Origin: Sclerotinia nivalis
Taxonomy: Eukaryota; Ascomycota; Leotiomycetes; Helotiales; Sclerotiniaceae
Assembly (NCBI GenBank): GCA_029531795.1
Contig: JAPEIS010000008.1
Span: 992,001-1,056,000 of the forward strand
Length of the DNA stretch: 64,000 nucleotides
Direction of reading: 5' to 3'
Shown here: positions 1-64,000 of the stretch, piece after piece
Position numbering within the stretch: position 1 is the stretch's first letter
How the letters are laid out: the number at the start of each line of letters is the position of its first letter
Position numbers and translations under genes: made by a program
Notes under the pieces: model-generated
What the model was told of the DNA's origin: nothing
The model's database searches: none
The model's input: only the letters and a program-made list of their open reading frames with translations

Positions 1-822
1 AAGAGTTCCCATGCTCAGCCATGTTTACCCCATGGTACAGTAAGCCGGTTGTAGATTATAAGTAGTTTGAGTCGCTGTGCTTGCTGTGGAAAACAATTGG
101 ATTTCTGAGAGATCATCTTGACCACTTTGTTTTCGGTGATCGTCATGATTTCATGAAATCGATCATGTGACTAGCTCTTTCTCTTGGTGTCGATTCGTTT
201 GAGAACCACAAAACTTTATGATCGATCTTCACATCTCTTGTGAGCGGCGACGACCTCCATTATTTGGCAGCAATTGTGTGCAAAAACGATGATATCACGA
301 ATGGAGATGTTTTCATTGACAAAGATGTAGGAAGATCTGCAACCAGCATGATGATGCTAATGCTTTGACTGGAAATAAATAAATGTCATACGAGACTACA
401 GTTGTTTTTATGTAAAGTTGACAATGGCTCTCTCTTTGTTTTTGACTTCCAATATAGCGGAAAGTCACCTGGTAAGCAATTTCTTCATTCGCGATGTTTG
501 GTTTCTACACTTTCCAGTCATTATGGAAGCTACAATGGGGCAATCATCCAAAGCCAAGAAAAAGCACCTTGGTGGTTACACCAAGCACTCGCATCACATC
601 ACATTGTAAACAAGTCCACCATTTATGATTCACAATATATTTTGGAAATCACGTTACAACCTTGTTGGCTCAATATTATCAAGGTACTTATATCTTTACA
701 AAGCGTATAGATTTATCTTTACTGCTCATGCTTTTGGATTCTTTTGGATTTATTATCTCTGTTATACACTACGTTTCGTCAATTGTTCAAACCTTCTCTC
801 TACGCCTTTTAAAGCAGCAATC
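1..822. other. Intergenic, no gene seen
   Basis: Only short overlapping open frames without recognisable motifs are present. The frame of the downstream 2EXR gene stays open back to 625, but this upstream part is rich in aromatic residues and looks like translated untranslated region rather than protein. Confidence 0.5.
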
Positions 823-1872
823 ATGAAGATTATCGACCCAACCACGGAGAGAGAGGAGAGACTTGCGAAGTCCCGCCTCAGGAAACCTCTTGAGCTTCAC
901 ATAGATGTCAAAATAAAAATGATTTCCAAGTGGCCAAATCAAATATTTGACATTGTATTGAAGAAACATCGCAGTCATAAGGATTATCATGGTATCATTG
1001 AGCTTTTGCATGAGTTAGATCAATCTAAGCTTAGATCATTCTTGTGGAAAGGTTTGGCTTGCAGGAACCTCTCAGAGTATCGTGATATACAATATCCACG
1101 AATCGAATCGAAACGGGAAACACAACTCACAGCCGGCGATCGAACTTTTCCTTCCTTCAAAAGATTACCAACCGAACTTCGATTAGACATATGGGAATAC
1201 GTGTTCGCAGAAGATCTTGTCCCGAAAGTTCATCATTTGAACAATACCGACCGCAATACTGGAAAAATCACAGACTCAATCACATCACATCTCCCATTTT
1301 CAAACATTGTACAAGTCTGCAAGGAATCCCGAGAATGGTATCTCTCTCGAACACAAAACAGTTGGGCATTTGGGACGTACGTCAATTTTCGCAGCGATAT
1401 CATGTACCTTACCCAACAAGTTGAAGCATCCAACATTCTTTACGATACTCTTCTATCAAGCCTTCAGATGACAAAAGTCCAAAACCTGGCATTGCGCCGA
1501 ACATGCCTTACTGATAATCCTCAAAAAACCTTCAACCACGTCGAAGCACATGCAAATCTCCGGGAAAAGCTTCCATCCTTGGAAAACATTTACGTCGTCA
1601 TAAATGAGATTCGAGATTCAAATGCCATCGATAGAGATAACGACATCAAGTTTCAGCATCTCTCAGCAAGGCAAAAAAGAAAGTGGATAGACGTAGGATA
1701 TGCGAGGTCATGGTTGAAATGGTTGAATGGGAGAATGATGGATAGAAGCTACAAGAGTGTGAATCATCATCTCGTTATGGTCGGTACTGAGTGCACGGAT
1801 CCACTATCTTCGGAATATGGAGAGATAACCTTCGAGAGAAGGATTCGTGATGGAACTCTCGAGCTCTTTTGA
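823..1872 (+). CDS. 2EXR-domain protein (F-box-like, function unknown)
   Basis: A single-exon frame of 349 aa from the ATG at 823. An in-frame ATG at 625 would add 66 residues that look non-coding, so the start at 823 is preferred; it begins with a charged stretch typical of a soluble protein. The centre carries the 2EXR signature: a Phe-Pro-x-Phe-x-x-Leu-Pro-x-Glu-Leu-Arg-x-x-Ile-Trp core (about residues 111-130), followed by the usual downstream box with Val-Cys-x-Glu-Ser-Arg (about residues 167-172). 2EXR proteins form a large, lineage-expanded family in Leotiomycetes. The N-terminal motif resembles an F-box, but no biochemical role is established. No signal peptide or membrane segment is visible. 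The family assignment is firm; any role in ubiquitin ligase recruitment would be inference. Confidence 0.75.
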   Translation: MKIIDPTTEREERLAKSRLRKPLELHIDVKIKMISKWPNQIFDIVLKKHRSHKDYHGIIELLHELDQSKLRSFLWKGLACRNLSEYRDIQYPRIESKRETQLTAGDRTFPSFKRLPTELRLDIWEYVFAEDLVPKVHHLNNTDRNTGKITDSITSHLPFSNIVQVCKESREWYLSRTQNSWAFGTYVNFRSDIMYLTQQVEASNILYDTLLSSLQMTKVQNLALRRTCLTDNPQKTFNHVEAHANLREKLPSLENIYVVINEIRDSNAIDRDNDIKFQHLSARQKRKWIDVGYARSWLKWLNGRMMDRSYKSVNHHLVMVGTECTDPLSSEYGEITFERRIRDGTLELF

Positions 1873-2785
1873 ATTAATGATAGAGGACATTTGTTACATG
1901 GCTTTGGATTCATGAGTACGCTTACGATGCTTTGGTCGGAGTTATTGCTGGAATCATTGCGAGGGATTGGTTTGGTATATAGACATGAGTTTCATCGTTT
2001 GGCTGCTTGCTTACTTATGGAGCAATATGAGGTGTATTGCTGGATATCACGCGGGTACTGGACAATTGGATGCAAATTATGGGAGTTAACAGAGCTGATA
2101 GTGAAGAAGGGATTAGAAGGGAAGGGCAAGCATGTTAGCCATCAATGAGCATTGCGCGGAGAAGTGTGCTCACGACTGGTTCGAGGAATGCCTTCCATTG
2201 AAGGATATATTTAGACGGCGCGTGAGGTATCCACATGAGTAGTCTCTCACATTCATAGACGAATTATAACTTCGGAAAACACAGTTCATGCTCTCATAAA
2301 GTTGCCGTGCGAGACACGGCCAGATTTCCTATGTCATAATTCCTCTCTTCCTTCATATCAGTTATTCAATATGACATTTTAAATAATAAATTGTGCATTC
2401 CTATCATTCAATTGCAAATCAGATTTCCTTTAAACATTCGAACGAAGTACTTCTCACACACTTTTGACAAAGTACTAAAGTTCTTCAAATACCCCACGCT
2501 TCTCGTTCAGCCCCGTGTGCATGCATGTATTAAAGATTGGTAACGATTGACAAGACTATATAGCTAGAACCGTTCACAAAAGAAGTGCACGATGAAAACC
2601 TATGCCCTGGGTATATTCACCTTGTGCTTTTGCAGATGATATTGGAGTGTACGATGAGGCTTTCTTTAACGGCAAAGGACGACTGAAGGCTTGTTTAACG
2701 AATGGATCGGAAATGTTGTTTTAGCTTCTAGAGTATCTATCGGCCATCAGAAAAAAACATTGACTGTTGGTGAAATCCATGAACA
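1873..2785. other. Intergenic, no gene seen
   Basis: An 85-codon frame (1891-2148 +) directly follows the 2EXR gene but has no recognisable motif and no splice path joining it to the gene. The remainder is AT-rich without long frames. Confidence 0.5.
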
Positions 2786-2790
2786 CTCAA

Positions 2791-2842
2791 GCGGCTTTAG
2801 CTCACTTGTAAGAGCACCAGGCTGAATACTAGTTCAGCCTAT
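2791..2842 (+). pseudogene. Truncated tRNA-Phe copy
   Basis: The acceptor 5' strand, box-A region, D-arm and 5' half of the anticodon arm match the intact tRNA-Phe at 3036-3124. Similarity continues into the intron (a TTCAGCC stretch is shared) and then stops. There is no 3' anticodon strand, no T-arm with a TTCRA motif and no 3' acceptor strand, so it cannot fold into a tRNA. It faces the intact gene, so it is a local inverted partial duplication. Confidence 0.75.
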
Positions 2843-3035
2843 TGAATTATGTATAAACATCTAGTCCAAAACGTGCGTTGAGTACAGTGTGGGGTAAAGT
2901 CACCAACCCAAAATACCCGAACTTATACCGTTACACCAAAAGGAAAGAGCAAATCACCACACAATTCCAAAGCAAAAGAACCAAAATAAATTGCAAAAAT
3001 CATTGATGGTTGAGGTTGGCCTCAACTCGCAGAAT

Positions 3036-3124
3036 GCGGCTTCTGTGGATCGAACACAGTGCCTCCAGATATATGGGCTGAAGTGAACTTCAGTCTGGCG
3101 CTCTCCCAAGTGAGCTAAAGCCGC
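3036..3124 (-). tRNA. tRNA-Phe(GAA): tRNA-Phe (anticodon GAA) with a 17-nt intron
   Basis: Read on the minus strand, a full cloverleaf forms. The acceptor stem GCGGCTT pairs with AAGCCGC. The D-arm is GCTC/GAGC, the anticodon stem CCAGA pairs with TCTGG, and the T-stem CTGTG pairs with CACAG around TTCGATC. The loop reads CTGAAG before the intron, giving anticodon GAA. A 17-nt intron follows position 37, the canonical eukaryotic nuclear tRNA intron site, and leaves a 72-nt mature tRNA before CCA addition. All stems pair without mismatch, so I regard it as functional. Confidence 0.95.
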
Positions 3125-3129
3125 TTGAG

Positions 3130-3839
3130 AAGGTGTTTCTTGTTGTGAACATTTCGTGCTTGTTTTGTTCTATGTTAAAAGTTTGCGATGAAAATGACTA
3201 TCCGTGGTGTGTTGTTATCAATACATCTTTGAATTAACGCGGGCACGTGACCTCGAGGTTATAGATGTATGATTGGATAAGCTATGAAAGTGGATTGATA
3301 AGATTGAAAATTTTCAATCTACTTTTTATGATTCTTTTATTCGGAAATAGGAAATAATAAATGATCTAACTACTTTGAGTATCCTGCAGCTAAGCAATGA
3401 CAAGGTTTATGATCAACTTCTTGAACCTTAGAGAGAAGTAAAAGGCTGCGATTGCATAGCGCATCCTACCAACACCTGCTCTTTTTGCTATGAAATTTGT
3501 GGCACGCTTGCAACGAGGCAAACGAGGCAACGAGTTTATCTCTTTGAACATATCCCATACAAAAGAATGCCCACCAAAATTCCGCTTCGAGTTTATTGGC
3601 AGGCATTTCTTTTCAGCTGTTGCAATTGCATGCTTGATTTTTTCTATAAATCTAAGATGTTTCCCCTCCTCAAGTCTGTAGTCTCTCTTCAGTTTGCTTC
3701 TTGGCTGGCGCATTACATTTAGCATTTGGCTCCGGGTCTTCAATCTCCATTGGAGTTATATATCCATACCTACCTATAGATCGACCTAGAAGTATTAGGT
3801 TATCAACCTTTACCACACGGGAGAATCACCAGAATCACC
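3130..3839. other. Intergenic with one weak reading frame
   Basis: A minus-strand frame at 3390-3743 (117 codons) is rich in Lys/Arg with no known motif; nothing else supports it as a gene. The right end is the promoter side of small-protein copy A. Confidence 0.4.
3766..3773 (+). promoter_or_regulatory. Candidate TATA box of small-protein copy A
   Basis: TTATATAT lies about 70 bp upstream of the ATG at 3840. The start-codon context (ATCACCATG) is favourable. Copies B and D have comparable TATA runs 140-150 bp upstream. Assigned by position only. Confidence 0.4.
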
Positions 3840-4574
3840 ATGTCAACTACTAGCAAGGACTCTAATGTGGCCGTGCATGGCTCTGTCACCTCCGAGTTAG
3901 TTCATACTCTTTCTTGCATTGTCTCTTATTTTGTTATCAATTGCATGAGTCCCACATGCAATGTCAGACTTAGAGACTTTGCACTTATCATAGATGACAA
4001 GATTCAGAAACCAAGCTCAGACTACGGTCTCTAGCCTTGTGCTTGCTGATCTCATCAATCTATGCTACTGTCTCGACTTCAAGTGTTGTAGATATACGTG
4101 GACATGTTGTACCTCTTCCTCTTTCCCCACTTCCAAAGGTGTCTCTCCTTCGCCATGCGTACTTCTTTAGATCATTTCAGTTCTTCATGAACCTTCGATT
4201 TTGCTTCAACATCTCTCCATCCTTTGTCACACAACAATCTCCATAACTCGTTCACTTCTTGTCAAAAGTTTTTTTTAATAGATCATCAGTCTAACATTAT
4301 CACTCTACTCAGTACAAAGAACTCATCCTATTCCACTTCACTTGAGTCTTCCTCGATCCGCTCCACCACCACCGATTCATCATCTCCCCATGCATATAGC
4401 ATCCAACACTATATTGCAGACGATGTCCATTATGTCCCATACAAATCTACCGCCAACGCTACATATAGCCGTCACACTCAGGTCGTTACAGCAGCTGTGG
4501 CAGGATATCGAATGGGTATCAAATTGCAGGAGTTTGACACAAAATTCCACACTGGCGCTAGTGGTAGTGGGTAA
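3840..4574 (+). CDS. Small two-exon family protein, copy A (105 aa)
   Basis: Exon 1 is 3840-3895, the intron 3896-4312 (417 bp), and exon 2 4313-4574. The splice is phase 2 and rejoins the frame that runs to the stop at 4572. The N-terminal box (MSTTSKDSNVAVHGSVTS) matches copies B and D closely. A Ser/Thr-rich linker (about residues 20-45) follows, then a C-terminal box with Ile-Gln-x-Tyr-Ile-Ala-Asp (49-55), Val-Pro-Tyr (60-62) and AVAGYRMGIKLQEFD (80-94). It has no signal peptide, membrane segment or cysteine. The donor GTTAGT is weaker than the GTAAGT/GTGAGT of its paralogues; with the intron retained the frame runs on to 4034 and would give a 64-aa protein. I recognise no known family. 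The splice model rests on agreement among four copies. Confidence 0.75.
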
Positions 4575-5221
4575 AGCCTGAGAGGAATAGATCCTCAATT
4601 TGCATTTCAATCCTGTTTGACAGGTGATCAGAGTGGTGGGGCCGTTGGGCGCGCTGGCGAACGAGGACGAAAGGATCAAAGTAGTAGGAGATGGGTATGA
4701 GATTCGGTCTGGAGGCTCCTTGGTGTTCGTGTTATAATAAAAATTTTACTTTCAAATAATGATATATTTACGGCATAGAACAAATGTCATGTTGACCCCT
4801 ATACACATGTATATTCAACAGTTAAGTGCCAGGTAAAACTTTGTGTTTAGGGTCATTGCACAGCCTAGCCGGCTGGGACCAGACTCCTGCGTGGAAAATA
4901 GCTTTCGGTATACAATCAATCTATAACCGCATCCGCACGCATATCGTGTATTAATTAAAAGTGATATATGTGTGAGCATAAGAAGGGTAGCTACTAAGCA
5001 TAAAGCCAACCTTGCATTCCTCCCAATTCGTATCATTTAGATAGAGCATTTGCATTGTTTCACCTCGCACCATGTGCAGAATTGTAAGTTGGGTGCAAAA
5101 CTCGAATTCTTACTAGGCTGACGAGCATGGACTTAGGGATTTAATATCTCAACGATCTCAATCTTTGTAGGCTATGGGTATCATTTTTAGATGCCTTGCA
5201 TCTCGGAACACTGATGTGGTG
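4575..5221. other. Intergenic, no gene seen
   Basis: AT-rich DNA. The minus-strand frame 4380-4679 overlapping this edge is the antisense shadow of copy A exon 2. Confidence 0.5.
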
Positions 5222-5678
5222 AGAGCACCAGTGATGGGAGTAGTATGAACTAATATTATGGAGGCTGATATTGAAGCACTTAATATTACATCAATACATT
5301 TAAATTATGATATTATGTACTGTAATATGAATATACCTTAATATGCGCTATTATTCATGTACGGAATCACTGGAATTCGATATTTTATTTCTGAATTTTG
5401 ACTAATGTCAATCATGTTCTTTTGAAACCTATCGAGTCCTAAGAAATATAGTTTCAATATTGTTTATTTCGGATTTAGTTCATTGAATTCCAGTATGGTA
5501 TCTATATAAACAATGGTATATAAAATTTTATACAATACTTAATAATATCAGTGATATGAAATTTAATGTCATGTATTTTGATATATCCAAAAATGCACCA
5601 CGTTTTATTGTAATTAGAGAAATAGGAATTACGCTATACACTACCCCCATCACTGGAGGGCACTTGAGTTAGTGCTCT
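5222..5678. mobile_element. Degenerate MITE-like fold-back element
   Basis: The left end (5228-5247) and the reverse complement of the right end (5636-5656) share a core of about 20 bases, CCAGTGATGGGRGTAGT, differing by A/G transitions. An outer AGAGCAC also occurs at both ends, with 16 extra bases between it and the core on the right. The interior is very AT-rich and has no coding frame. The size of about 457 bp is close to the clear MITE at 38749-39229, but the termini differ in sequence. Transitions between the arms fit repeat-induced point mutation. Family and target duplication cannot be fixed. Confidence 0.5.
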
Positions 5679-6724
5679 TAGAGAATAGTTGAACAATCTC
5701 CACTTGAAAATCTATATGGGTTAGCGTAGGAGCCCACTCCTAAATAAACATTCAGCGGGTCACCTCCCTATATATTTAGCGAGTAGCATTTACCACTAGA
5801 TATATCTTTTGCCATCTGTCACAACCTAAAACCCTATTACTTCGCCCCTCGAATCTTCTAAATAACTATAAACCGATTCGTGTCAGGCTACTAGACTGGC
5901 AACATAATAAAGTGAATCACACTCGCCAAATAACGTGCATTTAGGACGGCGAAAGTGGGTCTTTTGGAACGTCTAGTGGCTGAGCTTCCAATGGGACGGT
6001 CTTCACATGCGGAGATATTAGATGGAGGTCCAGTTTTTTTGAGAAATAAACAATAACTACGGCCCATTGATTGGAATCCTTGTACATTAATTGTATGACG
6101 TTTACTACTCTCTCGAAATAAGTCGATAAGATGAGAATAGTTCATCGTATGACATTACCAAGTACATTTGAATTTCAACTTAAGCCTCGTCGCATGGTAC
6201 CGTCCAGAGAACTCGTTGCGAGGGAATGGACTAACACTGCTGCCATTTATTAGACGCGCTCTTGAGATTCGTCTGCTGCAGACTGAGAACTATAGTTTGC
6301 CATGAACTAGACCTTGCAAAATGGAATAGCTCCAAGGGGACAGGTCGGATTTGAATTCAGATATTGAAGAGGCTCATGAAGTATCTAAGCCAGGGAGATC
6401 ATTTCGTTGTCGAACTCTAATCCAGACATTGAATCAATAGCTAGCCAGAAAGATCACTCCATTCTCAAATGCAGATACAAACATTAAAAAATTGCTTAAG
6501 AGAAACAAGAGGGAACTTTATGACATGAAGAGTACGGAATAGCACTTGCTTAGTTATCTCTTAAAAATACCAGCATTATGGTAGCACCTTTACCAGGTAT
6601 GCAGAAGTCGCCAACTTAAATATTGGGAACAAACTATCCATCATTTGTACTTTCGCTCACCACAACGCTTTACCTAAACAAACATTATTTCAGATTCTAT
6701 AAAAGATTTACACAACGCCAAACT
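5679..6724. other. Intergenic, no gene seen
   Basis: Only short frames without motifs occur here. The plus-strand frames that begin near 6623 run into the antisense of the SDR gene. Confidence 0.5.
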
Positions 6725-7667
6725 TTACGTGCTAAAACATTGGCCACCATTTGCACTGACAACACTACCGGTCATCCATGCACTCTCTGGACTACAAACC
6801 ATAGCAACAATGCTAGCGATTTCCTCAACATATGCCGGACGACCACCCCATTTCTCGCCCACTGCCTTAACTTCTTCGGTGTCCCACTCACGTACGCCCG
6901 ACAACGGAATCAAAGGACTCCACTGTGCTTGCGCTGCAAGCACATCATCGCTACATTGACGGAACATATCAGTGAGCACTGAACCTGGGTTTATAGTGTT
7001 GACCGTGGCGTGTTCAGCCAATTCTCTTGACCAAGTCCTTGTCATAGCCTCAAGCGCACCCTTTGTTCCGTTATAAAGCGTCAAATATGGAGTGCCGACC
7101 TTCTGTCCAATGCTGGAAACGTTCACAATTCTTCCTGATCGATCTGTAGGTAAATATGGCTTGCATGCGCCTGTGAGCAAGATGGGTGCTAGCACGTTGG
7201 TCTCGTATGACTTGATAAAATCCGCATGCGTAACGCTTTCAAGAGGGCCAATGCCTATCATAATAGCAGCGCAGTTGATTAGAATGTCGATTTGGAGCTT
7301 GTTGGTCTTGGTATTCGGAGGCATCTTTGATATACAAGCTTCGATGATGGCGGCACAACCTTCAGGTGTGGAGATATCAGATCGACACGGCACGGCAACT
7401 ACGCCATGTTTCTTAGTAAGCTCTTCCGCGAGCTCAGCAGCAGAGCTGTCTGAGGCTTCGGTTAGATAGCTTATTAGGATGTTAGCACCCTTAGATGCGA
7501 GATTTCGAGCAATTCCAGCGCCAATGCCTAATACCAAGGTTAGTCAATACGTAAAACTTTGGCATGGTTATCAATCCTTATAACATACTTCGTGCTGAAC
7601 CCGTTACAATTGCAACCTTGCCAGCATGCACTCGATTAGTATCCGTGGATTGACCGTTGGAGGACAT
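6725..7667 (-). CDS. Short-chain dehydrogenase/reductase (classical SDR)
   Basis: Two exons on the minus strand: 7589-7667 and 6725-7527, with a 61-bp intron (7528-7588, GTATGT to TTAG); 293 aa. The splice reconstructs the nucleotide-binding Gly motif TGSARSIG (22-29), which is cut by the intron. Other SDR hallmarks are Asn-Cys-Ala-Ala (111-114), Asn137, Ser165 and the catalytic Tyr-Asn-Gly-Thr-Lys (178-182). The family binds NAD(P)H in a Rossmann fold and oxidises or reduces alcohol/carbonyl groups; the substrate cannot be read from sequence. The final residues carry the usual Gly-rich C-terminal element. The start at 7667 follows the longest plausible soluble N-terminus; an upstream in-frame ATG at 7769 would add a hydrophobic leader but is less likely. 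No signal peptide. A cytosolic enzyme is inferred. Confidence 0.9.
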
Positions 7668-9636
7668 TTTGACTATTGGGGAGATCGCTAGAATAATTCT
7701 TAGATGCAGAAGATTTAATGCAGGTGAAACGTTGGAGGTCCTTAAGACAAGCAATGAGAGACAAGGCAAATGAGAGATCCCTTTGGATAAGAGAGGAAAA
7801 CGTCAACCCCCATGTTTGTAGGTCAATGTGCGGAACAACATTGTGAAACATGATAGTGGAGCAAAAGGTTATCAATACCAAGATACATTTGGCAGTTTTT
7901 GGAAATCATCTCCGGCTGGGGAGGGATATTTTGAAAATGACGCAGTTTGACCAATAACAACGATGACTTCCCAGCATTCGGAGTTTCATACTTCCTGGCA
8001 GCAAGAGTAGAGTACCTAACATACAAAGATTTCTCCACAATAAAAACTTTGTGGTCTCGGATTTCTCTCCTGTGGGTCATTATTTTGTCATGAATCTAAC
8101 CCTTTTTGATATGCTAATATATTTTTGAATAAAATGATTTCGATGATTTTTTACCTTTTCCATTCTGTTACTGTCATTCAAAGATTTGATCTGTATTTTA
8201 AGGTTTTTCAGTTTTTGAAAAATAAAAATAACTTCGGGCAGAGGATGTCTAATTTCCAACCTGATTTAGTATTATGACAGTTTTATAATGATATTGTAGA
8301 TCATAAATATAAAACTCATGGAAAAGTTTGGCAAAGATCAGAATAATTTTATCAAAATCATTGTTGGAAAGCCTCTGGTGTGGTGGAACGTAGGTAACAT
8401 AACAGTAAGATAATGAGGTTATCCACGAGTAGTTGCACCTCTATGAGGCCAGCAAAAGTCTGCGCAATTGACAACCTTAAATAAAAAGGTTATATTGCGG
8501 ATAGAGATGAGATCGAAGATGACGGCTTTACATAGGCCGTCGCTTAGGGTGAGTGCACGTGCATCGAGGCACGTATAAGCAACCCACAATCATAAATCCC
8601 ACCGTATTAGAAATCTAATGTTTGTTGCAAAAATAAAAAGTGGAATAGCACTCCACAAATGATACAGAAATTGATAATACTCGTGTGGCCACACAGTATG
8701 GAACACATTCCTATACAGGCTTAGATTTTGCAAGTAGGGCTAAACGAGGTATCAAAGAGGTATAGATTCGGTAGATCTATACTAGATATAGTAAAGTTCT
8801 TGAAGCAGATTTTGAATATAAGCGAATATTTTACTGTACTTGTTTTTCTGTGCAAATCTCCGGTTGAAGAAGAGGAATTGTGAGAAACAATCGATTCCAT
8901 TGGCCCGAGTGACAAGTCTCCAATGTGGATGCAGTATAGAGTTCACAGATGAAGTTGGAGCTTAAGGCTTGAAGATTTCCTTGGAAAACCTTAAGTTGCA
9001 GATACAAATCTGAAAACTGCACTGGATGCTCCAGCCTCCATAAGATGCGCCAAGCTAATCAAGTTAAATGAGTCGTGAATAGCGAGCAGATGGAAGTATT
9101 GCGAGCTCTGTTTTCAGCCTTCATTTATATACCTGGTATATAGCAAGAAGATTTATACCTGCAAGTAGGCTTTAGTGCCTTTTGAACTAATAATAATGCC
9201 GGTTGAAAGATTAATAATAACGCAGGAGTTCATGGGTCATTCATTCAGGGTTTAAATACCTTGGTAACATTGACACTTCGATCCATTTTGTCCATATGCA
9301 GTGGGGCGGTGGGGCAGCAAGAAACAATGGAGGGTGGGACTAAGTCCCATTCTTAACCGATTGCTGGAGGAAGAACACTCTCGAATTCCACGAACAGGGT
9401 CTTCCCACGCGGAAGCGAGAGTCCGGTCTCTAGAATCGGAATAAACTTGGAAGATCAATGGATCAAAAACGTTCACCCCGGACTCTAGGGAGAAAAAAAA
9501 ACCCTGGACCAGCCTCTAGTTCTGGGTACTCCTTCAGAATCTGAAGAGGTACATTATGTCGCTGTCCACAGATTTAGCGATGCATTTCTTCACGAATGAT
9601 ACGCTGCCTTACAAATAAAGTCCACTCGACGCAAAT
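7668..9636. other. Intergenic, no gene seen
   Basis: AT-rich DNA holding only short frames on both strands, none with recognisable domains or convincing splice partners. Confidence 0.5.
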
Positions 9637-10967
9637 ATGGCTGACGCAGACGCTACTATCCTTCCTCTTGAAAGTTTCCCTCTAATAATATTCGTCGTAT
9701 CTATCGTCGGTCTTTTTTTCTCAACAATCACTGTAGCAGTGAGAACGTATGTCAGAATTCAAGAAAATGCATTTGGCTGGGACGATAAGTTGATAGCACT
9801 GGGGTTGGTATGGCCTTCTCTTCAACCTTTGATTACCAATGATATTAACCCTCATAGATGGTTTTCATCGTCGATGTCAGCCTAGCTTGTCATGGCACTC
9901 GAGTCGGCCTCGGTTCACACAACGGCAGACTAAACGCATACTTCGAGGTACAAGGAACGAAATACCTAATGCTCTGGATGATGTTGTATGTCTTAGGTCT
10001 TGCAATTATCAAAAGCTCCATTTGTGTGACTCTCTTGCGTATTGCTAGCTCGCAAAAGATATACCGGCTTTTTGTATTGGGCTTACTTACTCTCACCATC
10101 GCCACCTTCTTGGTGACTTTCATTGGTATCCTACTTCTATGTAGACCTGTGGCTGCAAATTGGGATACGTCATTGGTGGCAGAAGGAAAGGGGACGTGTT
10201 CGGGCATGGGCACAATGATTGCATTGAGTTATACCTCGACAGCCTGTACGATTGTGACAGACATGGCTTGTGCGGTGTTCCCGGGCGTGATGCTATATAG
10301 GACGCAAATGCCATTGGGAAGGAAGATATCTGTGGGCCTGCTTCTGTCCTTTGCTTCTGTGTAAGCCCAATTTCCATCCTCTACTTGTCTGATGTAGCTA
10401 ACCAGAGTGTTCACCCAGTGCTTCGATATCCACCATGATCCGTTCACCGTACATCGAACACTATCGCAACCCAACAGACAACCTGCTCTGTAAGATATCC
10501 TGCAGACTTGCTTTTCTGATAACAGCACTTACACCTCCCTAGACTATACCGGCTTCATCGTTCTCCTATCCAATGTAGAAACCGCCATTGGCTGCGTAGT
10601 AAGCTCAATTCCAACAGTCGGTCGCTTTGTTATTCGCAACAGAGCTAAGAAAAGTTCCGCTTCGAGGTCGCAAGGCCCCAAGGATATTGTCACATATGGC
10701 AGCGCACCGATCAGTGGTCGACATAATGCCAAAGGCCGAGTGTTCCGCAATCCTACCGACGCCGGCACGACATTCACTACAGTCCACGCATACGGAGATG
10801 GAGATTGGAGCAGGCTGCACGACGCGGATTCCGATCACAACCCGAATCTAGATTCTGAGCACGGGATTCGCGCAGATGATACTTATCAGGTGGAATTGTC
10901 AAAGTCGCCAAAACATACCCAGTCGGAATCTGTCAGGGAGCTAGCTAATGATGGCTCTTCGCATTAG
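9637..10967 (+). CDS. PTH11-like / fungal rhodopsin-fold integral membrane protein
   Basis: Four exons: 9637-9807, 9858-10360, 10419-10489 and 10543-10967, with introns of 50, 58 and 53 bp; 389 aa. The N-terminus has a membrane helix after a short outer segment, then Arg-Thr-Tyr-Val-Arg and Trp-Asp-Asp-Lys, the hallmark first-loop motif of the fungal rhodopsin-like domain. Further helices include about 80-110 with Gly-Thr-Arg-x-Gly-Leu-Gly after helix 2, and helices with Lys-Ser-Ser-Ile-Cys. The cytosolic tail (about 270-389) is hydrophilic and rich in Ser/Asp. No CFEM domain precedes the helices. In this family PTH11 of Magnaporthe senses host surfaces; most members are uncharacterised. Every splice keeps frame and restores a continuous hydrophobic profile. 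A role as a plasma-membrane sensor is inferred. Confidence 0.88.
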
Positions 10968-12027
10968 TGGAAGAAGGAACCCCTTTTTGTTTTTTCCTTG
11001 TGTTCTTTTAACGAACAAAAGCTTATATGGTCGTCATTTTCGACACAGAGTGTCCAATATTCTGGACTGCCGGGCTAAGTGTGGAGATTTTTCCAGTGTT
11101 TGAGCAGCTTGAACATGGGAAATTTGTAGAGATTTGGTTATAATTCAATCAACATATTTAATACCGCTTTCTATCGTATTATTTAAGCCAGTGTAGGCAG
11201 GGTGATATCGGTTGTAAGGCTACACGGGATAAGAATTTTCCAAATATGGAAAGGCTATGATAAGATGATATCATGATCATATTTGTAGTATCATCTTTAT
11301 AATTCTTCCAGGAGGACAAGTTAAATCAGACTTCTCCAAGGCCGGACAGGATAGGCAGAATTTTCAGGATATGGGAGTTTCATTCTAGACTTGGGATAAA
11401 AGAGGAAAAGGATAAGAGAAGATGTTGAATACGCTGAATTCAATGTTCTTAATTTATCCACTGCCTCATAGAATTGGTTTCTCATAAGGTTCAACAATCA
11501 AAAGCCTCTTGTGGGACTGAAATCTATGCTATTGGATACACCGTTTGGAAGTAGCGGAAGATCGATATCTACTTCGTTTATAAAGATGGGAAGAGACTAT
11601 ACTATTATAAGACTTGTTTCCAGGTTATATGAATAAAGGCTCCGGCGTTACTAATTCTACTTACTCAAGCACTGGCAAGAGAATGTATCAGCGTAGTCAA
11701 GGTGACCATCTACCTAGATACTTTATACACTAATATCGTATCTTTTCTCATGATACCTATGCTAGACTCCTAGAGTCTTAATGATTAATGTTAGCTACTC
11801 CTGAAATTAGCGAATAATTAGAACGAATGTATTCTTGAAGGACATCTTCTACATCTAAACTGTACATAATACCTCTAACTATGGCCTAAAAGTATGATCT
11901 AAACCTAAATTTCCTACCTTCATTCTCTTGTTATATTCTCAGTCTACCCTTCTACTTCCACCTCTCTATGTCTATACCCTCTATTGCAATTATCCACTAA
12001 CAGCTTGGATTCTCAGGCCATCCTCCT
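10968..12027. other. Intergenic between convergent genes, no gene seen
   Basis: This is the 3' flank of the membrane-protein gene and of the carrier gene. The sequence is AT-rich without long frames; a pyrimidine-rich stretch at 11930-12020 borders the carrier stop codon. Confidence 0.5.
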
Positions 12028-13023
12028 CTAAATCAAAATCTCACTCTGCACTCTATCCTTAACACCAGCAGAAATTCCTCCTTTAGCCCCTAACTCCCTC
12101 ATAATCCACTCATACGCTGCCCACTGCGCCGCATTCACAATAAAAGCCCTCAGACTACATACTCCCAGTCCTCTGAAAAACACACCCATGCCTTCATTGC
12201 GATATGCAAGTTTTGCTATTTCTAGCGCTCCTTTTCGTTTTTGTGGAGATCCCAGAAGCAGGGGTGACGTTTCTGAAACTGATGTAGACGGGAGAATTTG
12301 CGCTTGAAGTCGTGTCTTCACCACATCAAGGGGGAAAACACTAGCCCATGTTATAACACCAGCTACACCTCCGCAAAGGAGAATTTTGATTGCTTCGTTT
12401 CGAGAACTTGTGTCATTCTCCAGTCCTTGTGAGACTGAAGATGGAGGAAGAAAATAGGAAGAATAAAGACGAGAAGATAATTCATAACTCCAGAAATAAA
12501 ATCCATATCCTATACTGTCCCTCAAAGCGGTAACCACACCTCCAAAGTACAAGCCTTTAACTCCAGTCGTAGATAAGATGGAGCGAGCGATGGTTAGGGA
12601 AGAGAGAGGGGGACTGGACAGCTGAGTGCGACATTTTATTAATTCGGTGGGGGTGGAAATAATGGAGGAACAAAGACCGCCAATCGTGCCGGCTAGAAAT
12701 GTCGAGGAGAGGGGTATGGATTCTGGGTGGTTGGGGGTGTAGGCGGGGTGGAGGAAAGAGAGGGTACGGTTGTAGGTTACAAAGAGGAGGGCGTTTAGAG
12801 CACCGGTTGTGAGGATTGGGGCTGCGGTTCCACGGACAAGCGAGCTAGGGGTGGCGACAGCGGTGGTTGGTGGACTTGATGTGGTAGGATTGAGACTTTG
12901 AGAGAGGCCATTCCCACGTGATGATCTTGAGGCTTGAAGACGAACTTTGAGAAGGTCGAGAGGATTGCCGATGATAATACTGATGGCACCGCTGATATAG
13001 CCAGCCCAGAAATCGGCGGACAT
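12028..13023 (-). CDS. Mitochondrial carrier family (SLC25) transporter
   Basis: A single exon of 331 aa with the tripartite SLC25 layout. The three signature motifs are Pro-Leu-Asp-Leu-Leu-Lys (21-26), Pro-Thr-Glu-Leu-Ile-Lys (125-130) and Pro-Leu-Asp-Val-Val-Lys (231-236). The first and third are followed by Arg-Leu-Gln. Gly-x-Phe-Phe-Arg-Gly-Leu and Arg-Ala-Phe-Ile-Val-Asn-Ala lie in the last repeat. Six inner-membrane helices are expected. The Arg-Ala-Phe-x-Val-Asn motif resembles the carnitine/basic amino-acid branch (SLC25A20/A29/A45 type), but the substrate is inference. A Ser/Thr/Pro-rich stretch (about 32-60) after the first motif is longer than in typical members. The start is the first ATG, followed directly by the first helix. 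Confidence 0.92.
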   Translation of the reverse strand: MSADFWAGYISGAISIIIGNPLDLLKVRLQASRSSRGNGLSQSLNPTTSSPPTTAVATPSSLVRGTAAPILTTGALNALLFVTYNRTLSFLHPAYTPNHPESIPLSSTFLAGTIGGLCSSIISTPTELIKCRTQLSSPPLSSLTIARSILSTTGVKGLYFGGVVTALRDSIGYGFYFWSYELSSRLYSSYFLPPSSVSQGLENDTSSRNEAIKILLCGGVAGVITWASVFPLDVVKTRLQAQILPSTSVSETSPLLLGSPQKRKGALEIAKLAYRNEGMGVFFRGLGVCSLRAFIVNAAQWAAYEWIMRELGAKGGISAGVKDRVQSEILI

Positions 13024-15015
13024 TGTGCGATCTGTAAATGATGAGGGCGTTGGTAAAATTGTTCTTATCGTGGGATCATGCCTCGGACCAACGGAATGGT
13101 ATGTTGGTTTGGTATGTTGGTTGAATTCTGTACGATGGATTTTCGATGGATGGTAGTTTATTCCCGCCTTGAAACTCCACAGCAGTTTCTCTATTGAGCT
13201 CTCTGAGATTTCCTCCGCAAATACAGTAAACTAATGTATTTTTTCCTCCGCTAGGATCCAACTTTAACTATGGCGCAAAGCTAGCTATCATGGCTGGCGA
13301 CTGCTAGCAGATGTACCCTTGTACTTTGAAGCAAGGTGTTCTCCTGGATTGCTCTAGATTTATTTGCCTTGCATTGCATGTGCTTTGCTAAAGCCTTGGA
13401 GGTCAAAGAAAACTGACCGGAAATGTGGGTTGGCGGGGTTATTTTTTTTAGCGGGGGGATTAGCTCTCCGGAGCGGAACAATAAATTTGCCGAGGATAGA
13501 TAGATCAAATAGGCCTAATACCAGACTTAAGATCTATAGAAAGATTTAAGGGACTATGAAAAGGACCTGTCAAAATAAAATTTCTGTGAAATAAACCCAG
13601 CAGCTAATATCTAGCAGATTGTGAGATATAATTAACGAATAGATCAAGTCTTGAATGCGAAATAGATACTTCTTGCGCTAATCCCCACAATCAACATCAA
13701 TAATTGAATATTGAACAACTAGACAAGGAATGTATTGATACATAACAAGATTTAGTAAAGAAATATGTCATTGCAGCTTCCGAATAAAATTTATCATGAA
13801 CAGCGAAATATTAATTTCAATCCTTCACCATTGCACGCGAAAATCATCCTTCCCTATCTACCGGCAGACGCCACGCTTCTATACCTATAGACACTATAGA
13901 CACACTGCTTTCTCTAAACAGCCATTTGACGTAACAGAACAAGATGATAGGCCAAAGATGTCCCAGGGGAAAGAAAAACTTTCCGAAACGCTGCAGCGGA
14001 ATCCAATTTTCTGTGCTCTTTCAATCTAGAACACATAGGAATAAGCAAAAAACAAACAATGCCAAATAAGAGTTGAGTGGGAAATCAAGCCAACATTCCA
14101 GATTGTCCCTGAGTTCCTTTCGTGCCGACCTATTCGTGGTTTCCAAATATCTAGACATTCAAATGTCAACAAGGGTGAGGGGGAACGAAAATTGAAACAC
14201 TGAAGCGGTACAAAATGCATTCTGCTCCGTTGCCGGGCGGGGAAATGATATGCAAGAACTTCAATTGAAGTTTCTCGCCTTTGGTGCTAGCAGGACGCTT
14301 CTTGTGGCGAAGCACCCTGGATGCTGTAGGCGCAGTACCAGAATGCCCACAGCCGGAATGCCAACATGCATATCAAGAATGAAAGTGCAGTGGATGATGG
14401 TGTTTTGAATTACTGATATCCATACAACCATCTAATATCGATGATGCACTTTCATCAATCTTGTGTAAAAACATTTTTCAACACCAAAACAGCTACGGAA
14501 CCACGATAGGTATAAATTGCTTCCCTAATGCCTTCAAAGGATTGCAATGCCAAAGAACGGAAAATGAAAAGATATTAAAGCTCCGACGCGGTCGACCCAT
14601 GGATACCTCTATTATTATCTTGATTGTAGGACTTGACGGGAAGCAAATTGGCAATACGTTTCAGCAAAGAGAAGCAGCGAGGCGTTTGTGGCTGCAGTAG
14701 AACCCCCCAAAAAGTAAATCCACCGCTATATTGACATCACGACGGAAAATTTTAGGAGTTTGGTGGAGTCTGCACAGAGATTGAAATGAGGGGGACAATA
14801 CTACGGAAGGAGCGGACCGCGCGTATTTATACCACGTGCTTTCGCGCATCTCGACGCGAATGTTACTCAACTTCCTCTCTCCACGCCACACCACATTAGA
14901 AAATCACCAACATCAAACGTCGACCACCTTTCGATTGGAACAATAACGACTCGGGTGCTCAAAGGTGCCAAAAACACGAGGGAAAGGATACAAGAAACGA
15001 TTAATTAACGGCATA
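13024..15015. other. Divergent intergenic region upstream of the carrier and RAD54
   Basis: No convincing gene. The RAD54-proximal part holds a TATA-like tattta (about 14824), CACGTG (about 14833) and ACGCGA (14854-14859). The last resembles yeast MBF/SBF cell-cycle elements, so S-phase control is a possibility by analogy only. Confidence 0.45.
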
Positions 15016-17601
15016 ATGATAACGCCACCGAGTGAGAACGAGAGTGTTAACGCGCAAACACACGCACAAACACCGATTCCTCTAGCGGGCAGGAAGAGGA
15101 TTGGACTTGCAGGAACTCCTCAATCAACGAATCGACTCAAACAACCTTTTCATATCACATCAAGCGAAAATAAGGAAAATGCTCCTCCTGCGACACAGAG
15201 AGGGCGATTATATGGCGGGACCCCTCAATCTGTCGACAAATTAGTTAAACCATTTCGATGTCCTGGTTCAGCAACGATAACTCGAGCCTCGGTGAAACCT
15301 GCTCGAAAGCGTCGAAAGGTTGACTATGGAGGTGCAGATGGTGAACAGGACGATGGAGATAAACCCTGGACAAATGAGGATCGATTGGCTCTCGCGAATA
15401 GAGATGCGAACAAGTTTCCTGTCTTCCAGGTTAAGGATAAGGATACTATGTTTAGGAAACGATTTTCGGTACCATTGATAAATAAAGATGCAGGAGGATA
15501 TAACCCTAATCGACCGCCACCAACACTTGGACTGAGACAGGGGGCGGTATTTATTGCGAAAGCTTTACATGATCCTAGTGGCGAGTTTGCGATTGTTCTC
15601 TACGACCCTACCATTGATGAGAAGCCGAGGAGTATAGAACAGGCCAAAAAGGAGGAAAATGCCAAAAAGCAAACGGAAAAGAAGGATGACGAACCCGACA
15701 AACCTATACTCAAGCTGGACGCCCCATTGGCACATAAAAGTTTGGCGGAAATATTGGGGATAAAAAAGGTTGTTGAGGGCGAGCGACCCAAAGTCCCGGT
15801 TGTGATTGATCCTCGACTAGCAAAAGTTTTGCGACCTCATCAAATTGAAGGTGTGAAATTTATGTATAGATGTGTTACTGGTATGGTTGACGATAGGGCG
15901 AATGGATGTATCATGGCAGATGAGATGGGTTTAGGAAAGACTTTACAATGCATTACTCTTATGTGGACATTGCTGAAGCAATCTACCGATGCTGGGAAAC
16001 CCACTATCAATAAAGCTATTATTGCCTGTCCGTCGAGTTTAGTCAAGAATTGGGCGAATGAGTTAGTCAAGTGGTTGGGCCCGGATGCTATTCAACCATT
16101 CGCAATTGACGGTAAAGCTTCAAAGGAGGAACTCATTCAGCAATTGCGACAGTGGGCTATAGCGAGTGGGCGATCCATTACGAGGCCTGTTATTATTGTT
16201 TCTTATGAAACTTTACGACTTTACGTTGATGAGCTCAAGCATACTCAAATTGGACTGATGTTATGTGACGAAGGTCATCGTTTGAAGAATGGAGACAGTC
16301 AGACATTTGTAGCATTGAACAGTCTCAATGTTACTAGAAGAGTCATTTTATCAGGAACACCGATTCAAAATGATCTGACGGAATATTTCTCTCTTGTCAG
16401 CTTTGCCAATCCTGGTCTCTTGGGCACTCGAATGGAGTTCCGTAAAAAGTACGAATTGCCGATTCAACGTGGACGAGATGCGGCTGGTAGCGATAAAGAT
16501 CGACAAAAGGGAGACGAATGCATCAAAGACCTCCTTAACGTCGTGAATAAATTCATCATTCGCCGAACAAACGATATTCTCTCCAAATATCTGCCTGTCA
16601 AATACGAGCACGTCGTATTCTGCAGTCTCGCACCTTTCCAACTCGATTTATATAATCATTTCATCACCAGCCCAGATATCAAGGCTCTCCTGAGAGGAAA
16701 AGGGAGTCAACCCTTGAAAGCCATCGGCATGCTCAAGAAACTTTGCAATCACCCCGATCTTCTAAATCTTTCCGATGACCTTCCCGGTTGCGAAAAATAT
16801 TGGCCCGAAGACTACGTTCCTAAAGATGGACGTGGCCGCGATCGTGATATCAAACCTTGGTATTCAGGAAAAATGCAAGTCCTGGATCGCATGCTCGCGC
16901 GCATCCGTCAAGATACCAATGACAAAATCGTGTTAATCTCCAATTACACACAAACCCTTGATATGTTCGATAAACTGTGTCGAAACAGAGGCTACGGATC
17001 CTTACGTCTCGACGGCACCATGAACGTAACTAAGCGTCAAAAGCTCGTCGATAAGTTCAACGATCCCGATGGTCAAGAATTCGTCTTCTTGCTAAGTAGT
17101 AAAGCCGGTGGATGCGGTCTCAATCTAATCGGAGCCAATCGTCTTGTCCTCTTCGATCCCGATTGGAACCCCGCTGCTGATCAGCAAGCCCTTGCTCGAG
17201 TATGGCGTGATGGGCAAAAGAAAGATTGTTTTGTATACCGGTTTATTGCCACTGGTACCATTGAAGAAAAGATCTTCCAACGTCAATCTCACAAACAATC
17301 TCTTTCATCTTGTGTTGTCGATTCTGCGGAAGATGTTGAGAGACATTTTAGTTTGGATTCGCTGAGGGAATTGTTTCAATATAGGAAGGATACGACTAGT
17401 GATACTCATGATACTTTTAAATGTAAAAGGTGTAAACCGGATGGAAAACAGTTTTTGAAGGCTCAGGCGATGATGTATGGTGATACAAGTACGTGGAATC
17501 ATTTTGTTAATGGTGGGTTGGGGACGATACAGGATTTGTTATTGAGGCAGGAGTGTGGAGATGAGAATGTTAGTGCGGTTTTTCAATATATTAGCCATTA
17601 G
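15016..17601 (+). CDS. RAD54 (mus-25 orthologue): RAD54-type SNF2 DNA translocase (homologous recombination)
   Basis: A single exon; 861 aa from the first ATG at 15016. The frame is open back to 14965, but that codon is GTG, so 15016 is used. RAD54 uses ATP to translocate on dsDNA and stimulates Rad51 strand invasion in the nucleus. The N-terminal ~180 residues are basic and disordered, with two Gly-Thr-Pro-Gln-Ser repeats and a Lys-Arg-Arg-Lys-Val-like nuclear signal. The helicase core follows: motif I DEMGLGKT (302-309), motif II Asp-Glu-Gly-His (418-421), motif III Ser-Gly-Thr-Pro-Ile-Gln, and motif VI ARVWRDGQ (727-734). A Cys-Lys-x-Cys pair lies near the C-terminus (about 805-810). The segment after motif Ia and the C-terminal Cys region fit Rad54 better than Rad54B/Rdh54. 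All motifs are intact. The assignment is confident at family level; orthology with Neurospora mus-25 is from memory. Confidence 0.93.
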   Translation: MITPPSENESVNAQTHAQTPIPLAGRKRIGLAGTPQSTNRLKQPFHITSSENKENAPPATQRGRLYGGTPQSVDKLVKPFRCPGSATITRASVKPARKRRKVDYGGADGEQDDGDKPWTNEDRLALANRDANKFPVFQVKDKDTMFRKRFSVPLINKDAGGYNPNRPPPTLGLRQGAVFIAKALHDPSGEFAIVLYDPTIDEKPRSIEQAKKEENAKKQTEKKDDEPDKPILKLDAPLAHKSLAEILGIKKVVEGERPKVPVVIDPRLAKVLRPHQIEGVKFMYRCVTGMVDDRANGCIMADEMGLGKTLQCITLMWTLLKQSTDAGKPTINKAIIACPSSLVKNWANELVKWLGPDAIQPFAIDGKASKEELIQQLRQWAIASGRSITRPVIIVSYETLRLYVDELKHTQIGLMLCDEGHRLKNGDSQTFVALNSLNVTRRVILSGTPIQNDLTEYFSLVSFANPGLLGTRMEFRKKYELPIQRGRDAAGSDKDRQKGDECIKDLLNVVNKFIIRRTNDILSKYLPVKYEHVVFCSLAPFQLDLYNHFITSPDIKALLRGKGSQPLKAIGMLKKLCNHPDLLNLSDDLPGCEKYWPEDYVPKDGRGRDRDIKPWYSGKMQVLDRMLARIRQDTNDKIVLISNYTQTLDMFDKLCRNRGYGSLRLDGTMNVTKRQKLVDKFNDPDGQEFVFLLSSKAGGCGLNLIGANRLVLFDPDWNPAADQQALARVWRDGQKKDCFVYRFIATGTIEEKIFQRQSHKQSLSSCVVDSAEDVERHFSLDSLRELFQYRKDTTSDTHDTFKCKRCKPDGKQFLKAQAMMYGDTSTWNHFVNGGLGTIQDLLLRQECGDENVSAVFQYISH

Positions 17602-19990
17602 GGGAAGGGAAAAGTTTGGAATGAGGGTAAGGAGAAGCTGGAACTGTGTGGTTTTTGATGCATGGAATTGGAGCACTGTGCCATTTTTTTTATCCTTTAT
17701 TTTGTTTGGGGACGAAATGGAGGGGTTAGGGGATTAAGCTCCTTCTAAGAGTCTTTTCAAGCTGGCGTTTTGGCATGATAATGACAGAAGCGATTCTTTG
17801 ATATAGAAAGATACTGTTTGATCTTGATTTTGATTTTCATTCTAAATTGTTCCTTCATGTATTGAGGCACATATATATCCAAATAAGACAGGCGTTCGAA
17901 TCAAAGGTCATCCATAATCATCTCACTCTCGCTCTGTAGCATCTTCTGTTTCATAGCCATGTACTATCGTCATACCGTAACCACTGCAGTATATTCACAA
18001 CGAGATACACAAAAGATTCAAGCGTACCATAGGTTCTACGAAACCTTAATAATTGAGATCTATCGTATTCCGCATACCTCAAATACATCCCGATATGATA
18101 ATAAATATGAGACCGTATCATAAAACACAACATAACAAATTAGATATTTTCTACATTCTTATTGAGGATGCACTACTACCTCATATCCATCTAAAACCCC
18201 AATCTTAATCCCAATCCCAATCCCGATTGTGATGCTTTACCCACCACCTCATAGTCTCTAACGTTCACCTCCCAACATACACTACTCAGCAATGCCACTC
18301 AACCGTTCCCTATGATTAACTGTATCTAAATAGCCACTCGCTCACTCTCTCACTCCCTCACTCGCTCATTCTAACTCACCATACCATATCCCCCATATAA
18401 ACCCTCACTCTAATTTTAACTCTAACTCTCCCTCTCACAATCCCAAAAATACATAAATACACCTCCAAAAACATAACCACACTTCCATATCTACACCCTC
18501 ACTGCCAAAAAGATATATAGGTACATAGGTACATAGGTACCGTACCCTTTTCCCCCTTCCCCCGTCCCCTTCCACAAACACAAACACAATATCGCACAGG
18601 TACAAATAAATCTCCTCTTCCTATTCTCCATCTCATCCCGCCATTTCATCATTACTCATCCCTAATCCTATGAAGAACCTGCGAAAACTTCATTGATGAT
18701 TTATTAACTTGCCAATATATCATACGTATTTCATTAAAAATCAACTAATATTCGATATCCATCCCCATCCCACCCCATACCTAAGCCAATAATCTATATA
18801 ACAAAACTTTACATATATCCATCCATTCAACACCCATCCATCCAACCCCATTCTTATCCCCCCCCCCCCCCAAAATCAACAAACCCCATCAAGCATCCAT
18901 CGGGACACCCATCGTGACATAAATAAAATAAAATAACCTACTAACATTAAAAATCATCCTCCCCCCTCTCCTTCTCCCTCTCCCTCACCATCCCCAAAAT
19001 TCCCTTCCCAAAACCAAACTATCAATCAGATTTATACTACCCTACCTTGCCAATACCACTACCCTACCACTGTTCTACCACAACCACAACCACATAATAC
19101 AAACCAGCCTAGACCATACCACACTAAACTACCCTAACACTGCACATTCCATTACATTACACCGCACAAAACACAACATATCCTGGAAATCCCAAAATAA
19201 CCAAAAAGCTGCACGAGTACGAACGTACCCCGGAAAGAATGTATTCCGTTACACTATACCAAGAAACCATAAACCATTTACCATAAACCATGAACTGTAA
19301 ACAATATATTGTATTGTATTGTATTGCGTTGTGTGATGTAATACAATGGCGTGCGTTTATACTATCGTAGTACTACTTTAATAAGTAGGTATCATGAGCA
19401 AGTTTTTTTTTATTTGGTTGTTGTGTTACTTACCGGATGAAATATGTAATCTTATGTACAGTAACTTATGTACATAGATTGGCGAGTTGTACCAACGATG
19501 AGACATCACAACACGCACAAGAGAGCGTCACCATGCATTCACCCAAAGAAATTACAATTTCATGAAAGGTCTCTGTATTGTCCACATGCTATTGATATCG
19601 CATCGAAGCTAGAAGAGGTGACTACAATATACATATGTATTCCTTCCAAACATTACAATCTGATTGAGAACATGTGAATACCCATGTGTGATAAGAGACG
19701 ACATGAGTAAAGAATAGAGTGTCCAATGTTGAATTAGACATGAGGTGAAGATTAGAATCGAACACTCGCAAAGTCAATGCTGAGTCCTAGTGTCGAGAGT
19801 GAACAAACATATACGTAAAGTCAACCACCCAGGTGAATTCCATGCATAACGCCGAAAGGTGTATATTGATGGTCGAAATTGGAAATTAATTCTGGTTGCT
19901 GAGATGACAGTGGAGAATGTGGAAAAGAAGTTGGTGATCGCCCGGTCGGTAGTACTCCATGACGTGGAGGACTCGAGTCTTTTTGGTCAT
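17602..19990. other. Long convergent intergenic region, strongly G-poor on the plus strand
   Basis: RAD54 and the hydrophobin end here from opposite sides. From about 18180 to 19160 the plus strand is almost free of G and dominated by C, A and T, with many CCCAT- and CTCACT-like words. Tandem TACATAGG units occur near 18520. No frame with protein character is seen. It may hold unusually long 3' UTRs or a non-coding RNA; nothing in the sequence decides this. Confidence 0.5.
18858..18871 (+). repeat. Homopolymer run of 14 C
   Basis: Fourteen consecutive C within the G-poor tract. Such runs are prone to replication slippage and to sequencing error, so the length may be inexact. Confidence 0.9.
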
Positions 19991-20496
19991 TTAGATAACG
20001 ATAGGAACGGCAACGCAGCTGTTGGTGAGAATGTTGATTCCTCCCTGTGTACCACCACTGTTAGAATCGTCATCGCAATCGGGCTAGCCATGTAAGAAAA
20101 AGAAACGTAATATGAGTATAGGTAAGACTTACGCTGGTGTCTCCACCGTTAACGTTACAGCAGACTGGTGCCGAGTTGCATTTACCTCCGAGAACGACAC
20201 CAAGGATTGGAATTGGGATATCAGCGCCTGTTCTGGTTGTTAGCACGGGATTTTGGTACGGACCAGATAATAGATGGGTAAATGTCAAAAGGATATTGCC
20301 AAAACTTACAGTTCAAGCCTAACAAATTGCCTAGGATTCCATCGCCTGCTGAAGTTACAGATTGACAACATTGGAGTGTTTGTCCTTGAGCACAAGTTTG
20401 GCCTCCACTTCGACCGAAGAGTGTTGATTCCGTGGTAGGAATTGCAACGACCATAGCGGCAAATGAGAGAATAGCAGTAGCGATAGTGAAACGCAT
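19991..20496 (-). CDS. Class I hydrophobin
   Basis: Three exons on the minus strand: 20310-20496, 20133-20227 and 19991-20083, with introns of 82 and 49 bp; 124 aa. An N-terminal signal peptide (about 1-18, ending Val-Ala) is followed by the Cys pattern C35, C43-C44, C63, C79, C85-C86, C97, C117. The two Cys-Cys pairs and spacing identify a hydrophobin; the long gap between C63 and C79 and the hydrophobic C-terminus point to class I. Nine cysteines are present instead of eight; the extra C97 lies in an acidic Ser/Gly insert created by exon 3. C63 is assembled across intron 1. Secreted hydrophobins self-assemble at air-water interfaces and coat aerial hyphae and spores. A TATA-like box lies about 153 bp upstream. 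Confidence 0.9.
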
Positions 20497-21509
20497 TTTG
20501 ATTGTAAGGAGGATGGTATTGACTGGAGTATTTGAATTAAGAGCGAATAGAAGTGAGCTAGAGTGTTGTGTTTGAAGCGAAGTTGTTCAGCGAATGTCAA
20601 GCAAATGTGAGTTGATGAGAAAATGAGAGCAGAGTGAGAGATGAGACCTTATATACAGGAGTTCCTATCGAGAAGGTAACACTTGAAAGTCAAAGCAAGA
20701 GCCACCTCCCACAGAAAAACAGTCTATTGGCTCGCCAAGAGACCGAAACATTGAAAGTAGTAGGTGCAGTTTTCTTCACATTCTAAAAAGATAGGACACT
20801 TCGGAGAAAGAACCCTCACGTCACTAGAAAACGCCAATTGTCCTTTCTTGTTGCCTGTTATACCGTCCCATCTCGGAATTACCCATTCTCAATTCTCATG
20901 TGAATCATTTAAATGAGGTTGTTTCTCAACGAACGAAGGAAGGAACTATCGTGGCGAACGTGATCATAATGGGTAAGAGATGGTGTACAAACCCGCAATC
21001 TGGCTAAACCAGGAAAATGTGAAGAGAAGGGTTATATCAAAGCGCTTTCCATTATGACGATGTACTACGTCAATATTGAGCTTAAGGAAGAGATAGTTTT
21101 GCCACGTTGTGATATTGCACGTACTTGGACAAAGAGGTTCAAAACAGGCAAGAACAATAGATCTTCGGAGCCGTATAGGTCCCCGGGAGATTAAGTTGAA
21201 ATTGTACATCCTATGGCTCGAGGCAGCACTGCAGCTCAGAGTGAAGGAGAAAATAGATAAATTTCCGCGGCTGAAAACATGTAGAGCGTGTGATGCACAA
21301 TTTCCATTATTCTCCGGTAAACTAACCATTTCAGACAGACACCAAACATTCAATGCCAAATTTACCATAGCCAAATGGCAACTGAAAATATGGCAAGAAC
21401 TTGTTCTCTTAGGATACCAAAATATTCAAAAGTTATGTGAACCTCGCTTGACTCCTTTCAAATCCCATACGCGAAGAATACACAAAAAGCAGTTGGTTTC
21501 GTTAAAATC
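20497..21509. other. Hydrophobin promoter region, no gene seen
   Basis: Frames at 20964-21374 (-) and 21109-21513 (+) overlap each other almost completely and show no motif. I treat the stretch as intergenic. Confidence 0.5.
20649..20656 (-). promoter_or_regulatory. Candidate TATA box of the hydrophobin
   Basis: GTATATAA on the minus strand, about 153 bp upstream of the hydrophobin ATG. Highly expressed fungal structural genes often have such a box. Assigned by position only. Confidence 0.45.
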
Positions 21510-23403
21510 TTAGTTGGGGTTCCAAACAGTCCACCAGACGCCAATATTGGCCGCTACGACGAGATCTAACATCTTCAAGCCCTCGTCATGAATAATTAAT
21601 TTCCCCAGTTTTGCTCGTTTGCCTCTATTTCCACCACCGGCTTTCTCCTGTCCTATACTAAGGTCCAATCGATCGTCATTATCGTTCGATATTGTCAGCT
21701 CGTCTAAAAAGTTATGTAATCTTTGTGGCAGGGGCGGAGAATCTTCTTCATATGACGAGCTGATCGAGGAAGGTCTTGGTGGTAGCGAGAAAAGATCTTC
21801 CCCATTATTTGCATATGGCGTAGCATGAGACGTTTGATGCGGCTGAGTTTCAGATGGACGCTCAGGGTTAGGTTTAGATAGTCTTTTGCGGAAGCTTCCT
21901 AATTTTCGTGTGAGTTTAGACGATCCACTCTTGACCTGAGCTGCAGCCAAGTCCATTTTCTCTCTATCGAATAAATCCGAACTTGGTAAATTGAAGCGAA
22001 GTTCGCTCACAGTCACCGAGGTCGACGAGGAAGCGAGAGAATCTGCGGATACTGGGGCTGGCAATTTGTGTCGACAACGTAAGGACCGGCCCGCGCCACC
22101 CGTGGAGAATGTACAAGTACCTTCCCAGGGACTCAAAAATGTGTAACCCTTGGCGCGAGAATGTTCGGACCCTTCCGTGGACCGATTTTCCAGATCAGAC
22201 TCATGCAGACCTTCCGAGCTACCGCTGTTATTCCTGGTGTGATTTCCCGAAAAATCAGATATCGCCTTTTTATGTTGTCTAAAAGTTTTATTCCATGAAC
22301 TAGCCCATTCCATCGAGACCTGACGGTGGAAACCTGATCCGGAGACCCCTCCTTTTTGCGTCGCTGATGTGGGTCCTTCATTTCCCGGAGGTCGAGAACT
22401 AGCACCTTGTGCTCCCCGACTTGGAGCTGTACCACCGAGCTTGATATTGGCTGTCGGGTGGGTGTGGTAGCGGAAGTAGTTATATCCTGGCGTTGTGATA
22501 TGCACAGAAATGTCATAGTAAGGCTTTTTAGTTGCCGTCATCCCCACCGTGGGAGGATTTGATTTTCCTTCAACTGTGCCGACATTCCATTGACCACCCG
22601 AAGTTGGATCCCGTCGAATGATAGTTATCAAAAATGCCTTTGCTATATCATCGATTGGGCTAGGCCTTTCCAATGTCGTATGGCTATTTTGAGGCCGGTG
22701 TGATGGTTCCAGCTCATTATGATTAAGACTGTCAATTTGAGAAGATTCTGAAGTGAATATTGAATTTTCAGGCGTTACTCTAGGAAGAGGCTTTCTGTTG
22801 ACGGTATTGGCGCGCGCCATAGGAGAGTGCCGACCTACAGGCCGCCCAGAAATACCTGTTTCTGCTACCGTTGGCGTATTTGCTAGGCTATCACGCGGAG
22901 TCACGATGTCATGTTGTCCCGAAGTATCATTCTTTTGAATGTCTAGCGCAGGTGCTTGTTGTGGTGGGCGCTTTGAGTTTAATATACTTTGCCTATCAAT
23001 GTCTAAAGACTGAGCTCTAGAGCCATCGGGTAAGGGTTTTCTGGGTAAAGTCTTCTTAGACAGTGCCCGAGAAGGAATGGACTGCTCTTCGGATAAGAGA
23101 TGGGCATCTTCGTCCGAGTTTAGATGCAAGTAGTATAAAGAGCTTGCGATATCCTCGGATGTGACATTCTTCAATTGTGGTTTCAAGGTAGTAAGAATGA
23201 TATCTACCAGAATAGAGTCAGTTATCATGTTGGGCCCGCCATATTATTCTGAACGCACCATTACTACCAGGCACTCTAGCGATATAGAGAACCAGATTGG
23301 CCCTCTTCTGCTCGGTTGGATTTCGTGGATACTTCGGAGGGGATCCGGCAAGCTGGTTGAGACCAGAGAGTGAGTTTGCTTCAACAAAATCCTGAGGAGA
23401 CAT
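21510..23403 (-). CDS. Uncharacterised 612-aa protein
   Basis: Two exons: 23259-23403 and 21510-23203, with a 55-bp intron (23204-23258, GTGCGT to GGTAG). The splice removes an in-frame stop and joins Val-Leu-Tyr-Ile-Ala-Arg-Val-Pro-Gly to Thr-Leu-Lys-Pro-Gln, giving a compact, conserved-looking N-terminal domain (about 34-80). A long Ser/Pro-rich disordered region with several Arg-Lys-Pro-Leu-Pro motifs follows (85-190). Then comes a second folded segment (about 225-310), another disordered part and a hydrophobic C-terminal helix with two Trp (last ~25 residues). I recognise the general arrangement as one seen in filamentous ascomycetes but cannot name the family or a function. The Lys-Pro-Leu-Pro motifs could bind SH3 domains (inference). 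The exon-1 start is the first ATG. Confidence 0.8.
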
Positions 23404-24667
23404 AATTTCCCGAGAATTTCAAAAGGATTACGAAAATAAATTGAGGGAAGAAAAGAAACCTCTTCTTTTTACACTCGTGCTTCGCTATTTGTTAATGATG
23501 CTCAGCCTGGAAGGCAAAGCAACGAGTTCGGTAGGCTCAAAGTAATGAATACTTAATAATAAGCTTATCCAAGAAGCTCAGCCAGCTTTTGAAAGAGTTT
23601 GTTCTGTCGAAAGTTTTCGCCTTGACCTTTTTTGATTATCTCAAGGTTATGTTGGGCAGCAGAAAATATATCCCAGATATATTAGGGGAGGGATGGTGTA
23701 TTGATTGGGTATCTTGAATTGGGGTATCATATGGCGAAAAGCTGAAGCAGATATAACTGATGAATGGGAAAGAAGCTGTGCGATAACTTGACAAGGTATT
23801 TGCAGGGACTTATAAGGATTGAGAAATTTGTCCAAGTTGTAGAGGCGGTATTGATTGCCACGACATCATATGTTGTTTGATATTGATCCACATGCTTTCC
23901 TGGGCCTTACCCAGATGTTTATAGAAAATGAGAAGTTATTAAATGAGTCTTTGAATGATTTATGATAGGTAGCATAGTATGTAATGTAAATGTAAATCCA
24001 TTGATTCATATGAAGTTTTTTGAGTTTTCCCAAGCCAAGCAAAATCAATGCATTGATTACATTACATTTTTACCTTGATCAGATCATTTGTTGGCGGGTC
24101 ACCCCCTTATGAAATCCCAACCAGAAATTTTACTTGCACTGCCGCAATTTGAATTGATGAGGTACCGAATAATGTGTGGGGATAATGTGTGAGGATAATG
24201 TGTGAGGCTGGTACATATGGCTGGTACATGAGGCTGGGTAAGTGAGGCTGAGAGTACGGCTACCTATCCAGTAGATTCACAGTATTGATTTCTCTCTCTC
24301 TTCGCTTGTCCACTTTCGCCCGCTAAAATAAGTGGGTATTCACTCATCAACCCACTAAAAAAAGAACCCCCAATTGGTTCTAACCGACCAATTAAAATTC
24401 ATCAAAAGTTCGCGCACTAAGTAAGGACTTGAGAAATCTCGAAAATTTAATTTGGCACAGATTATCGTATTTGTATTTGTACAGAGGGAGAAAAGCTTCA
24501 TATTTTACCACAACTTCATTCATACACATACAGTACAGAATAACTTTATGATAATTGTATTATTTTGATTCAATTCATGATCAGAAGTTATAGCGTTATT
24601 TAACTTTAAGTTTTGATCTTCCATATATCCCTATTGTAATTCATTTGCCATTGGTAAAAAAAAAAGA
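23404..24667. other. Divergent intergenic region, no gene seen
   Basis: It separates the 612-aa protein gene from the SURF6 gene. The sequence is AT-rich. Imperfect repeats built on GGATAATGTGTG and GAGGCTGG occur at about 24175-24250. Confidence 0.5.
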
Positions 24668-26426
24668 ATGGCAGAGAGTACACTTCAAGTTTGTCTTCCT
24701 TTCCCCGCCTTCGCGTTTTATCCATTAACACTTTTTTTTTCCAGGACCGATTGCGAGAGCATGCAGAGGCATTTGATGGATTGCTATCCTTGATTCCGGC
24801 GAAATATTACTACGGCGAAGATACTAGTGTATGTAAATAGTTCGGTTTGGATTCCACTGCCAGGGCTACAATGCTGATTACCATTTTCCTATATAGGATC
24901 AATGGAAAAAGAAGAAGCAAACCAAGCAACAAGCTGCTGCGGCAAGACGCGCAAAGCTTGATCCAGATTCTGCAAAGACCGCAAAGGATGTCATGGATGA
25001 ACGAGCGAAGAAGAGAAAATTGGAAGAGTCTGAGGATGTTGAGGATGGATCTGAGGTAGAGGGTATCGAAAAAGAATTACCAAAACAAGGATTAAAAAAG
25101 GCAGTAGAGAAGCCAGCTAAGAAATTAAAAACTGAGACTGAATCCACAAAAGAGATACCCAAATCTTCGACACCAAAGGACTCAACAGCCAAAAAAGTTT
25201 TGACACCTGAAGAAGAAGCAGCAAGATTGGAAAAGAGAAATCAGAAAGAAGAACAGAAAAAGACAAAGGCAGCTAAGAAGTCAGCTAAACAGAAGGCGAA
25301 GAGGGAGGAAGCCGCCAAACAAGTTGTCCAGTTACCAACGGAAGATACTTCTGCTAGTGAGTCGACTACAAAGGATAATGTGGCCGAGGAAGCTACCAAG
25401 GAAGCTGCCACTAACGAAGTTCCTACCAAAAAGTCAATCGAGCATGAAACTGCGGCAGATGAAGAACCAGAACATCATGATGAAATTGGACATTTTGAAG
25501 CCGAAGGTCTAGAGGAGCCTGAATCTACAGAGTCATCGCCACCCTCATCTACTTTCTCAACACCCAACGAAGAGACCACTAGCGGGGGTACATCCACATC
25601 CTCTACCATACCCCCTGCCGCCCCTCCTAAACATATTACTCTCCCAGCCGACTCCGAAATTCTCCGTTCTAGATTAGCAGCTCGTATCGAAACTCTACGA
25701 GCCGCACGTAAAGCAAGTAACTCTGATGGTACCCCAGTGCGCAACCGCCAAGAACTCATGGAACAACGTCGCAAAAAGGAAGAGCAACGAAAGGCCCACA
25801 AGAGAGAACTCCGACTTCAAGCCAAGATTGATGAAGAGGCTCGACGTGAAGCCGCATTAGTATCAGCAAGAAGTAGTCCAGCAGGAAGCTTGCTCAGTCC
25901 TCTAATTCGGTCACCTGAAAACAATTTTGCTTTTGGCAGAGTCGCATTCGCTGATGGACAAGGTCTCAACGAAGATTTAACTGCGCTGAAATCGATACCG
26001 AAGAAGAAGGGACCACAGGATGTTAATAGTGCACTCGCCGCTGCAGCCAAGAAACAATCTCGATTAGAAAGCATGGATGCCGATAAGCGCGCCGACATTG
26101 AAGAGAAAGAACGTTGGTTAATTGCGAAAAAGCGCGTGAATGGCGAGAAAGTTCGAGATGATAGTTCATTACTGAAGAAAACTCTCAAAAGAAAAGAGAA
26201 GCAAAAGAAGAAGAGTGAGAAGGAATGGACAGAGAGGATAGATGGAGTCAAGAAAGCGGGAGCTATGAAACAGAAGAAGAGAGAGGAGAATCTACAGGCT
26301 AGGAGGGATGGAAAGGGAGGAAAGGGAAAGAAGGGCGGAAAAGGTGGAAAACCAGCAGGTGGTGCTAAAAAGAAGAGTAGGCCGGGTTTTGAGGGTAGTT
26401 TTGGGGGTGGAGGAAAGAAAAAGTAA
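24668..26426 (+). CDS. RRP14: SURF6 / Rrp14 family ribosome-biogenesis protein
   Basis: Three exons: a 21-nt first exon 24668-24688, then 24745-24828 and 24897-26426; introns of 56 and 68 bp, both phase 0; 544 aa. The short first exons restore the N-terminal Rrp14 domain (Leu-Arg-x-His-x-x-Ala-Phe-Asp followed by Ile-Pro-Ala-Lys-Tyr-Tyr-Tyr, residues about 9-32), which single-frame reading misses. The middle is acidic/basic low complexity. The C-terminal SURF6 domain (about 255-510) is a long charged helix with Leu-Arg-x-Arg-Leu-Ala-x-Arg-Ile-Glu, Phe-Gly-Arg-Val-x-Phe and a Lys-rich end, closing with a Gly/Lys tail. Yeast Rrp14 acts in the nucleolus in early 60S and 40S assembly. Domain order and length fit the family. 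Confidence 0.92.
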
Positions 26427-27791
26427 AGGCGGAATGTGATGTTGGGGATCAGTCTAGGTATTAAGGAGTGAGGATAGGAAAATATAATACAGAGGCGGTG
26501 GTAGGAGAGGGAAAATGGAAAGTGATAGCTTTATGTTTATGAAGTGGTCTCTAGGGGAAAACCATCCAGATCCAGGTAAATGCATGGACGCACGACGGGA
26601 CTGCACTATGTTTATCAGAGGAAGAATACTTTACAATACTACCTGCATCTACAATTAACATTTTTGTAGACAATAACCAAGTTACCTACTGTGAACACAT
26701 GATATCATTAATTCCATTACCTTTCCCTTTGCACCCACCCAATTAGTTCCTTTTCATAAGCCTTTCTTTCTTTACATCCGTGCCCAAACTGAACCCTATG
26801 TGATTTCTATGTAAATATCCAAGTGCATAATAACTTTCCTTTTATTTATGAATATATATATATATATATATAAATACAACTCAATAAACAAACACAAACA
26901 CATATAGGAAATATTTAACCGTATACACACTCCTCCCTCTTCTCTCCCTCTCTCCTACAAATAGATAGAGATTAAACAAACTCTTTCGATTTTTTTAAAC
27001 CTCTAGCTCCCCTCTCTCCCTCCCCCTCTTCCTTTCTTCCCCCGGGTAATCTAATAAGAAGAAAGGGAAATACTAAGGTTGAAGTATAGGTAGGTGGATG
27101 ATTATGAGTAGGAATATAAGGAGAGTTGTAATATCATACCTAGTATTCGTTTCATGCATTTCATTCCCTTCCTTCCATTTCCCTTATAAATAACTACCTA
27201 TTACAAAGTTTAACATAAAGGTGAAGTACGGGTAAAACAAAGTAAAATAAAGTCAGCTAAAATCACGTAGAGTAAAATAGGATAAAATAAGATTCTTTCA
27301 TTAACAAAATCCCCCATTTCATCGCATTCCCCAACCCAGCCAGTCAACCAGTTAGCTAACCTAGTTATCTTCATCTTAATCATTCATTCTTCATCCCTCA
27401 TCTATTCGAGAATCCCGTCAGATCAGATCATATTATCTTATCATATCTTCAACTAAATGACTTTCTTTCCTGGTGCCCAGCCCAGGTTAGAACAGAACAG
27501 AACGAACAGAGTAGAATAGAACAGAGTAGATGAATGAAACTACTGAATGAATTTTTCCTTCCTTTCCTACGCTGAACTAAAGTCTAATATCCCCAGACCC
27601 CTACTTTCCTACCCCTGCCCTCCTTTCCCTTCCCATGGAATGAAAATGAATGATGTAACCCCCGTAGCATAGCAAAAGATCTCGTTGGGTTTGTTTGAAT
27701 ATATTTGTAATTTTCCTCCATCATAAAAGTAATCGAGATGCGCCGCTCGCCTGCCGTGCTTATGAAATCAAATTGTATGTGTAGAAAGCAA
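26427..27791. other. Convergent intergenic region, pyrimidine-rich
   Basis: It lies between the 3' ends of the SURF6 and VPS74 genes. The plus strand at 26900-27060 is rich in CT words, and 27200-27300 carries repeated GTAAAATA-like words. No gene is seen. Confidence 0.5.
26852..26872. repeat. AT dinucleotide microsatellite
   Basis: An uninterrupted run of about ten AT units in the 3' flank of the SURF6 gene. Confidence 0.9.
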
Positions 27792-29048
27792 TTATAGCAA
27801 AGAGTCCAACCGGGTAAAGACACTTAAACATGCGGCCACAACCTCGAGTTGCAGCTCTTTATCCTTTCCATTGTTTACCTCCTATTTGCGTGGTATTAGT
27901 GCTGGTATATATAGTATGGGCGTGGGGGATATTGGTAAAAGGTGAATTATACATACATCAGTAATGACTTGTCCCAAATTTGCACCGATTCCTGCTGAAC
28001 CTCCTGCTCTCTTTCCAAATGGCCATTGACTATATTCTGCCAATAATTCATCGACTTGGGCGAATGCTCGTTCTCTAGATTCGTGACCCAGTGATGCGAG
28101 GGCATTCTCTAATACATTGGCTGCATATGCAGCACATACCATGGCAATTGTTCTGATGTATCTGAATTCGAGGTTTTCGGGGAGAAATTGACTACCAGGG
28201 AGGACAACTGTTCGTTGTGTAAGGACATTTCGGACTCTTCTTCTAATCTCTTCCTTTGCTCCACCGTCTGCTACAGGATGTGTTGCCATATCGAACAAAA
28301 GGAAGTTTTTCTTCTCGGTCCTTAGAATACCCTTATCGACCAATCCTTTTGCTAATCGTTCTCGGACTTGTTTCAATTGGTATCCGATTTTCATGAGATT
28401 CCATGTCTCGCCTGGTAAATGATGTCAATGTGAGACTTTCATAATGTGGGAAATTGCGATTTCTTACCACTCATCAAATCAATCCATGAACTGACACTCA
28501 TCTTCTCACTCGCTTTCATCATTTTCAGCGCTTCATCCAACAATACTTCTCCTGTCAAAGTATCATCAATAACCTCAATTACTCTGTCCGCTAAGGGAAA
28601 TCGCCGCCTCGAAGAATCCTTCTGCATGCTCACGCGCCCTCTGAACGCCAGCTCAATGACAATACATCCACGAAGCGCATACGAAATATTATCATTCCAG
28701 AACGAAAGGTATCCCTAAAAAATCGTATTAGTACTTGTCGCAGAACCGCAAACCACCACCTGTTCAGATCAAGCCACCTACTTGCTTATCCTTCAATCCC
28801 AGCAGCAAAACCTCCTCCATCAGCGTCAATTTAGGTTGTTTGCTCCTCTCAGCACTTTCGCTAATATCTCTCGGATCGAAGGCAATCTTGTGTCCATTCT
28901 CGCCGCTCTCATATGATGTTTCGGGACCGCTAGTATCGCGTGAATTGCCAGCCTTGGGCGCCGGTGATGCAACACGACTCGATTCTCCATTTTCCGTATC
29001 GCCAGCCCCTCCTCCGCCACCTCTTCTGCGAGTGAGTCCTGAAGACAT
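27792..29048 (-). CDS. VPS74: VPS74 / GOLPH3 (GPP34) Golgi PI4P effector
   Basis: Four exons on the minus strand: 28782-29048, 28468-28714, 27957-28411 and 27792-27881; introns of 67, 56 and 75 bp; 352 aa. The N-terminal ~65 residues are disordered with an Arg-Arg-Arg-Gly cluster. The GPP34 domain follows: [12 protein letters not shown], then Gly-Tyr-Leu-Ser-Phe-Trp-Asn-Asp, and later Trp-Asn-Leu near [10 protein letters not shown]. The last exon gives a C-terminal helix ending in Leu-Asp-Ser-Leu-Leu. Vps74 binds Golgi PI4P and the tails of glycosyltransferases, packing them into COPI vesicles. Every junction restores the conserved domain without gaps, so the exon model is solid. Confidence 0.95.
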
Positions 29049-29740
29049 TGGTCGTATCGCGAGGTCAATTGTATGTGTAGTATTTGATATAAATGTATGG
29101 GTTGTCGTGGGAAATTAAGCAAAGGGGGATGGAGTTTTGTCCTCTTTGCAGTGAGACAGCGGCGCTACCGCTCACAAAAGCAATTCCGCCAGTAGATTAT
29201 CTTTCGTTTTGTCGATGAACAAATTGATCCTTCGAAGTTCTAGATTCTCAAATTTGTTTCTTCGTATCAATAATAAAAAAAGTGGGCGGGGCAAATGTGG
29301 TGGTATTGAAGGTTCGAATTGTTCTGTAGAGCTTTGAGGTGCGTGGATGAACAGGGATAGCCCAATGAAACCACGCTAAGATTTTATAGAGAACTTCTTT
29401 GAACTGGGGAAGTGGGAAATTATTATGATGGTCTGGGAGAGAAAGTTCTTGACAAAAAAGGATACCGATAATATTTTGAAAAGTACTTCAAACTCAATAT
29501 ATATCTTCATGTTTTTAATTTGATGAGGGAAAACAAGAATTTGTTGAGTAAGATGGTCTAAACATTTTTACAGGCGCATAGAATCATATCACTTCTATGA
29601 ACGCATCGAAAGCTTGTACAAGTTTCCCCTCCATCCCTTGTATTGCCGCCCGTTCACCACTTGTATCTCAATCATGACCCATGAAACCCTCATTGTCTTT
29701 TTTCCATCTCGACCGTCTCCATATTATACAATTCCAAAAT
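29049..29740. other. VPS74 promoter and ACP 3' flank, no gene seen
   Basis: Tandem arrangement: the ACP gene ends at 29741 and VPS74 starts at 29048 on the same strand. Nothing else is recognisable. Confidence 0.5.
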
Positions 29741-30423
29741 CTAGTGAGCTATGAAGGCTGTTAGCTATTTTTATCCACCTTATAAAATCCCACCATAGAC
29801 TCACCATCTGGTTGGTGGAGGATATATTCGACGGCTTGGTCAACTATGAAATTTGTTAAAATTATTGCTCCATTCGATATTCCCACCGGAAAACATACCA
29901 CTGAGAATAGAATCCGCATCCTTATCTGGGATTTCAATGCTGAATTCCTGTAACCTCATCAGTCTCCAATTCCTCATTGTGGATATCTTGTACAAACCTC
30001 CTCAATAGCCATAACAACCTCTACAGTATCCAAGCTGTCCAACCCAAGATCATTCGAGAAGTGCGCTGTTGCTGAAAGCTACCCATTGTCAATCATAACG
30101 TCCTGGCCATCTGCTCTATCAAATATCATACCTTCGTTGGGTCCGAAACCTGCATATCATGTTAGCACTTTCCCAGTTGAAGATTCATCCAGCGCACTCA
30201 CTTTGTCAAAGTTGCCCAGTAAAGAAAGAATTCTGCCTTCAACTTCTTTCTTCTCAAGACCGGCGGCTGCGGAGTAGCATCTTGCGGCTTGGAAAGCCGA
30301 TGGGGCGAATTGAGATTTTGTGATGAAAGAACTTGGGGCGATAGGACGAGCAATTGCTGCAGGTCTGTGGACAGCTTTGCTAGCAGCGCTGCGGGCTGTT
30401 CTGAGAAGAGCGGTTCTGAACAT
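29741..30423 (-). CDS. ACP1: Mitochondrial acyl carrier protein (complex I NDUFAB1)
   Basis: Six exons on the minus strand: 30202-30423, 30132-30149, 29998-30078, 29899-29947, 29805-29843 and 29741-29748; introns of 50-56 bp; 138 aa. A mitochondrial presequence rich in Arg/Ala/Ser (about 1-50) precedes a four-helix ACP with Asp-Leu-Gly-Leu-Asp-Ser-Leu; Ser95 is the phosphopantetheine site. The acidic helix Glu-Val-Val-Met-Ala-Ile-Glu-Glu is intact and the protein ends Pro-Asp-Ala-His. It works in mitochondrial type II fatty acid synthesis and lipoate supply and is an accessory subunit of complex I. Exon 2 is an 18-nt micro-exon and the last exon has only 8 coding bases. Each splice is forced by the conserved family sequence. 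A different acceptor (CTTTCAG retained) is needed for exon 3 to keep frame. Confidence 0.93.
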
Positions 30424-30808
30424 CTTGATATGTGGAAAGGATTAAAAGGGACGTCTGTGGATAATGCGGTGGTAGATGTGAATTTGATGATGGAGATGCT
30501 TCCCAGAATGTTTAGCTTTAGCGTATTTTGACTACACGTGACTAAAGATGCGACGGCGAGATTTAAGAGAACTATTTGCAGTAAACTTGATTGGTAGAAA
30601 TTCGGTTTGGAATGATGTATGATATTGTGATGACTAAAACTATTTTACTTTACAATTTCATAATATAGAAGGGAATGGCGGCGTACAATAGAAGCTTTGT
30701 ACTTTTGGCCAATCACAGAAAGTCATTTCGAAATCAACTCTTAAAGTTCCGTCAACCTCATATCTAGATACAGATCTCCAACAATTCTGCCACGAGCAAC
30801 CCTTCACA
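30424..30808. promoter_or_regulatory. Shared divergent promoter of ACP and the 23-kDa complex I subunit
   Basis: 385 bp separate the two start codons, which face away from each other. No long frames or clear TATA box lie inside. Common control of two complex I genes is an inference from the arrangement. Confidence 0.55.
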
Positions 30809-31710
<902 letters not shown>

Positions 31711-32716
31711 CCATATTTTTATTTGTTGTGAGGTGGGAAATTTGTACATACCAGAAGCGGTTCTTGAAAAATGCAAGTAAATGGACACAAAAATTACTAT
31801 GATTTATGCCGTTAAATGACATTCCCTCGGATTCGAATCATATGATCTATGGGACGAGGTATACAGAATCTCTAAGTGTAGATAAACCACCCTCTCTAAA
31901 TACGCATATCATTTCATCATATGAAAGGGCATGATAAAGCTCCCTCCCCTGAAAGATCTTGAGTCTCAAGCCGAGTAGATGTCTACCCTGATTAGGCATT
32001 TCATTTCTATGTACCCCCGGCCACTCCTACTCGAAATATCCGTTCTTGAGTCATACACTACCTACTGCCAAACGTCCCTAAGGTATAGATATCAAGACCT
32101 TCGTTCATGTTGGATTGCAGTTAGATAAAGGGTTCTCAGATAAAGGGATTAGAGGTAGGAAATGGTAATTAGACCACCTACTTACTATAGAAGGATTTTG
32201 TGGAGGGGTGTTGGGTGGTGGGATATGGGATATGGGATATATGTTAGGAATTAAGGCGATGGATGGATTTAATGACATACTAATACTATGTACTAAGTAG
32301 CGAAATGGTTTTTCATTTTGTAGGGGGTTTATGTTCTCGAGTAGAGAGAGGTAGGGGGAATGCACTTTTGAGCTAGGTGGGTGGGTTTAATGAGCTGCTT
32401 GGAATGGTCGTTCACATCTACATTTATATTCACATTGGTATTAGCATGCATGGATAGAGTTATGAGATCTTTCAATTTCTTGTGTCGTATTTATCTCAAG
32501 CAACAATAATAATGAGAAGTCAAACCCCCTAGCACTAAAACCCCATCCTTCATCCATCCATCCCGCCCAGCAACCCGCCATCAAGCCAACCATATCCATA
32601 CATGAAGAGAAAAGGAAAAAAGGTAAAAAGATCAACGCCAGGCTAACCAATATTGAACGAGCCCAAGACTTGGAAAGTTCGCCCTATCCCACAGTTCCCA
32701 AACGCAATCTCTATTT
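31711..32716. other. Convergent intergenic region, no gene seen
   Basis: It lies between the stop codons of the complex I subunit gene and the 336-aa gene. A small GGGATAT tandem repeat occurs at about 32220-32240. No supported frame is seen. Confidence 0.5.
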
Positions 32717-33781
32717 TTACTTCTTCTCTTCGAAATAAAACTTGCCCAGACCCGCTTGATCGGGACTACCAAGAGGAGGTCTACTAGCCGCAGATGGACT
32801 ATCATCAATTCTCTCCTTTAAAATTCTCTCTGCAGCTTCAGCACCTACTCCCGTACCCAGTCCCGATCCAGATGAATTGCGATTTCCAGCTACTCCTACT
32901 CCCTGGCCCCGAGCGGCTGTATCCACATAGCCACTTGTATTATCATCTGTAATTCCATCCAGCATTCTCGCTTCACGCTTCTGTTGTTCTGCTGTTGCGG
33001 ATGTGGATGCGCTGACGGGGGTTCCGGGGTTGCTGCTCTGTAATTCTTTGGCCAGACCGCTTTTTCCTACTGCGATAGGACTCGCGAGGAGATTACTTCT
33101 GCTGTATGTTGGACCGCTAACGGTACTTCCAGCGCCTTCACCAAACCCAACTAAACTCGTGTTATCACTCATTCCATCCCCATCTAACTCCTCATCCATA
33201 GCCGATGCGGAAAAGGTATCCCGATCATCTATTTCTCGATAATTGTTATCCATGCTCATCTCATCATCATCAGCTTCTGTTTGTCCTTTTGTACTATTCG
33301 ATGCCCATGTAGTGGTTCTTCCAGTGATAGAACCGGTCGCGGATGCGCTACCAACGGTAGATATGCGTGTTGTATAAACTGGATTTCCGGCTTGATCGAA
33401 ATATCCTGGGATTTGTCCAGTAGCAGGTCCTGGGGCTGATGTGCTACCGCTGGGGTTTTGAGGCGTGGCTGTGGTTACACGTTCGAGGCCTGCGAGGCGT
33501 GAGATTCGGTCTGCGCGCTGCGCTTCGAGGGTGTTGTTTGAAAGAGTGTGTTGATGATGGGAGCTTGCGGTCGGGTGAGCAGATCCGCGATGACCATCTT
33601 TGATAGCGGTGGTAGAGAGAGCGGAGAGGGAGGTCGTGGTTGAGTTTGGGGTTCCTCTGGAGTAGATTACATTAGTACTTCGATGGAAAGATTGTGGGGA
33701 GAGTATTTACGGTGCATCGGTTGGAGTATCAATATTTGATTGTGGTTCGGGCATGCCGATCAGTGTAGGAGTAGATGCCAT
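32717..33781 (-). CDS. Uncharacterised Ser/Thr-rich 336-aa protein
   Basis: Two exons: 33711-33781 and 32717-33656, with a 54-bp intron (33657-33710); phase 2 join. The long frame has no ATG upstream of 33259, and the small first exon supplies a start with MASTPTLIGMPEPQ. The protein is almost wholly disordered. It has an N-terminal Gly-Thr-Pro-Asn-Ser-Thr stretch, a short helix with Arg-Ile-Ser-Arg-Leu-Ala-Gly-Leu-Glu-Arg (about 75-84), an acidic part and Ser/Gly-rich stretches. It ends in a basic-acidic Phe-Tyr-Phe-Glu-Glu-Lys-Lys tail. No membrane segment is present. I do not recognise a family; the short helix and the C-terminal tail are the best candidates for conserved interaction sites. 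Confidence 0.75.
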
Positions 33782-35246
33782 TTTGGATATTTGTTTTTGA
33801 GGTAATATTTATCAAATTGATGTCGTGTTTAGGTGGAACAAATATATTTGGTTGAATCGGAAGCTCTTTGGTTTGTTTGATTTGTGAAGGTGGGTAGGAT
33901 TCGCTGAATTTGTCTCCGGTCTGTAAGGCTGGGCTAATGCGCTATTTCTGCCTAGTCTAGTGAACTTACAAGGCACTTAGATTCTGCTGTATAGAAATCT
34001 CAAGATAATTCTCTCTTTTGTATCTATAAAGAAGTGATGGTAAGATTTTGAGTTGTCAAGTATCAATTGTGTTTCGTCCTTATGGCAATCTTCGTTCTTC
34101 AAATGATTTTACGAAACCTTTCAAGTTAATTATTTTATCAGAACAAAGAAGGAAAACAGCTATAAGCTTCAGGATCGTATTAATGACGCAGCTCCAAGAA
34201 ACTAGAGCTAAAATTGACGAGCCCCACATTGAACCTTTCCTATTTTGTTATAAGTTCCCCTGTCAAACGTCCCTTCTCTTCCAACACTATTCACCGCTTT
34301 CCACTCTTCACTCAATCTTCACTCTTCACTCAATCTTCACTCACACCAACAAACACAATTGCAGAGCGAGAAATTGCCAAGTTGAGGTTAATGTTTGCCA
34401 GTCACATGCCCACTGCCAAGATTTGAATCTGCAATCGTTGTGCTTACGATACAGCGGTCAGCTTCGTTGCATTGTAAGATTACCTAGTACCTACTAGAAT
34501 GGCAACCTCTTATCCTCCCAGAAAGGAAGTTCCTTAACAGCCACAAAAACGGCCTCGACCGTCCTTGCATACTACTAGGTAGTTGCAATGAATCGCGTAA
34601 GTGCGCCCTGGTTTAGGGATTTATCAATTCAAGGATGCTTTATTTCTGGATACTCCTGTGTTTTGCGTTTCGGGCGACTTGTTAATCTTTTGGGGCTTTT
34701 CGGGTGATTTGACAATCTATTTGGAGTTTGAAAGACGACTTGAACGATTCATCTGATATGAGTTGATTCATTTGATTTGGGAGATTTATCTGATTTATCC
34801 GATTTGAAAGATTTATCTGACCAGTTTGAGTAACTCGATTGATTTAAGTGATTCCATCCATTCGAGTTACCTATTTCATTGATTCGAGTATTTCACCTGA
34901 TGCAAATAATTTAAATGAATCATTTCAATGAAGCTTTTCTCCCACAGTGTGTACAGGATTCTGTAATGGCGACAAACTAACGATCTGTTTCTGGTTTTTA
35001 CCTCTATGCACACTTTGTCTTTTAATTAATTACGGAAGAGCTATCGTTCTTGAAAGTTTAGATATAAAACGGCTGATCAGTGTCACTCTGCTTTGAGGTT
35101 TCATTGGAGATATGGTCACATTGATGATAGGTTTTCCATTCTCATTAAGTTATTAAATCATTCTGAAAGTCCTTGTTGTAGCCGTCCTCAGCTCTTACAT
35201 GCCTATGCGCCGCTGTCCATTCGAATCTTAACATTCAGGTGTTGTG
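33782..35246. other. Intergenic with degenerate short-period repeats
   Basis: The stretch 34690-34900 is built from imperfect words such as GATTTATCTGATT and GATTCATTTGATT, with periods of about 9-12 bases. No coding frame is supported; the 149-codon frame at 34048-34497 lacks any motif and spans the tandem repeat below. Confidence 0.5.
34303..34338. repeat. 18-bp tandem repeat, two perfect copies
   Basis: ACTCTTCACTCAATCTTC occurs twice head to tail in a pyrimidine-rich stretch. Confidence 0.85.
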
Positions 35247-35748
35247 TTAAGCTCCTCCCTGACCATAGAATGTTGCATCAAACTGTTGCAATTTGAGGCT
35301 CATTCTGTGCGCCGCAGCCAAAGTTCTCTCCAAGTTACCGCCGTCATGGTGAGTCGGCGAGGCGTATGGGACCGGACAATCATTTTCGGCGAGATAGCGT
35401 TCAATACGATGAGCGGAGAAGCCTTTGGCTTCGGTGGAGGAGGTATTGTATGAAGGATGGTCTGAAGTGTTGTTTGTGCTAGAGGAAAGAAGAAGATGTT
35501 AGAGCTGGATACTATGAAGATACAACAAAGCGGTCGAAGAGGTTAAGGTGAAGCGCAGAGGGCGCGTCAGGATGAGGTCAGAGAAAGAGTCGGTCGGATG
35601 GTAGAAAAGAAAGAAATACCAAGCAACGACATGGTAAGTCAAAGCCTGGTACAATCGAGTACGCGAAGCAAGAAGAGGAACTGTCGACTTACTCGGAAGT
35701 CACAGAGCCTTGTACGGCAATGCGAGAGCTTTTACTGGTGTTCGACAT
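35247..35748 (-). CDS. Small two-exon family protein, copy B (95 aa)
   Basis: Minus strand: exon 1 35693-35748, intron 35479-35692 (214 bp, GTAAGT to CTCTAG), exon 2 35247-35478; phase 2. The N-terminal box MSNTSKSSRIAVQGSVTS matches copy A at 13 of 18 positions. The Ser/Thr/Asn linker starts Thr-Asn-Asn-Thr-Ser, exactly as in copy C. The C-terminal box reads Arg-Ile-Glu-Arg-Tyr-Leu-Ala (43-49), Val-Pro-Tyr-Ala (55-58) and HRMSLKLQQFDATFYG (76-91). The antisense frame on the plus strand (35244-35453) is an artefact; it resembles the antisense frame of copy A, which is how the homology first shows. This is the most compact copy, with the best splice sites and a TATA-like run upstream, so it is probably the best-preserved. 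Function unknown. Confidence 0.8.
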
Positions 35749-35888
35749 GATTGCTTTGCGCGGTGAAAGTAGCCAGGTGTACTGTACGTGAGTGGTAATA
35801 ATGGGCTGCCAATTGAACCGCAAAAGCGTTTGTTGAAAGATAGTCATTGAGAGAAAGAGGTGAGTAAAAATCTTGGAATGTTGGCGTC

Positions 35889-35896
35889 TTTATATA
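35889..35896 (-). promoter_or_regulatory. Candidate TATA box of small-protein copy B
   Basis: TATATAAA on the minus strand, about 141 bp upstream of the copy B ATG. Copy D has a TATATATA run at a similar distance (49403-49411, about 145 bp). Confidence 0.45.
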
Positions 35897-36429
35897 TGTA
35901 TTGCAGAGTGTCCAAAGGAGTTCGATTTTTCTGTACCTCCCGCCCATTAAACAAAAATAATGACATTGATCGAAACTTACCGTTTTTGCTATCATTGATC
36001 CGTTGCCGGTATTACAGGGGCATTGTAAAGGCTGTCGGGGATTATTGAGTGATAATGTGATACGATTGGGAGGTGGGTTCTCTACCGATGTGGCTGTGTC
36101 TAAAATTTCGGCTAATGGAAACATACTACCTACCACTCCCAGAGGAATTTGCAACAGGATTTAAAGGCTGAAAATAATAAGGCAAAAGAAGATTTCGCGA
36201 ACCATTTTACAAATCACCACATTCGGTGAAGACTTTGTACAAATCAGGTTAGGTTCAAGCCAATCTAAACGGGATTGTTTTCCATTCCTCATTAATCTAA
36301 ACGGTATCGCTTTTTTTTTGACATGACGTTTGCAGCGGCGTTACATGCGGTGAAAAATGCAATTTAGTCTCCTGTGGATATTCCGTGACTGATATCCACA
36401 GTTATTTTGTTATAGAAAGAACTTTGTGG

Positions 36430-36648
36430 CCAACCGACTCACTTACTTTTTCGCTTTGAACTATCCATCAGATCTGATGTATGCAGTGTGTGCAGAGGGC
36501 GTAGCGTGGCCTTGTTGCGCATCCTGTGTAACTACTCGAGTACAGTTTACTTGATGATCAGGGTTATACCACATGGGATACACCCACCATTGCGTGGTCA
36601 ATCGACTCATTTACTTTTCAGCTTTCAAGCTCCGAACTATTCATCAGG
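36430..36648. repeat. Degenerate direct duplication, about 50 bp units
   Basis: The stretch at 36430-36472 (AACCGACTCACTTACTTTT, then a CTTTGAACTATCCATCAG end) recurs at about 36598-36648 with substitutions, mostly C/T and A/G, and a short insertion. The units lie about 168 bp apart. Confidence 0.6.
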
Positions 36649-36901
36649 ACTAAGGAAGACCTTACCACAATTACAATGCGATTTGACATTTTTGTTTTAT
36701 CTCTCTCAAATATCTTGAAGTTGGAGTTATATTAAAACGGATATTACTTTGACGTTTGAAAATCATATTTCAAGGTTTTGATTGAAATAATTGTGAATTG
36801 CATTTTTAATACATTTTTGAAATGGCCGATTTTTGGTGTAGGTTTTGTGGTTATGCTGTGAACCGTGACTTTGCGTGGTTTCCATACCGAGATGGCATAA
36901 G

Positions 36902-37088
36902 CAGGTCGTGAGTCTGTCCAGCAATTGCTGTCTTCCATACCACCCGTCCATTAATACACCTGCATATTTTTTGTACAGCGCATCAATACAGATCGTGTGT
37001 CTGTTTCCCAACTACTGCAATTACGAATCCTCCCTACCACCCAATCATTAATACATTTGCATATTTTCCATACTGCATACCAATACAA
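36902..37088. repeat. Degenerate tandem repeat, two units of about 87-100 bp
   Basis: Unit 1 (36902-36988) and unit 2 (36989-37088) share CAGRTCGTGNGTCTGT, TACCACCC, CATTAATACA and GCATATTTT in the same order. Differences are largely transitions, as expected after repeat-induced point mutation. Confidence 0.65.
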
Positions 37089-38748
37089 CGCGTTTTTTCC
37101 ATACACAGGGGTAAATCAAATAAGTCAATAAATCAAATAAATCAAGTTGAGTCGCTCGAAGATCAGACCCACATAGTTTGGCGATTTTCAATCTACGGAT
37201 TATCCATGAACTATACTCAACCGTGGAATAATATTTCTACCAGGCATGCACGTCTTATACGTTGGGCTGAAAGGTGCCATCTTTCATACATGAAAATTAC
37301 AATCACCGGTAATAGATTGTATCCGTAGCCATGGATTTCCGGGATTTCCAAGCGAGAAATCTAGATCTAGAAAGCCACGAGAACTGGATAAAATGATGGT
37401 ATACCGTATATGGACAATCATCAATCCTTAAAGGCGGTGTGGCTTTTATTATGATTACATGATCGTGTTATGTTTCAGCGTCGACTTACCTGCCCAGGGT
37501 TTGAGCCGATTAGCTTTCGCTCCATCATAATAATGTTACACTCAAAATCCAAGTTGAGGCTCCGCATTTCAATGCTGTCCTGACCACGAGTAATAAGATT
37601 TAATGCCAAGTTATTTCACGCCTAGTATCGTGATTCAAAACTGCCACGGCGAATGTTTTTACCCCAACTCTAAATTCAATTAATTTATTTTATTCAGCTC
37701 AGGGCTTTGCCTTCTTTGCCTCTTGCCCTTTCTAGTTTTTCAAGACTGTATGAAAGTCTGATCCTAATGAGATCTTTTTTTATTAAAAAAGCGTCATATA
37801 TCTGGTCTTGGACAACACTTGTCGGTTCGCTTGCCGCTATGTCAGCCTAAGAGCTTCCATCATTAGCTGACTGTACAGCATCTAACTTAATAATTCAAGG
37901 GAGTTCTTTTTTCCTTGTTTAATTCATTTCTGTATAGAGTTTCGAATAGCCCGGAGTAGCAGATTAGATGTGAGCTTTCCAAGTTGTTTGAGTATTTCGA
38001 GGGATTTAGATGTGCTAATTGGTCCCAATGTTTGAAAGTCTGCTGCTGTTGGACCGCAGTCCGGACTATTGGACTCATTCTTTGTGCATTAGATTTATCC
38101 TTCATCCCCAGCACTTGGCGAAGAGCGTCGCTGAAGTCACTCATTTTGGTGTAACGATCTCTCCACTATTCACACCTCAACCCCGTGCATCAAAGTATCC
38201 ATGCGACTGGATTGATTTCATAATCATTTGGGTGCCATCTGAACTTCGAAGGACAAATGAATATGAGAGACAATACGCTCGTTGACGCACTTTTTGTCTA
38301 GCCGAGTATCCTCCTTTACTAACTACGTCCTACATTTTGTGTCGCGTTGCATCCCAAGAGAACACTTTATGGGCTATCAGGGCTTAATGAAAGGCAACCT
38401 GGTTATTACTTCAAGAAGCATCCTGAAAGCCACAGTTCGTCTATGTTCCCGTCCTCTCATGTTGTGAACGACGTCTAGATCCACCCATAGTGGGTCTGAA
38501 CTGCATGAACGGGGTGGGGAACAGCCGTCTTGTGTAGTTCCTGTGGAGAAAGAACTGTCGGATCGAGCCACACTCGCGTAACTGAACATTGATTAATTGC
38601 TGATCATCCTTGCCCTGGCTATTCTTTGCATGGGCTAGTTAGTTCCAACTTTGTTGAACATGCAGCACTGCAAGGTATCCACATCCACTAAGTAAATAAG
38701 TATATAAAGAGCTACCACCTAATAACTTATCTCTTTAGAAGAACCATA

Positions 38749-39229
38749 ACGTAACTTGACTAGAAGTGGGTCATGTCATAATATGGGTCAGGTACCTTTA
38801 CACCAAATTTTGTATATAAAGGTACTTAGAGCGACTTTTTATATCTCTAGAAATACTAGAGATATAGTTTCAATATTTTGAAGTATGATATATTCAATAT
38901 AAATATTTAATATGACAAAGTATTATACAGAGACGAAAATGTTTAATAAAAATATTAAAGTTTCTTTCAAATTTTCAATTTTGCCTAACAAAAATTACTA
39001 TGGGAATTTTTTAAATCGTATTAATTCAAGAACAAGATTCTCAACAATTGTTTTATAACTTGAATACTGTATTTCTATTAGATATTAAACCAAATTATCA
39101 AAGGTTTAAATTTTATCTTTAATATTTGTAGAGTTATAAAAAGCCACTCTAAGTACCTTTACATACAAAATTTGGTGTAAAGGTACCTGACCCATATCAT
39201 GACATGACCCACTTCTAGTCAAGTTACGT
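38749..39229. mobile_element. 481-bp MITE with 95-bp terminal inverted repeats
   Basis: The left 95 bases (38749-38843) match the reverse complement of the right 95 bases (39135-39229) with only about four differences, all transitions. The ends start ACGTAACTTGACTAGAAGTG. The element is flanked by TA on both sides (38747-38748 and 39230-39231), the target duplication of Tc1/mariner-type transposons. The interior is extremely AT-rich and has no frame, so it is non-autonomous. The highly similar arms suggest recent activity or gene conversion; the transitions fit mild RIP. Confidence 0.9.
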
Positions 39230-39294
39230 TAGTCCATACATCTCGAATTCAAATCGAACGTGTACATATCCAATTTTTTTCATTAACCTCAAAA

Positions 39295-40107
39295 ATGACC
39301 ACCTCTGCTCGCCCGACTATCGTCCTTTTCGCGGGCGCATTTGCCGACCCATTTTGTTTCCATCGCATCTTGCCTCACTTTTTAAAAGCTGGCTATCCCA
39401 GCATTTACGTACGGATTCCTTCTTTAAACCAAGACCCATCGGAATTCGCTTCATGTCTATGCCAACGATGCTTCGGAGAGTCGGAAGAAATATACTGTTC
39501 CCACTTATTGAGGAGCGGCACAGAGACGTGACCGTCTTCACCCACTCCTATGGTAGAATCGTTGGAGATGCTACTGCTGGTGGTTTTAGCAAATCGCGCA
39601 TAGTTCTCGCAACGAAGCAGGTGGTATCCCTGGGACTGGTACATTTAGTTAGAAACATTGTTTCTGAAGGCGAGACTTTGCTTCGAGCCGTTGGAGGTGC
39701 ATCTTCCTTTTATTAAAGTAGGAAACGGAAGTCTAGTCCCACTCAAATACATTATTTTTCTCAATACTGATCTCGATTTTCGTCTAAATCTAGCCATCTC
39801 CAGGGTTCGCCATTATATCGTCAGTGATACAAACTCTCTATACAGACACAGATGCATCGTTAGCACCAGCTCTAGAAGCGGCTATGATTCCTCATGCCCT
39901 GGCAGCATTTTAAACTCTAGCTTCTGCTCCTGCTCGTGCAGAAACAGTGTTTGATGGACTGATGTTTTATATTCATACTTTGGATGATCAATGTATTCCT
40001 ACAAGATATTCAAATTGTGAAGAGTGGCGTCAATTGGGAAATTGCTAATCTTAAAACTTCCCATTGTCCTTTTGTTAGTTGTCCGGAAGAACTTGTGTCA
40101 AGGTGAT
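39295..40107 (+). pseudogene. Alpha/beta-hydrolase pseudogene
   Basis: The start MTTSARPTIVLFAGAFADP is typical of fungal alpha/beta hydrolases (Ala-Phe-Ala-Asp-Pro oxyanion region). Homology then continues in other frames: a nucleophile-elbow region with His-Ser-Tyr-Gly in frame 3 (about 39456-39713), a stop at 39714, Leu-Glu-Ala-Ala-Met-Ile-Pro-His-Ala in another frame with a stop at 39911, then Tyr-Ile-His-Thr-Leu-Asp-Asp-Gln. A final shift near 40030 leads to Thr-Ser-His-Cys-Pro-Phe, the catalytic His region. At least three frame changes and two stops break it. The elbow reads Thr-His-Ser-Tyr-Gly-Arg, with Arg in place of the usual Gly. The MITE ends 64 bp upstream of the former start. 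No introns explain the breaks. Confidence 0.85.
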
Positions 40108-40496
40108 TGTGAGGATCTGAAGGGAGAGCAACAATTGGAGATCCGCTCTCGCGCCCCCCACTGCCCCACCATAGTGAGGATTGTATATATTTTTCTTCTC
40201 AATATTCACGATTCGAGAATGCTGCGCGGATACTCCTTTATGCCCTTTGCCCAGTCTCTATGTGTCATCTTTTAAAGTCTTCTGCAAAAAGTGGTATGTT
40301 GAAGGATTTCTGCTCCAGCGGCAAAACTATCACCTCCTTGGTAGCTGGCTCGCTACACTACCATCCTCTATGTTACCCATAATTTTGAGTTATTAATAGC
40401 TCACGATAAAAGACCAGGCGAGAGCTAGATCTTCATATTACTCACCCAACAACCACTAACCGGTCTAATCCAATCGCCTAACACCTCTCAAAATCC
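40108..40496. other. Intergenic, no gene seen
   Basis: Flank between the hydrolase pseudogene and the stop codon of the 284-aa gene. Confidence 0.5.
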
Positions 40497-41476
40497 TCAA
40501 TGCTTCCCATAATCTCCCCACCGACTTTTCAAATCATCATACTCCTCATCTTCTAATCCCAACTTCCTATTAACCATTCTCTCCACCCTCTTAACTAACC
40601 TATCCTCTTCCGCCTCCGTACCATCCCAAGCCGCTTCACCCATAACCCCTGGATCTTTTACACTGAAAAGCTCTTCGGGACCATCTTCCACTACCTTATG
40701 AAACCCGGTATAAATCGCCTTTGTGAACTTTTCCGCTTGGGCTTTTCCCCTCTCATCATAATCTCTAGTTCGAATAACGCGACGTTTGCGATCACGAGAG
40801 ACGTGGTTTAAGCGAGCGTAGGCCCAATCATCAGGGCAATCGATATAGAAACCTTTTGGAAGCCAGAGTCGTAGCCAGTTGATGAACGTTACGAAGACGG
40901 AATCTTTGGTGGTGGTTTTACAGTCGTCGGGGTTTTTCTGTGCGGGTATACATGGTGAGATTTTGGTGGAGGGGGTGAATGGTGCATGGGGAGATTAACT
41001 TACGATGGACTCGACTTTGCTGAGTTCAAACCCTAAAATTGTGTATACACTCCACTGATATGCATCTATTAGTGTCGTTTTTGAAGATACATATGTGTGA
41101 GAGAAACACTTACCAAAGCAGCATGACGATAAATCATATCAATAGTTTGGCAAGGTGGCATGTGAATCACACCAATGAGCCCATGCGACTTGGCGCTTCT
41201 GAAGTAAACTCCATTTCTGTTATGGGCTCTGCCATTTTGATCAAACCACACAGCAGGGCAATTAACTGTTCCATTTGAGACTCTGACACCTCCATCTCTG
41301 TCATAAGCAACAAGTGCAAGTCGTTCATCGTGATCCTTCTTTTCGTCAAGTCGATAGAAGTGTAGTTCAGTTGGGTGAGATAGCTCGTGGATGTGTTTTG
41401 ACATATTTCGGAATAATCGCGTAGTGATAATCTGGTTTGGAAAACTATGGAAATTTTGCAAAGAGGATACCTCCAC
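40497..41476 (-). CDS. Uncharacterised 284-aa protein
   Basis: Three exons on the minus strand: 41114-41476, 41004-41054 and 40497-40937; introns of 59 and 66 bp, both phase 0. The start could be the ATG at 41476 or the in-frame ATG at 41404 (260 aa); the latter has a more natural soluble start (MSKHIHELSHPTELHFYRLD). The first part has alternating beta-like segments with Leu-Val-Ala-Tyr-Asp-Arg-Asp-Gly-Gly and Trp-Phe-Asp-Gln-Asn-Gly. The 17-codon middle exon (WSVYTILGFELSKVESI) links to a Trp-rich segment with Phe-Ile-Asn-Trp-Leu-Arg-Leu-Trp-Leu-Pro. The C-terminus is charged, with Arg-Trp-Gly-Asp-Tyr-Gly-Lys-His. No signal or membrane helix is seen. I do not recognise it. The clean splice sites and continuous composition argue for a real gene. 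Confidence 0.7.
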
Positions 41477-43738
41477 ATAAATAGGTGAAAATTTGCGGTC
41501 GTGCTGACGTGGGGGCGCAAAATAAAGGTTTATTGCAGGGTATAGGGGTTCTTCATAAAGTCTTTGGCGCTTTCCTAAGCCTTTAGTTGGACAGCAAACC
41601 AGCTGCGCATGGCAAGGTAATTGAGCAATGATCGCAATACTATGAGATTTAATTCGCTGAATTGGTTACTCTCCAGCGGTGTGGAACAAGAGGTTGCAGC
41701 AAATATGATGCAAACGGGTGTTTAGACACAATGGAGAGCATGAGACCTGCACCTAGACGAGCCAGCTAAGGACCGGATCAATGGATTATCGGGATTTTTT
41801 GCTGAATAATCTCATGGGAATAAATCATTATGATCTCAAGACAAGACCCGCCGACCTACCTACGTAAATGTAAGGTCTCTCTAATGTCCTGTACGATACA
41901 ATCCACGTCCACCGAGCACACCCGACAAAATTCTTTCGATATACATTTCATTGGCCAAACTAACCATGCCTATCCGCAAAAATTACTGGATGGAAGCCTT
42001 TTGATTGTTATCCTAGCATTGATGCCTTCCCTATGATGAACCCAACATATCAGACAATTGAACTCATGCATCCACAATGTCAAACATACTGTAAGATATT
42101 GTCGTACTAACAACCAAACATATGAGACTAGATCTTGATGCTCATCTCGGATCAAATTTCAGCATGTAGCTGGTCAACATAAAACAAGTAGTCTGCACCA
42201 CTTAGGGCGGTTTTCGAGCCAATGGACCGTTCAGCATGAAGACTTTGCCTCCATCGACCTTACAAATTCGATGATGTGATTCGACAGATCTTCACTCGAG
42301 GTCTGGAAATACAACATTAAAATGTTAGTGGTCACTAAGAGAGCACTAAGCCACGACCCAGAGGATAAGATCATTCTTTGCCGGTAATAACGCGGACGAA
42401 CCAAACGCACGGACTTAGATTAGTAACAATAGGCTATCTAAGCTGATCAACACATTCGCCTCGCTAACAACGGCATTTTGCTATAGTATCTTCCGAGTTT
42501 TCGGCAAAGCAGTACACTGCTGATATCTCCGTGCAGGGTGAGCAAAGCTCTAGGTCTACCACCGGCTGGCTGCAAGGGTCCGAATCTATCGGGGTAGAAA
42601 ATAGATGGATGTGATTTGATTAAAAGAATGGCTAGGGTAAATGAGCCACCCTTTGGCACTGGAACTAAACCAAGTTTAGGCCCATGGATGGGATTTGATA
42701 AAATCGCTCCTTCTACTTTTGTAATGCCCCTCAAAATCAAAGCAGACAGCTAGCTTCCTGAATGTTAGAGTACTGTAGAGTAAATACTATATAAGATTGT
42801 ATATCGATAATGATTATAGGAAGTAATATTATATAAATCGATACATCTCATTAAGTAAAATGATTAAAGATAATTTTAACTTTGAAGACAACACAGCCAA
42901 ACCTTGAAAAAAAAAACAGATCAGTTTCAATAATCTTTTATGGAAAAATTTATCAAATCTTTTCTCGGAAAGATTCGTTATTTGCAAGGACAGCGGTGAA
43001 GCGAGAGTGATGAAGGAGGGAAGGTAATGGTTTGTTTCTGCTTACCTTTCTATTCATAAATCATCCATGTCCATGTCTATTGACGCAAGCCAAAGTACCG
43101 GTACACCCTGTGGCATGTGAAAGTGCTTTGGATGGATACGATCAGAAAAGGCTCTACACAGGCACGTGCCATAAGTTGGTACAGTACCCCGACACAATGA
43201 GCCTTTTCCGGGATTAAAAAATATCCATTTCAAACGATTCCTCCAATCAAATTGAAATAACCTTATTTGAAATAGGCTTAGTGTTTGTTGCAGCGCTTAC
43301 CGTTAATGCTGAGCCCCACGTTAAAATCTCAACACCGGCAGCAGAAGCACCCGGAAACTATGTATGTGGGGAGCCCGTCGCGTTTCGGTACGAGAGCGTC
43401 GGGATCAATCAAAAATCTTGGCTTCTTTCTACTTAAGGCTTTACTTTACGTGGGGTTTATATTTCACATAATCATGGGTCCTATTGGTTGTTTGAGTCTG
43501 GTTCGCAAAAATCACCCTTTGCCTCGTCCTTCCTAACCTCGCACTTCAGACAAAGTAGGATGATGGTAGCAATCATGTATAAGAACTGTTGCATCCTCGA
43601 GATTATTTTCCAATTGCATCTTTCCCTATATCATTTTATTGTCTTTTCGGCGCCTTCGACCCTACGATCACGTGCATCATCAATTCTTGCAATATCATAT
43701 ATCCTTTTCCATATTAAAACCCCATCTCGTTCACCATC
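41477..43738. other. Intergenic, possible decayed gene at 42202-42740 (-)
   Basis: On the minus strand a 97-codon frame (42447-42740) and a downstream piece ending Gly-Gly-Lys-Val-Phe-Met-Leu-Asn-Gly-Pro-Leu-Ala-Arg-Lys (stop at 42202) look protein-like. They are in different frames and no intron joins them convincingly. I see no family match. Confidence 0.35.
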
Positions 43739-44439
43739 ATGGCTAGCCAATCCTCCAATGTTATTTTAAAAGACTCTGCTACCTCTTCGTAAGCAAAAAC
43801 TCTATTTATTTTCCTCCATCTCTTATAAGTATTATGCGACTCTGAGAGAACGAACTTTCTTCCCCATTACCTTCTGTTCAACAACAAATTTTGATTTACT
43901 CCTCTTGCCAGTCCACAACATACTATTCTCCCCTTCCGCCTTCTTTTTCTTTTATATCCTGGCCTAATAATCTTTATATCCTTACCGCTTTCATTTCTTC
44001 ACTCTGACTTCCACCTTTGTCTTCGCTTTCTCCCATTTATCTCTTGTCTGATTCCATCACCTTCTCCAACGATTCATTAATTCTATGAATCTATTCCTGT
44101 CGCGTCGCTTCAACATATTCTGACCGTTATCTCTCCTCGTCTAGCACAAACAATACCTCATCCCAGCCCCTTTCATCCACAAGATCCGCAGAATCACGAA
44201 GAATTACTGCCTTTCGCATCCAAAGTTACCTTGCCGATCCAGATACCTCTGTTCCATTCGCAACCACAGTCAATACTACCAGATCCGGTGGTCACAAACA
44301 GCTCAGTAGAGTCGCGGTCGCCGGGTACAGGATGGGTACTATTCTGAAGGAGTTCTATGAGGCTTTTGGTGGTAATGCGGCCCAGAATGATGGCGATGAT
44401 AACCACGCTTCCAATGAGAGAAATAGCACTAGCTCTTAA
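43739..44439 (+). CDS. Small two-exon family protein, copy C (114 aa)
   Basis: Exon 1 43739-43788, intron 43789-44144 (356 bp, GTAAGC to TCTAG), exon 2 44145-44439; phase 2. The N-terminal box MASQSSNVILKDSATS is the most diverged of the four. Exon 2 starts Thr-Asn-Asn-Thr-Ser-Ser as in copy B. The C-terminal box has Phe-Arg-Ile-Gln-Ser-Tyr-Leu-Ala-Asp (40-48), Val-Pro-Phe-Ala (53-56) and AVAGYRMGTILKEFYEAFGG (74-93). A unique acidic Asn/Ser-rich tail (94-114) follows. The minus-strand frame 44194-44406 is its antisense shadow. Like the other copies it has no signal peptide, cysteine pattern or membrane segment. Function unknown. Confidence 0.78.
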
Positions 44440-44970
44440 ATCCCTTGGATAGATGGTGTATTGGTTGAAAGCTTGGGTGTTTAAGGGAACGCGACCACAA
44501 GAACTATAAGGCAGTCGGATGGAGTAAGGAGATCACTTGATGAACTGATGACTCGATGAATAACTTTCGATTCTTTGGCAACAATTATGGGGTATATCTT
44601 TGAGTGTGGGTTGGCATGCCCTGGATGGTGTACGTTAGAGGAGAAATTAATTTCGTTGACAAACAATTCAAAGCTTCTCCTTTTAATTCTCGCTTAAGCT
44701 TTTGTGAGATGTCTATTGTTGAACAGGTTCGAATCTCTTTAACTAGTTGTAGATCATGTAACAATTATGCAATAAGTGATACTCATAAAACGATGGGACC
44801 AAAAACCGTCAAAAGGCAACGTACGGAGGTTGATGGAGGAAGTATTGTAAGACACATCAAAAAATGACCGTGTTTGTTCCACAAACAGGGGTTCTGACCA
44901 ATAATATTATCATGCTGATTGAAAATTTGTATGGTGAAATCTAAATTTCAAGAATTACTAGCAAAATCAT

Positions 44971-45248
44971 TCAAAATCATCAAAATTCTTATTTTTTTAA
45001 TTGGAATTTTATTTCAGATTTATTCTAAATCTATTAAAAGTATCATGGCATGGGATAGGGCCTTAGGTAATACGATGATATTCTACGAAGGAGGAAAGAA
45101 GGTGCTAGGAGGGGCACCGACTATATAGGGGTGGATGCCTGAGGCATCCAGACTAGCTAGGAATGGGTTGTGAACCCGTGACAAAAAGTTTTAAAATCAT
45201 CAAATTTGTTGAAATTCTATTGGAAACTTTGAAAATCATCAAAATTCG
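44971..45248. repeat. Three short direct repeats of AAAATCATCAAAWTT
   Basis: Near-identical words occur at 44971-44988, 45191-45207 and 45229-45248, flanking the first copy of the dispersed repeat at 45063-45181. Confidence 0.6.
45063..45181 (+). repeat. Dispersed repeat, copy 1
   Basis: About 119 bp beginning near ATGATATTCTACGAAGGAGG and ending near GGGTTGTGAACCCGTGAC. It recurs in the same orientation at 46622-46742 with about 80 percent identity by eye; most differences are transitions. Confidence 0.75.
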
Positions 45249-46621
45249 AAATTTGAAGGGAGAACAGTTTTTAGTATCTATTTGAGTTCTTTAAAGCAGC
45301 ATCAAAAGATAGGAAAACCAGCAATATGTGGGTAAAAAATGTCTTACATTACTTACCTATTCAACCTCCGTCCAGAATTGCGTCTTTGATTGATTGATTG
45401 TACTTCCTCGATAAATCTCTACTCTACTATAGCTAAGCACTTCATTCCATAGCATCTTTAATTTATAATCAATAAATTAACCATACAACCCCCCTCTAGA
45501 AGTGGGGTGGGCGGAATGGGATAATTTGTTTTATTTATCTCCCTCTCTTCCCTGTATAGTTTATAGTTTATAGTTTATAGTTTTTTGATGTGTTTATGTT
45601 TTGGGTTTGAAGATCTTTCTTCCTTGTGATTTGCAGGCCTCCTGGTCGTGTATTCGATAATGCGAAGTGGTGCTATGAAATTACGTATGCAATACCGAAG
45701 CTTGGGGCACTTTAAGATGGTATACAGTGAACTAAATGTTTCACCTGTTGAAAACCAAAATGAGGCTTAAAGAAATTTCTTTTACTCTTTATTGCGAACG
45801 TGCGATATTTCACTCCTCTACCCCGAGGTTTAAGTGAAACCTTAAGATTCAGGAGCCAAAATTATACAGAAGTAAACAAAACATACACTTTGATCTGGAT
45901 ATTCCTTCAATCACTGTATCTGAAATCTTGAAGACATTCGAGTATCATGATCTCGCATATGGAGTTGATGTCTGCTCTAAACCGTTCGAGGTTTCGGACA
46001 GAACATGTGATCGTCCGATGTTATCATCCAGAGTTGAAACTATCCTCAACCCACATTGATCAACTAGAATTATCGGATAATTATGTCAGAGGATATTGTG
46101 AGCATATTATCAGGATTTTTAATATTCCTCGATCAATATCACATCTCCATCAAATATGCAACCTCACGTGCTAAATGCCCGGCGGTACCCTGGCACACAG
46201 GATAGTGATCCTACCCCGTGAAGGTAAGGTGCAACGAAATGTAAAAGTTGGTGATAGCTTTGTTAGATTTTTATCGGAGAAAATGATATCGGAGATAACG
46301 AAAAGGTGATAACTTTAGTAGTGTCCTCCAAGCGGTGACCAGACAAGGTTATCGATATACAAACAAATGCGACTCGTGGGCGATACAGGTAGGTGGGTAT
46401 GGAGCGCTCGATACAACTGCTTACTAATTAAGATTGGGGCTGAGAAGTGGGGCACAACCTACGCTCAACATCCTTGATCTGAACCCAGAGTAGGTGTGAA
46501 GAGTGTTGGTTCCATTTTCGTACGACTATGCATTTTCCACTAAAGTCTCACCCGCTATATTATACCCCTAATAGCATCCTACGTATTGGAAAAGATGTAT
46601 CACAGTAGAGATAGGTTGCTT

Positions 46622-46742
46622 AATAATGTAATGATATTCTACGAAGGAGGGAAGAAGATGCTAGGAAGAATACCGATTATATAGGGAATGGATGCTTAAG
46701 GCATCTGTGCAGATTAGCTAGGAACGGGTTATGAACCTGTGA
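46622..46742 (+). repeat. Dispersed repeat, copy 2
   Basis: It matches copy 1 through ATGATATTCTACGAAGGAGG, GCTAGGAA, a GATTATATAGG-like stretch, GGCATC, TTAGCTAGGAA and GGGTTATGAACCTGTGA. Two direct copies about 1.56 kb apart could be long terminal repeats of a degraded element, but the space between them has no coding frame. Confidence 0.75.
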
Positions 46743-46877
46743 TAAGATGGATGGTGTATAAGCCGAGAAACCGTTACCTATCCATACTGCAAGAAAGATA
46801 TTCCCTTTGTTGTGGTAAGGTTACGTGCTGAAAGTGTAATGCGATTGTTAGTACACATGATTCATTGATACAGCCAG

Positions 46878-47193
46878 CATCCTAAAAAGCCTACGGGGTT
46901 TTTCACCCAAGGAGCTAATCAGAGCTCCAGGCACTATCACTAGATGGTGCCTTTTAATGTGTACATTGGGTTACCACCCCACTCGGACGGGGAGGCACTA
47001 AGTGACAGGTCGCTAGGACCACATACCTTGTATTCTAGGTAGGATATGCTGGGGACTTTATGTACATAATACCTTAGCTTAGCACGCCCCACATACCCTT
47101 CGGGAGGTTAGTGGACGCGAAGTGAAGATTCAGTAGCTTCGCGCTCACCGGGCGCAAACCAAATTCACTTCACTTCACATCCTAAAAAGCCTA
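46878..47193. repeat. 16-bp direct repeats flanking 284 bp
   Basis: CATCCTAAAAAGCCTA occurs at 46878-46893 and again exactly at 47178-47193. The 284 bp between are GC-richer than the surroundings and contain a short hairpin (CGCGAAGTGAAG with CTTCGCG). The 16-bp copies could be a target-site duplication of a non-LTR or SINE-like insertion, but no A-box/B-box or A-rich tail is obvious. Confidence 0.6.
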
Positions 47194-49554
47194 GGGCCTT
47201 ACAGGATATTAGCACTATAATACGCTGTAACTCAGTCTATCAAATCGATTTATAAAACTTAATACTGAATTAAACCTAAAAAAGTTTATTGAAACCCTAT
47301 AATTTCATTCAATTGGAACTAGAATTAATTGATAAAAATAAACATTTCTTGTTACAAGTTTTTCCGAATTCTTTATACGTTAATCTTTATTGGATTTCTT
47401 AACACTAATTAGGTGGTTCAAATGTATGATTACAGACCTCTTATAATGTTAAGATTGTGTAAAACCCTGTAGTCGTATTCATACTCGAGGCGTCCTCCGT
47501 GACATCTTCATCATCTGCTAGAATGTAATGCACAAGGGAAAGTGGAGGGGTGAACGATCACGGTAAGTAACCGAATGGAGGGTGTGGTGACTCGTGAGGG
47601 AGTGAGCGGCGGGACCCATCCCTCCTCTTAGGGGCACTGGACATTTGGCGCACGCAAAATTCTAGAATCCGGCTGAAAAAGGTTCCAAAAAATGGAGCAA
47701 TTCTAGTTCATAATGTTATAACACAATCCTATTGGTGCAAGTCTGTTGATGAAGTGACGATTTGGTCACCGAAGTGATCACCCCTTTATCTACGATAAGA
47801 GGGTACCAGCAATTCGTCGGTTTTAGATATAATTTCACAATTAGAACAAATATTTAAATTCTGAGTACATTATCAATTAATTTAATGTTCTTATTATTTT
47901 ACTATATCTTCAATATCCACGATTGTGAAATTGAAAAAAAATGATGATATTCGTTGGGGGTTTTCCTCACCCAGAATTAAAACTGGCGAATTGCTGAAGT
48001 CCCCTCATTGGTATAATGGGAGGTGGATGAAAGTAACCCCCGATGCACAGTGACCAGAAAGTTAACTTTAAATGAAGGCATTGCTGATACCAATGTCAAA
48101 GTCTGCGATAATGATTTAGAATGTTCCTTAGCCACTAACCGACATTCCATTAGGAGATTCAAGATAGTTTATATCTCGGATTTATTTTATTCCTAAGAAC
48201 TCTCTAGAATAGGGAACCGCACTCTCCTGAGGAGGGCTCCATTCTTTGCCGTTACTGCATATGTAGTACTTTTTTTGTTTTTATTTTTGAGTTCAATATC
48301 CTTGTCCTTGTGTCCGAACGATGAGCTAAGCTTTGGGGCTCGTTCCGGGAGAGACTCGGGGGTGAGTTTATTTCTCGGGTGTCGAGGTGGGGTTGTTGGT
48401 CGGTGTTCGTCTTGGCTCTTGGCTCTTGGCGCTTTTTGGTACTTTTTCTTCCTAGCTAAATACCTACTTTTCTGACTTTACATGTATAAAAGTATCCATT
48501 TTGTAAATTCTCCTAATCATATGTATTTTTTAGCTTCCCCAGCCTTGGACTAATGAGGTTAAGTAGAATTCCAATTTCTTATGATGCATCTGATTTTTTG
48601 ACAATGAAGAAAATGTCCAGTACAGTGGGTTATGAACGGTATAGGTAATAAAGTACATACATGATAAATAACATATGGGAATAAACAGTATAGGTGAATA
48701 AAACTATTTCAAACACCAAATTATTTTTCAGGATAATTTTGTAGATGTTGTGTAGTGGTTCGTATGTCTATATATGATGATATATTCTTTACAGCTTTGA
48801 TGGGAGTTTGTGATGATAAAATCCTTGTGAATAAAATCCCATGTTAATCGAAAGAAGCTTCGCACACAAGGAAGGGCTTTGGATATTGGTTGTTAGGGAT
48901 AATGAGGCCATTAACTCCCTCTATTGAATCTAATAATGTGCCAGGTTCATTAATATGATGCTAAATTGATTCTCAAAGATGAAGAAAGGAGAACGACGAT
49001 GATAAATATCTAATAACTCGATGTCTTGAAATCTAGAGATTTACTAGGTTTATCGTTACGCGTTGTTAAGTATCGTTAAGTTAACCTTTATACTTTATCA
49101 GCCATTTACATCTTTTTCTTATCTATTTTGTAGAACAATGTAGGGATCATTGGAGATGAGCAACGGCCGAAAACTCACTGGCTGCAGGCGTAAACAGGTT
49201 GCTTGCTAGGTTGGTGGTTTCGCGACCAATAAAGCAAGGTTTATTTTCAATGCCGATGAGATGACCCGCATTTGATGACCAATTATGGTATCGGGTAGCA
49301 CAATGTTGCAAGGTGAATACATTTTGAGGTTGTTACAGTTGGTAAAAGTGATCTTTAGAAGGCTTAAACTGAATCTCAGGAAAATTTTAATTCTCAAGAA
49401 ACTATATATATGACTCCCTCTTTCTTCCTCAATGGTCCATATCCTCCATCTTTCATCCCCTCAAGTCCATTGTCTACTAGAATTTTCGCATTCCATCTCA
49501 ATTCTCTCAAATATATATACTCACCACGTACAAATCCCGTGTAACAGCATCATC

Positions 49555-50398
49555 ATGTCAAGCCAAACTTCCAACATTGCCGTACAAGGCTCCATCACCT
49601 CTGAGTGAGTTCATACTCTTCATTTGTCTCCTTGAATCCTTCTTTCAAAAGCATCTTCTCTTTCATATTATTCCTCACATTCCATTTTCTTTTATCCCTC
49701 ATCCACTGCCCACTACCACCACACACTATTTCTTCTCGTTTTGCTTTGTATATGCATCGCGGTCCTGTTACTACTCCCTCTCCCGCTTTTTTTCTCTCTT
49801 CTACATCCAGATCTTTTCTCATCGGATCATCTGTCTTATTTAATGCTCAATTCCTAAGTCCATCATCTACCTGATAAGGCCTTTCATCCGCACTCACCCG
49901 TCTTTTGCGCTCTTATTCTTCTTCGACGGCCACCCGTGCTTCTTTTTTTAACAACGCTTCTACCCTCTGCCTTCTCTTTCTCTCATCCTCTTTCGATTTC
50001 TCTTTCGCCACCTGCTTCTGTCATACATTACCCTCGGAATCCTCTCATCATCCCTAACACATGTCATCCATTCTTTCTTTCATACATAATATTCAATCTT
50101 CTCTCCTACTTGCTTCCAGTTATTAACCAATCCGTACTGACATGCTTCCTTCACACTCAGTCACAACTACACTTCCACTCCCACTTCCACTTCTCAAACA
50201 TCCATCATCAAACAATCTCACCTCTCAGCCAATCGCATCCAAACCTACCTCAATCACCCTCATCACTCTACCACCTATGCATCACCCACCCAAACCTACA
50301 ATAATCAAGCATCAGTCACCCAACACTATACGACCGCTGCTGCCAAAAGCATCCAGGAGTTCGATGATGCTTTTTACGGCAATACCCGCAATCATTAA
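49555..50398 (+). CDS. Small two-exon family protein, copy D (95 aa)
   Basis: Exon 1 49555-49604, intron 49605-50160 (556 bp, GTGAGT to CTCAG), exon 2 50161-50398; phase 2. The N-terminal box MSSQTSNIAVQGSITS is close to copies A and B. The first 15 intron bases (GTGAGTTCATACTCT) match those of copy A (GTTAGTTCATACTCT), so the intron is homologous too. The linker is Ser/Thr/Pro-rich. The C-terminal box has Asn-Arg-Ile-Gln-Thr-Tyr-Leu (41-47), Thr-Thr-Tyr-Ala-Ser-Pro-Thr (54-60) and AAAKSIQEFDDAFYG (76-90). It lacks the Gly-Tyr-Arg-Met part seen in A and C. The intron and promoter are extremely pyrimidine-rich. Function unknown. Confidence 0.75.
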
Positions 50399-51230
50399 TA
50401 CCCGCGGTCATTAGCACTCGCCGAAAGGCTTTGGGTTTGGATTATTGACCATGACATGGATATAAGGGAGGTGGTTTGATGACTCGCGATAAAGGTATTG
50501 GAGTTTTAGATCACCGGATTTATAGAAAGGATAGGAAAGGCAAAGGATTGGTTATAGGAATGATATATAACGACCGGATGAACTTATGAAAGGAAAGCGA
50601 AGGAGTTGGTGTATTGGGCGATATGATGATATGATGTTGTGACAAATTGTTAATTAAGGTTCAAATAAAATTTTATCAAAACATCAGACGATAACCCCCC
50701 AACCCATATTATTGGTGATGTCGTAACAGCCCCACTTGCATTTTCGGGTACTTCGCCTAATTCTGCCCACCCACTCAAAAAACCAAGGTGGTGTAACAAA
50801 ACCCCGGTATGCCCATCATCCGTAGAACCAAAACCTTAAACACGCGATGAACAAGGAGATCTGAAGAAGACCCAAGAGGTAATACCATCTTGAATTGAAG
50901 ATGTCCCTATAGACATAACCTAACCTAATCTCATACATAACTAATACATAAAGATAAGCAAAAACATCCATCGTTATTCTTCCTCATACCATTGTCAAGA
51001 ATTTCATAAGCTTACCCTAAACCCAAATCCACCCTAGGAAAGAAAGAAAAACAAAGTCAAAGTAGTTCTAAAAAAACTTTGAAGAATAAAAAGGTTCGTG
51101 TCTGATAAGCCCCTAACTAAGCCTTATCTCATATTATCTCCTCCACAATTCGCTTCCCGCAACTCACACAAGGCTCCACCACAAAAAGGTACAAAACCCA
51201 CTAAAACGCACTACCAAGCCAACCAATCGC
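50399..51230. other. Convergent intergenic region, no gene seen
   Basis: It lies between copy D and the 3' end of the WSC protein gene. No supported frames. Confidence 0.5.
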
Positions 51231-54200
51231 TTAAGCACCAATCATCTTCAACGTGCCCATCCTAGGCGCCAACTGCGGCACCGTCTCCCGAGACGACAAC
51301 TTCGACCGAGTAATAACCACATCATCCACCAACACCATACCATCACTTTCCCCTCTACATTCCGTATAAATCTGTACCTTCGCATCAGTTTTCCCGACCA
51401 GATTTTTCCGCGGCTGGTACACCAGGGTGTTTTTCTTCCATTTGCCTTTCTTTAACGGCGTGGGCACCGAACAATATGTATCTTTGTTCACGCAGATTTG
51501 GAGCCAGCAGTCGTGCGATTTGGCGGCTTGGCCCCAGGCGGTTAGGGTGAGGGATTTGGTCGTGGGGCAGATGGTGGTGGTTTGTTGGATTAGGGAGAGG
51601 AAGTCTTGGGTCATGGTTATTTGGCTGTGGGGTTGAGTTGTTAGCTGGGTGATTTTTAAGGAGGTGTGGATCAGAGGTGCGGGGTGGGAATTAGGGATAC
51701 TTACAGGTAAGAACTACCCGTGTGAGCAACGGCTGGATTGTTGATAACGACGTTACTCTTGGCGTTGGCGATACCATCGCTTCTTGGTGCCCAGGGTGCC
51801 AAGGCTCCGGATTCAAAACCTCCGTTTGTGATTGTTGCTGCTGGGCACGTGGATGTGGTGCTCGAAGAAGAACTTGAGGATGGACGGGTGGAGAATGATG
51901 AGGGTGCTGCTGATGAGGTTGGGAGGATAGATGAAGCAGCTGAGGATGAAAATGGTGTACTGCTTGGGACTTGGGGTATCGTGGAGGCGGCTGAGGATGA
52001 GATTGGAGGTTGGCTGGTCGTCGAGGCCGATGAACTAGTTGGTTGAGCAATGCTGGATATAGTACTAGATCCTGGGACTGCAGATGAAGGGATGGATGAT
52101 GGTTCAATGGAACTTGATGGAAGATTGCTGGATTGGCTGCTGGATGGTTCAACGTTACTCGAAGTGGGTTGAGAGACCACAGATGAAGCAATAGATGATG
52201 GTTCAACGGAGTTCGACGGAAGATTGCTGATTTGGCTGCTCGATGATTCAACATTACTTGAAGTGGGTTGAGAGATCGAGATAACACTGGATGAAGCTGG
52301 TTGAGCAGAAGAGATCGCTGAGCTGGTCGGTAGAACAGAACTTGGGCCTTGGGTGCTACTTGGACTCAAGGTTGATTCAGCTGAAGATACGATACTGCTG
52401 CCAAAAGAGCTGGACGATGATGATGATCCTTCAATCGAAGTGAAGACAGAAGAACTCGATGGAATAGCACTGGATGGCGCAGTTGTAGGATTGTTACTGC
52501 TTATGCTAGATGGTTCGATCGAGGAAAAGACCGATGAGGTTGGGACCGAGGAGCCGGATGAGATGTCCGATGAAGTTGCCGCAATTGAGGAAGAACTAGC
52601 GGCTCCATTGGATGAAAGTACAACACTTGAAGATACAGCACTTGATGTGGCTGATTCCGTGAAACTTGCCGATACAGATTGAGGAACAGAAGCAGCAGAA
52701 GATGATATAACACCACCAGAAGATTGAGCCGAAGTCGAAGTGGCCGGCGATGAACTGATAGCAGAAGAAGATATGACGCGGCGGTTGAGTTGATAAGTGA
52801 CGATTGACGGAGCACCAGCGCGACGCGAAAATCTCCTGACAGGTGAAGTTCCTCCACAAGATTGAGATGGATCACCCGAACATGGGAAGTTACAAATACC
52901 CTCTGCTTGACCGAGATTATATCCATTGGAACAATAGCAGTGACCTGGTTCAATTCCCATGAATTCGAATGCTTCACCATTGTTGGCGGTGGAACAGAAT
53001 AATGCACAGTTAGCGGGTGTATCAATTACCGATGGATCTGTGCTGCCGCCAATTGGCGTGGGAGGTGGGGTCAATGGGAAACCATCCGAGGTGGGATCTA
53101 AGTAGCAACCTAATTCCAGATATTCACCAGCTGGAGTATCGATGGATGGGACTTGTGTTGGTGCAGAAATTGATGATCCTGTGGTCGTAGCACTTGAACT
53201 TTCTGCAGCGGAACTCGACAAGATAGCACTTGAGCTTATTGCAGCAGATGATGAAGCGGCAATAGAGGATACAGCAGGAGTGGAAGTTGGTCCGAACGAA
53301 CTGAGTGAACTGCTGGGCGCAGGTGTGAATTCCGAGCTTAAACCAGAAGATATAACAGGGAGGGAACTCAAAGTTATAGTTGATTGTGAACCAGATTCAG
53401 TAGATGAGACAGATTCTGCGACGGAAGATGAAGATACTAGAATTGTGGAACTGATGACGATATAACTTGAGGTTGAAGGAAGGCCACTTTCGGAGCTTGA
53501 AGCCAATGTCGAAGATGCGAATGAAGATTCAGAAGCAATTGAGCTACCGGAAGCGGTTGCTGATGCCGATGCCGATCCTGGTGCCGATAATGATCCGGAG
53601 ACAATAGAGCTAGCGAAAGTTGATGACACCTCAGAAACAGCCGAGGATGATACCGTAGGGATCAAAGAGCTTAGAATAACAGAACTGGAAGCTCCAGAAT
53701 AAAAGCTCGAGACACTTGTTTCCACAGCAGAATTTGATGACAGAACGGCCGAGCTCGAAATTACTGGCTCCGAAGAGAAAATGCTACTGGTCGCCGGAAT
53801 CGAAGTCGAAGTTGCCTCAGAAACAGCCGAGGATGATACCGACGGGATCAAAGAGGAGGTTAGAACAGAACTGCCAGCTCCAGAGGAAAGGCTCGAGACA
53901 CTCGTTTCAATAGCAGAGCTTGATGAAAGGACGGCCGAGCTCGAAATTACTGGCTCTGAAGAGAAACTGCTACTAACGGCCGGAATCGAAGTCGAAGTTC
54001 CGAACTCTGAGCTGAAAACGGATGTGAAAATCGTAGATGAGAGACTTTCCGTACTGCTGACCTCAGGAATGGAGCTAGGGGCTGCGGATATCGAGGTGGA
54101 AAGTGAGGCACTGCTTCCTGGGAAGGAAGATGTCTCAGACGCAATTGAACTTCCAGCAGAAGAAATTGCGGATTGACTGCTGGAAATTGAAGGTACATTA

Positions 54201-54958
54201 CTGCTGAGAGAGACTGATTCCGTTGGTATTGCCGATGATGATGGGACCAAATAACCGGAAGAGGTAGCTACACTTGAAAAACTGGATTGCTCGGAAAAGG
54301 TACTGAAGGCCGGTGTCGATGTTCCCACAGCCGCCGAAGATGATACTGGGGCCGTGGATATAACATTACTGCTGGTAGAAACAGTTTCGGATGATAAAGT
54401 ACTACTGACCGAAATATATACTGAAGATACTTGCGATTCCGAAATACTGAAAGTTGAAAGTACCGATGATGGCAGGGCTGATGATGGGAGTACCGATGAT
54501 GGGAATGCCGAGCTCGAAAAAGTTGGAAGCACACTGGCTTGAGATGAGACAGAACCAGTGGATGATGGAAGGTTTCCAGAACTGATTGCAGCTGAAGTCG
54601 ATGCTGGCAATTCACTGCTCGAAAGTGATACTGCAATACTGCTACTCACAACCGGAATCGAAGTCGATTGGCTGGAGAGAATTGGCGCGGTACTTGTTAA
54701 CGATTCAGATCCCAAACTGGATGTGGCAAAAGCCGACGATGTTGCGAGACTAGAAGATGGCGCCGTCGCACAATAACTTGGGATAACAGTGACAGTGACT
54801 GTCACCGGAAGTGGACAATTTCCCTGCTGACGGGGCGCAAGATCCCGATGCTGAGGATGACGACCCTCTAATTTGATGCTTGCGCTTGCAACACCAAAGG
54901 TGGCGGCCAAGAATAAAGAATCTCTTAACGAACGTGGTGCCATGATTGCTTTGAGCAA
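51231..54958 (-). CDS. Secreted Ser/Thr-rich WSC-domain protein with C-terminal galactose-binding-like domain
   Basis: Two exons on the minus strand: 51705-54958 and 51231-51624, with an 80-bp intron; 1215 aa (1210 if the second ATG at 54943 is used). An N-terminal signal peptide (about residues 6-26) precedes a Ser/Thr/Val/Ala-rich region of ~570 residues, presumably heavily O-glycosylated. A WSC-like Cys domain follows (about 612-710: Leu-Gly-Cys-Tyr, Cys-Ala-Leu-Phe-Cys, Cys-Tyr-Cys, Cys-Gly-Gly). A second Ser-rich part leads to a C-terminal beta-sandwich beginning Thr-Asn-Gly-Gly-Phe-Glu-Ser-Gly, of the carbohydrate-binding CBM4/9-like type, which needs both exons. No transmembrane helix or GPI signal is seen, so it is probably wall-attached or secreted. 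Internal repeats are listed separately. The role in the cell wall or glycan binding is inferred from its domains. Confidence 0.9.
52150..52347 (-). repeat. Intragenic 99-bp (33-codon) repeat in the second Ser-rich region
   Basis: The motif QPTSSNVE-SSSQ recurs with a 99-bp period (marked by CAACGTTACT at 52150 and CAACATTACT at 52249). Period is a multiple of three, so copy-number change would keep frame. Confidence 0.7.
53631..54002 (-). repeat. Intragenic 186-bp (62-codon) tandem repeat in the first Ser-rich region
   Basis: Two units (53631-53816 and 53817-54002) share long identical stretches, beginning TCAGAAACAGCCGAGGATGA. The encoded units contain Glu-Pro-Val-Ile-Ser-Ser-Ser-Ala-Val-Leu-Ser-Ser. 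They vary mostly at synonymous or Ser/Ala positions. Confidence 0.85.
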
Positions 54959-56455
54959 AACGAGTGATGCTTAAAGGTTGGCGTTGTCGCAGCTCCAGAA
55001 AGTTGGAGGGTTAAATGCAAAAAGAAGGACAATCAATGATGAGAATGAAGGAGAAGTAAGAACTGGATTGAGGTAGGGAATATTGATATACTAAATAACT
55101 GGAGGTCTAGGCAAATACTTGAAGCCACCAAGGGGTAAGAAGAAATTCATATGTCTCTCGACAAGATACCGACGGCATAAAAATTGATTCAGGCCAGCTT
55201 GGGAAAATACGGCTGAAAACTATCAACCATCATTATGGAAAGAGATTGCGCATGCTAAAATCGTAATTCGAACAGAGTGGGAAAAAAGATACATCGAACC
55301 GAATGCAGGAGTTGATGGTAAGACATACAGTATTAGTCTATAGGTAGGTCTCAAAGATTGATAATTCGAGTAAAAGATTGCTTTTTCACATCACGCCACC
55401 AATAAAATGATACTTGGAAAATCTTAATAATGTAAGGGCAAACAGATGAAATTTCTTGCTACGGAGATGGCTTTCAGCTCATAATTGCTATGAGATGGAA
55501 TCAGTTTGTCCAAGAGTCTGGATTGCGATCCAATAATGAAGGATTATTGAACATTGAATTTATTTTGAGCATTGAAATCATTTGGAGCATGTAATTTATT
55601 TAATATAATTACTTTACCAACACAATTGAAATATTTCCAAAGATTGAAAGTTTGATGGATTCAAATCAAACTGCAGTCGGCATCTTGCCTTGAAATTATC
55701 CGCATCACTCCAGAATCCAGAATTACCAAAGACTGACCAAGAATTCAATGTAATAATCGATATCCTTATATGTTGCTTCGTAAATAGAGGATGGAAAATC
55801 GTTACGAAGATGGAGGACAACTAGTAAAACCAGGCTGAGAATGGTATTTCAATGTCTGTTACCAAACATGACTTTTTTGGATGATGATTAATTCAAAAGA
55901 ATAGAATTTGGAAAGATCTCGAATGAGGTTTGAATGTTCAAATCTATCTTCAACTATTAATACAATGATTGATGTGTTTGACTGATGATATGATCTCGTG
56001 ACTTGGCGTTTTGGGAATAAAAACTTGGCAGTCACGAACGCGAATTTTTGTCGCGACTGACCAAATGGAGAGTGTTTCCCCTGCAGTTGGTAATTCCTTT
56101 TTTTTCCTCTTTTTTTCTCGAATAGGATGATACAAATAGAAGAAAAGATAACCTTAACCAACACGTTGGTTTTCATACCTACCCTACATACCTATTCTTT
56201 TCTATTCCTCATCCACTTCAACCCAAGTGTAGAAAACATGATTTGAACAACTACGAATCTTCTTTTTCTCTACCATGTTTCATCTTTCCATTTTCCATCC
56301 CGAAATCTATTTCTTGTACAAATAATTTCCTTCATCTTCGAATTTATTCTATGAAATACTACAGGCGCGCTCAAAATAAATACATCATATTTCGCTTTCG
56401 ATCTTTCGACCTGTCAAATTAAGTGGAAATTAAGAGAAGTGGTGGATTTGCCGCG
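54959..56455. other. Divergent intergenic region, no gene seen
   Basis: It holds the promoters of the WSC protein (minus) and the C2H2 protein (plus). The frames at 55614-56176 on the minus strand show no motif. Confidence 0.5.
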
Positions 56456-58015
56456 ATGACTGATCAATCCGATACTGGAAAGTCCTTGGATGTTAAACTC
56501 CGTATAGCACAGAAGAAAGCTGAAAAAGTCAAAGAATTGCAAGCCAAGGCATTGGAAGAAGCTAAAGTACTAAATGAGCCCAAGGTATTGCAAGGTGCCG
56601 ATGCGGACACTTCCATATCGCCAGCCATGGTACCGCCTCCTCGGGACAAGAAGTACATCACGTCTGAGGAAGGGAAGGATGATGATATCACAATAAAAAA
56701 CGTAAAGGCAAATACCAAATTTGATTCAGACAATGAAACAACCTTGACCAATACAGATTCTATTCCTCCGCCTCAAAAGCCAACCATCGAATTCGATAGT
56801 CAAAGTCGTACTTCGTCCAATCCGAAGCCTCTACGAAGAGAGTCTTTCCCGGTCTCAAATTCATCGATTATACTCATCTCAATTGATCCTGACAAGCGAC
56901 GATTCTTTCAACCCTTGGCAGACGCTATTACATCGTCCAGTGCTGATCAACTTGGCAAAATATTGTTGCGTTTATGTGTCGAGTATCCAGATGCTAGAGC
57001 TGTGGTCGAATCTTTTCTTGCAGATACCAGTGATGAAGATATCATCAACAATCCGCCGGTCCCACCTCAATTAATCCGCAAGACCTCGAACTCCAAAGTC
57101 GACCAAGCCCCACAAAGCTTACCTCTCATCAAGAAAGTCACAAAGGCTCCGTTACCGCCAGTTGCAAAACAGGAGGGAAAATTGGAAGAGGAGCAAAGGC
57201 CACCTACTATTGTGAAGTCTGCCAAAAAAGACCCGCAATTACCACTAAGCCTATTCCCTGTTGAGAAGTCTGCGAGAAAGGATTCACGACAACCGCAACA
57301 ACCACCAAAACACATCTCTGCTCAGACTGCGGTGGCCAGCGAAAAGCGCAAATGGGAGGAGTCTGTAGATACTTCAATTGTCACTCAGTCACTGAAGAAA
57401 TCAAAACCTTCTGTAGGTGACAATTCGAAAGATAAACAGATACATTCATTACCAGAAAAGAAGTTTGTCATTCCTAAACGGTCAAAGATAGATGGTTCAT
57501 CAAAGGACCATAAATATGCACCTAAGTTGTCGTCAAACTCCCTTAGCACATCCGAAGGTACGAAAATCAAGAGCACATTCGAAAGTTCCAAACCCAAGGC
57601 TATCAACCCTTTGCTATCACTGTTTGATTCCGACGATTCCGAAGGAGAATCATCCTCAGGTAAATACCTTTGTACAGTTAATACTTGTCGTAAGGGTTTT
57701 GCTGCGCAACGTAATTTGGATCGACATATGAAAGCTGTACATAAATCAGAGGGGGAACCATTCGGGTGTTCACTCTGCACCAAGCAGTTTGCTCGTCGGG
57801 ACTATGTTTACAGACATCTGGAATCTTTTCACACCTCGGCTGGATTGAAATGCAATGCTTGTGGATTTACGTATCAAGACGCAGATACTTTAATTGCACA
57901 TATGAGATCGGAACATGGTGTAAGACTCGTTGAAGAAAAGATCAAGGAATCATCAACGGTACCTAAAAAGCGGGTCACTTTTCAAGATGAGTCGAGGAAA
58001 CCTTGGATTTCCTGA
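56456..58015 (+). CDS. C2H2 zinc-finger protein, three C-terminal fingers
   Basis: A single exon; 519 aa. The open frame extends upstream to a GTG at 56423, but the first ATG is at 56456. The N-terminus begins with a Lys/Ala/Glu-rich helix (about 12-45). A small conserved-looking segment lies at about 145-190 (Arg-Arg-Phe-Phe-Gln-Pro-Leu-Ala-Asp-Ala-Ile). The middle is Lys/Ser/Pro-rich and disordered. Three C2H2 fingers close the protein: C406 (Cys-x4-Cys...His-x4-His), C438 (Cys-x2-Cys...His-x4-His) and C466 (Cys-x2-Cys...His-x4-His). DNA binding in the nucleus is likely. The fingers do not match a factor I can name. A GTAAAT just before finger 1 could act as a splice donor, but the frame is open through it. 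Confidence 0.88.
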   Translation: MTDQSDTGKSLDVKLRIAQKKAEKVKELQAKALEEAKVLNEPKVLQGADADTSISPAMVPPPRDKKYITSEEGKDDDITIKNVKANTKFDSDNETTLTNTDSIPPPQKPTIEFDSQSRTSSNPKPLRRESFPVSNSSIILISIDPDKRRFFQPLADAITSSSADQLGKILLRLCVEYPDARAVVESFLADTSDEDIINNPPVPPQLIRKTSNSKVDQAPQSLPLIKKVTKAPLPPVAKQEGKLEEEQRPPTIVKSAKKDPQLPLSLFPVEKSARKDSRQPQQPPKHISAQTAVASEKRKWEESVDTSIVTQSLKKSKPSVGDNSKDKQIHSLPEKKFVIPKRSKIDGSSKDHKYAPKLSSNSLSTSEGTKIKSTFESSKPKAINPLLSLFDSDDSEGESSSGKYLCTVNTCRKGFAAQRNLDRHMKAVHKSEGEPFGCSLCTKQFARRDYVYRHLESFHTSAGLKCNACGFTYQDADTLIAHMRSEHGVRLVEEKIKESSTVPKKRVTFQDESRKPWIS

Positions 58016-59626
58016 GCTTTCGACATGCCTTGGACATCATTTGACTCAACCTCCATAAGGAGCCTTTTCGGTTGTTTGAGGCGGGCTCGAACAATTGCGA
58101 GTTCACATGAATCATTTGGTCTGAGAGACAATTACACACTGCAATGGCATCCCGAGTACACCAGTGTTCACCGACTAGTGAGCAATATATACCCATCACG
58201 ATTTTTGTAAGATTACCAAAAAATTCTTTTCATTGGGCACATACTCGTCGTGTAGCTGAACAAAACTTACTAATATGATTGAAAAGCAGAAGCGCAATAC
58301 GCGGTGTCAAAATAGTGTCTTACATTCATCGCACGTAGCTGAAACAATGCTTTCGATAATAGCTTCTTCTGCACACTAATTCGATCGTATGTCTTTTCTT
58401 TTCGGACAATCAATTGCATATGATGCATCGGATTGCTGATACGGGGTCAAGACGTACGATGAGTGCTTTGGTGGTGCGCTGTTGCGGCCATTGAATATAG
58501 TGGATATGGAAATAGCGGTGGAGAGTTTATTTGAATTTGAAGTGTGTTTGGTATTGTAGCTGCGCTTGGGGTGTAAGTCGCTGTGTCCTTGCATTGCAAT
58601 TGCTGTGAGGAGGTTAGCTAGCTAATGAATGGAAAGCTGGCGATGCATAATTTTGAGAATCTCTTGCATTCTACTCATATTACTGTGAATGATGATTTGT
58701 GAAATGATATTTTGATATTGTGAAACTTGGATAAATGGATGAATGGATGAATGAGAAGGGAGATATGAATGTGGGAGTCTATTTGTGATTGATGTTAGGT
58801 ATGCGAAAGGTAGAAACCGAGAATAGGAGCTGGGAAATCCAAAATCATACCATATCGAGGTCCTAAATCTGGATAGGGTTCCTAAATCTGCATAGGGATC
58901 CGGTATATATATCCCGTCGATGAAGTACCTAGATTCAGATTGAAGTTAAGAATAGGAATTAAAGATAAAAGTCTACCTAAGTCTAAATGCAATGTAGAGA
59001 TAAGTCCGATGAAACGATTAGTTTCAAAGTACTCTAAGTAAGTAGCTACCATATCTTTCTTTCTTTACATTTTTGATACCGTATGTAGTTCTTACCTACT
59101 AGGTAATTATGTTTAGATGCACAAATAGAACGGAGTATAAATCAGGAAGATTCGCGGTCTGGTAGGTACTGGGAGTTGCGTCGGGCTAATATTAGACTGA
59201 TCGTGTTTGTGATTTTGTGATTTGGATTTGGATGATTGGTTGGATTATTTTGGTTGGAGGGTTGGAGGGTTGATTTTTACGGGAGAAAAAGAATTCGAGT
59301 CAGAATCCGGATAATGTTCGTCCGTTTGGGGATTGATTTTGTGCCAACTGTGGAACTTTTAGATTTTTATATCGTATGGTACTTATATAACTCATATAAA
59401 ACACCAAAGCCAAATCATCTCATTGCCATGCTCAGTGTATAATTCAACCACCAATATGACGATGGAATAAATAAATAATAAACTTTTCATTGCGCTGAAT
59501 TGAGATGAGAGATGAATACATACAAATATGATACCTAACTAGATATCAAATACTAAAACAAAACATTATAGATATAAAAGTCAAGTACCATCAGAAGATG
59601 GGCAACCCCTCTCCCTCCCCTCCCCT
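58016..59626. other. Convergent intergenic region, no gene seen
   Basis: It lies between the stop codons of the C2H2 gene and the NLP gene. No supported frame. Confidence 0.5.
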
Positions 59627-60473
59627 CTAGAAACTACTAGCCTTCACAAAATTATTCTCAAAATTCGCATTCTTGAAAGGAACAATCGCAGCCCCAAAAT
59701 CCGTCGTCTCAAGCGCATTTCGCGCAGCTGCCGTGAGAGATTCCCACGCAATCAGCGGTTGTAGGCCACCCTTGGTACTGGTAAGACCCATGGAGTGATC
59801 GAGGGGCCAAATTCCTTCGTATTTGATGAGGGGGGCTGTGCCGGAGAGGGTATATTGATCTCGGGTGCAATCCCAACCTCCGTGGGCGGATGGACAGACG
59901 GCGACGATGTTGCTGGCGGTCGTGGCGGTTGAGCTGGTGAGCCAGAGGATCACGCCTTCCCAGTCGTGGCGGTGCCCGATACCCGGTGAGGGCTCGTCTT
60001 TGGGCATGTACCTGCTTTGGATTAGTTGGGAGGTCTTATGATGCTTTTAGGAGATGGCTTACCAGGAATACATGAGACCATAGTATGATCCGTTTTGGGC
60101 TCCTCGAACATATACTTGTCCGGTACCGCTACTACAACCGCTGTTGCTACCGCCACTTGGTGCTAAACCACCACTGAAAGATGTTAGGGTATCAATCATA
60201 AGAATTTCAGAGAGGTTAAGAGAAGTCATACCCGGTATTGCCCTGGGCATCAACGGCAGGGAATGGTACGCAACCATTTACAACATAGAGATATGGTTTG
60301 TAGGCCTCATAGAGCGTGCCTACTGTACCACTAGGAACCGTTTCGGGAAATCCTACGACGGCATCGGCACTGATAACAGCCCGGGACTCAAGTTCTGATG
60401 GGGTGGGAATTGCAATGGCGGTAGTTGCCAAGAGCGAGAGAGAAAGTTGGAGAGATTTTGAAAAGGCAACCAT
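59627..60473 (-). CDS. NLP (NPP1/NEP1-like) secreted protein, type 1
   Basis: Three exons on the minus strand: 60232-60473, 60063-60173 and 59627-60011; introns of 58 and 51 bp; 245 aa, the usual length for the family. A signal peptide (about 1-21, ending Ala-Ile-Ala) is followed by the NPP1 domain. The heptapeptide GHRHDWE is intact at 130-136, and the two cysteines that define type 1 are C68 and C94. Intron 2 splits the Trp codon just upstream of the heptapeptide. Many type 1 NLPs bind plant sphingolipids and are cytolytic to eudicot cells; others are not toxic, and sequence alone does not decide. The gene has no breaks. Its presence supports a plant-associated fungus. The 3' neighbour is a C2H2 gene in convergent orientation. 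Confidence 0.94.
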
Positions 60474-63400
60474 GATGAAGAATGTTGTAAGAAGATTCCT
60501 GGTTTCTGAGAGTAGATGAGGAGAAGGATTGATGAGAGTACAGATTGGTTTGAATAAACAAAAAGGGACATCAAGCTCTTTATGGCTACATATTTAAGCT
60601 TTCTTATTGAGTTTGTGTTAAGGACATTTAAAATTAAATATCCATCCTCCCGCCGTTCAACCTTCATGACCATGACGATCACCTTCTGGATATATCCCCA
60701 ATCGGCAAAACTTTTCTGAGCACGTTGCATTTGAATGTCAAAAATGGGCATATATCACCTCGTGCATATTCCCTATACCACCTACCACATTCTCCCAAGG
60801 AAGATACGGGGTCGGATGAAAATGTACTAGAATCCTCAGGTGGTGAAAGTACCGGACGGATAATATACCGCATCTCCAGACAAATTAGACAGCCGATAAG
60901 AAGCGGGGCTCGGAGAAGCTTGTATCAAAGAGGTAAGAGAAGCGATGGTGGTACATCGGCGTTGAACGTTGATCACCTTGGTTTTACCTGATCAGAACAT
61001 GTTCCCGGAATTTTAAAGAGTGGGGTATGGGGTTTTCCGTGCATGGAAAGCTTATGTTTTATTTAGCCAGTTGACGGGTGGGATCTTCCCACGGTGTAGT
61101 CTGAGATAGTGAGTACTTACAGATATGCAGAAGATGAGGGGTGTTACCCCTTACAGTAGGTCACCTTTTCAATACTCATGCGGCCATTGACTAGAAAGTA
61201 TAAAAGTTCCAAACGCTAGGAAATCATTGTTCTTATTGGTTCAATTGACCCATTTTCAAGGCTCCCCTCCCCCCTTCCTTAACACCGATTTAACGGTCGG
61301 GGTTTACAACACACTTTTTGACCGTACGAGTAGGTTAGACAACAAGATGATCATAATCAATCCCCTCCCGAAACTTAACCGTGTAGGCACGAAAACACAC
61401 GATAAGCGGTATACCGGCTAAGTCTTGGTGATACAAAGAAGCGATGTGGTGAATGATGTTATTGAGGTAGGGATTGATAATAGATAGGAATTGTTGAAAT
61501 CTCAGATAGGAAATATTGTGTGGATGATCAAATGCGTAGGTTCGTTCGGGTTGTTGCGGAAAGTTGGTAGGTCTTTAGTCTTTGTGCACGGACCAGCGAC
61601 ATACAAGCATTGATCGATGGCTTGATAATATAGGTAAGGTTACCAAGACTCTTGGGTATTATATGTATGAATTACGGTTAACTGTTATGAACTATGGAGT
61701 ATATTGAGAGATTGATTGAAACTTTATTATATAAATAAATTTGTACAGTAAACTTCGATTGAGCGAATTAGGTACCTTCGAACATTGGACATTCTTGTGT
61801 AGACTATTTTGAGATCGATATATCTGCATAACATTATTTACTTCACTCCATTCACTGCATTCTAATTCATCACAACAACTACACTTCTATGACGAACTCA
61901 CCGTCATTTTCTACCTCGATATAGCTACAAAAGTTTTACTGGTATACCGGTCACCTGATTTACATCATCGCATGATGTGGATATGGCCCGACTCCAACTT
62001 TAACAGTACAGAGTATTTCATGAAATCATACGGCTGTGAATGATTAGGGTTTATAACAAATTGCTGTGGATTTAGGATTGTGGATAACGGTTGTGGATGA
62101 AGGATTGTGGGTTAAGAGTACTGGGTTGTGGGTATACTCCATAAGCGGTGATGAGATGGGATGGGCAATAGAGAAATCAATATTCTTTTTTTAGAAGAAA
62201 GAGATGTGGGACTGGAGTGGTGGTAGGTATCTCTTTCTTCGGTACTTATGTAGATCAGGAATCGATGAAGTAAAAAAGTGGTTTCAATTACACTAAATTT
62301 ATGTAACCACTTACTGACATTGGACACAAATAGCTCAACTCTAAATCTTTTGCTCTATACCGACGACCTACATCAATGAAACCTGATGGAGTTGTAAATT
62401 TCTCAACCAAGAAAAATGGAAAGTTCCATATCCAGACCATAAATGCAGCGCAATGGAGCATCTTCATAGCGTAGATTCTCTCCAACAGTGATATATTTTG
62501 CCTTCTTAAAACATTCCTCCTCCATTTCTTCTTTCTTCTTTCACTCCTAATAATTGAAATATTGTATTTATTTTTCGTCTGAGATATAGGCGCGAAAAAA
62601 CGATATTTCAAAAAGGGAAACAATTATTTTGATATAGCAATAAATAAGTATATTAGATTTAGCTTTTTATATTATAATTTTTCAAGTAATTTCATTTTTA
62701 GTTCTTCTCTTCGTTTCCTTTCTTTCCTTCCTTCTTTCCATTTCATTTTCAATCTCATGTTCAACTACTCCCACGACTCCCCTTTTAATCCATACCTACA
62801 AATAATCAAACCACTCCTCCTACTTTTAAAGCAAGTATTAGCAAATCCTTCCTCTCCCACAAGGCTCGAGAGAAGAGAAGGGAGATGCATAATACTACCA
62901 TCCAATACCACATGCAGCTCATATCCCAACACAATATACCATATACCATCTGAATCTGCCCTGTATAACTCGTTCTTTGTAGGACCTGTATCACCAACGA
63001 ATCCATTACTCTTGCGAATTAAATCGATCATCTATTAATCCCAGACCTGCAGACCTGTCCATCTAAACTTTATAAACCTAAACCTGCACTCCAAAACGCC
63101 GTACTGTGTCAATATGAACTTCAGGTTCAGCCCCCCAATAAGGCGTCAATTTCCTTTCTGTACATTCTCCCGTCCAGCCTGAGGAAATCAGGGAACTTCT
63201 AATTCAGCAGAAATCGTCTTCGTGTATCTCTCCCTCATAAACTGACCCAAGTTCCTGCTGTATTGTATTCTCTTTCAGTCTGCTTTATTGGTACAACAGA
63301 CCCTGGATTGCCATTTGGATTTTTATTCATTTGAATGCAGCTTCGGCATTGGAAATGTGATGGAGTAGAGTGGAGGAACAGTTATGAGGAATTCCTCCCC

Positions 63401-64000
63401 ATTATCCGCTCCTCACCCCCTTTACCATAACCCTATAATTCAATCCCAATCCCTTTATTATATCTCATTCCTCTTGACCTATTAATTCTGTTCTTTCCCT
63501 CCTACCTATGTACCCATCTAATCAAGCAATCCCAATCCCAATCTCTCTCAAGATGTCCATAGTACTAGTTTTCGTCATCCAAGTTGGCTTGTATCTCTTG
63601 AGCAGATAACGAGAAGTTCTTGAATCGATTTGAAATATCCACGACTCTCAAACATTTACCAACTTTCCAAGCCTCCTTCCTTTCCTTTCCTCTCATCTCT
63701 CTATCTTTCTTTTCTTCCCCATAACCATCACTACTCTTCCCCATCACCACCATCATCCAGCACATCTCCATCTTCATTTTCATCTCATCATCCAACCTCT
63801 CCAACCTCTTTATCTCTTATTCCCTATCATAATACCACACACCCTTTCTATTTTCATTATTCATCATTCAATCCTTTTCTTTTCTCTTCTCTTCTTTTCT
63901 TCTTTCCCTTCTCTATCTCAAACCACCATCCTCTCCTTCCAATCTACAAATCCTACCTCTAACTTCCAAACTTCTTCCTCTTCTCCCCCCTTCTCAAATC
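60474..64000. other. Gene-free right end, pyrimidine-rich at the edge
   Basis: No frame with recognisable protein character over 3.5 kb. From about 63400 to the end the plus strand becomes C/T-rich with very little G, like the 5' UTR or promoter of many fungal genes. A plus-strand gene may therefore begin just beyond the window; this is inference. Confidence 0.45.

Follow-up and report, generated by a model that had tools for sequence, protein, structure and literature searches.

An old, apparently undescribed family of small two-exon genes in Sclerotinia nivalis, known so far only from white moulds, grey moulds and closely related fungi

Results

Gene models in the window

The window, the whole 64-kb stretch of Sclerotinia nivalis DNA analyzed here, carries four copies (A to D) of a gene for a small protein. 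Each copy lies where the original prediction had put it, with one phase-2 intron that contains a branch-point motif:

3840..3895, + strand: copy A exon 1 (N-terminal box); the protein is P0004 (OCU04_007528)
3896..4312, + strand: phase-2 intron of copy A (417 nt), with GTTAGT as donor and CTAAC as branch point
4313..4574, + strand: copy A exon 2 including the stop, covering the Ser/Thr linker and boxes 1 and 2
35693..35748, - strand: copy B exon 1
35479..35692, - strand: phase-2 intron of copy B (214 nt), with GTAAGT as donor and CTAAC as branch point
35247..35478, - strand: copy B exon 2 including the stop
43739..43788, + strand: copy C exon 1; the protein is P0002 (OCU04_007543)
43789..44144, + strand: phase-2 intron of copy C (356 nt), with GTAAGC as donor and CTGAC as branch point
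44145..44439, + strand: copy C exon 2 including the stop
49555..49604, + strand: copy D exon 1; OCU04_007545 as deposited begins farther upstream, in frame
49605..50160, + strand: phase-2 intron of copy D (556 nt), with GTGAGT as donor and CTGAC as branch point
50161..50398, + strand: copy D exon 2 including the stop

The spliced proteins are 105 (A), 95 (B), 114 (C) and 95 (D) aa long. Deposited S. nivalis proteins are identical to the models of A and C, and the D model corresponds to the last 95 of the 136 residues of a third; the database models of D from S. nivalis and S. trifoliorum have a longer N-terminus. The copy B protein is 92% identical to Stromatinia cepivora P0003. The model of copy A is the least certain of the four, as 64 in-frame GT..AG models can be drawn for it, 5 of which share the predicted donor. 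We favor the predicted acceptor because it restores S-D-T-x-N at the start of exon 2, as in B, and because a CTAAC branch point precedes it and the deposited S. nivalis model agrees; the branch-point motifs of B, C and D sit at the place equivalent to this CTAAC.

Further copies elsewhere in the genome

The family had been thought to have four members, but the S. nivalis genome contains at least six copies, with E and a degenerate G lying on another contig (C9). Exon 2 of copy E was matched by the D query (E-value 1.5e-17, 61%), while that of G was matched weakly (5.9e-5, with a profile made without G); G lacks the F-D-x-x-F end, and its acceptor is uncertain, several in-frame models being available. 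In all six copies (A-E and G) the first exon measures 50-56 nt and ends in a phase-2 donor at the same codon. The surroundings of D also resemble those of E:

47807..51447, no strand assigned: outer limits of four separate pieces resembling the copy E region of contig C9

This four-piece likeness is an old, interrupted segmental duplication. A weak match was also seen at C13:740033-740233 (E-value 0.477). An Rfam search of the six introns of the family copies matched no known RNA inside them, the sole match being a tRNA near A. A word shared by five of the six upstream regions, TGTTGCA, was rejected as a promoter element, since 30 of 300 sets of random window stretches did as well.

Membership of one family and features of the proteins

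A search profile made from 24 Botrytis proteins only retrieved all four second exons in the window, with E-values of 3.8e-26 (B), 4.6e-26 (D), 2.1e-21 (C) and 3.2e-10 (A), and the next four pieces were the first exons (D 0.00083, B 0.025, A 0.16, C 0.24). Since the best match in the control, the reversed window, had an E-value of 0.12, D's is the only first exon clear of the control. Copies A-D are thus genuine members of one gene family, beyond chance, as had been proposed.

Across the family, the near-constant residues (B numbering) are Y47, F85, D86, F89, S8, S15 and S24. Mean column entropy over 43 sequences was 1.45 in exon 1, 1.53 in box 1 and 1.57 in box 2, against 1.97 and 2.30 in the less conserved stretches between the boxes. 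Two of the motifs described for the C-terminal region are not universal: V-P-Y-A is exact in B only (VPYK in A, VPFA in C, TTYA in D), and Y-R-M occurs in A and C, becomes H-R-M in B and is missing from D. The proteins of A-E are 95-114 aa long, contain 23-33% Ser/Thr, are near neutral and have no Trp. Each has 0 or 1 Cys and hence no Cys-rich mature part, a feature that is common, though not universal, in classically secreted small effector-type proteins. Read from the conserved Met, none of A-E has a hydrophobic N-terminal stretch evident by eye, the deposited models of D being longer. The original prediction recognized no known domain, in line with our searches: none of the four window proteins exceeded the curated Pfam-A cut-off, the best E-value among 35 family members was only 0.017, and no PDB relative was found for the family.

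Two members, copy C and one Botrytis B protein, were modelled by AlphaFold. Helices were placed at residues 39-47 and 68-92 in C and at 41-49 and 68-90 in the Botrytis protein; confidence was low (mean pLDDT 54 and 58, pTM 0.20 and 0.23), with a mean pLDDT of 81 at residues 81-90 of the Botrytis model. At this low confidence, both proteins are predicted to be mostly unfolded, with two helices covering the two C-terminal boxes. Strongly amphipathic helices were not borne out, because in just 2 of the 13 segments tested was the observed value matched or exceeded by fewer than 5% of 5000 shuffled sequences.

Relatives and age of the family

All 48 relatives found for the family belong to the Sclerotiniaceae, so the suggestion of lineage specificity holds at the level of the family. 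They are deposited as hypothetical proteins of Sclerotinia, Stromatinia, Botrytis and Botryotinia (e.g. OCU04_007528, sscle_12g090670 and BTUL_0049g00300), include orthologues of A, B, C, D/E and F, and carry a functional name in none of the 48 listings; at least four (P0001, P0009, P0016 and P0032) have an extended or replaced N-terminus. Both boxes are present in related species. Groups B, C, D/E and F have Botrytis orthologues, and for copy A there was no Botrytis member among the matches. The proportion of synonymous differences (pS) among A-D was 0.70-0.78, near or at saturation. D-E is the only well measurable pair (dS 0.46) and its dN/dS of 0.49 is not near 1, while the other nine pairs among A-E gave pS of 0.70-0.79 and dN of 0.50-0.83. 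The near-saturated synonymous sites and the Botrytis orthologues rule out the recent expansion that had been suggested. Groups B, C, D/E and F/G are older than the Sclerotinia-Botrytis split, and the family is an old one, found so far only in white moulds, grey moulds and closely related fungi.

A conserved block over the 5' splice site

Between most of the distant copies, the best-kept DNA was, unexpectedly, a block of about 42 nt spanning the junction of exon 1 and the 5' splice site:

3870..3911, + strand: block in copy A, -26..+16
49579..49620, + strand: block in copy D, -26..+16
35677..35718, - strand: block in copy B; exon part -26..-1 retained, intron part +7..+16 out of register
43763..43804, + strand: block in copy C, the weakest version; over -26..-1 its identity to the other copies is 0.50-0.54

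In A, D, E and G the likeness runs to intron position +16, A and D agreeing at 10 of 10 positions in +7..+16, and beyond +16 the mean identity over all pairs drops to 0.30. We give a little less than an even chance to the reading that this block is no RNA or DNA element but was left by gene conversion among the copies, or by constraint on the coding of the N-terminal box. Exon 1 encodes the conserved box, and its DNA is hence partly constrained; in -26..-1, D is nearer to G (0.88) than to E (0.69), its near paralogue elsewhere, which is the pattern expected of patchy conversion; and the block is poorly common to B in its intron part and to C in both parts. Against conversion, the tract would need to stop near one spot in several copies. 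It is very unlikely that the block is a family-specific RNA element governing the splicing of the long first intron, perhaps via the family's own product. If the intron were retained, translation would stop immediately after the N-terminal box in five of the six copies (not A), leaving a peptide of 17-19 residues drawn from a part of the protein that is among the best kept. This stop is not evidence for such an element, since a GTAAG or GTGAG donor in phase 2 produces one in any intron. If that reading were nevertheless true, the gene could toggle between a short peptide and a full adaptor.

Gene neighborhood

Copies A and B flank a gene for a hydrophobin-like (BHP1-type) protein, and some 9 kb from D there is a gene whose product has an NPP1 (necrosis-inducing protein) domain. 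The housekeeping genes RAD54, SURF6 and GPP34 are in the same neighborhood as the family copies. In S. sclerotiorum, SsHP1 is sscle_12g090620 according to PMC12655489, and by locus number it falls between C (090540) and A (090670).

Discussion

Our best guess, a tentative one that falls somewhat short of even, is that the family encodes non-secreted, disordered, Ser/Thr-rich adaptors that dock via their C-terminal helices. The proteins would act inside the cell as intrinsically disordered adaptors or modulators, using the N-terminal box and the pair of C-terminal helices (R-I-x-x-Y ... L-x-x-F-D-x-x-F) to bind a protein partner, and the Ser/Thr linker as a regulated, phosphorylated spacer. The paralogues might share out one task among partners or life stages, and the conserved block where exon 1 meets its intron could reflect control added by splicing or by another RNA- or DNA-level step.

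Many Sclerotiniaceae are plant necrotrophs, and this, together with the confinement of the relatives found to that family, the variable linker and the NPP1-domain gene near D, would suit proteins that are unconventionally secreted or host-directed and work extracellularly although they have no classical signal peptide. We consider this rather improbable, given that no N-terminal hydrophobic stretch is evident by eye, that none of A-E has more than one Cys, and that the orthologue set is old and stable, without fast turnover. Somewhat less doubtful, if still unlikely, is that these are development-stage proteins of sclerotia or apothecia, akin to conidiation-specific proteins, with expression perhaps tied to the BHP1-type hydrophobin gene. 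The positions of the hydrophobin-like gene and of SsHP1 among the copies agree with this, as does PMC5821092, in which Bhp1 is among the genes whose expression rises at one step as B. cinerea forms fruiting bodies, and Botrytis- or Sclerotiniaceae-specific genes of unknown function change in later steps; RAD54, SURF6 and GPP34, however, occupy the same neighborhood. Such a role overlaps with that of an adaptor, the adaptor describing how the proteins work and development when. The copies are also small and clustered genes with no assigned function, no Botrytis protein was among the matches for A, and E and G are located on C9, as might be expected of selfish or drive-type genes (e.g. spore-killer-like) retained by self-promotion; the low copy number and the retention of orthologues across two genera make this the most improbable of the readings.

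Compared with described systems, the adaptor-like proteins proposed here resemble the IGY small secreted proteins of Marssonina brunnea in being lineage-expanded small fungal proteins, but, by the title of PMC4367982, the members of that family are secreted and carry an N-terminal IGY motif, whereas A-E have neither this motif (by eye) nor an evident leader. The necrosis-inducing small secreted proteins of Sclerotiniaceae (PMC7060139) are likewise small and come from the same fungal family as A-E; they were selected as secreted, whereas A-E lack an evident leader, a separation made by description only. No paper on the present genes was found in open-access full text (supplements not covered), nor did broader topic searches show one among the titles listed, nor was there, in open-access full text, one naming the locus tags sscle_12g090540, sscle_12g090670 or OCU04_007543; the locus prefixes sscle_12g0905 and sscle_12g0906 led there only to the treatment of a neighbor gene. 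For Botrytis, with ranges guessed from bhp1, Bcin02g078 returned nothing, and the passages found for Bcin02g079/080 deal with bhp1 and with a gene named Bccap1. The family is thus apparently new to the literature.

These findings add an old, multi-copy and apparently undescribed family to the genes by which Sclerotinia and Botrytis differ from other fungi, and offer a clean gene structure where some deposited models err. They also present a testable oddity, namely a splice junction that is alike in DNA among several paralogues despite near-saturated synonymous sites. Should its members prove to work in sclerotia or apothecia, the family would matter for white- and grey-mould biology.

Gene structure of copies A to D

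The original prediction was confirmed for all four loci, which are located as follows:
3840-4574 (+), copy A, intron of 417 nt, protein of 105 aa
35247-35748 (-), copy B, intron of 214 nt, protein of 95 aa
43739-44439 (+), copy C, intron of 356 nt, protein of 114 aa
49555-50398 (+), copy D, intron of 556 nt, protein of 95 aa

Each gene consists of a 50-56 nt exon 1, one phase-2 intron and an exon 2 of 232-295 nt. Every intron carries a branch-point motif, CTAAC or CTGAC, a short way upstream of the acceptor and has a coding-strand pyrimidine fraction of 0.63-0.73. Proteins A and C are identical throughout to the deposited Sclerotinia nivalis proteins P0004 and P0002, and D is identical to the final 95 residues of P0001 from the same species.

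A profile was built from 24 Botrytis proteins, excluding any sequence of the S. nivalis genome, and run on six-frame pieces of the window. The top four pieces were exon 2 of B (3.8e-26), D (4.6e-26), C (2.1e-21) and A (3.2e-10), followed at ranks 5-8 by exon 1 of D (0.00083), B (0.025), A (0.16) and C (0.24); since the best match in the reversed window was 0.12, neither A nor C has an exon 1 that is distinct by itself in this profile search.

Further copies in the genome

The 50.3 Mb genome was searched with A-D each, E, three Botrytis proteins and G as queries; the search tool describes its copy counts as lower bounds. The number of copies had been put at four, and this search raised it by two genes, both on another contig, C9:
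C9 438627-439299 (-), copy E, 97 aa, intron of 379 nt, phase-2 donor as in A-D
C9 from 442777 (+), copy G, exon 1 and donor as in the other copies, exon 2 degenerate and acceptor uncertain

With D as the query, exon 2 of E was matched at 1.5e-17 (61%), and four separate pieces of the D region (window 47807-51447) match the E region in reverse order with 67-78% identity. Judged from these alignments, D and E belong to an old segmental duplication. The proposed dN/dS comparison gave a ratio of 0.49 for D-E (dS 0.46, dN 0.23), the sole well measurable pair among A-E; the remaining nine pairs had pS of 0.70-0.79 and dN of 0.50-0.83.

Conservation across the 5′ splice site

For most pairs of distant copies, the strongest DNA likeness begins 26 nt upstream of the 5′ splice site and ends 16 nt downstream of it, with identities of 86% over 42 nt (A-D) and 84% over 57 nt (D-G). 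Among the six copies, mean pairwise identity at intron positions +7 to +16 was 5.9/10, versus 2.9 for stretches drawn at random from the interior of these introns; 0 of 20000 such draws reached 5.9, for a stretch that was picked after inspection of the data. Here B is without a match in register and C matches only partially, and identity falls to 0.30 over +17 to +46.

A 33-nt junction pattern (up to 3 mismatches) matched only A, B, D and G in the genome, C and E being too different, and an 18-nt pattern (up to 1 mismatch) matched only A, D and E, with no control match for either; as both were derived from the copies themselves, the informative part is the absence of other genome matches. Compared with exon 2, the final 11 codons of exon 1 showed less synonymous difference in 9 of 10 A-E pairs, with D-E as the exception, on only 8.5-9.8 sites per pair.

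Protein features

In agreement with the prediction of no known domain, Pfam and PDB searches found no relative of the family proteins. Proteins A-E contain 23-33% Ser + Thr and zero Trp, and have a charge of -3 to +1. AlphaFold models of C (pLDDT 54) and of a Botrytis B protein (pLDDT 58), both of low confidence, place helices over both of the conserved boxes. We infer that the proteins may be adaptors of disordered structure that dock through an end made of two helices.

Neighbouring genes

Window genes named by Pfam comprise 2EXR, SDR, fungal rhodopsin, mitochondrial carrier, RAD54, SURF6, GPP34, WSC, C2H2, 4Fe-4S and NPP1. Other features include:
3035-3124 (-), tRNA-Ser (TGA), at a distance of about 700 nt from A
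20496 down to about 19950 (-), hydrophobin-like gene of several exons, whose C..CC..C, C..CC and C pieces are spread over three frames
38747-39231, inverted repeat of 132 nt, arms 90% complementary and 221 nt apart
51701-54958 (-), long open frame that encodes a WSC domain and contains tandem repeats of 99 nt and 186 nt
59630-60593 (-), two pieces of a gene whose Pfam domain is NPP1 (necrosis-inducing protein)

The cysteine pattern and position of the hydrophobin-like gene suggest that it is probably the BHP1/SsHP1 orthologue; its first piece had no Pfam match and no full splice model was found. SsHP1 is listed as sscle_12g090620 (PMC12655489), which falls between C and A by locus number, and Bhp1 as Bcin02g07970 (PMC7695001); Bhp1 appears among the genes upregulated at one step of apothecium development (PMC5821092).

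A small open frame at 51234-51713 (-), with no match in Pfam, adjoins D, and a counterpart with similar pieces of 33-34 residues adjoins E. Repeat fragments at 44822-46745, possibly transposon remnants, also occur in the C9 region of E and G.

Taxonomic spread and age of the family

Three overlapping database searches (25, 45 and 16 rows) yielded 48 distinct relatives, all 48 named as Sclerotinia, Stromatinia, Botrytis or Botryotinia, genera placed in Sclerotiniaceae by NCBI; as the search covered only annotated proteins sharing five-letter words, this is no proof of absence from Monilinia and others. The tree comprised 45 rows, namely 42 of the 48 relatives (three trimmed; P0037, P0039, P0041, P0042, P0044 and P0046 left out) together with B, E and G.

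The family had been proposed to be a recent expansion, a view contradicted by groups B (95/89), C (100/99) and D/E (100/98), each of which contains both Botrytis and Sclerotinia members. Group A (100/99) is limited in this tree to Sclerotinia and Stromatinia members. E clusters with Botrytis D-like genes at 93/79, below the starred level of support, and G joins F, a group with Botrytis members, at 98/91 on a long branch that leaves its placement unsure; deep joins among groups are weak or between long branches. The B. fragariae genes of E-type (003045), F (003046), C (003047, absent from the tree and assigned by sequence) and B (003053) are close in locus number, indicating that the cluster is old. 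The kind of finding is ordinary, while the family itself is new: an old, taxonomically restricted and apparently undescribed family of small proteins.
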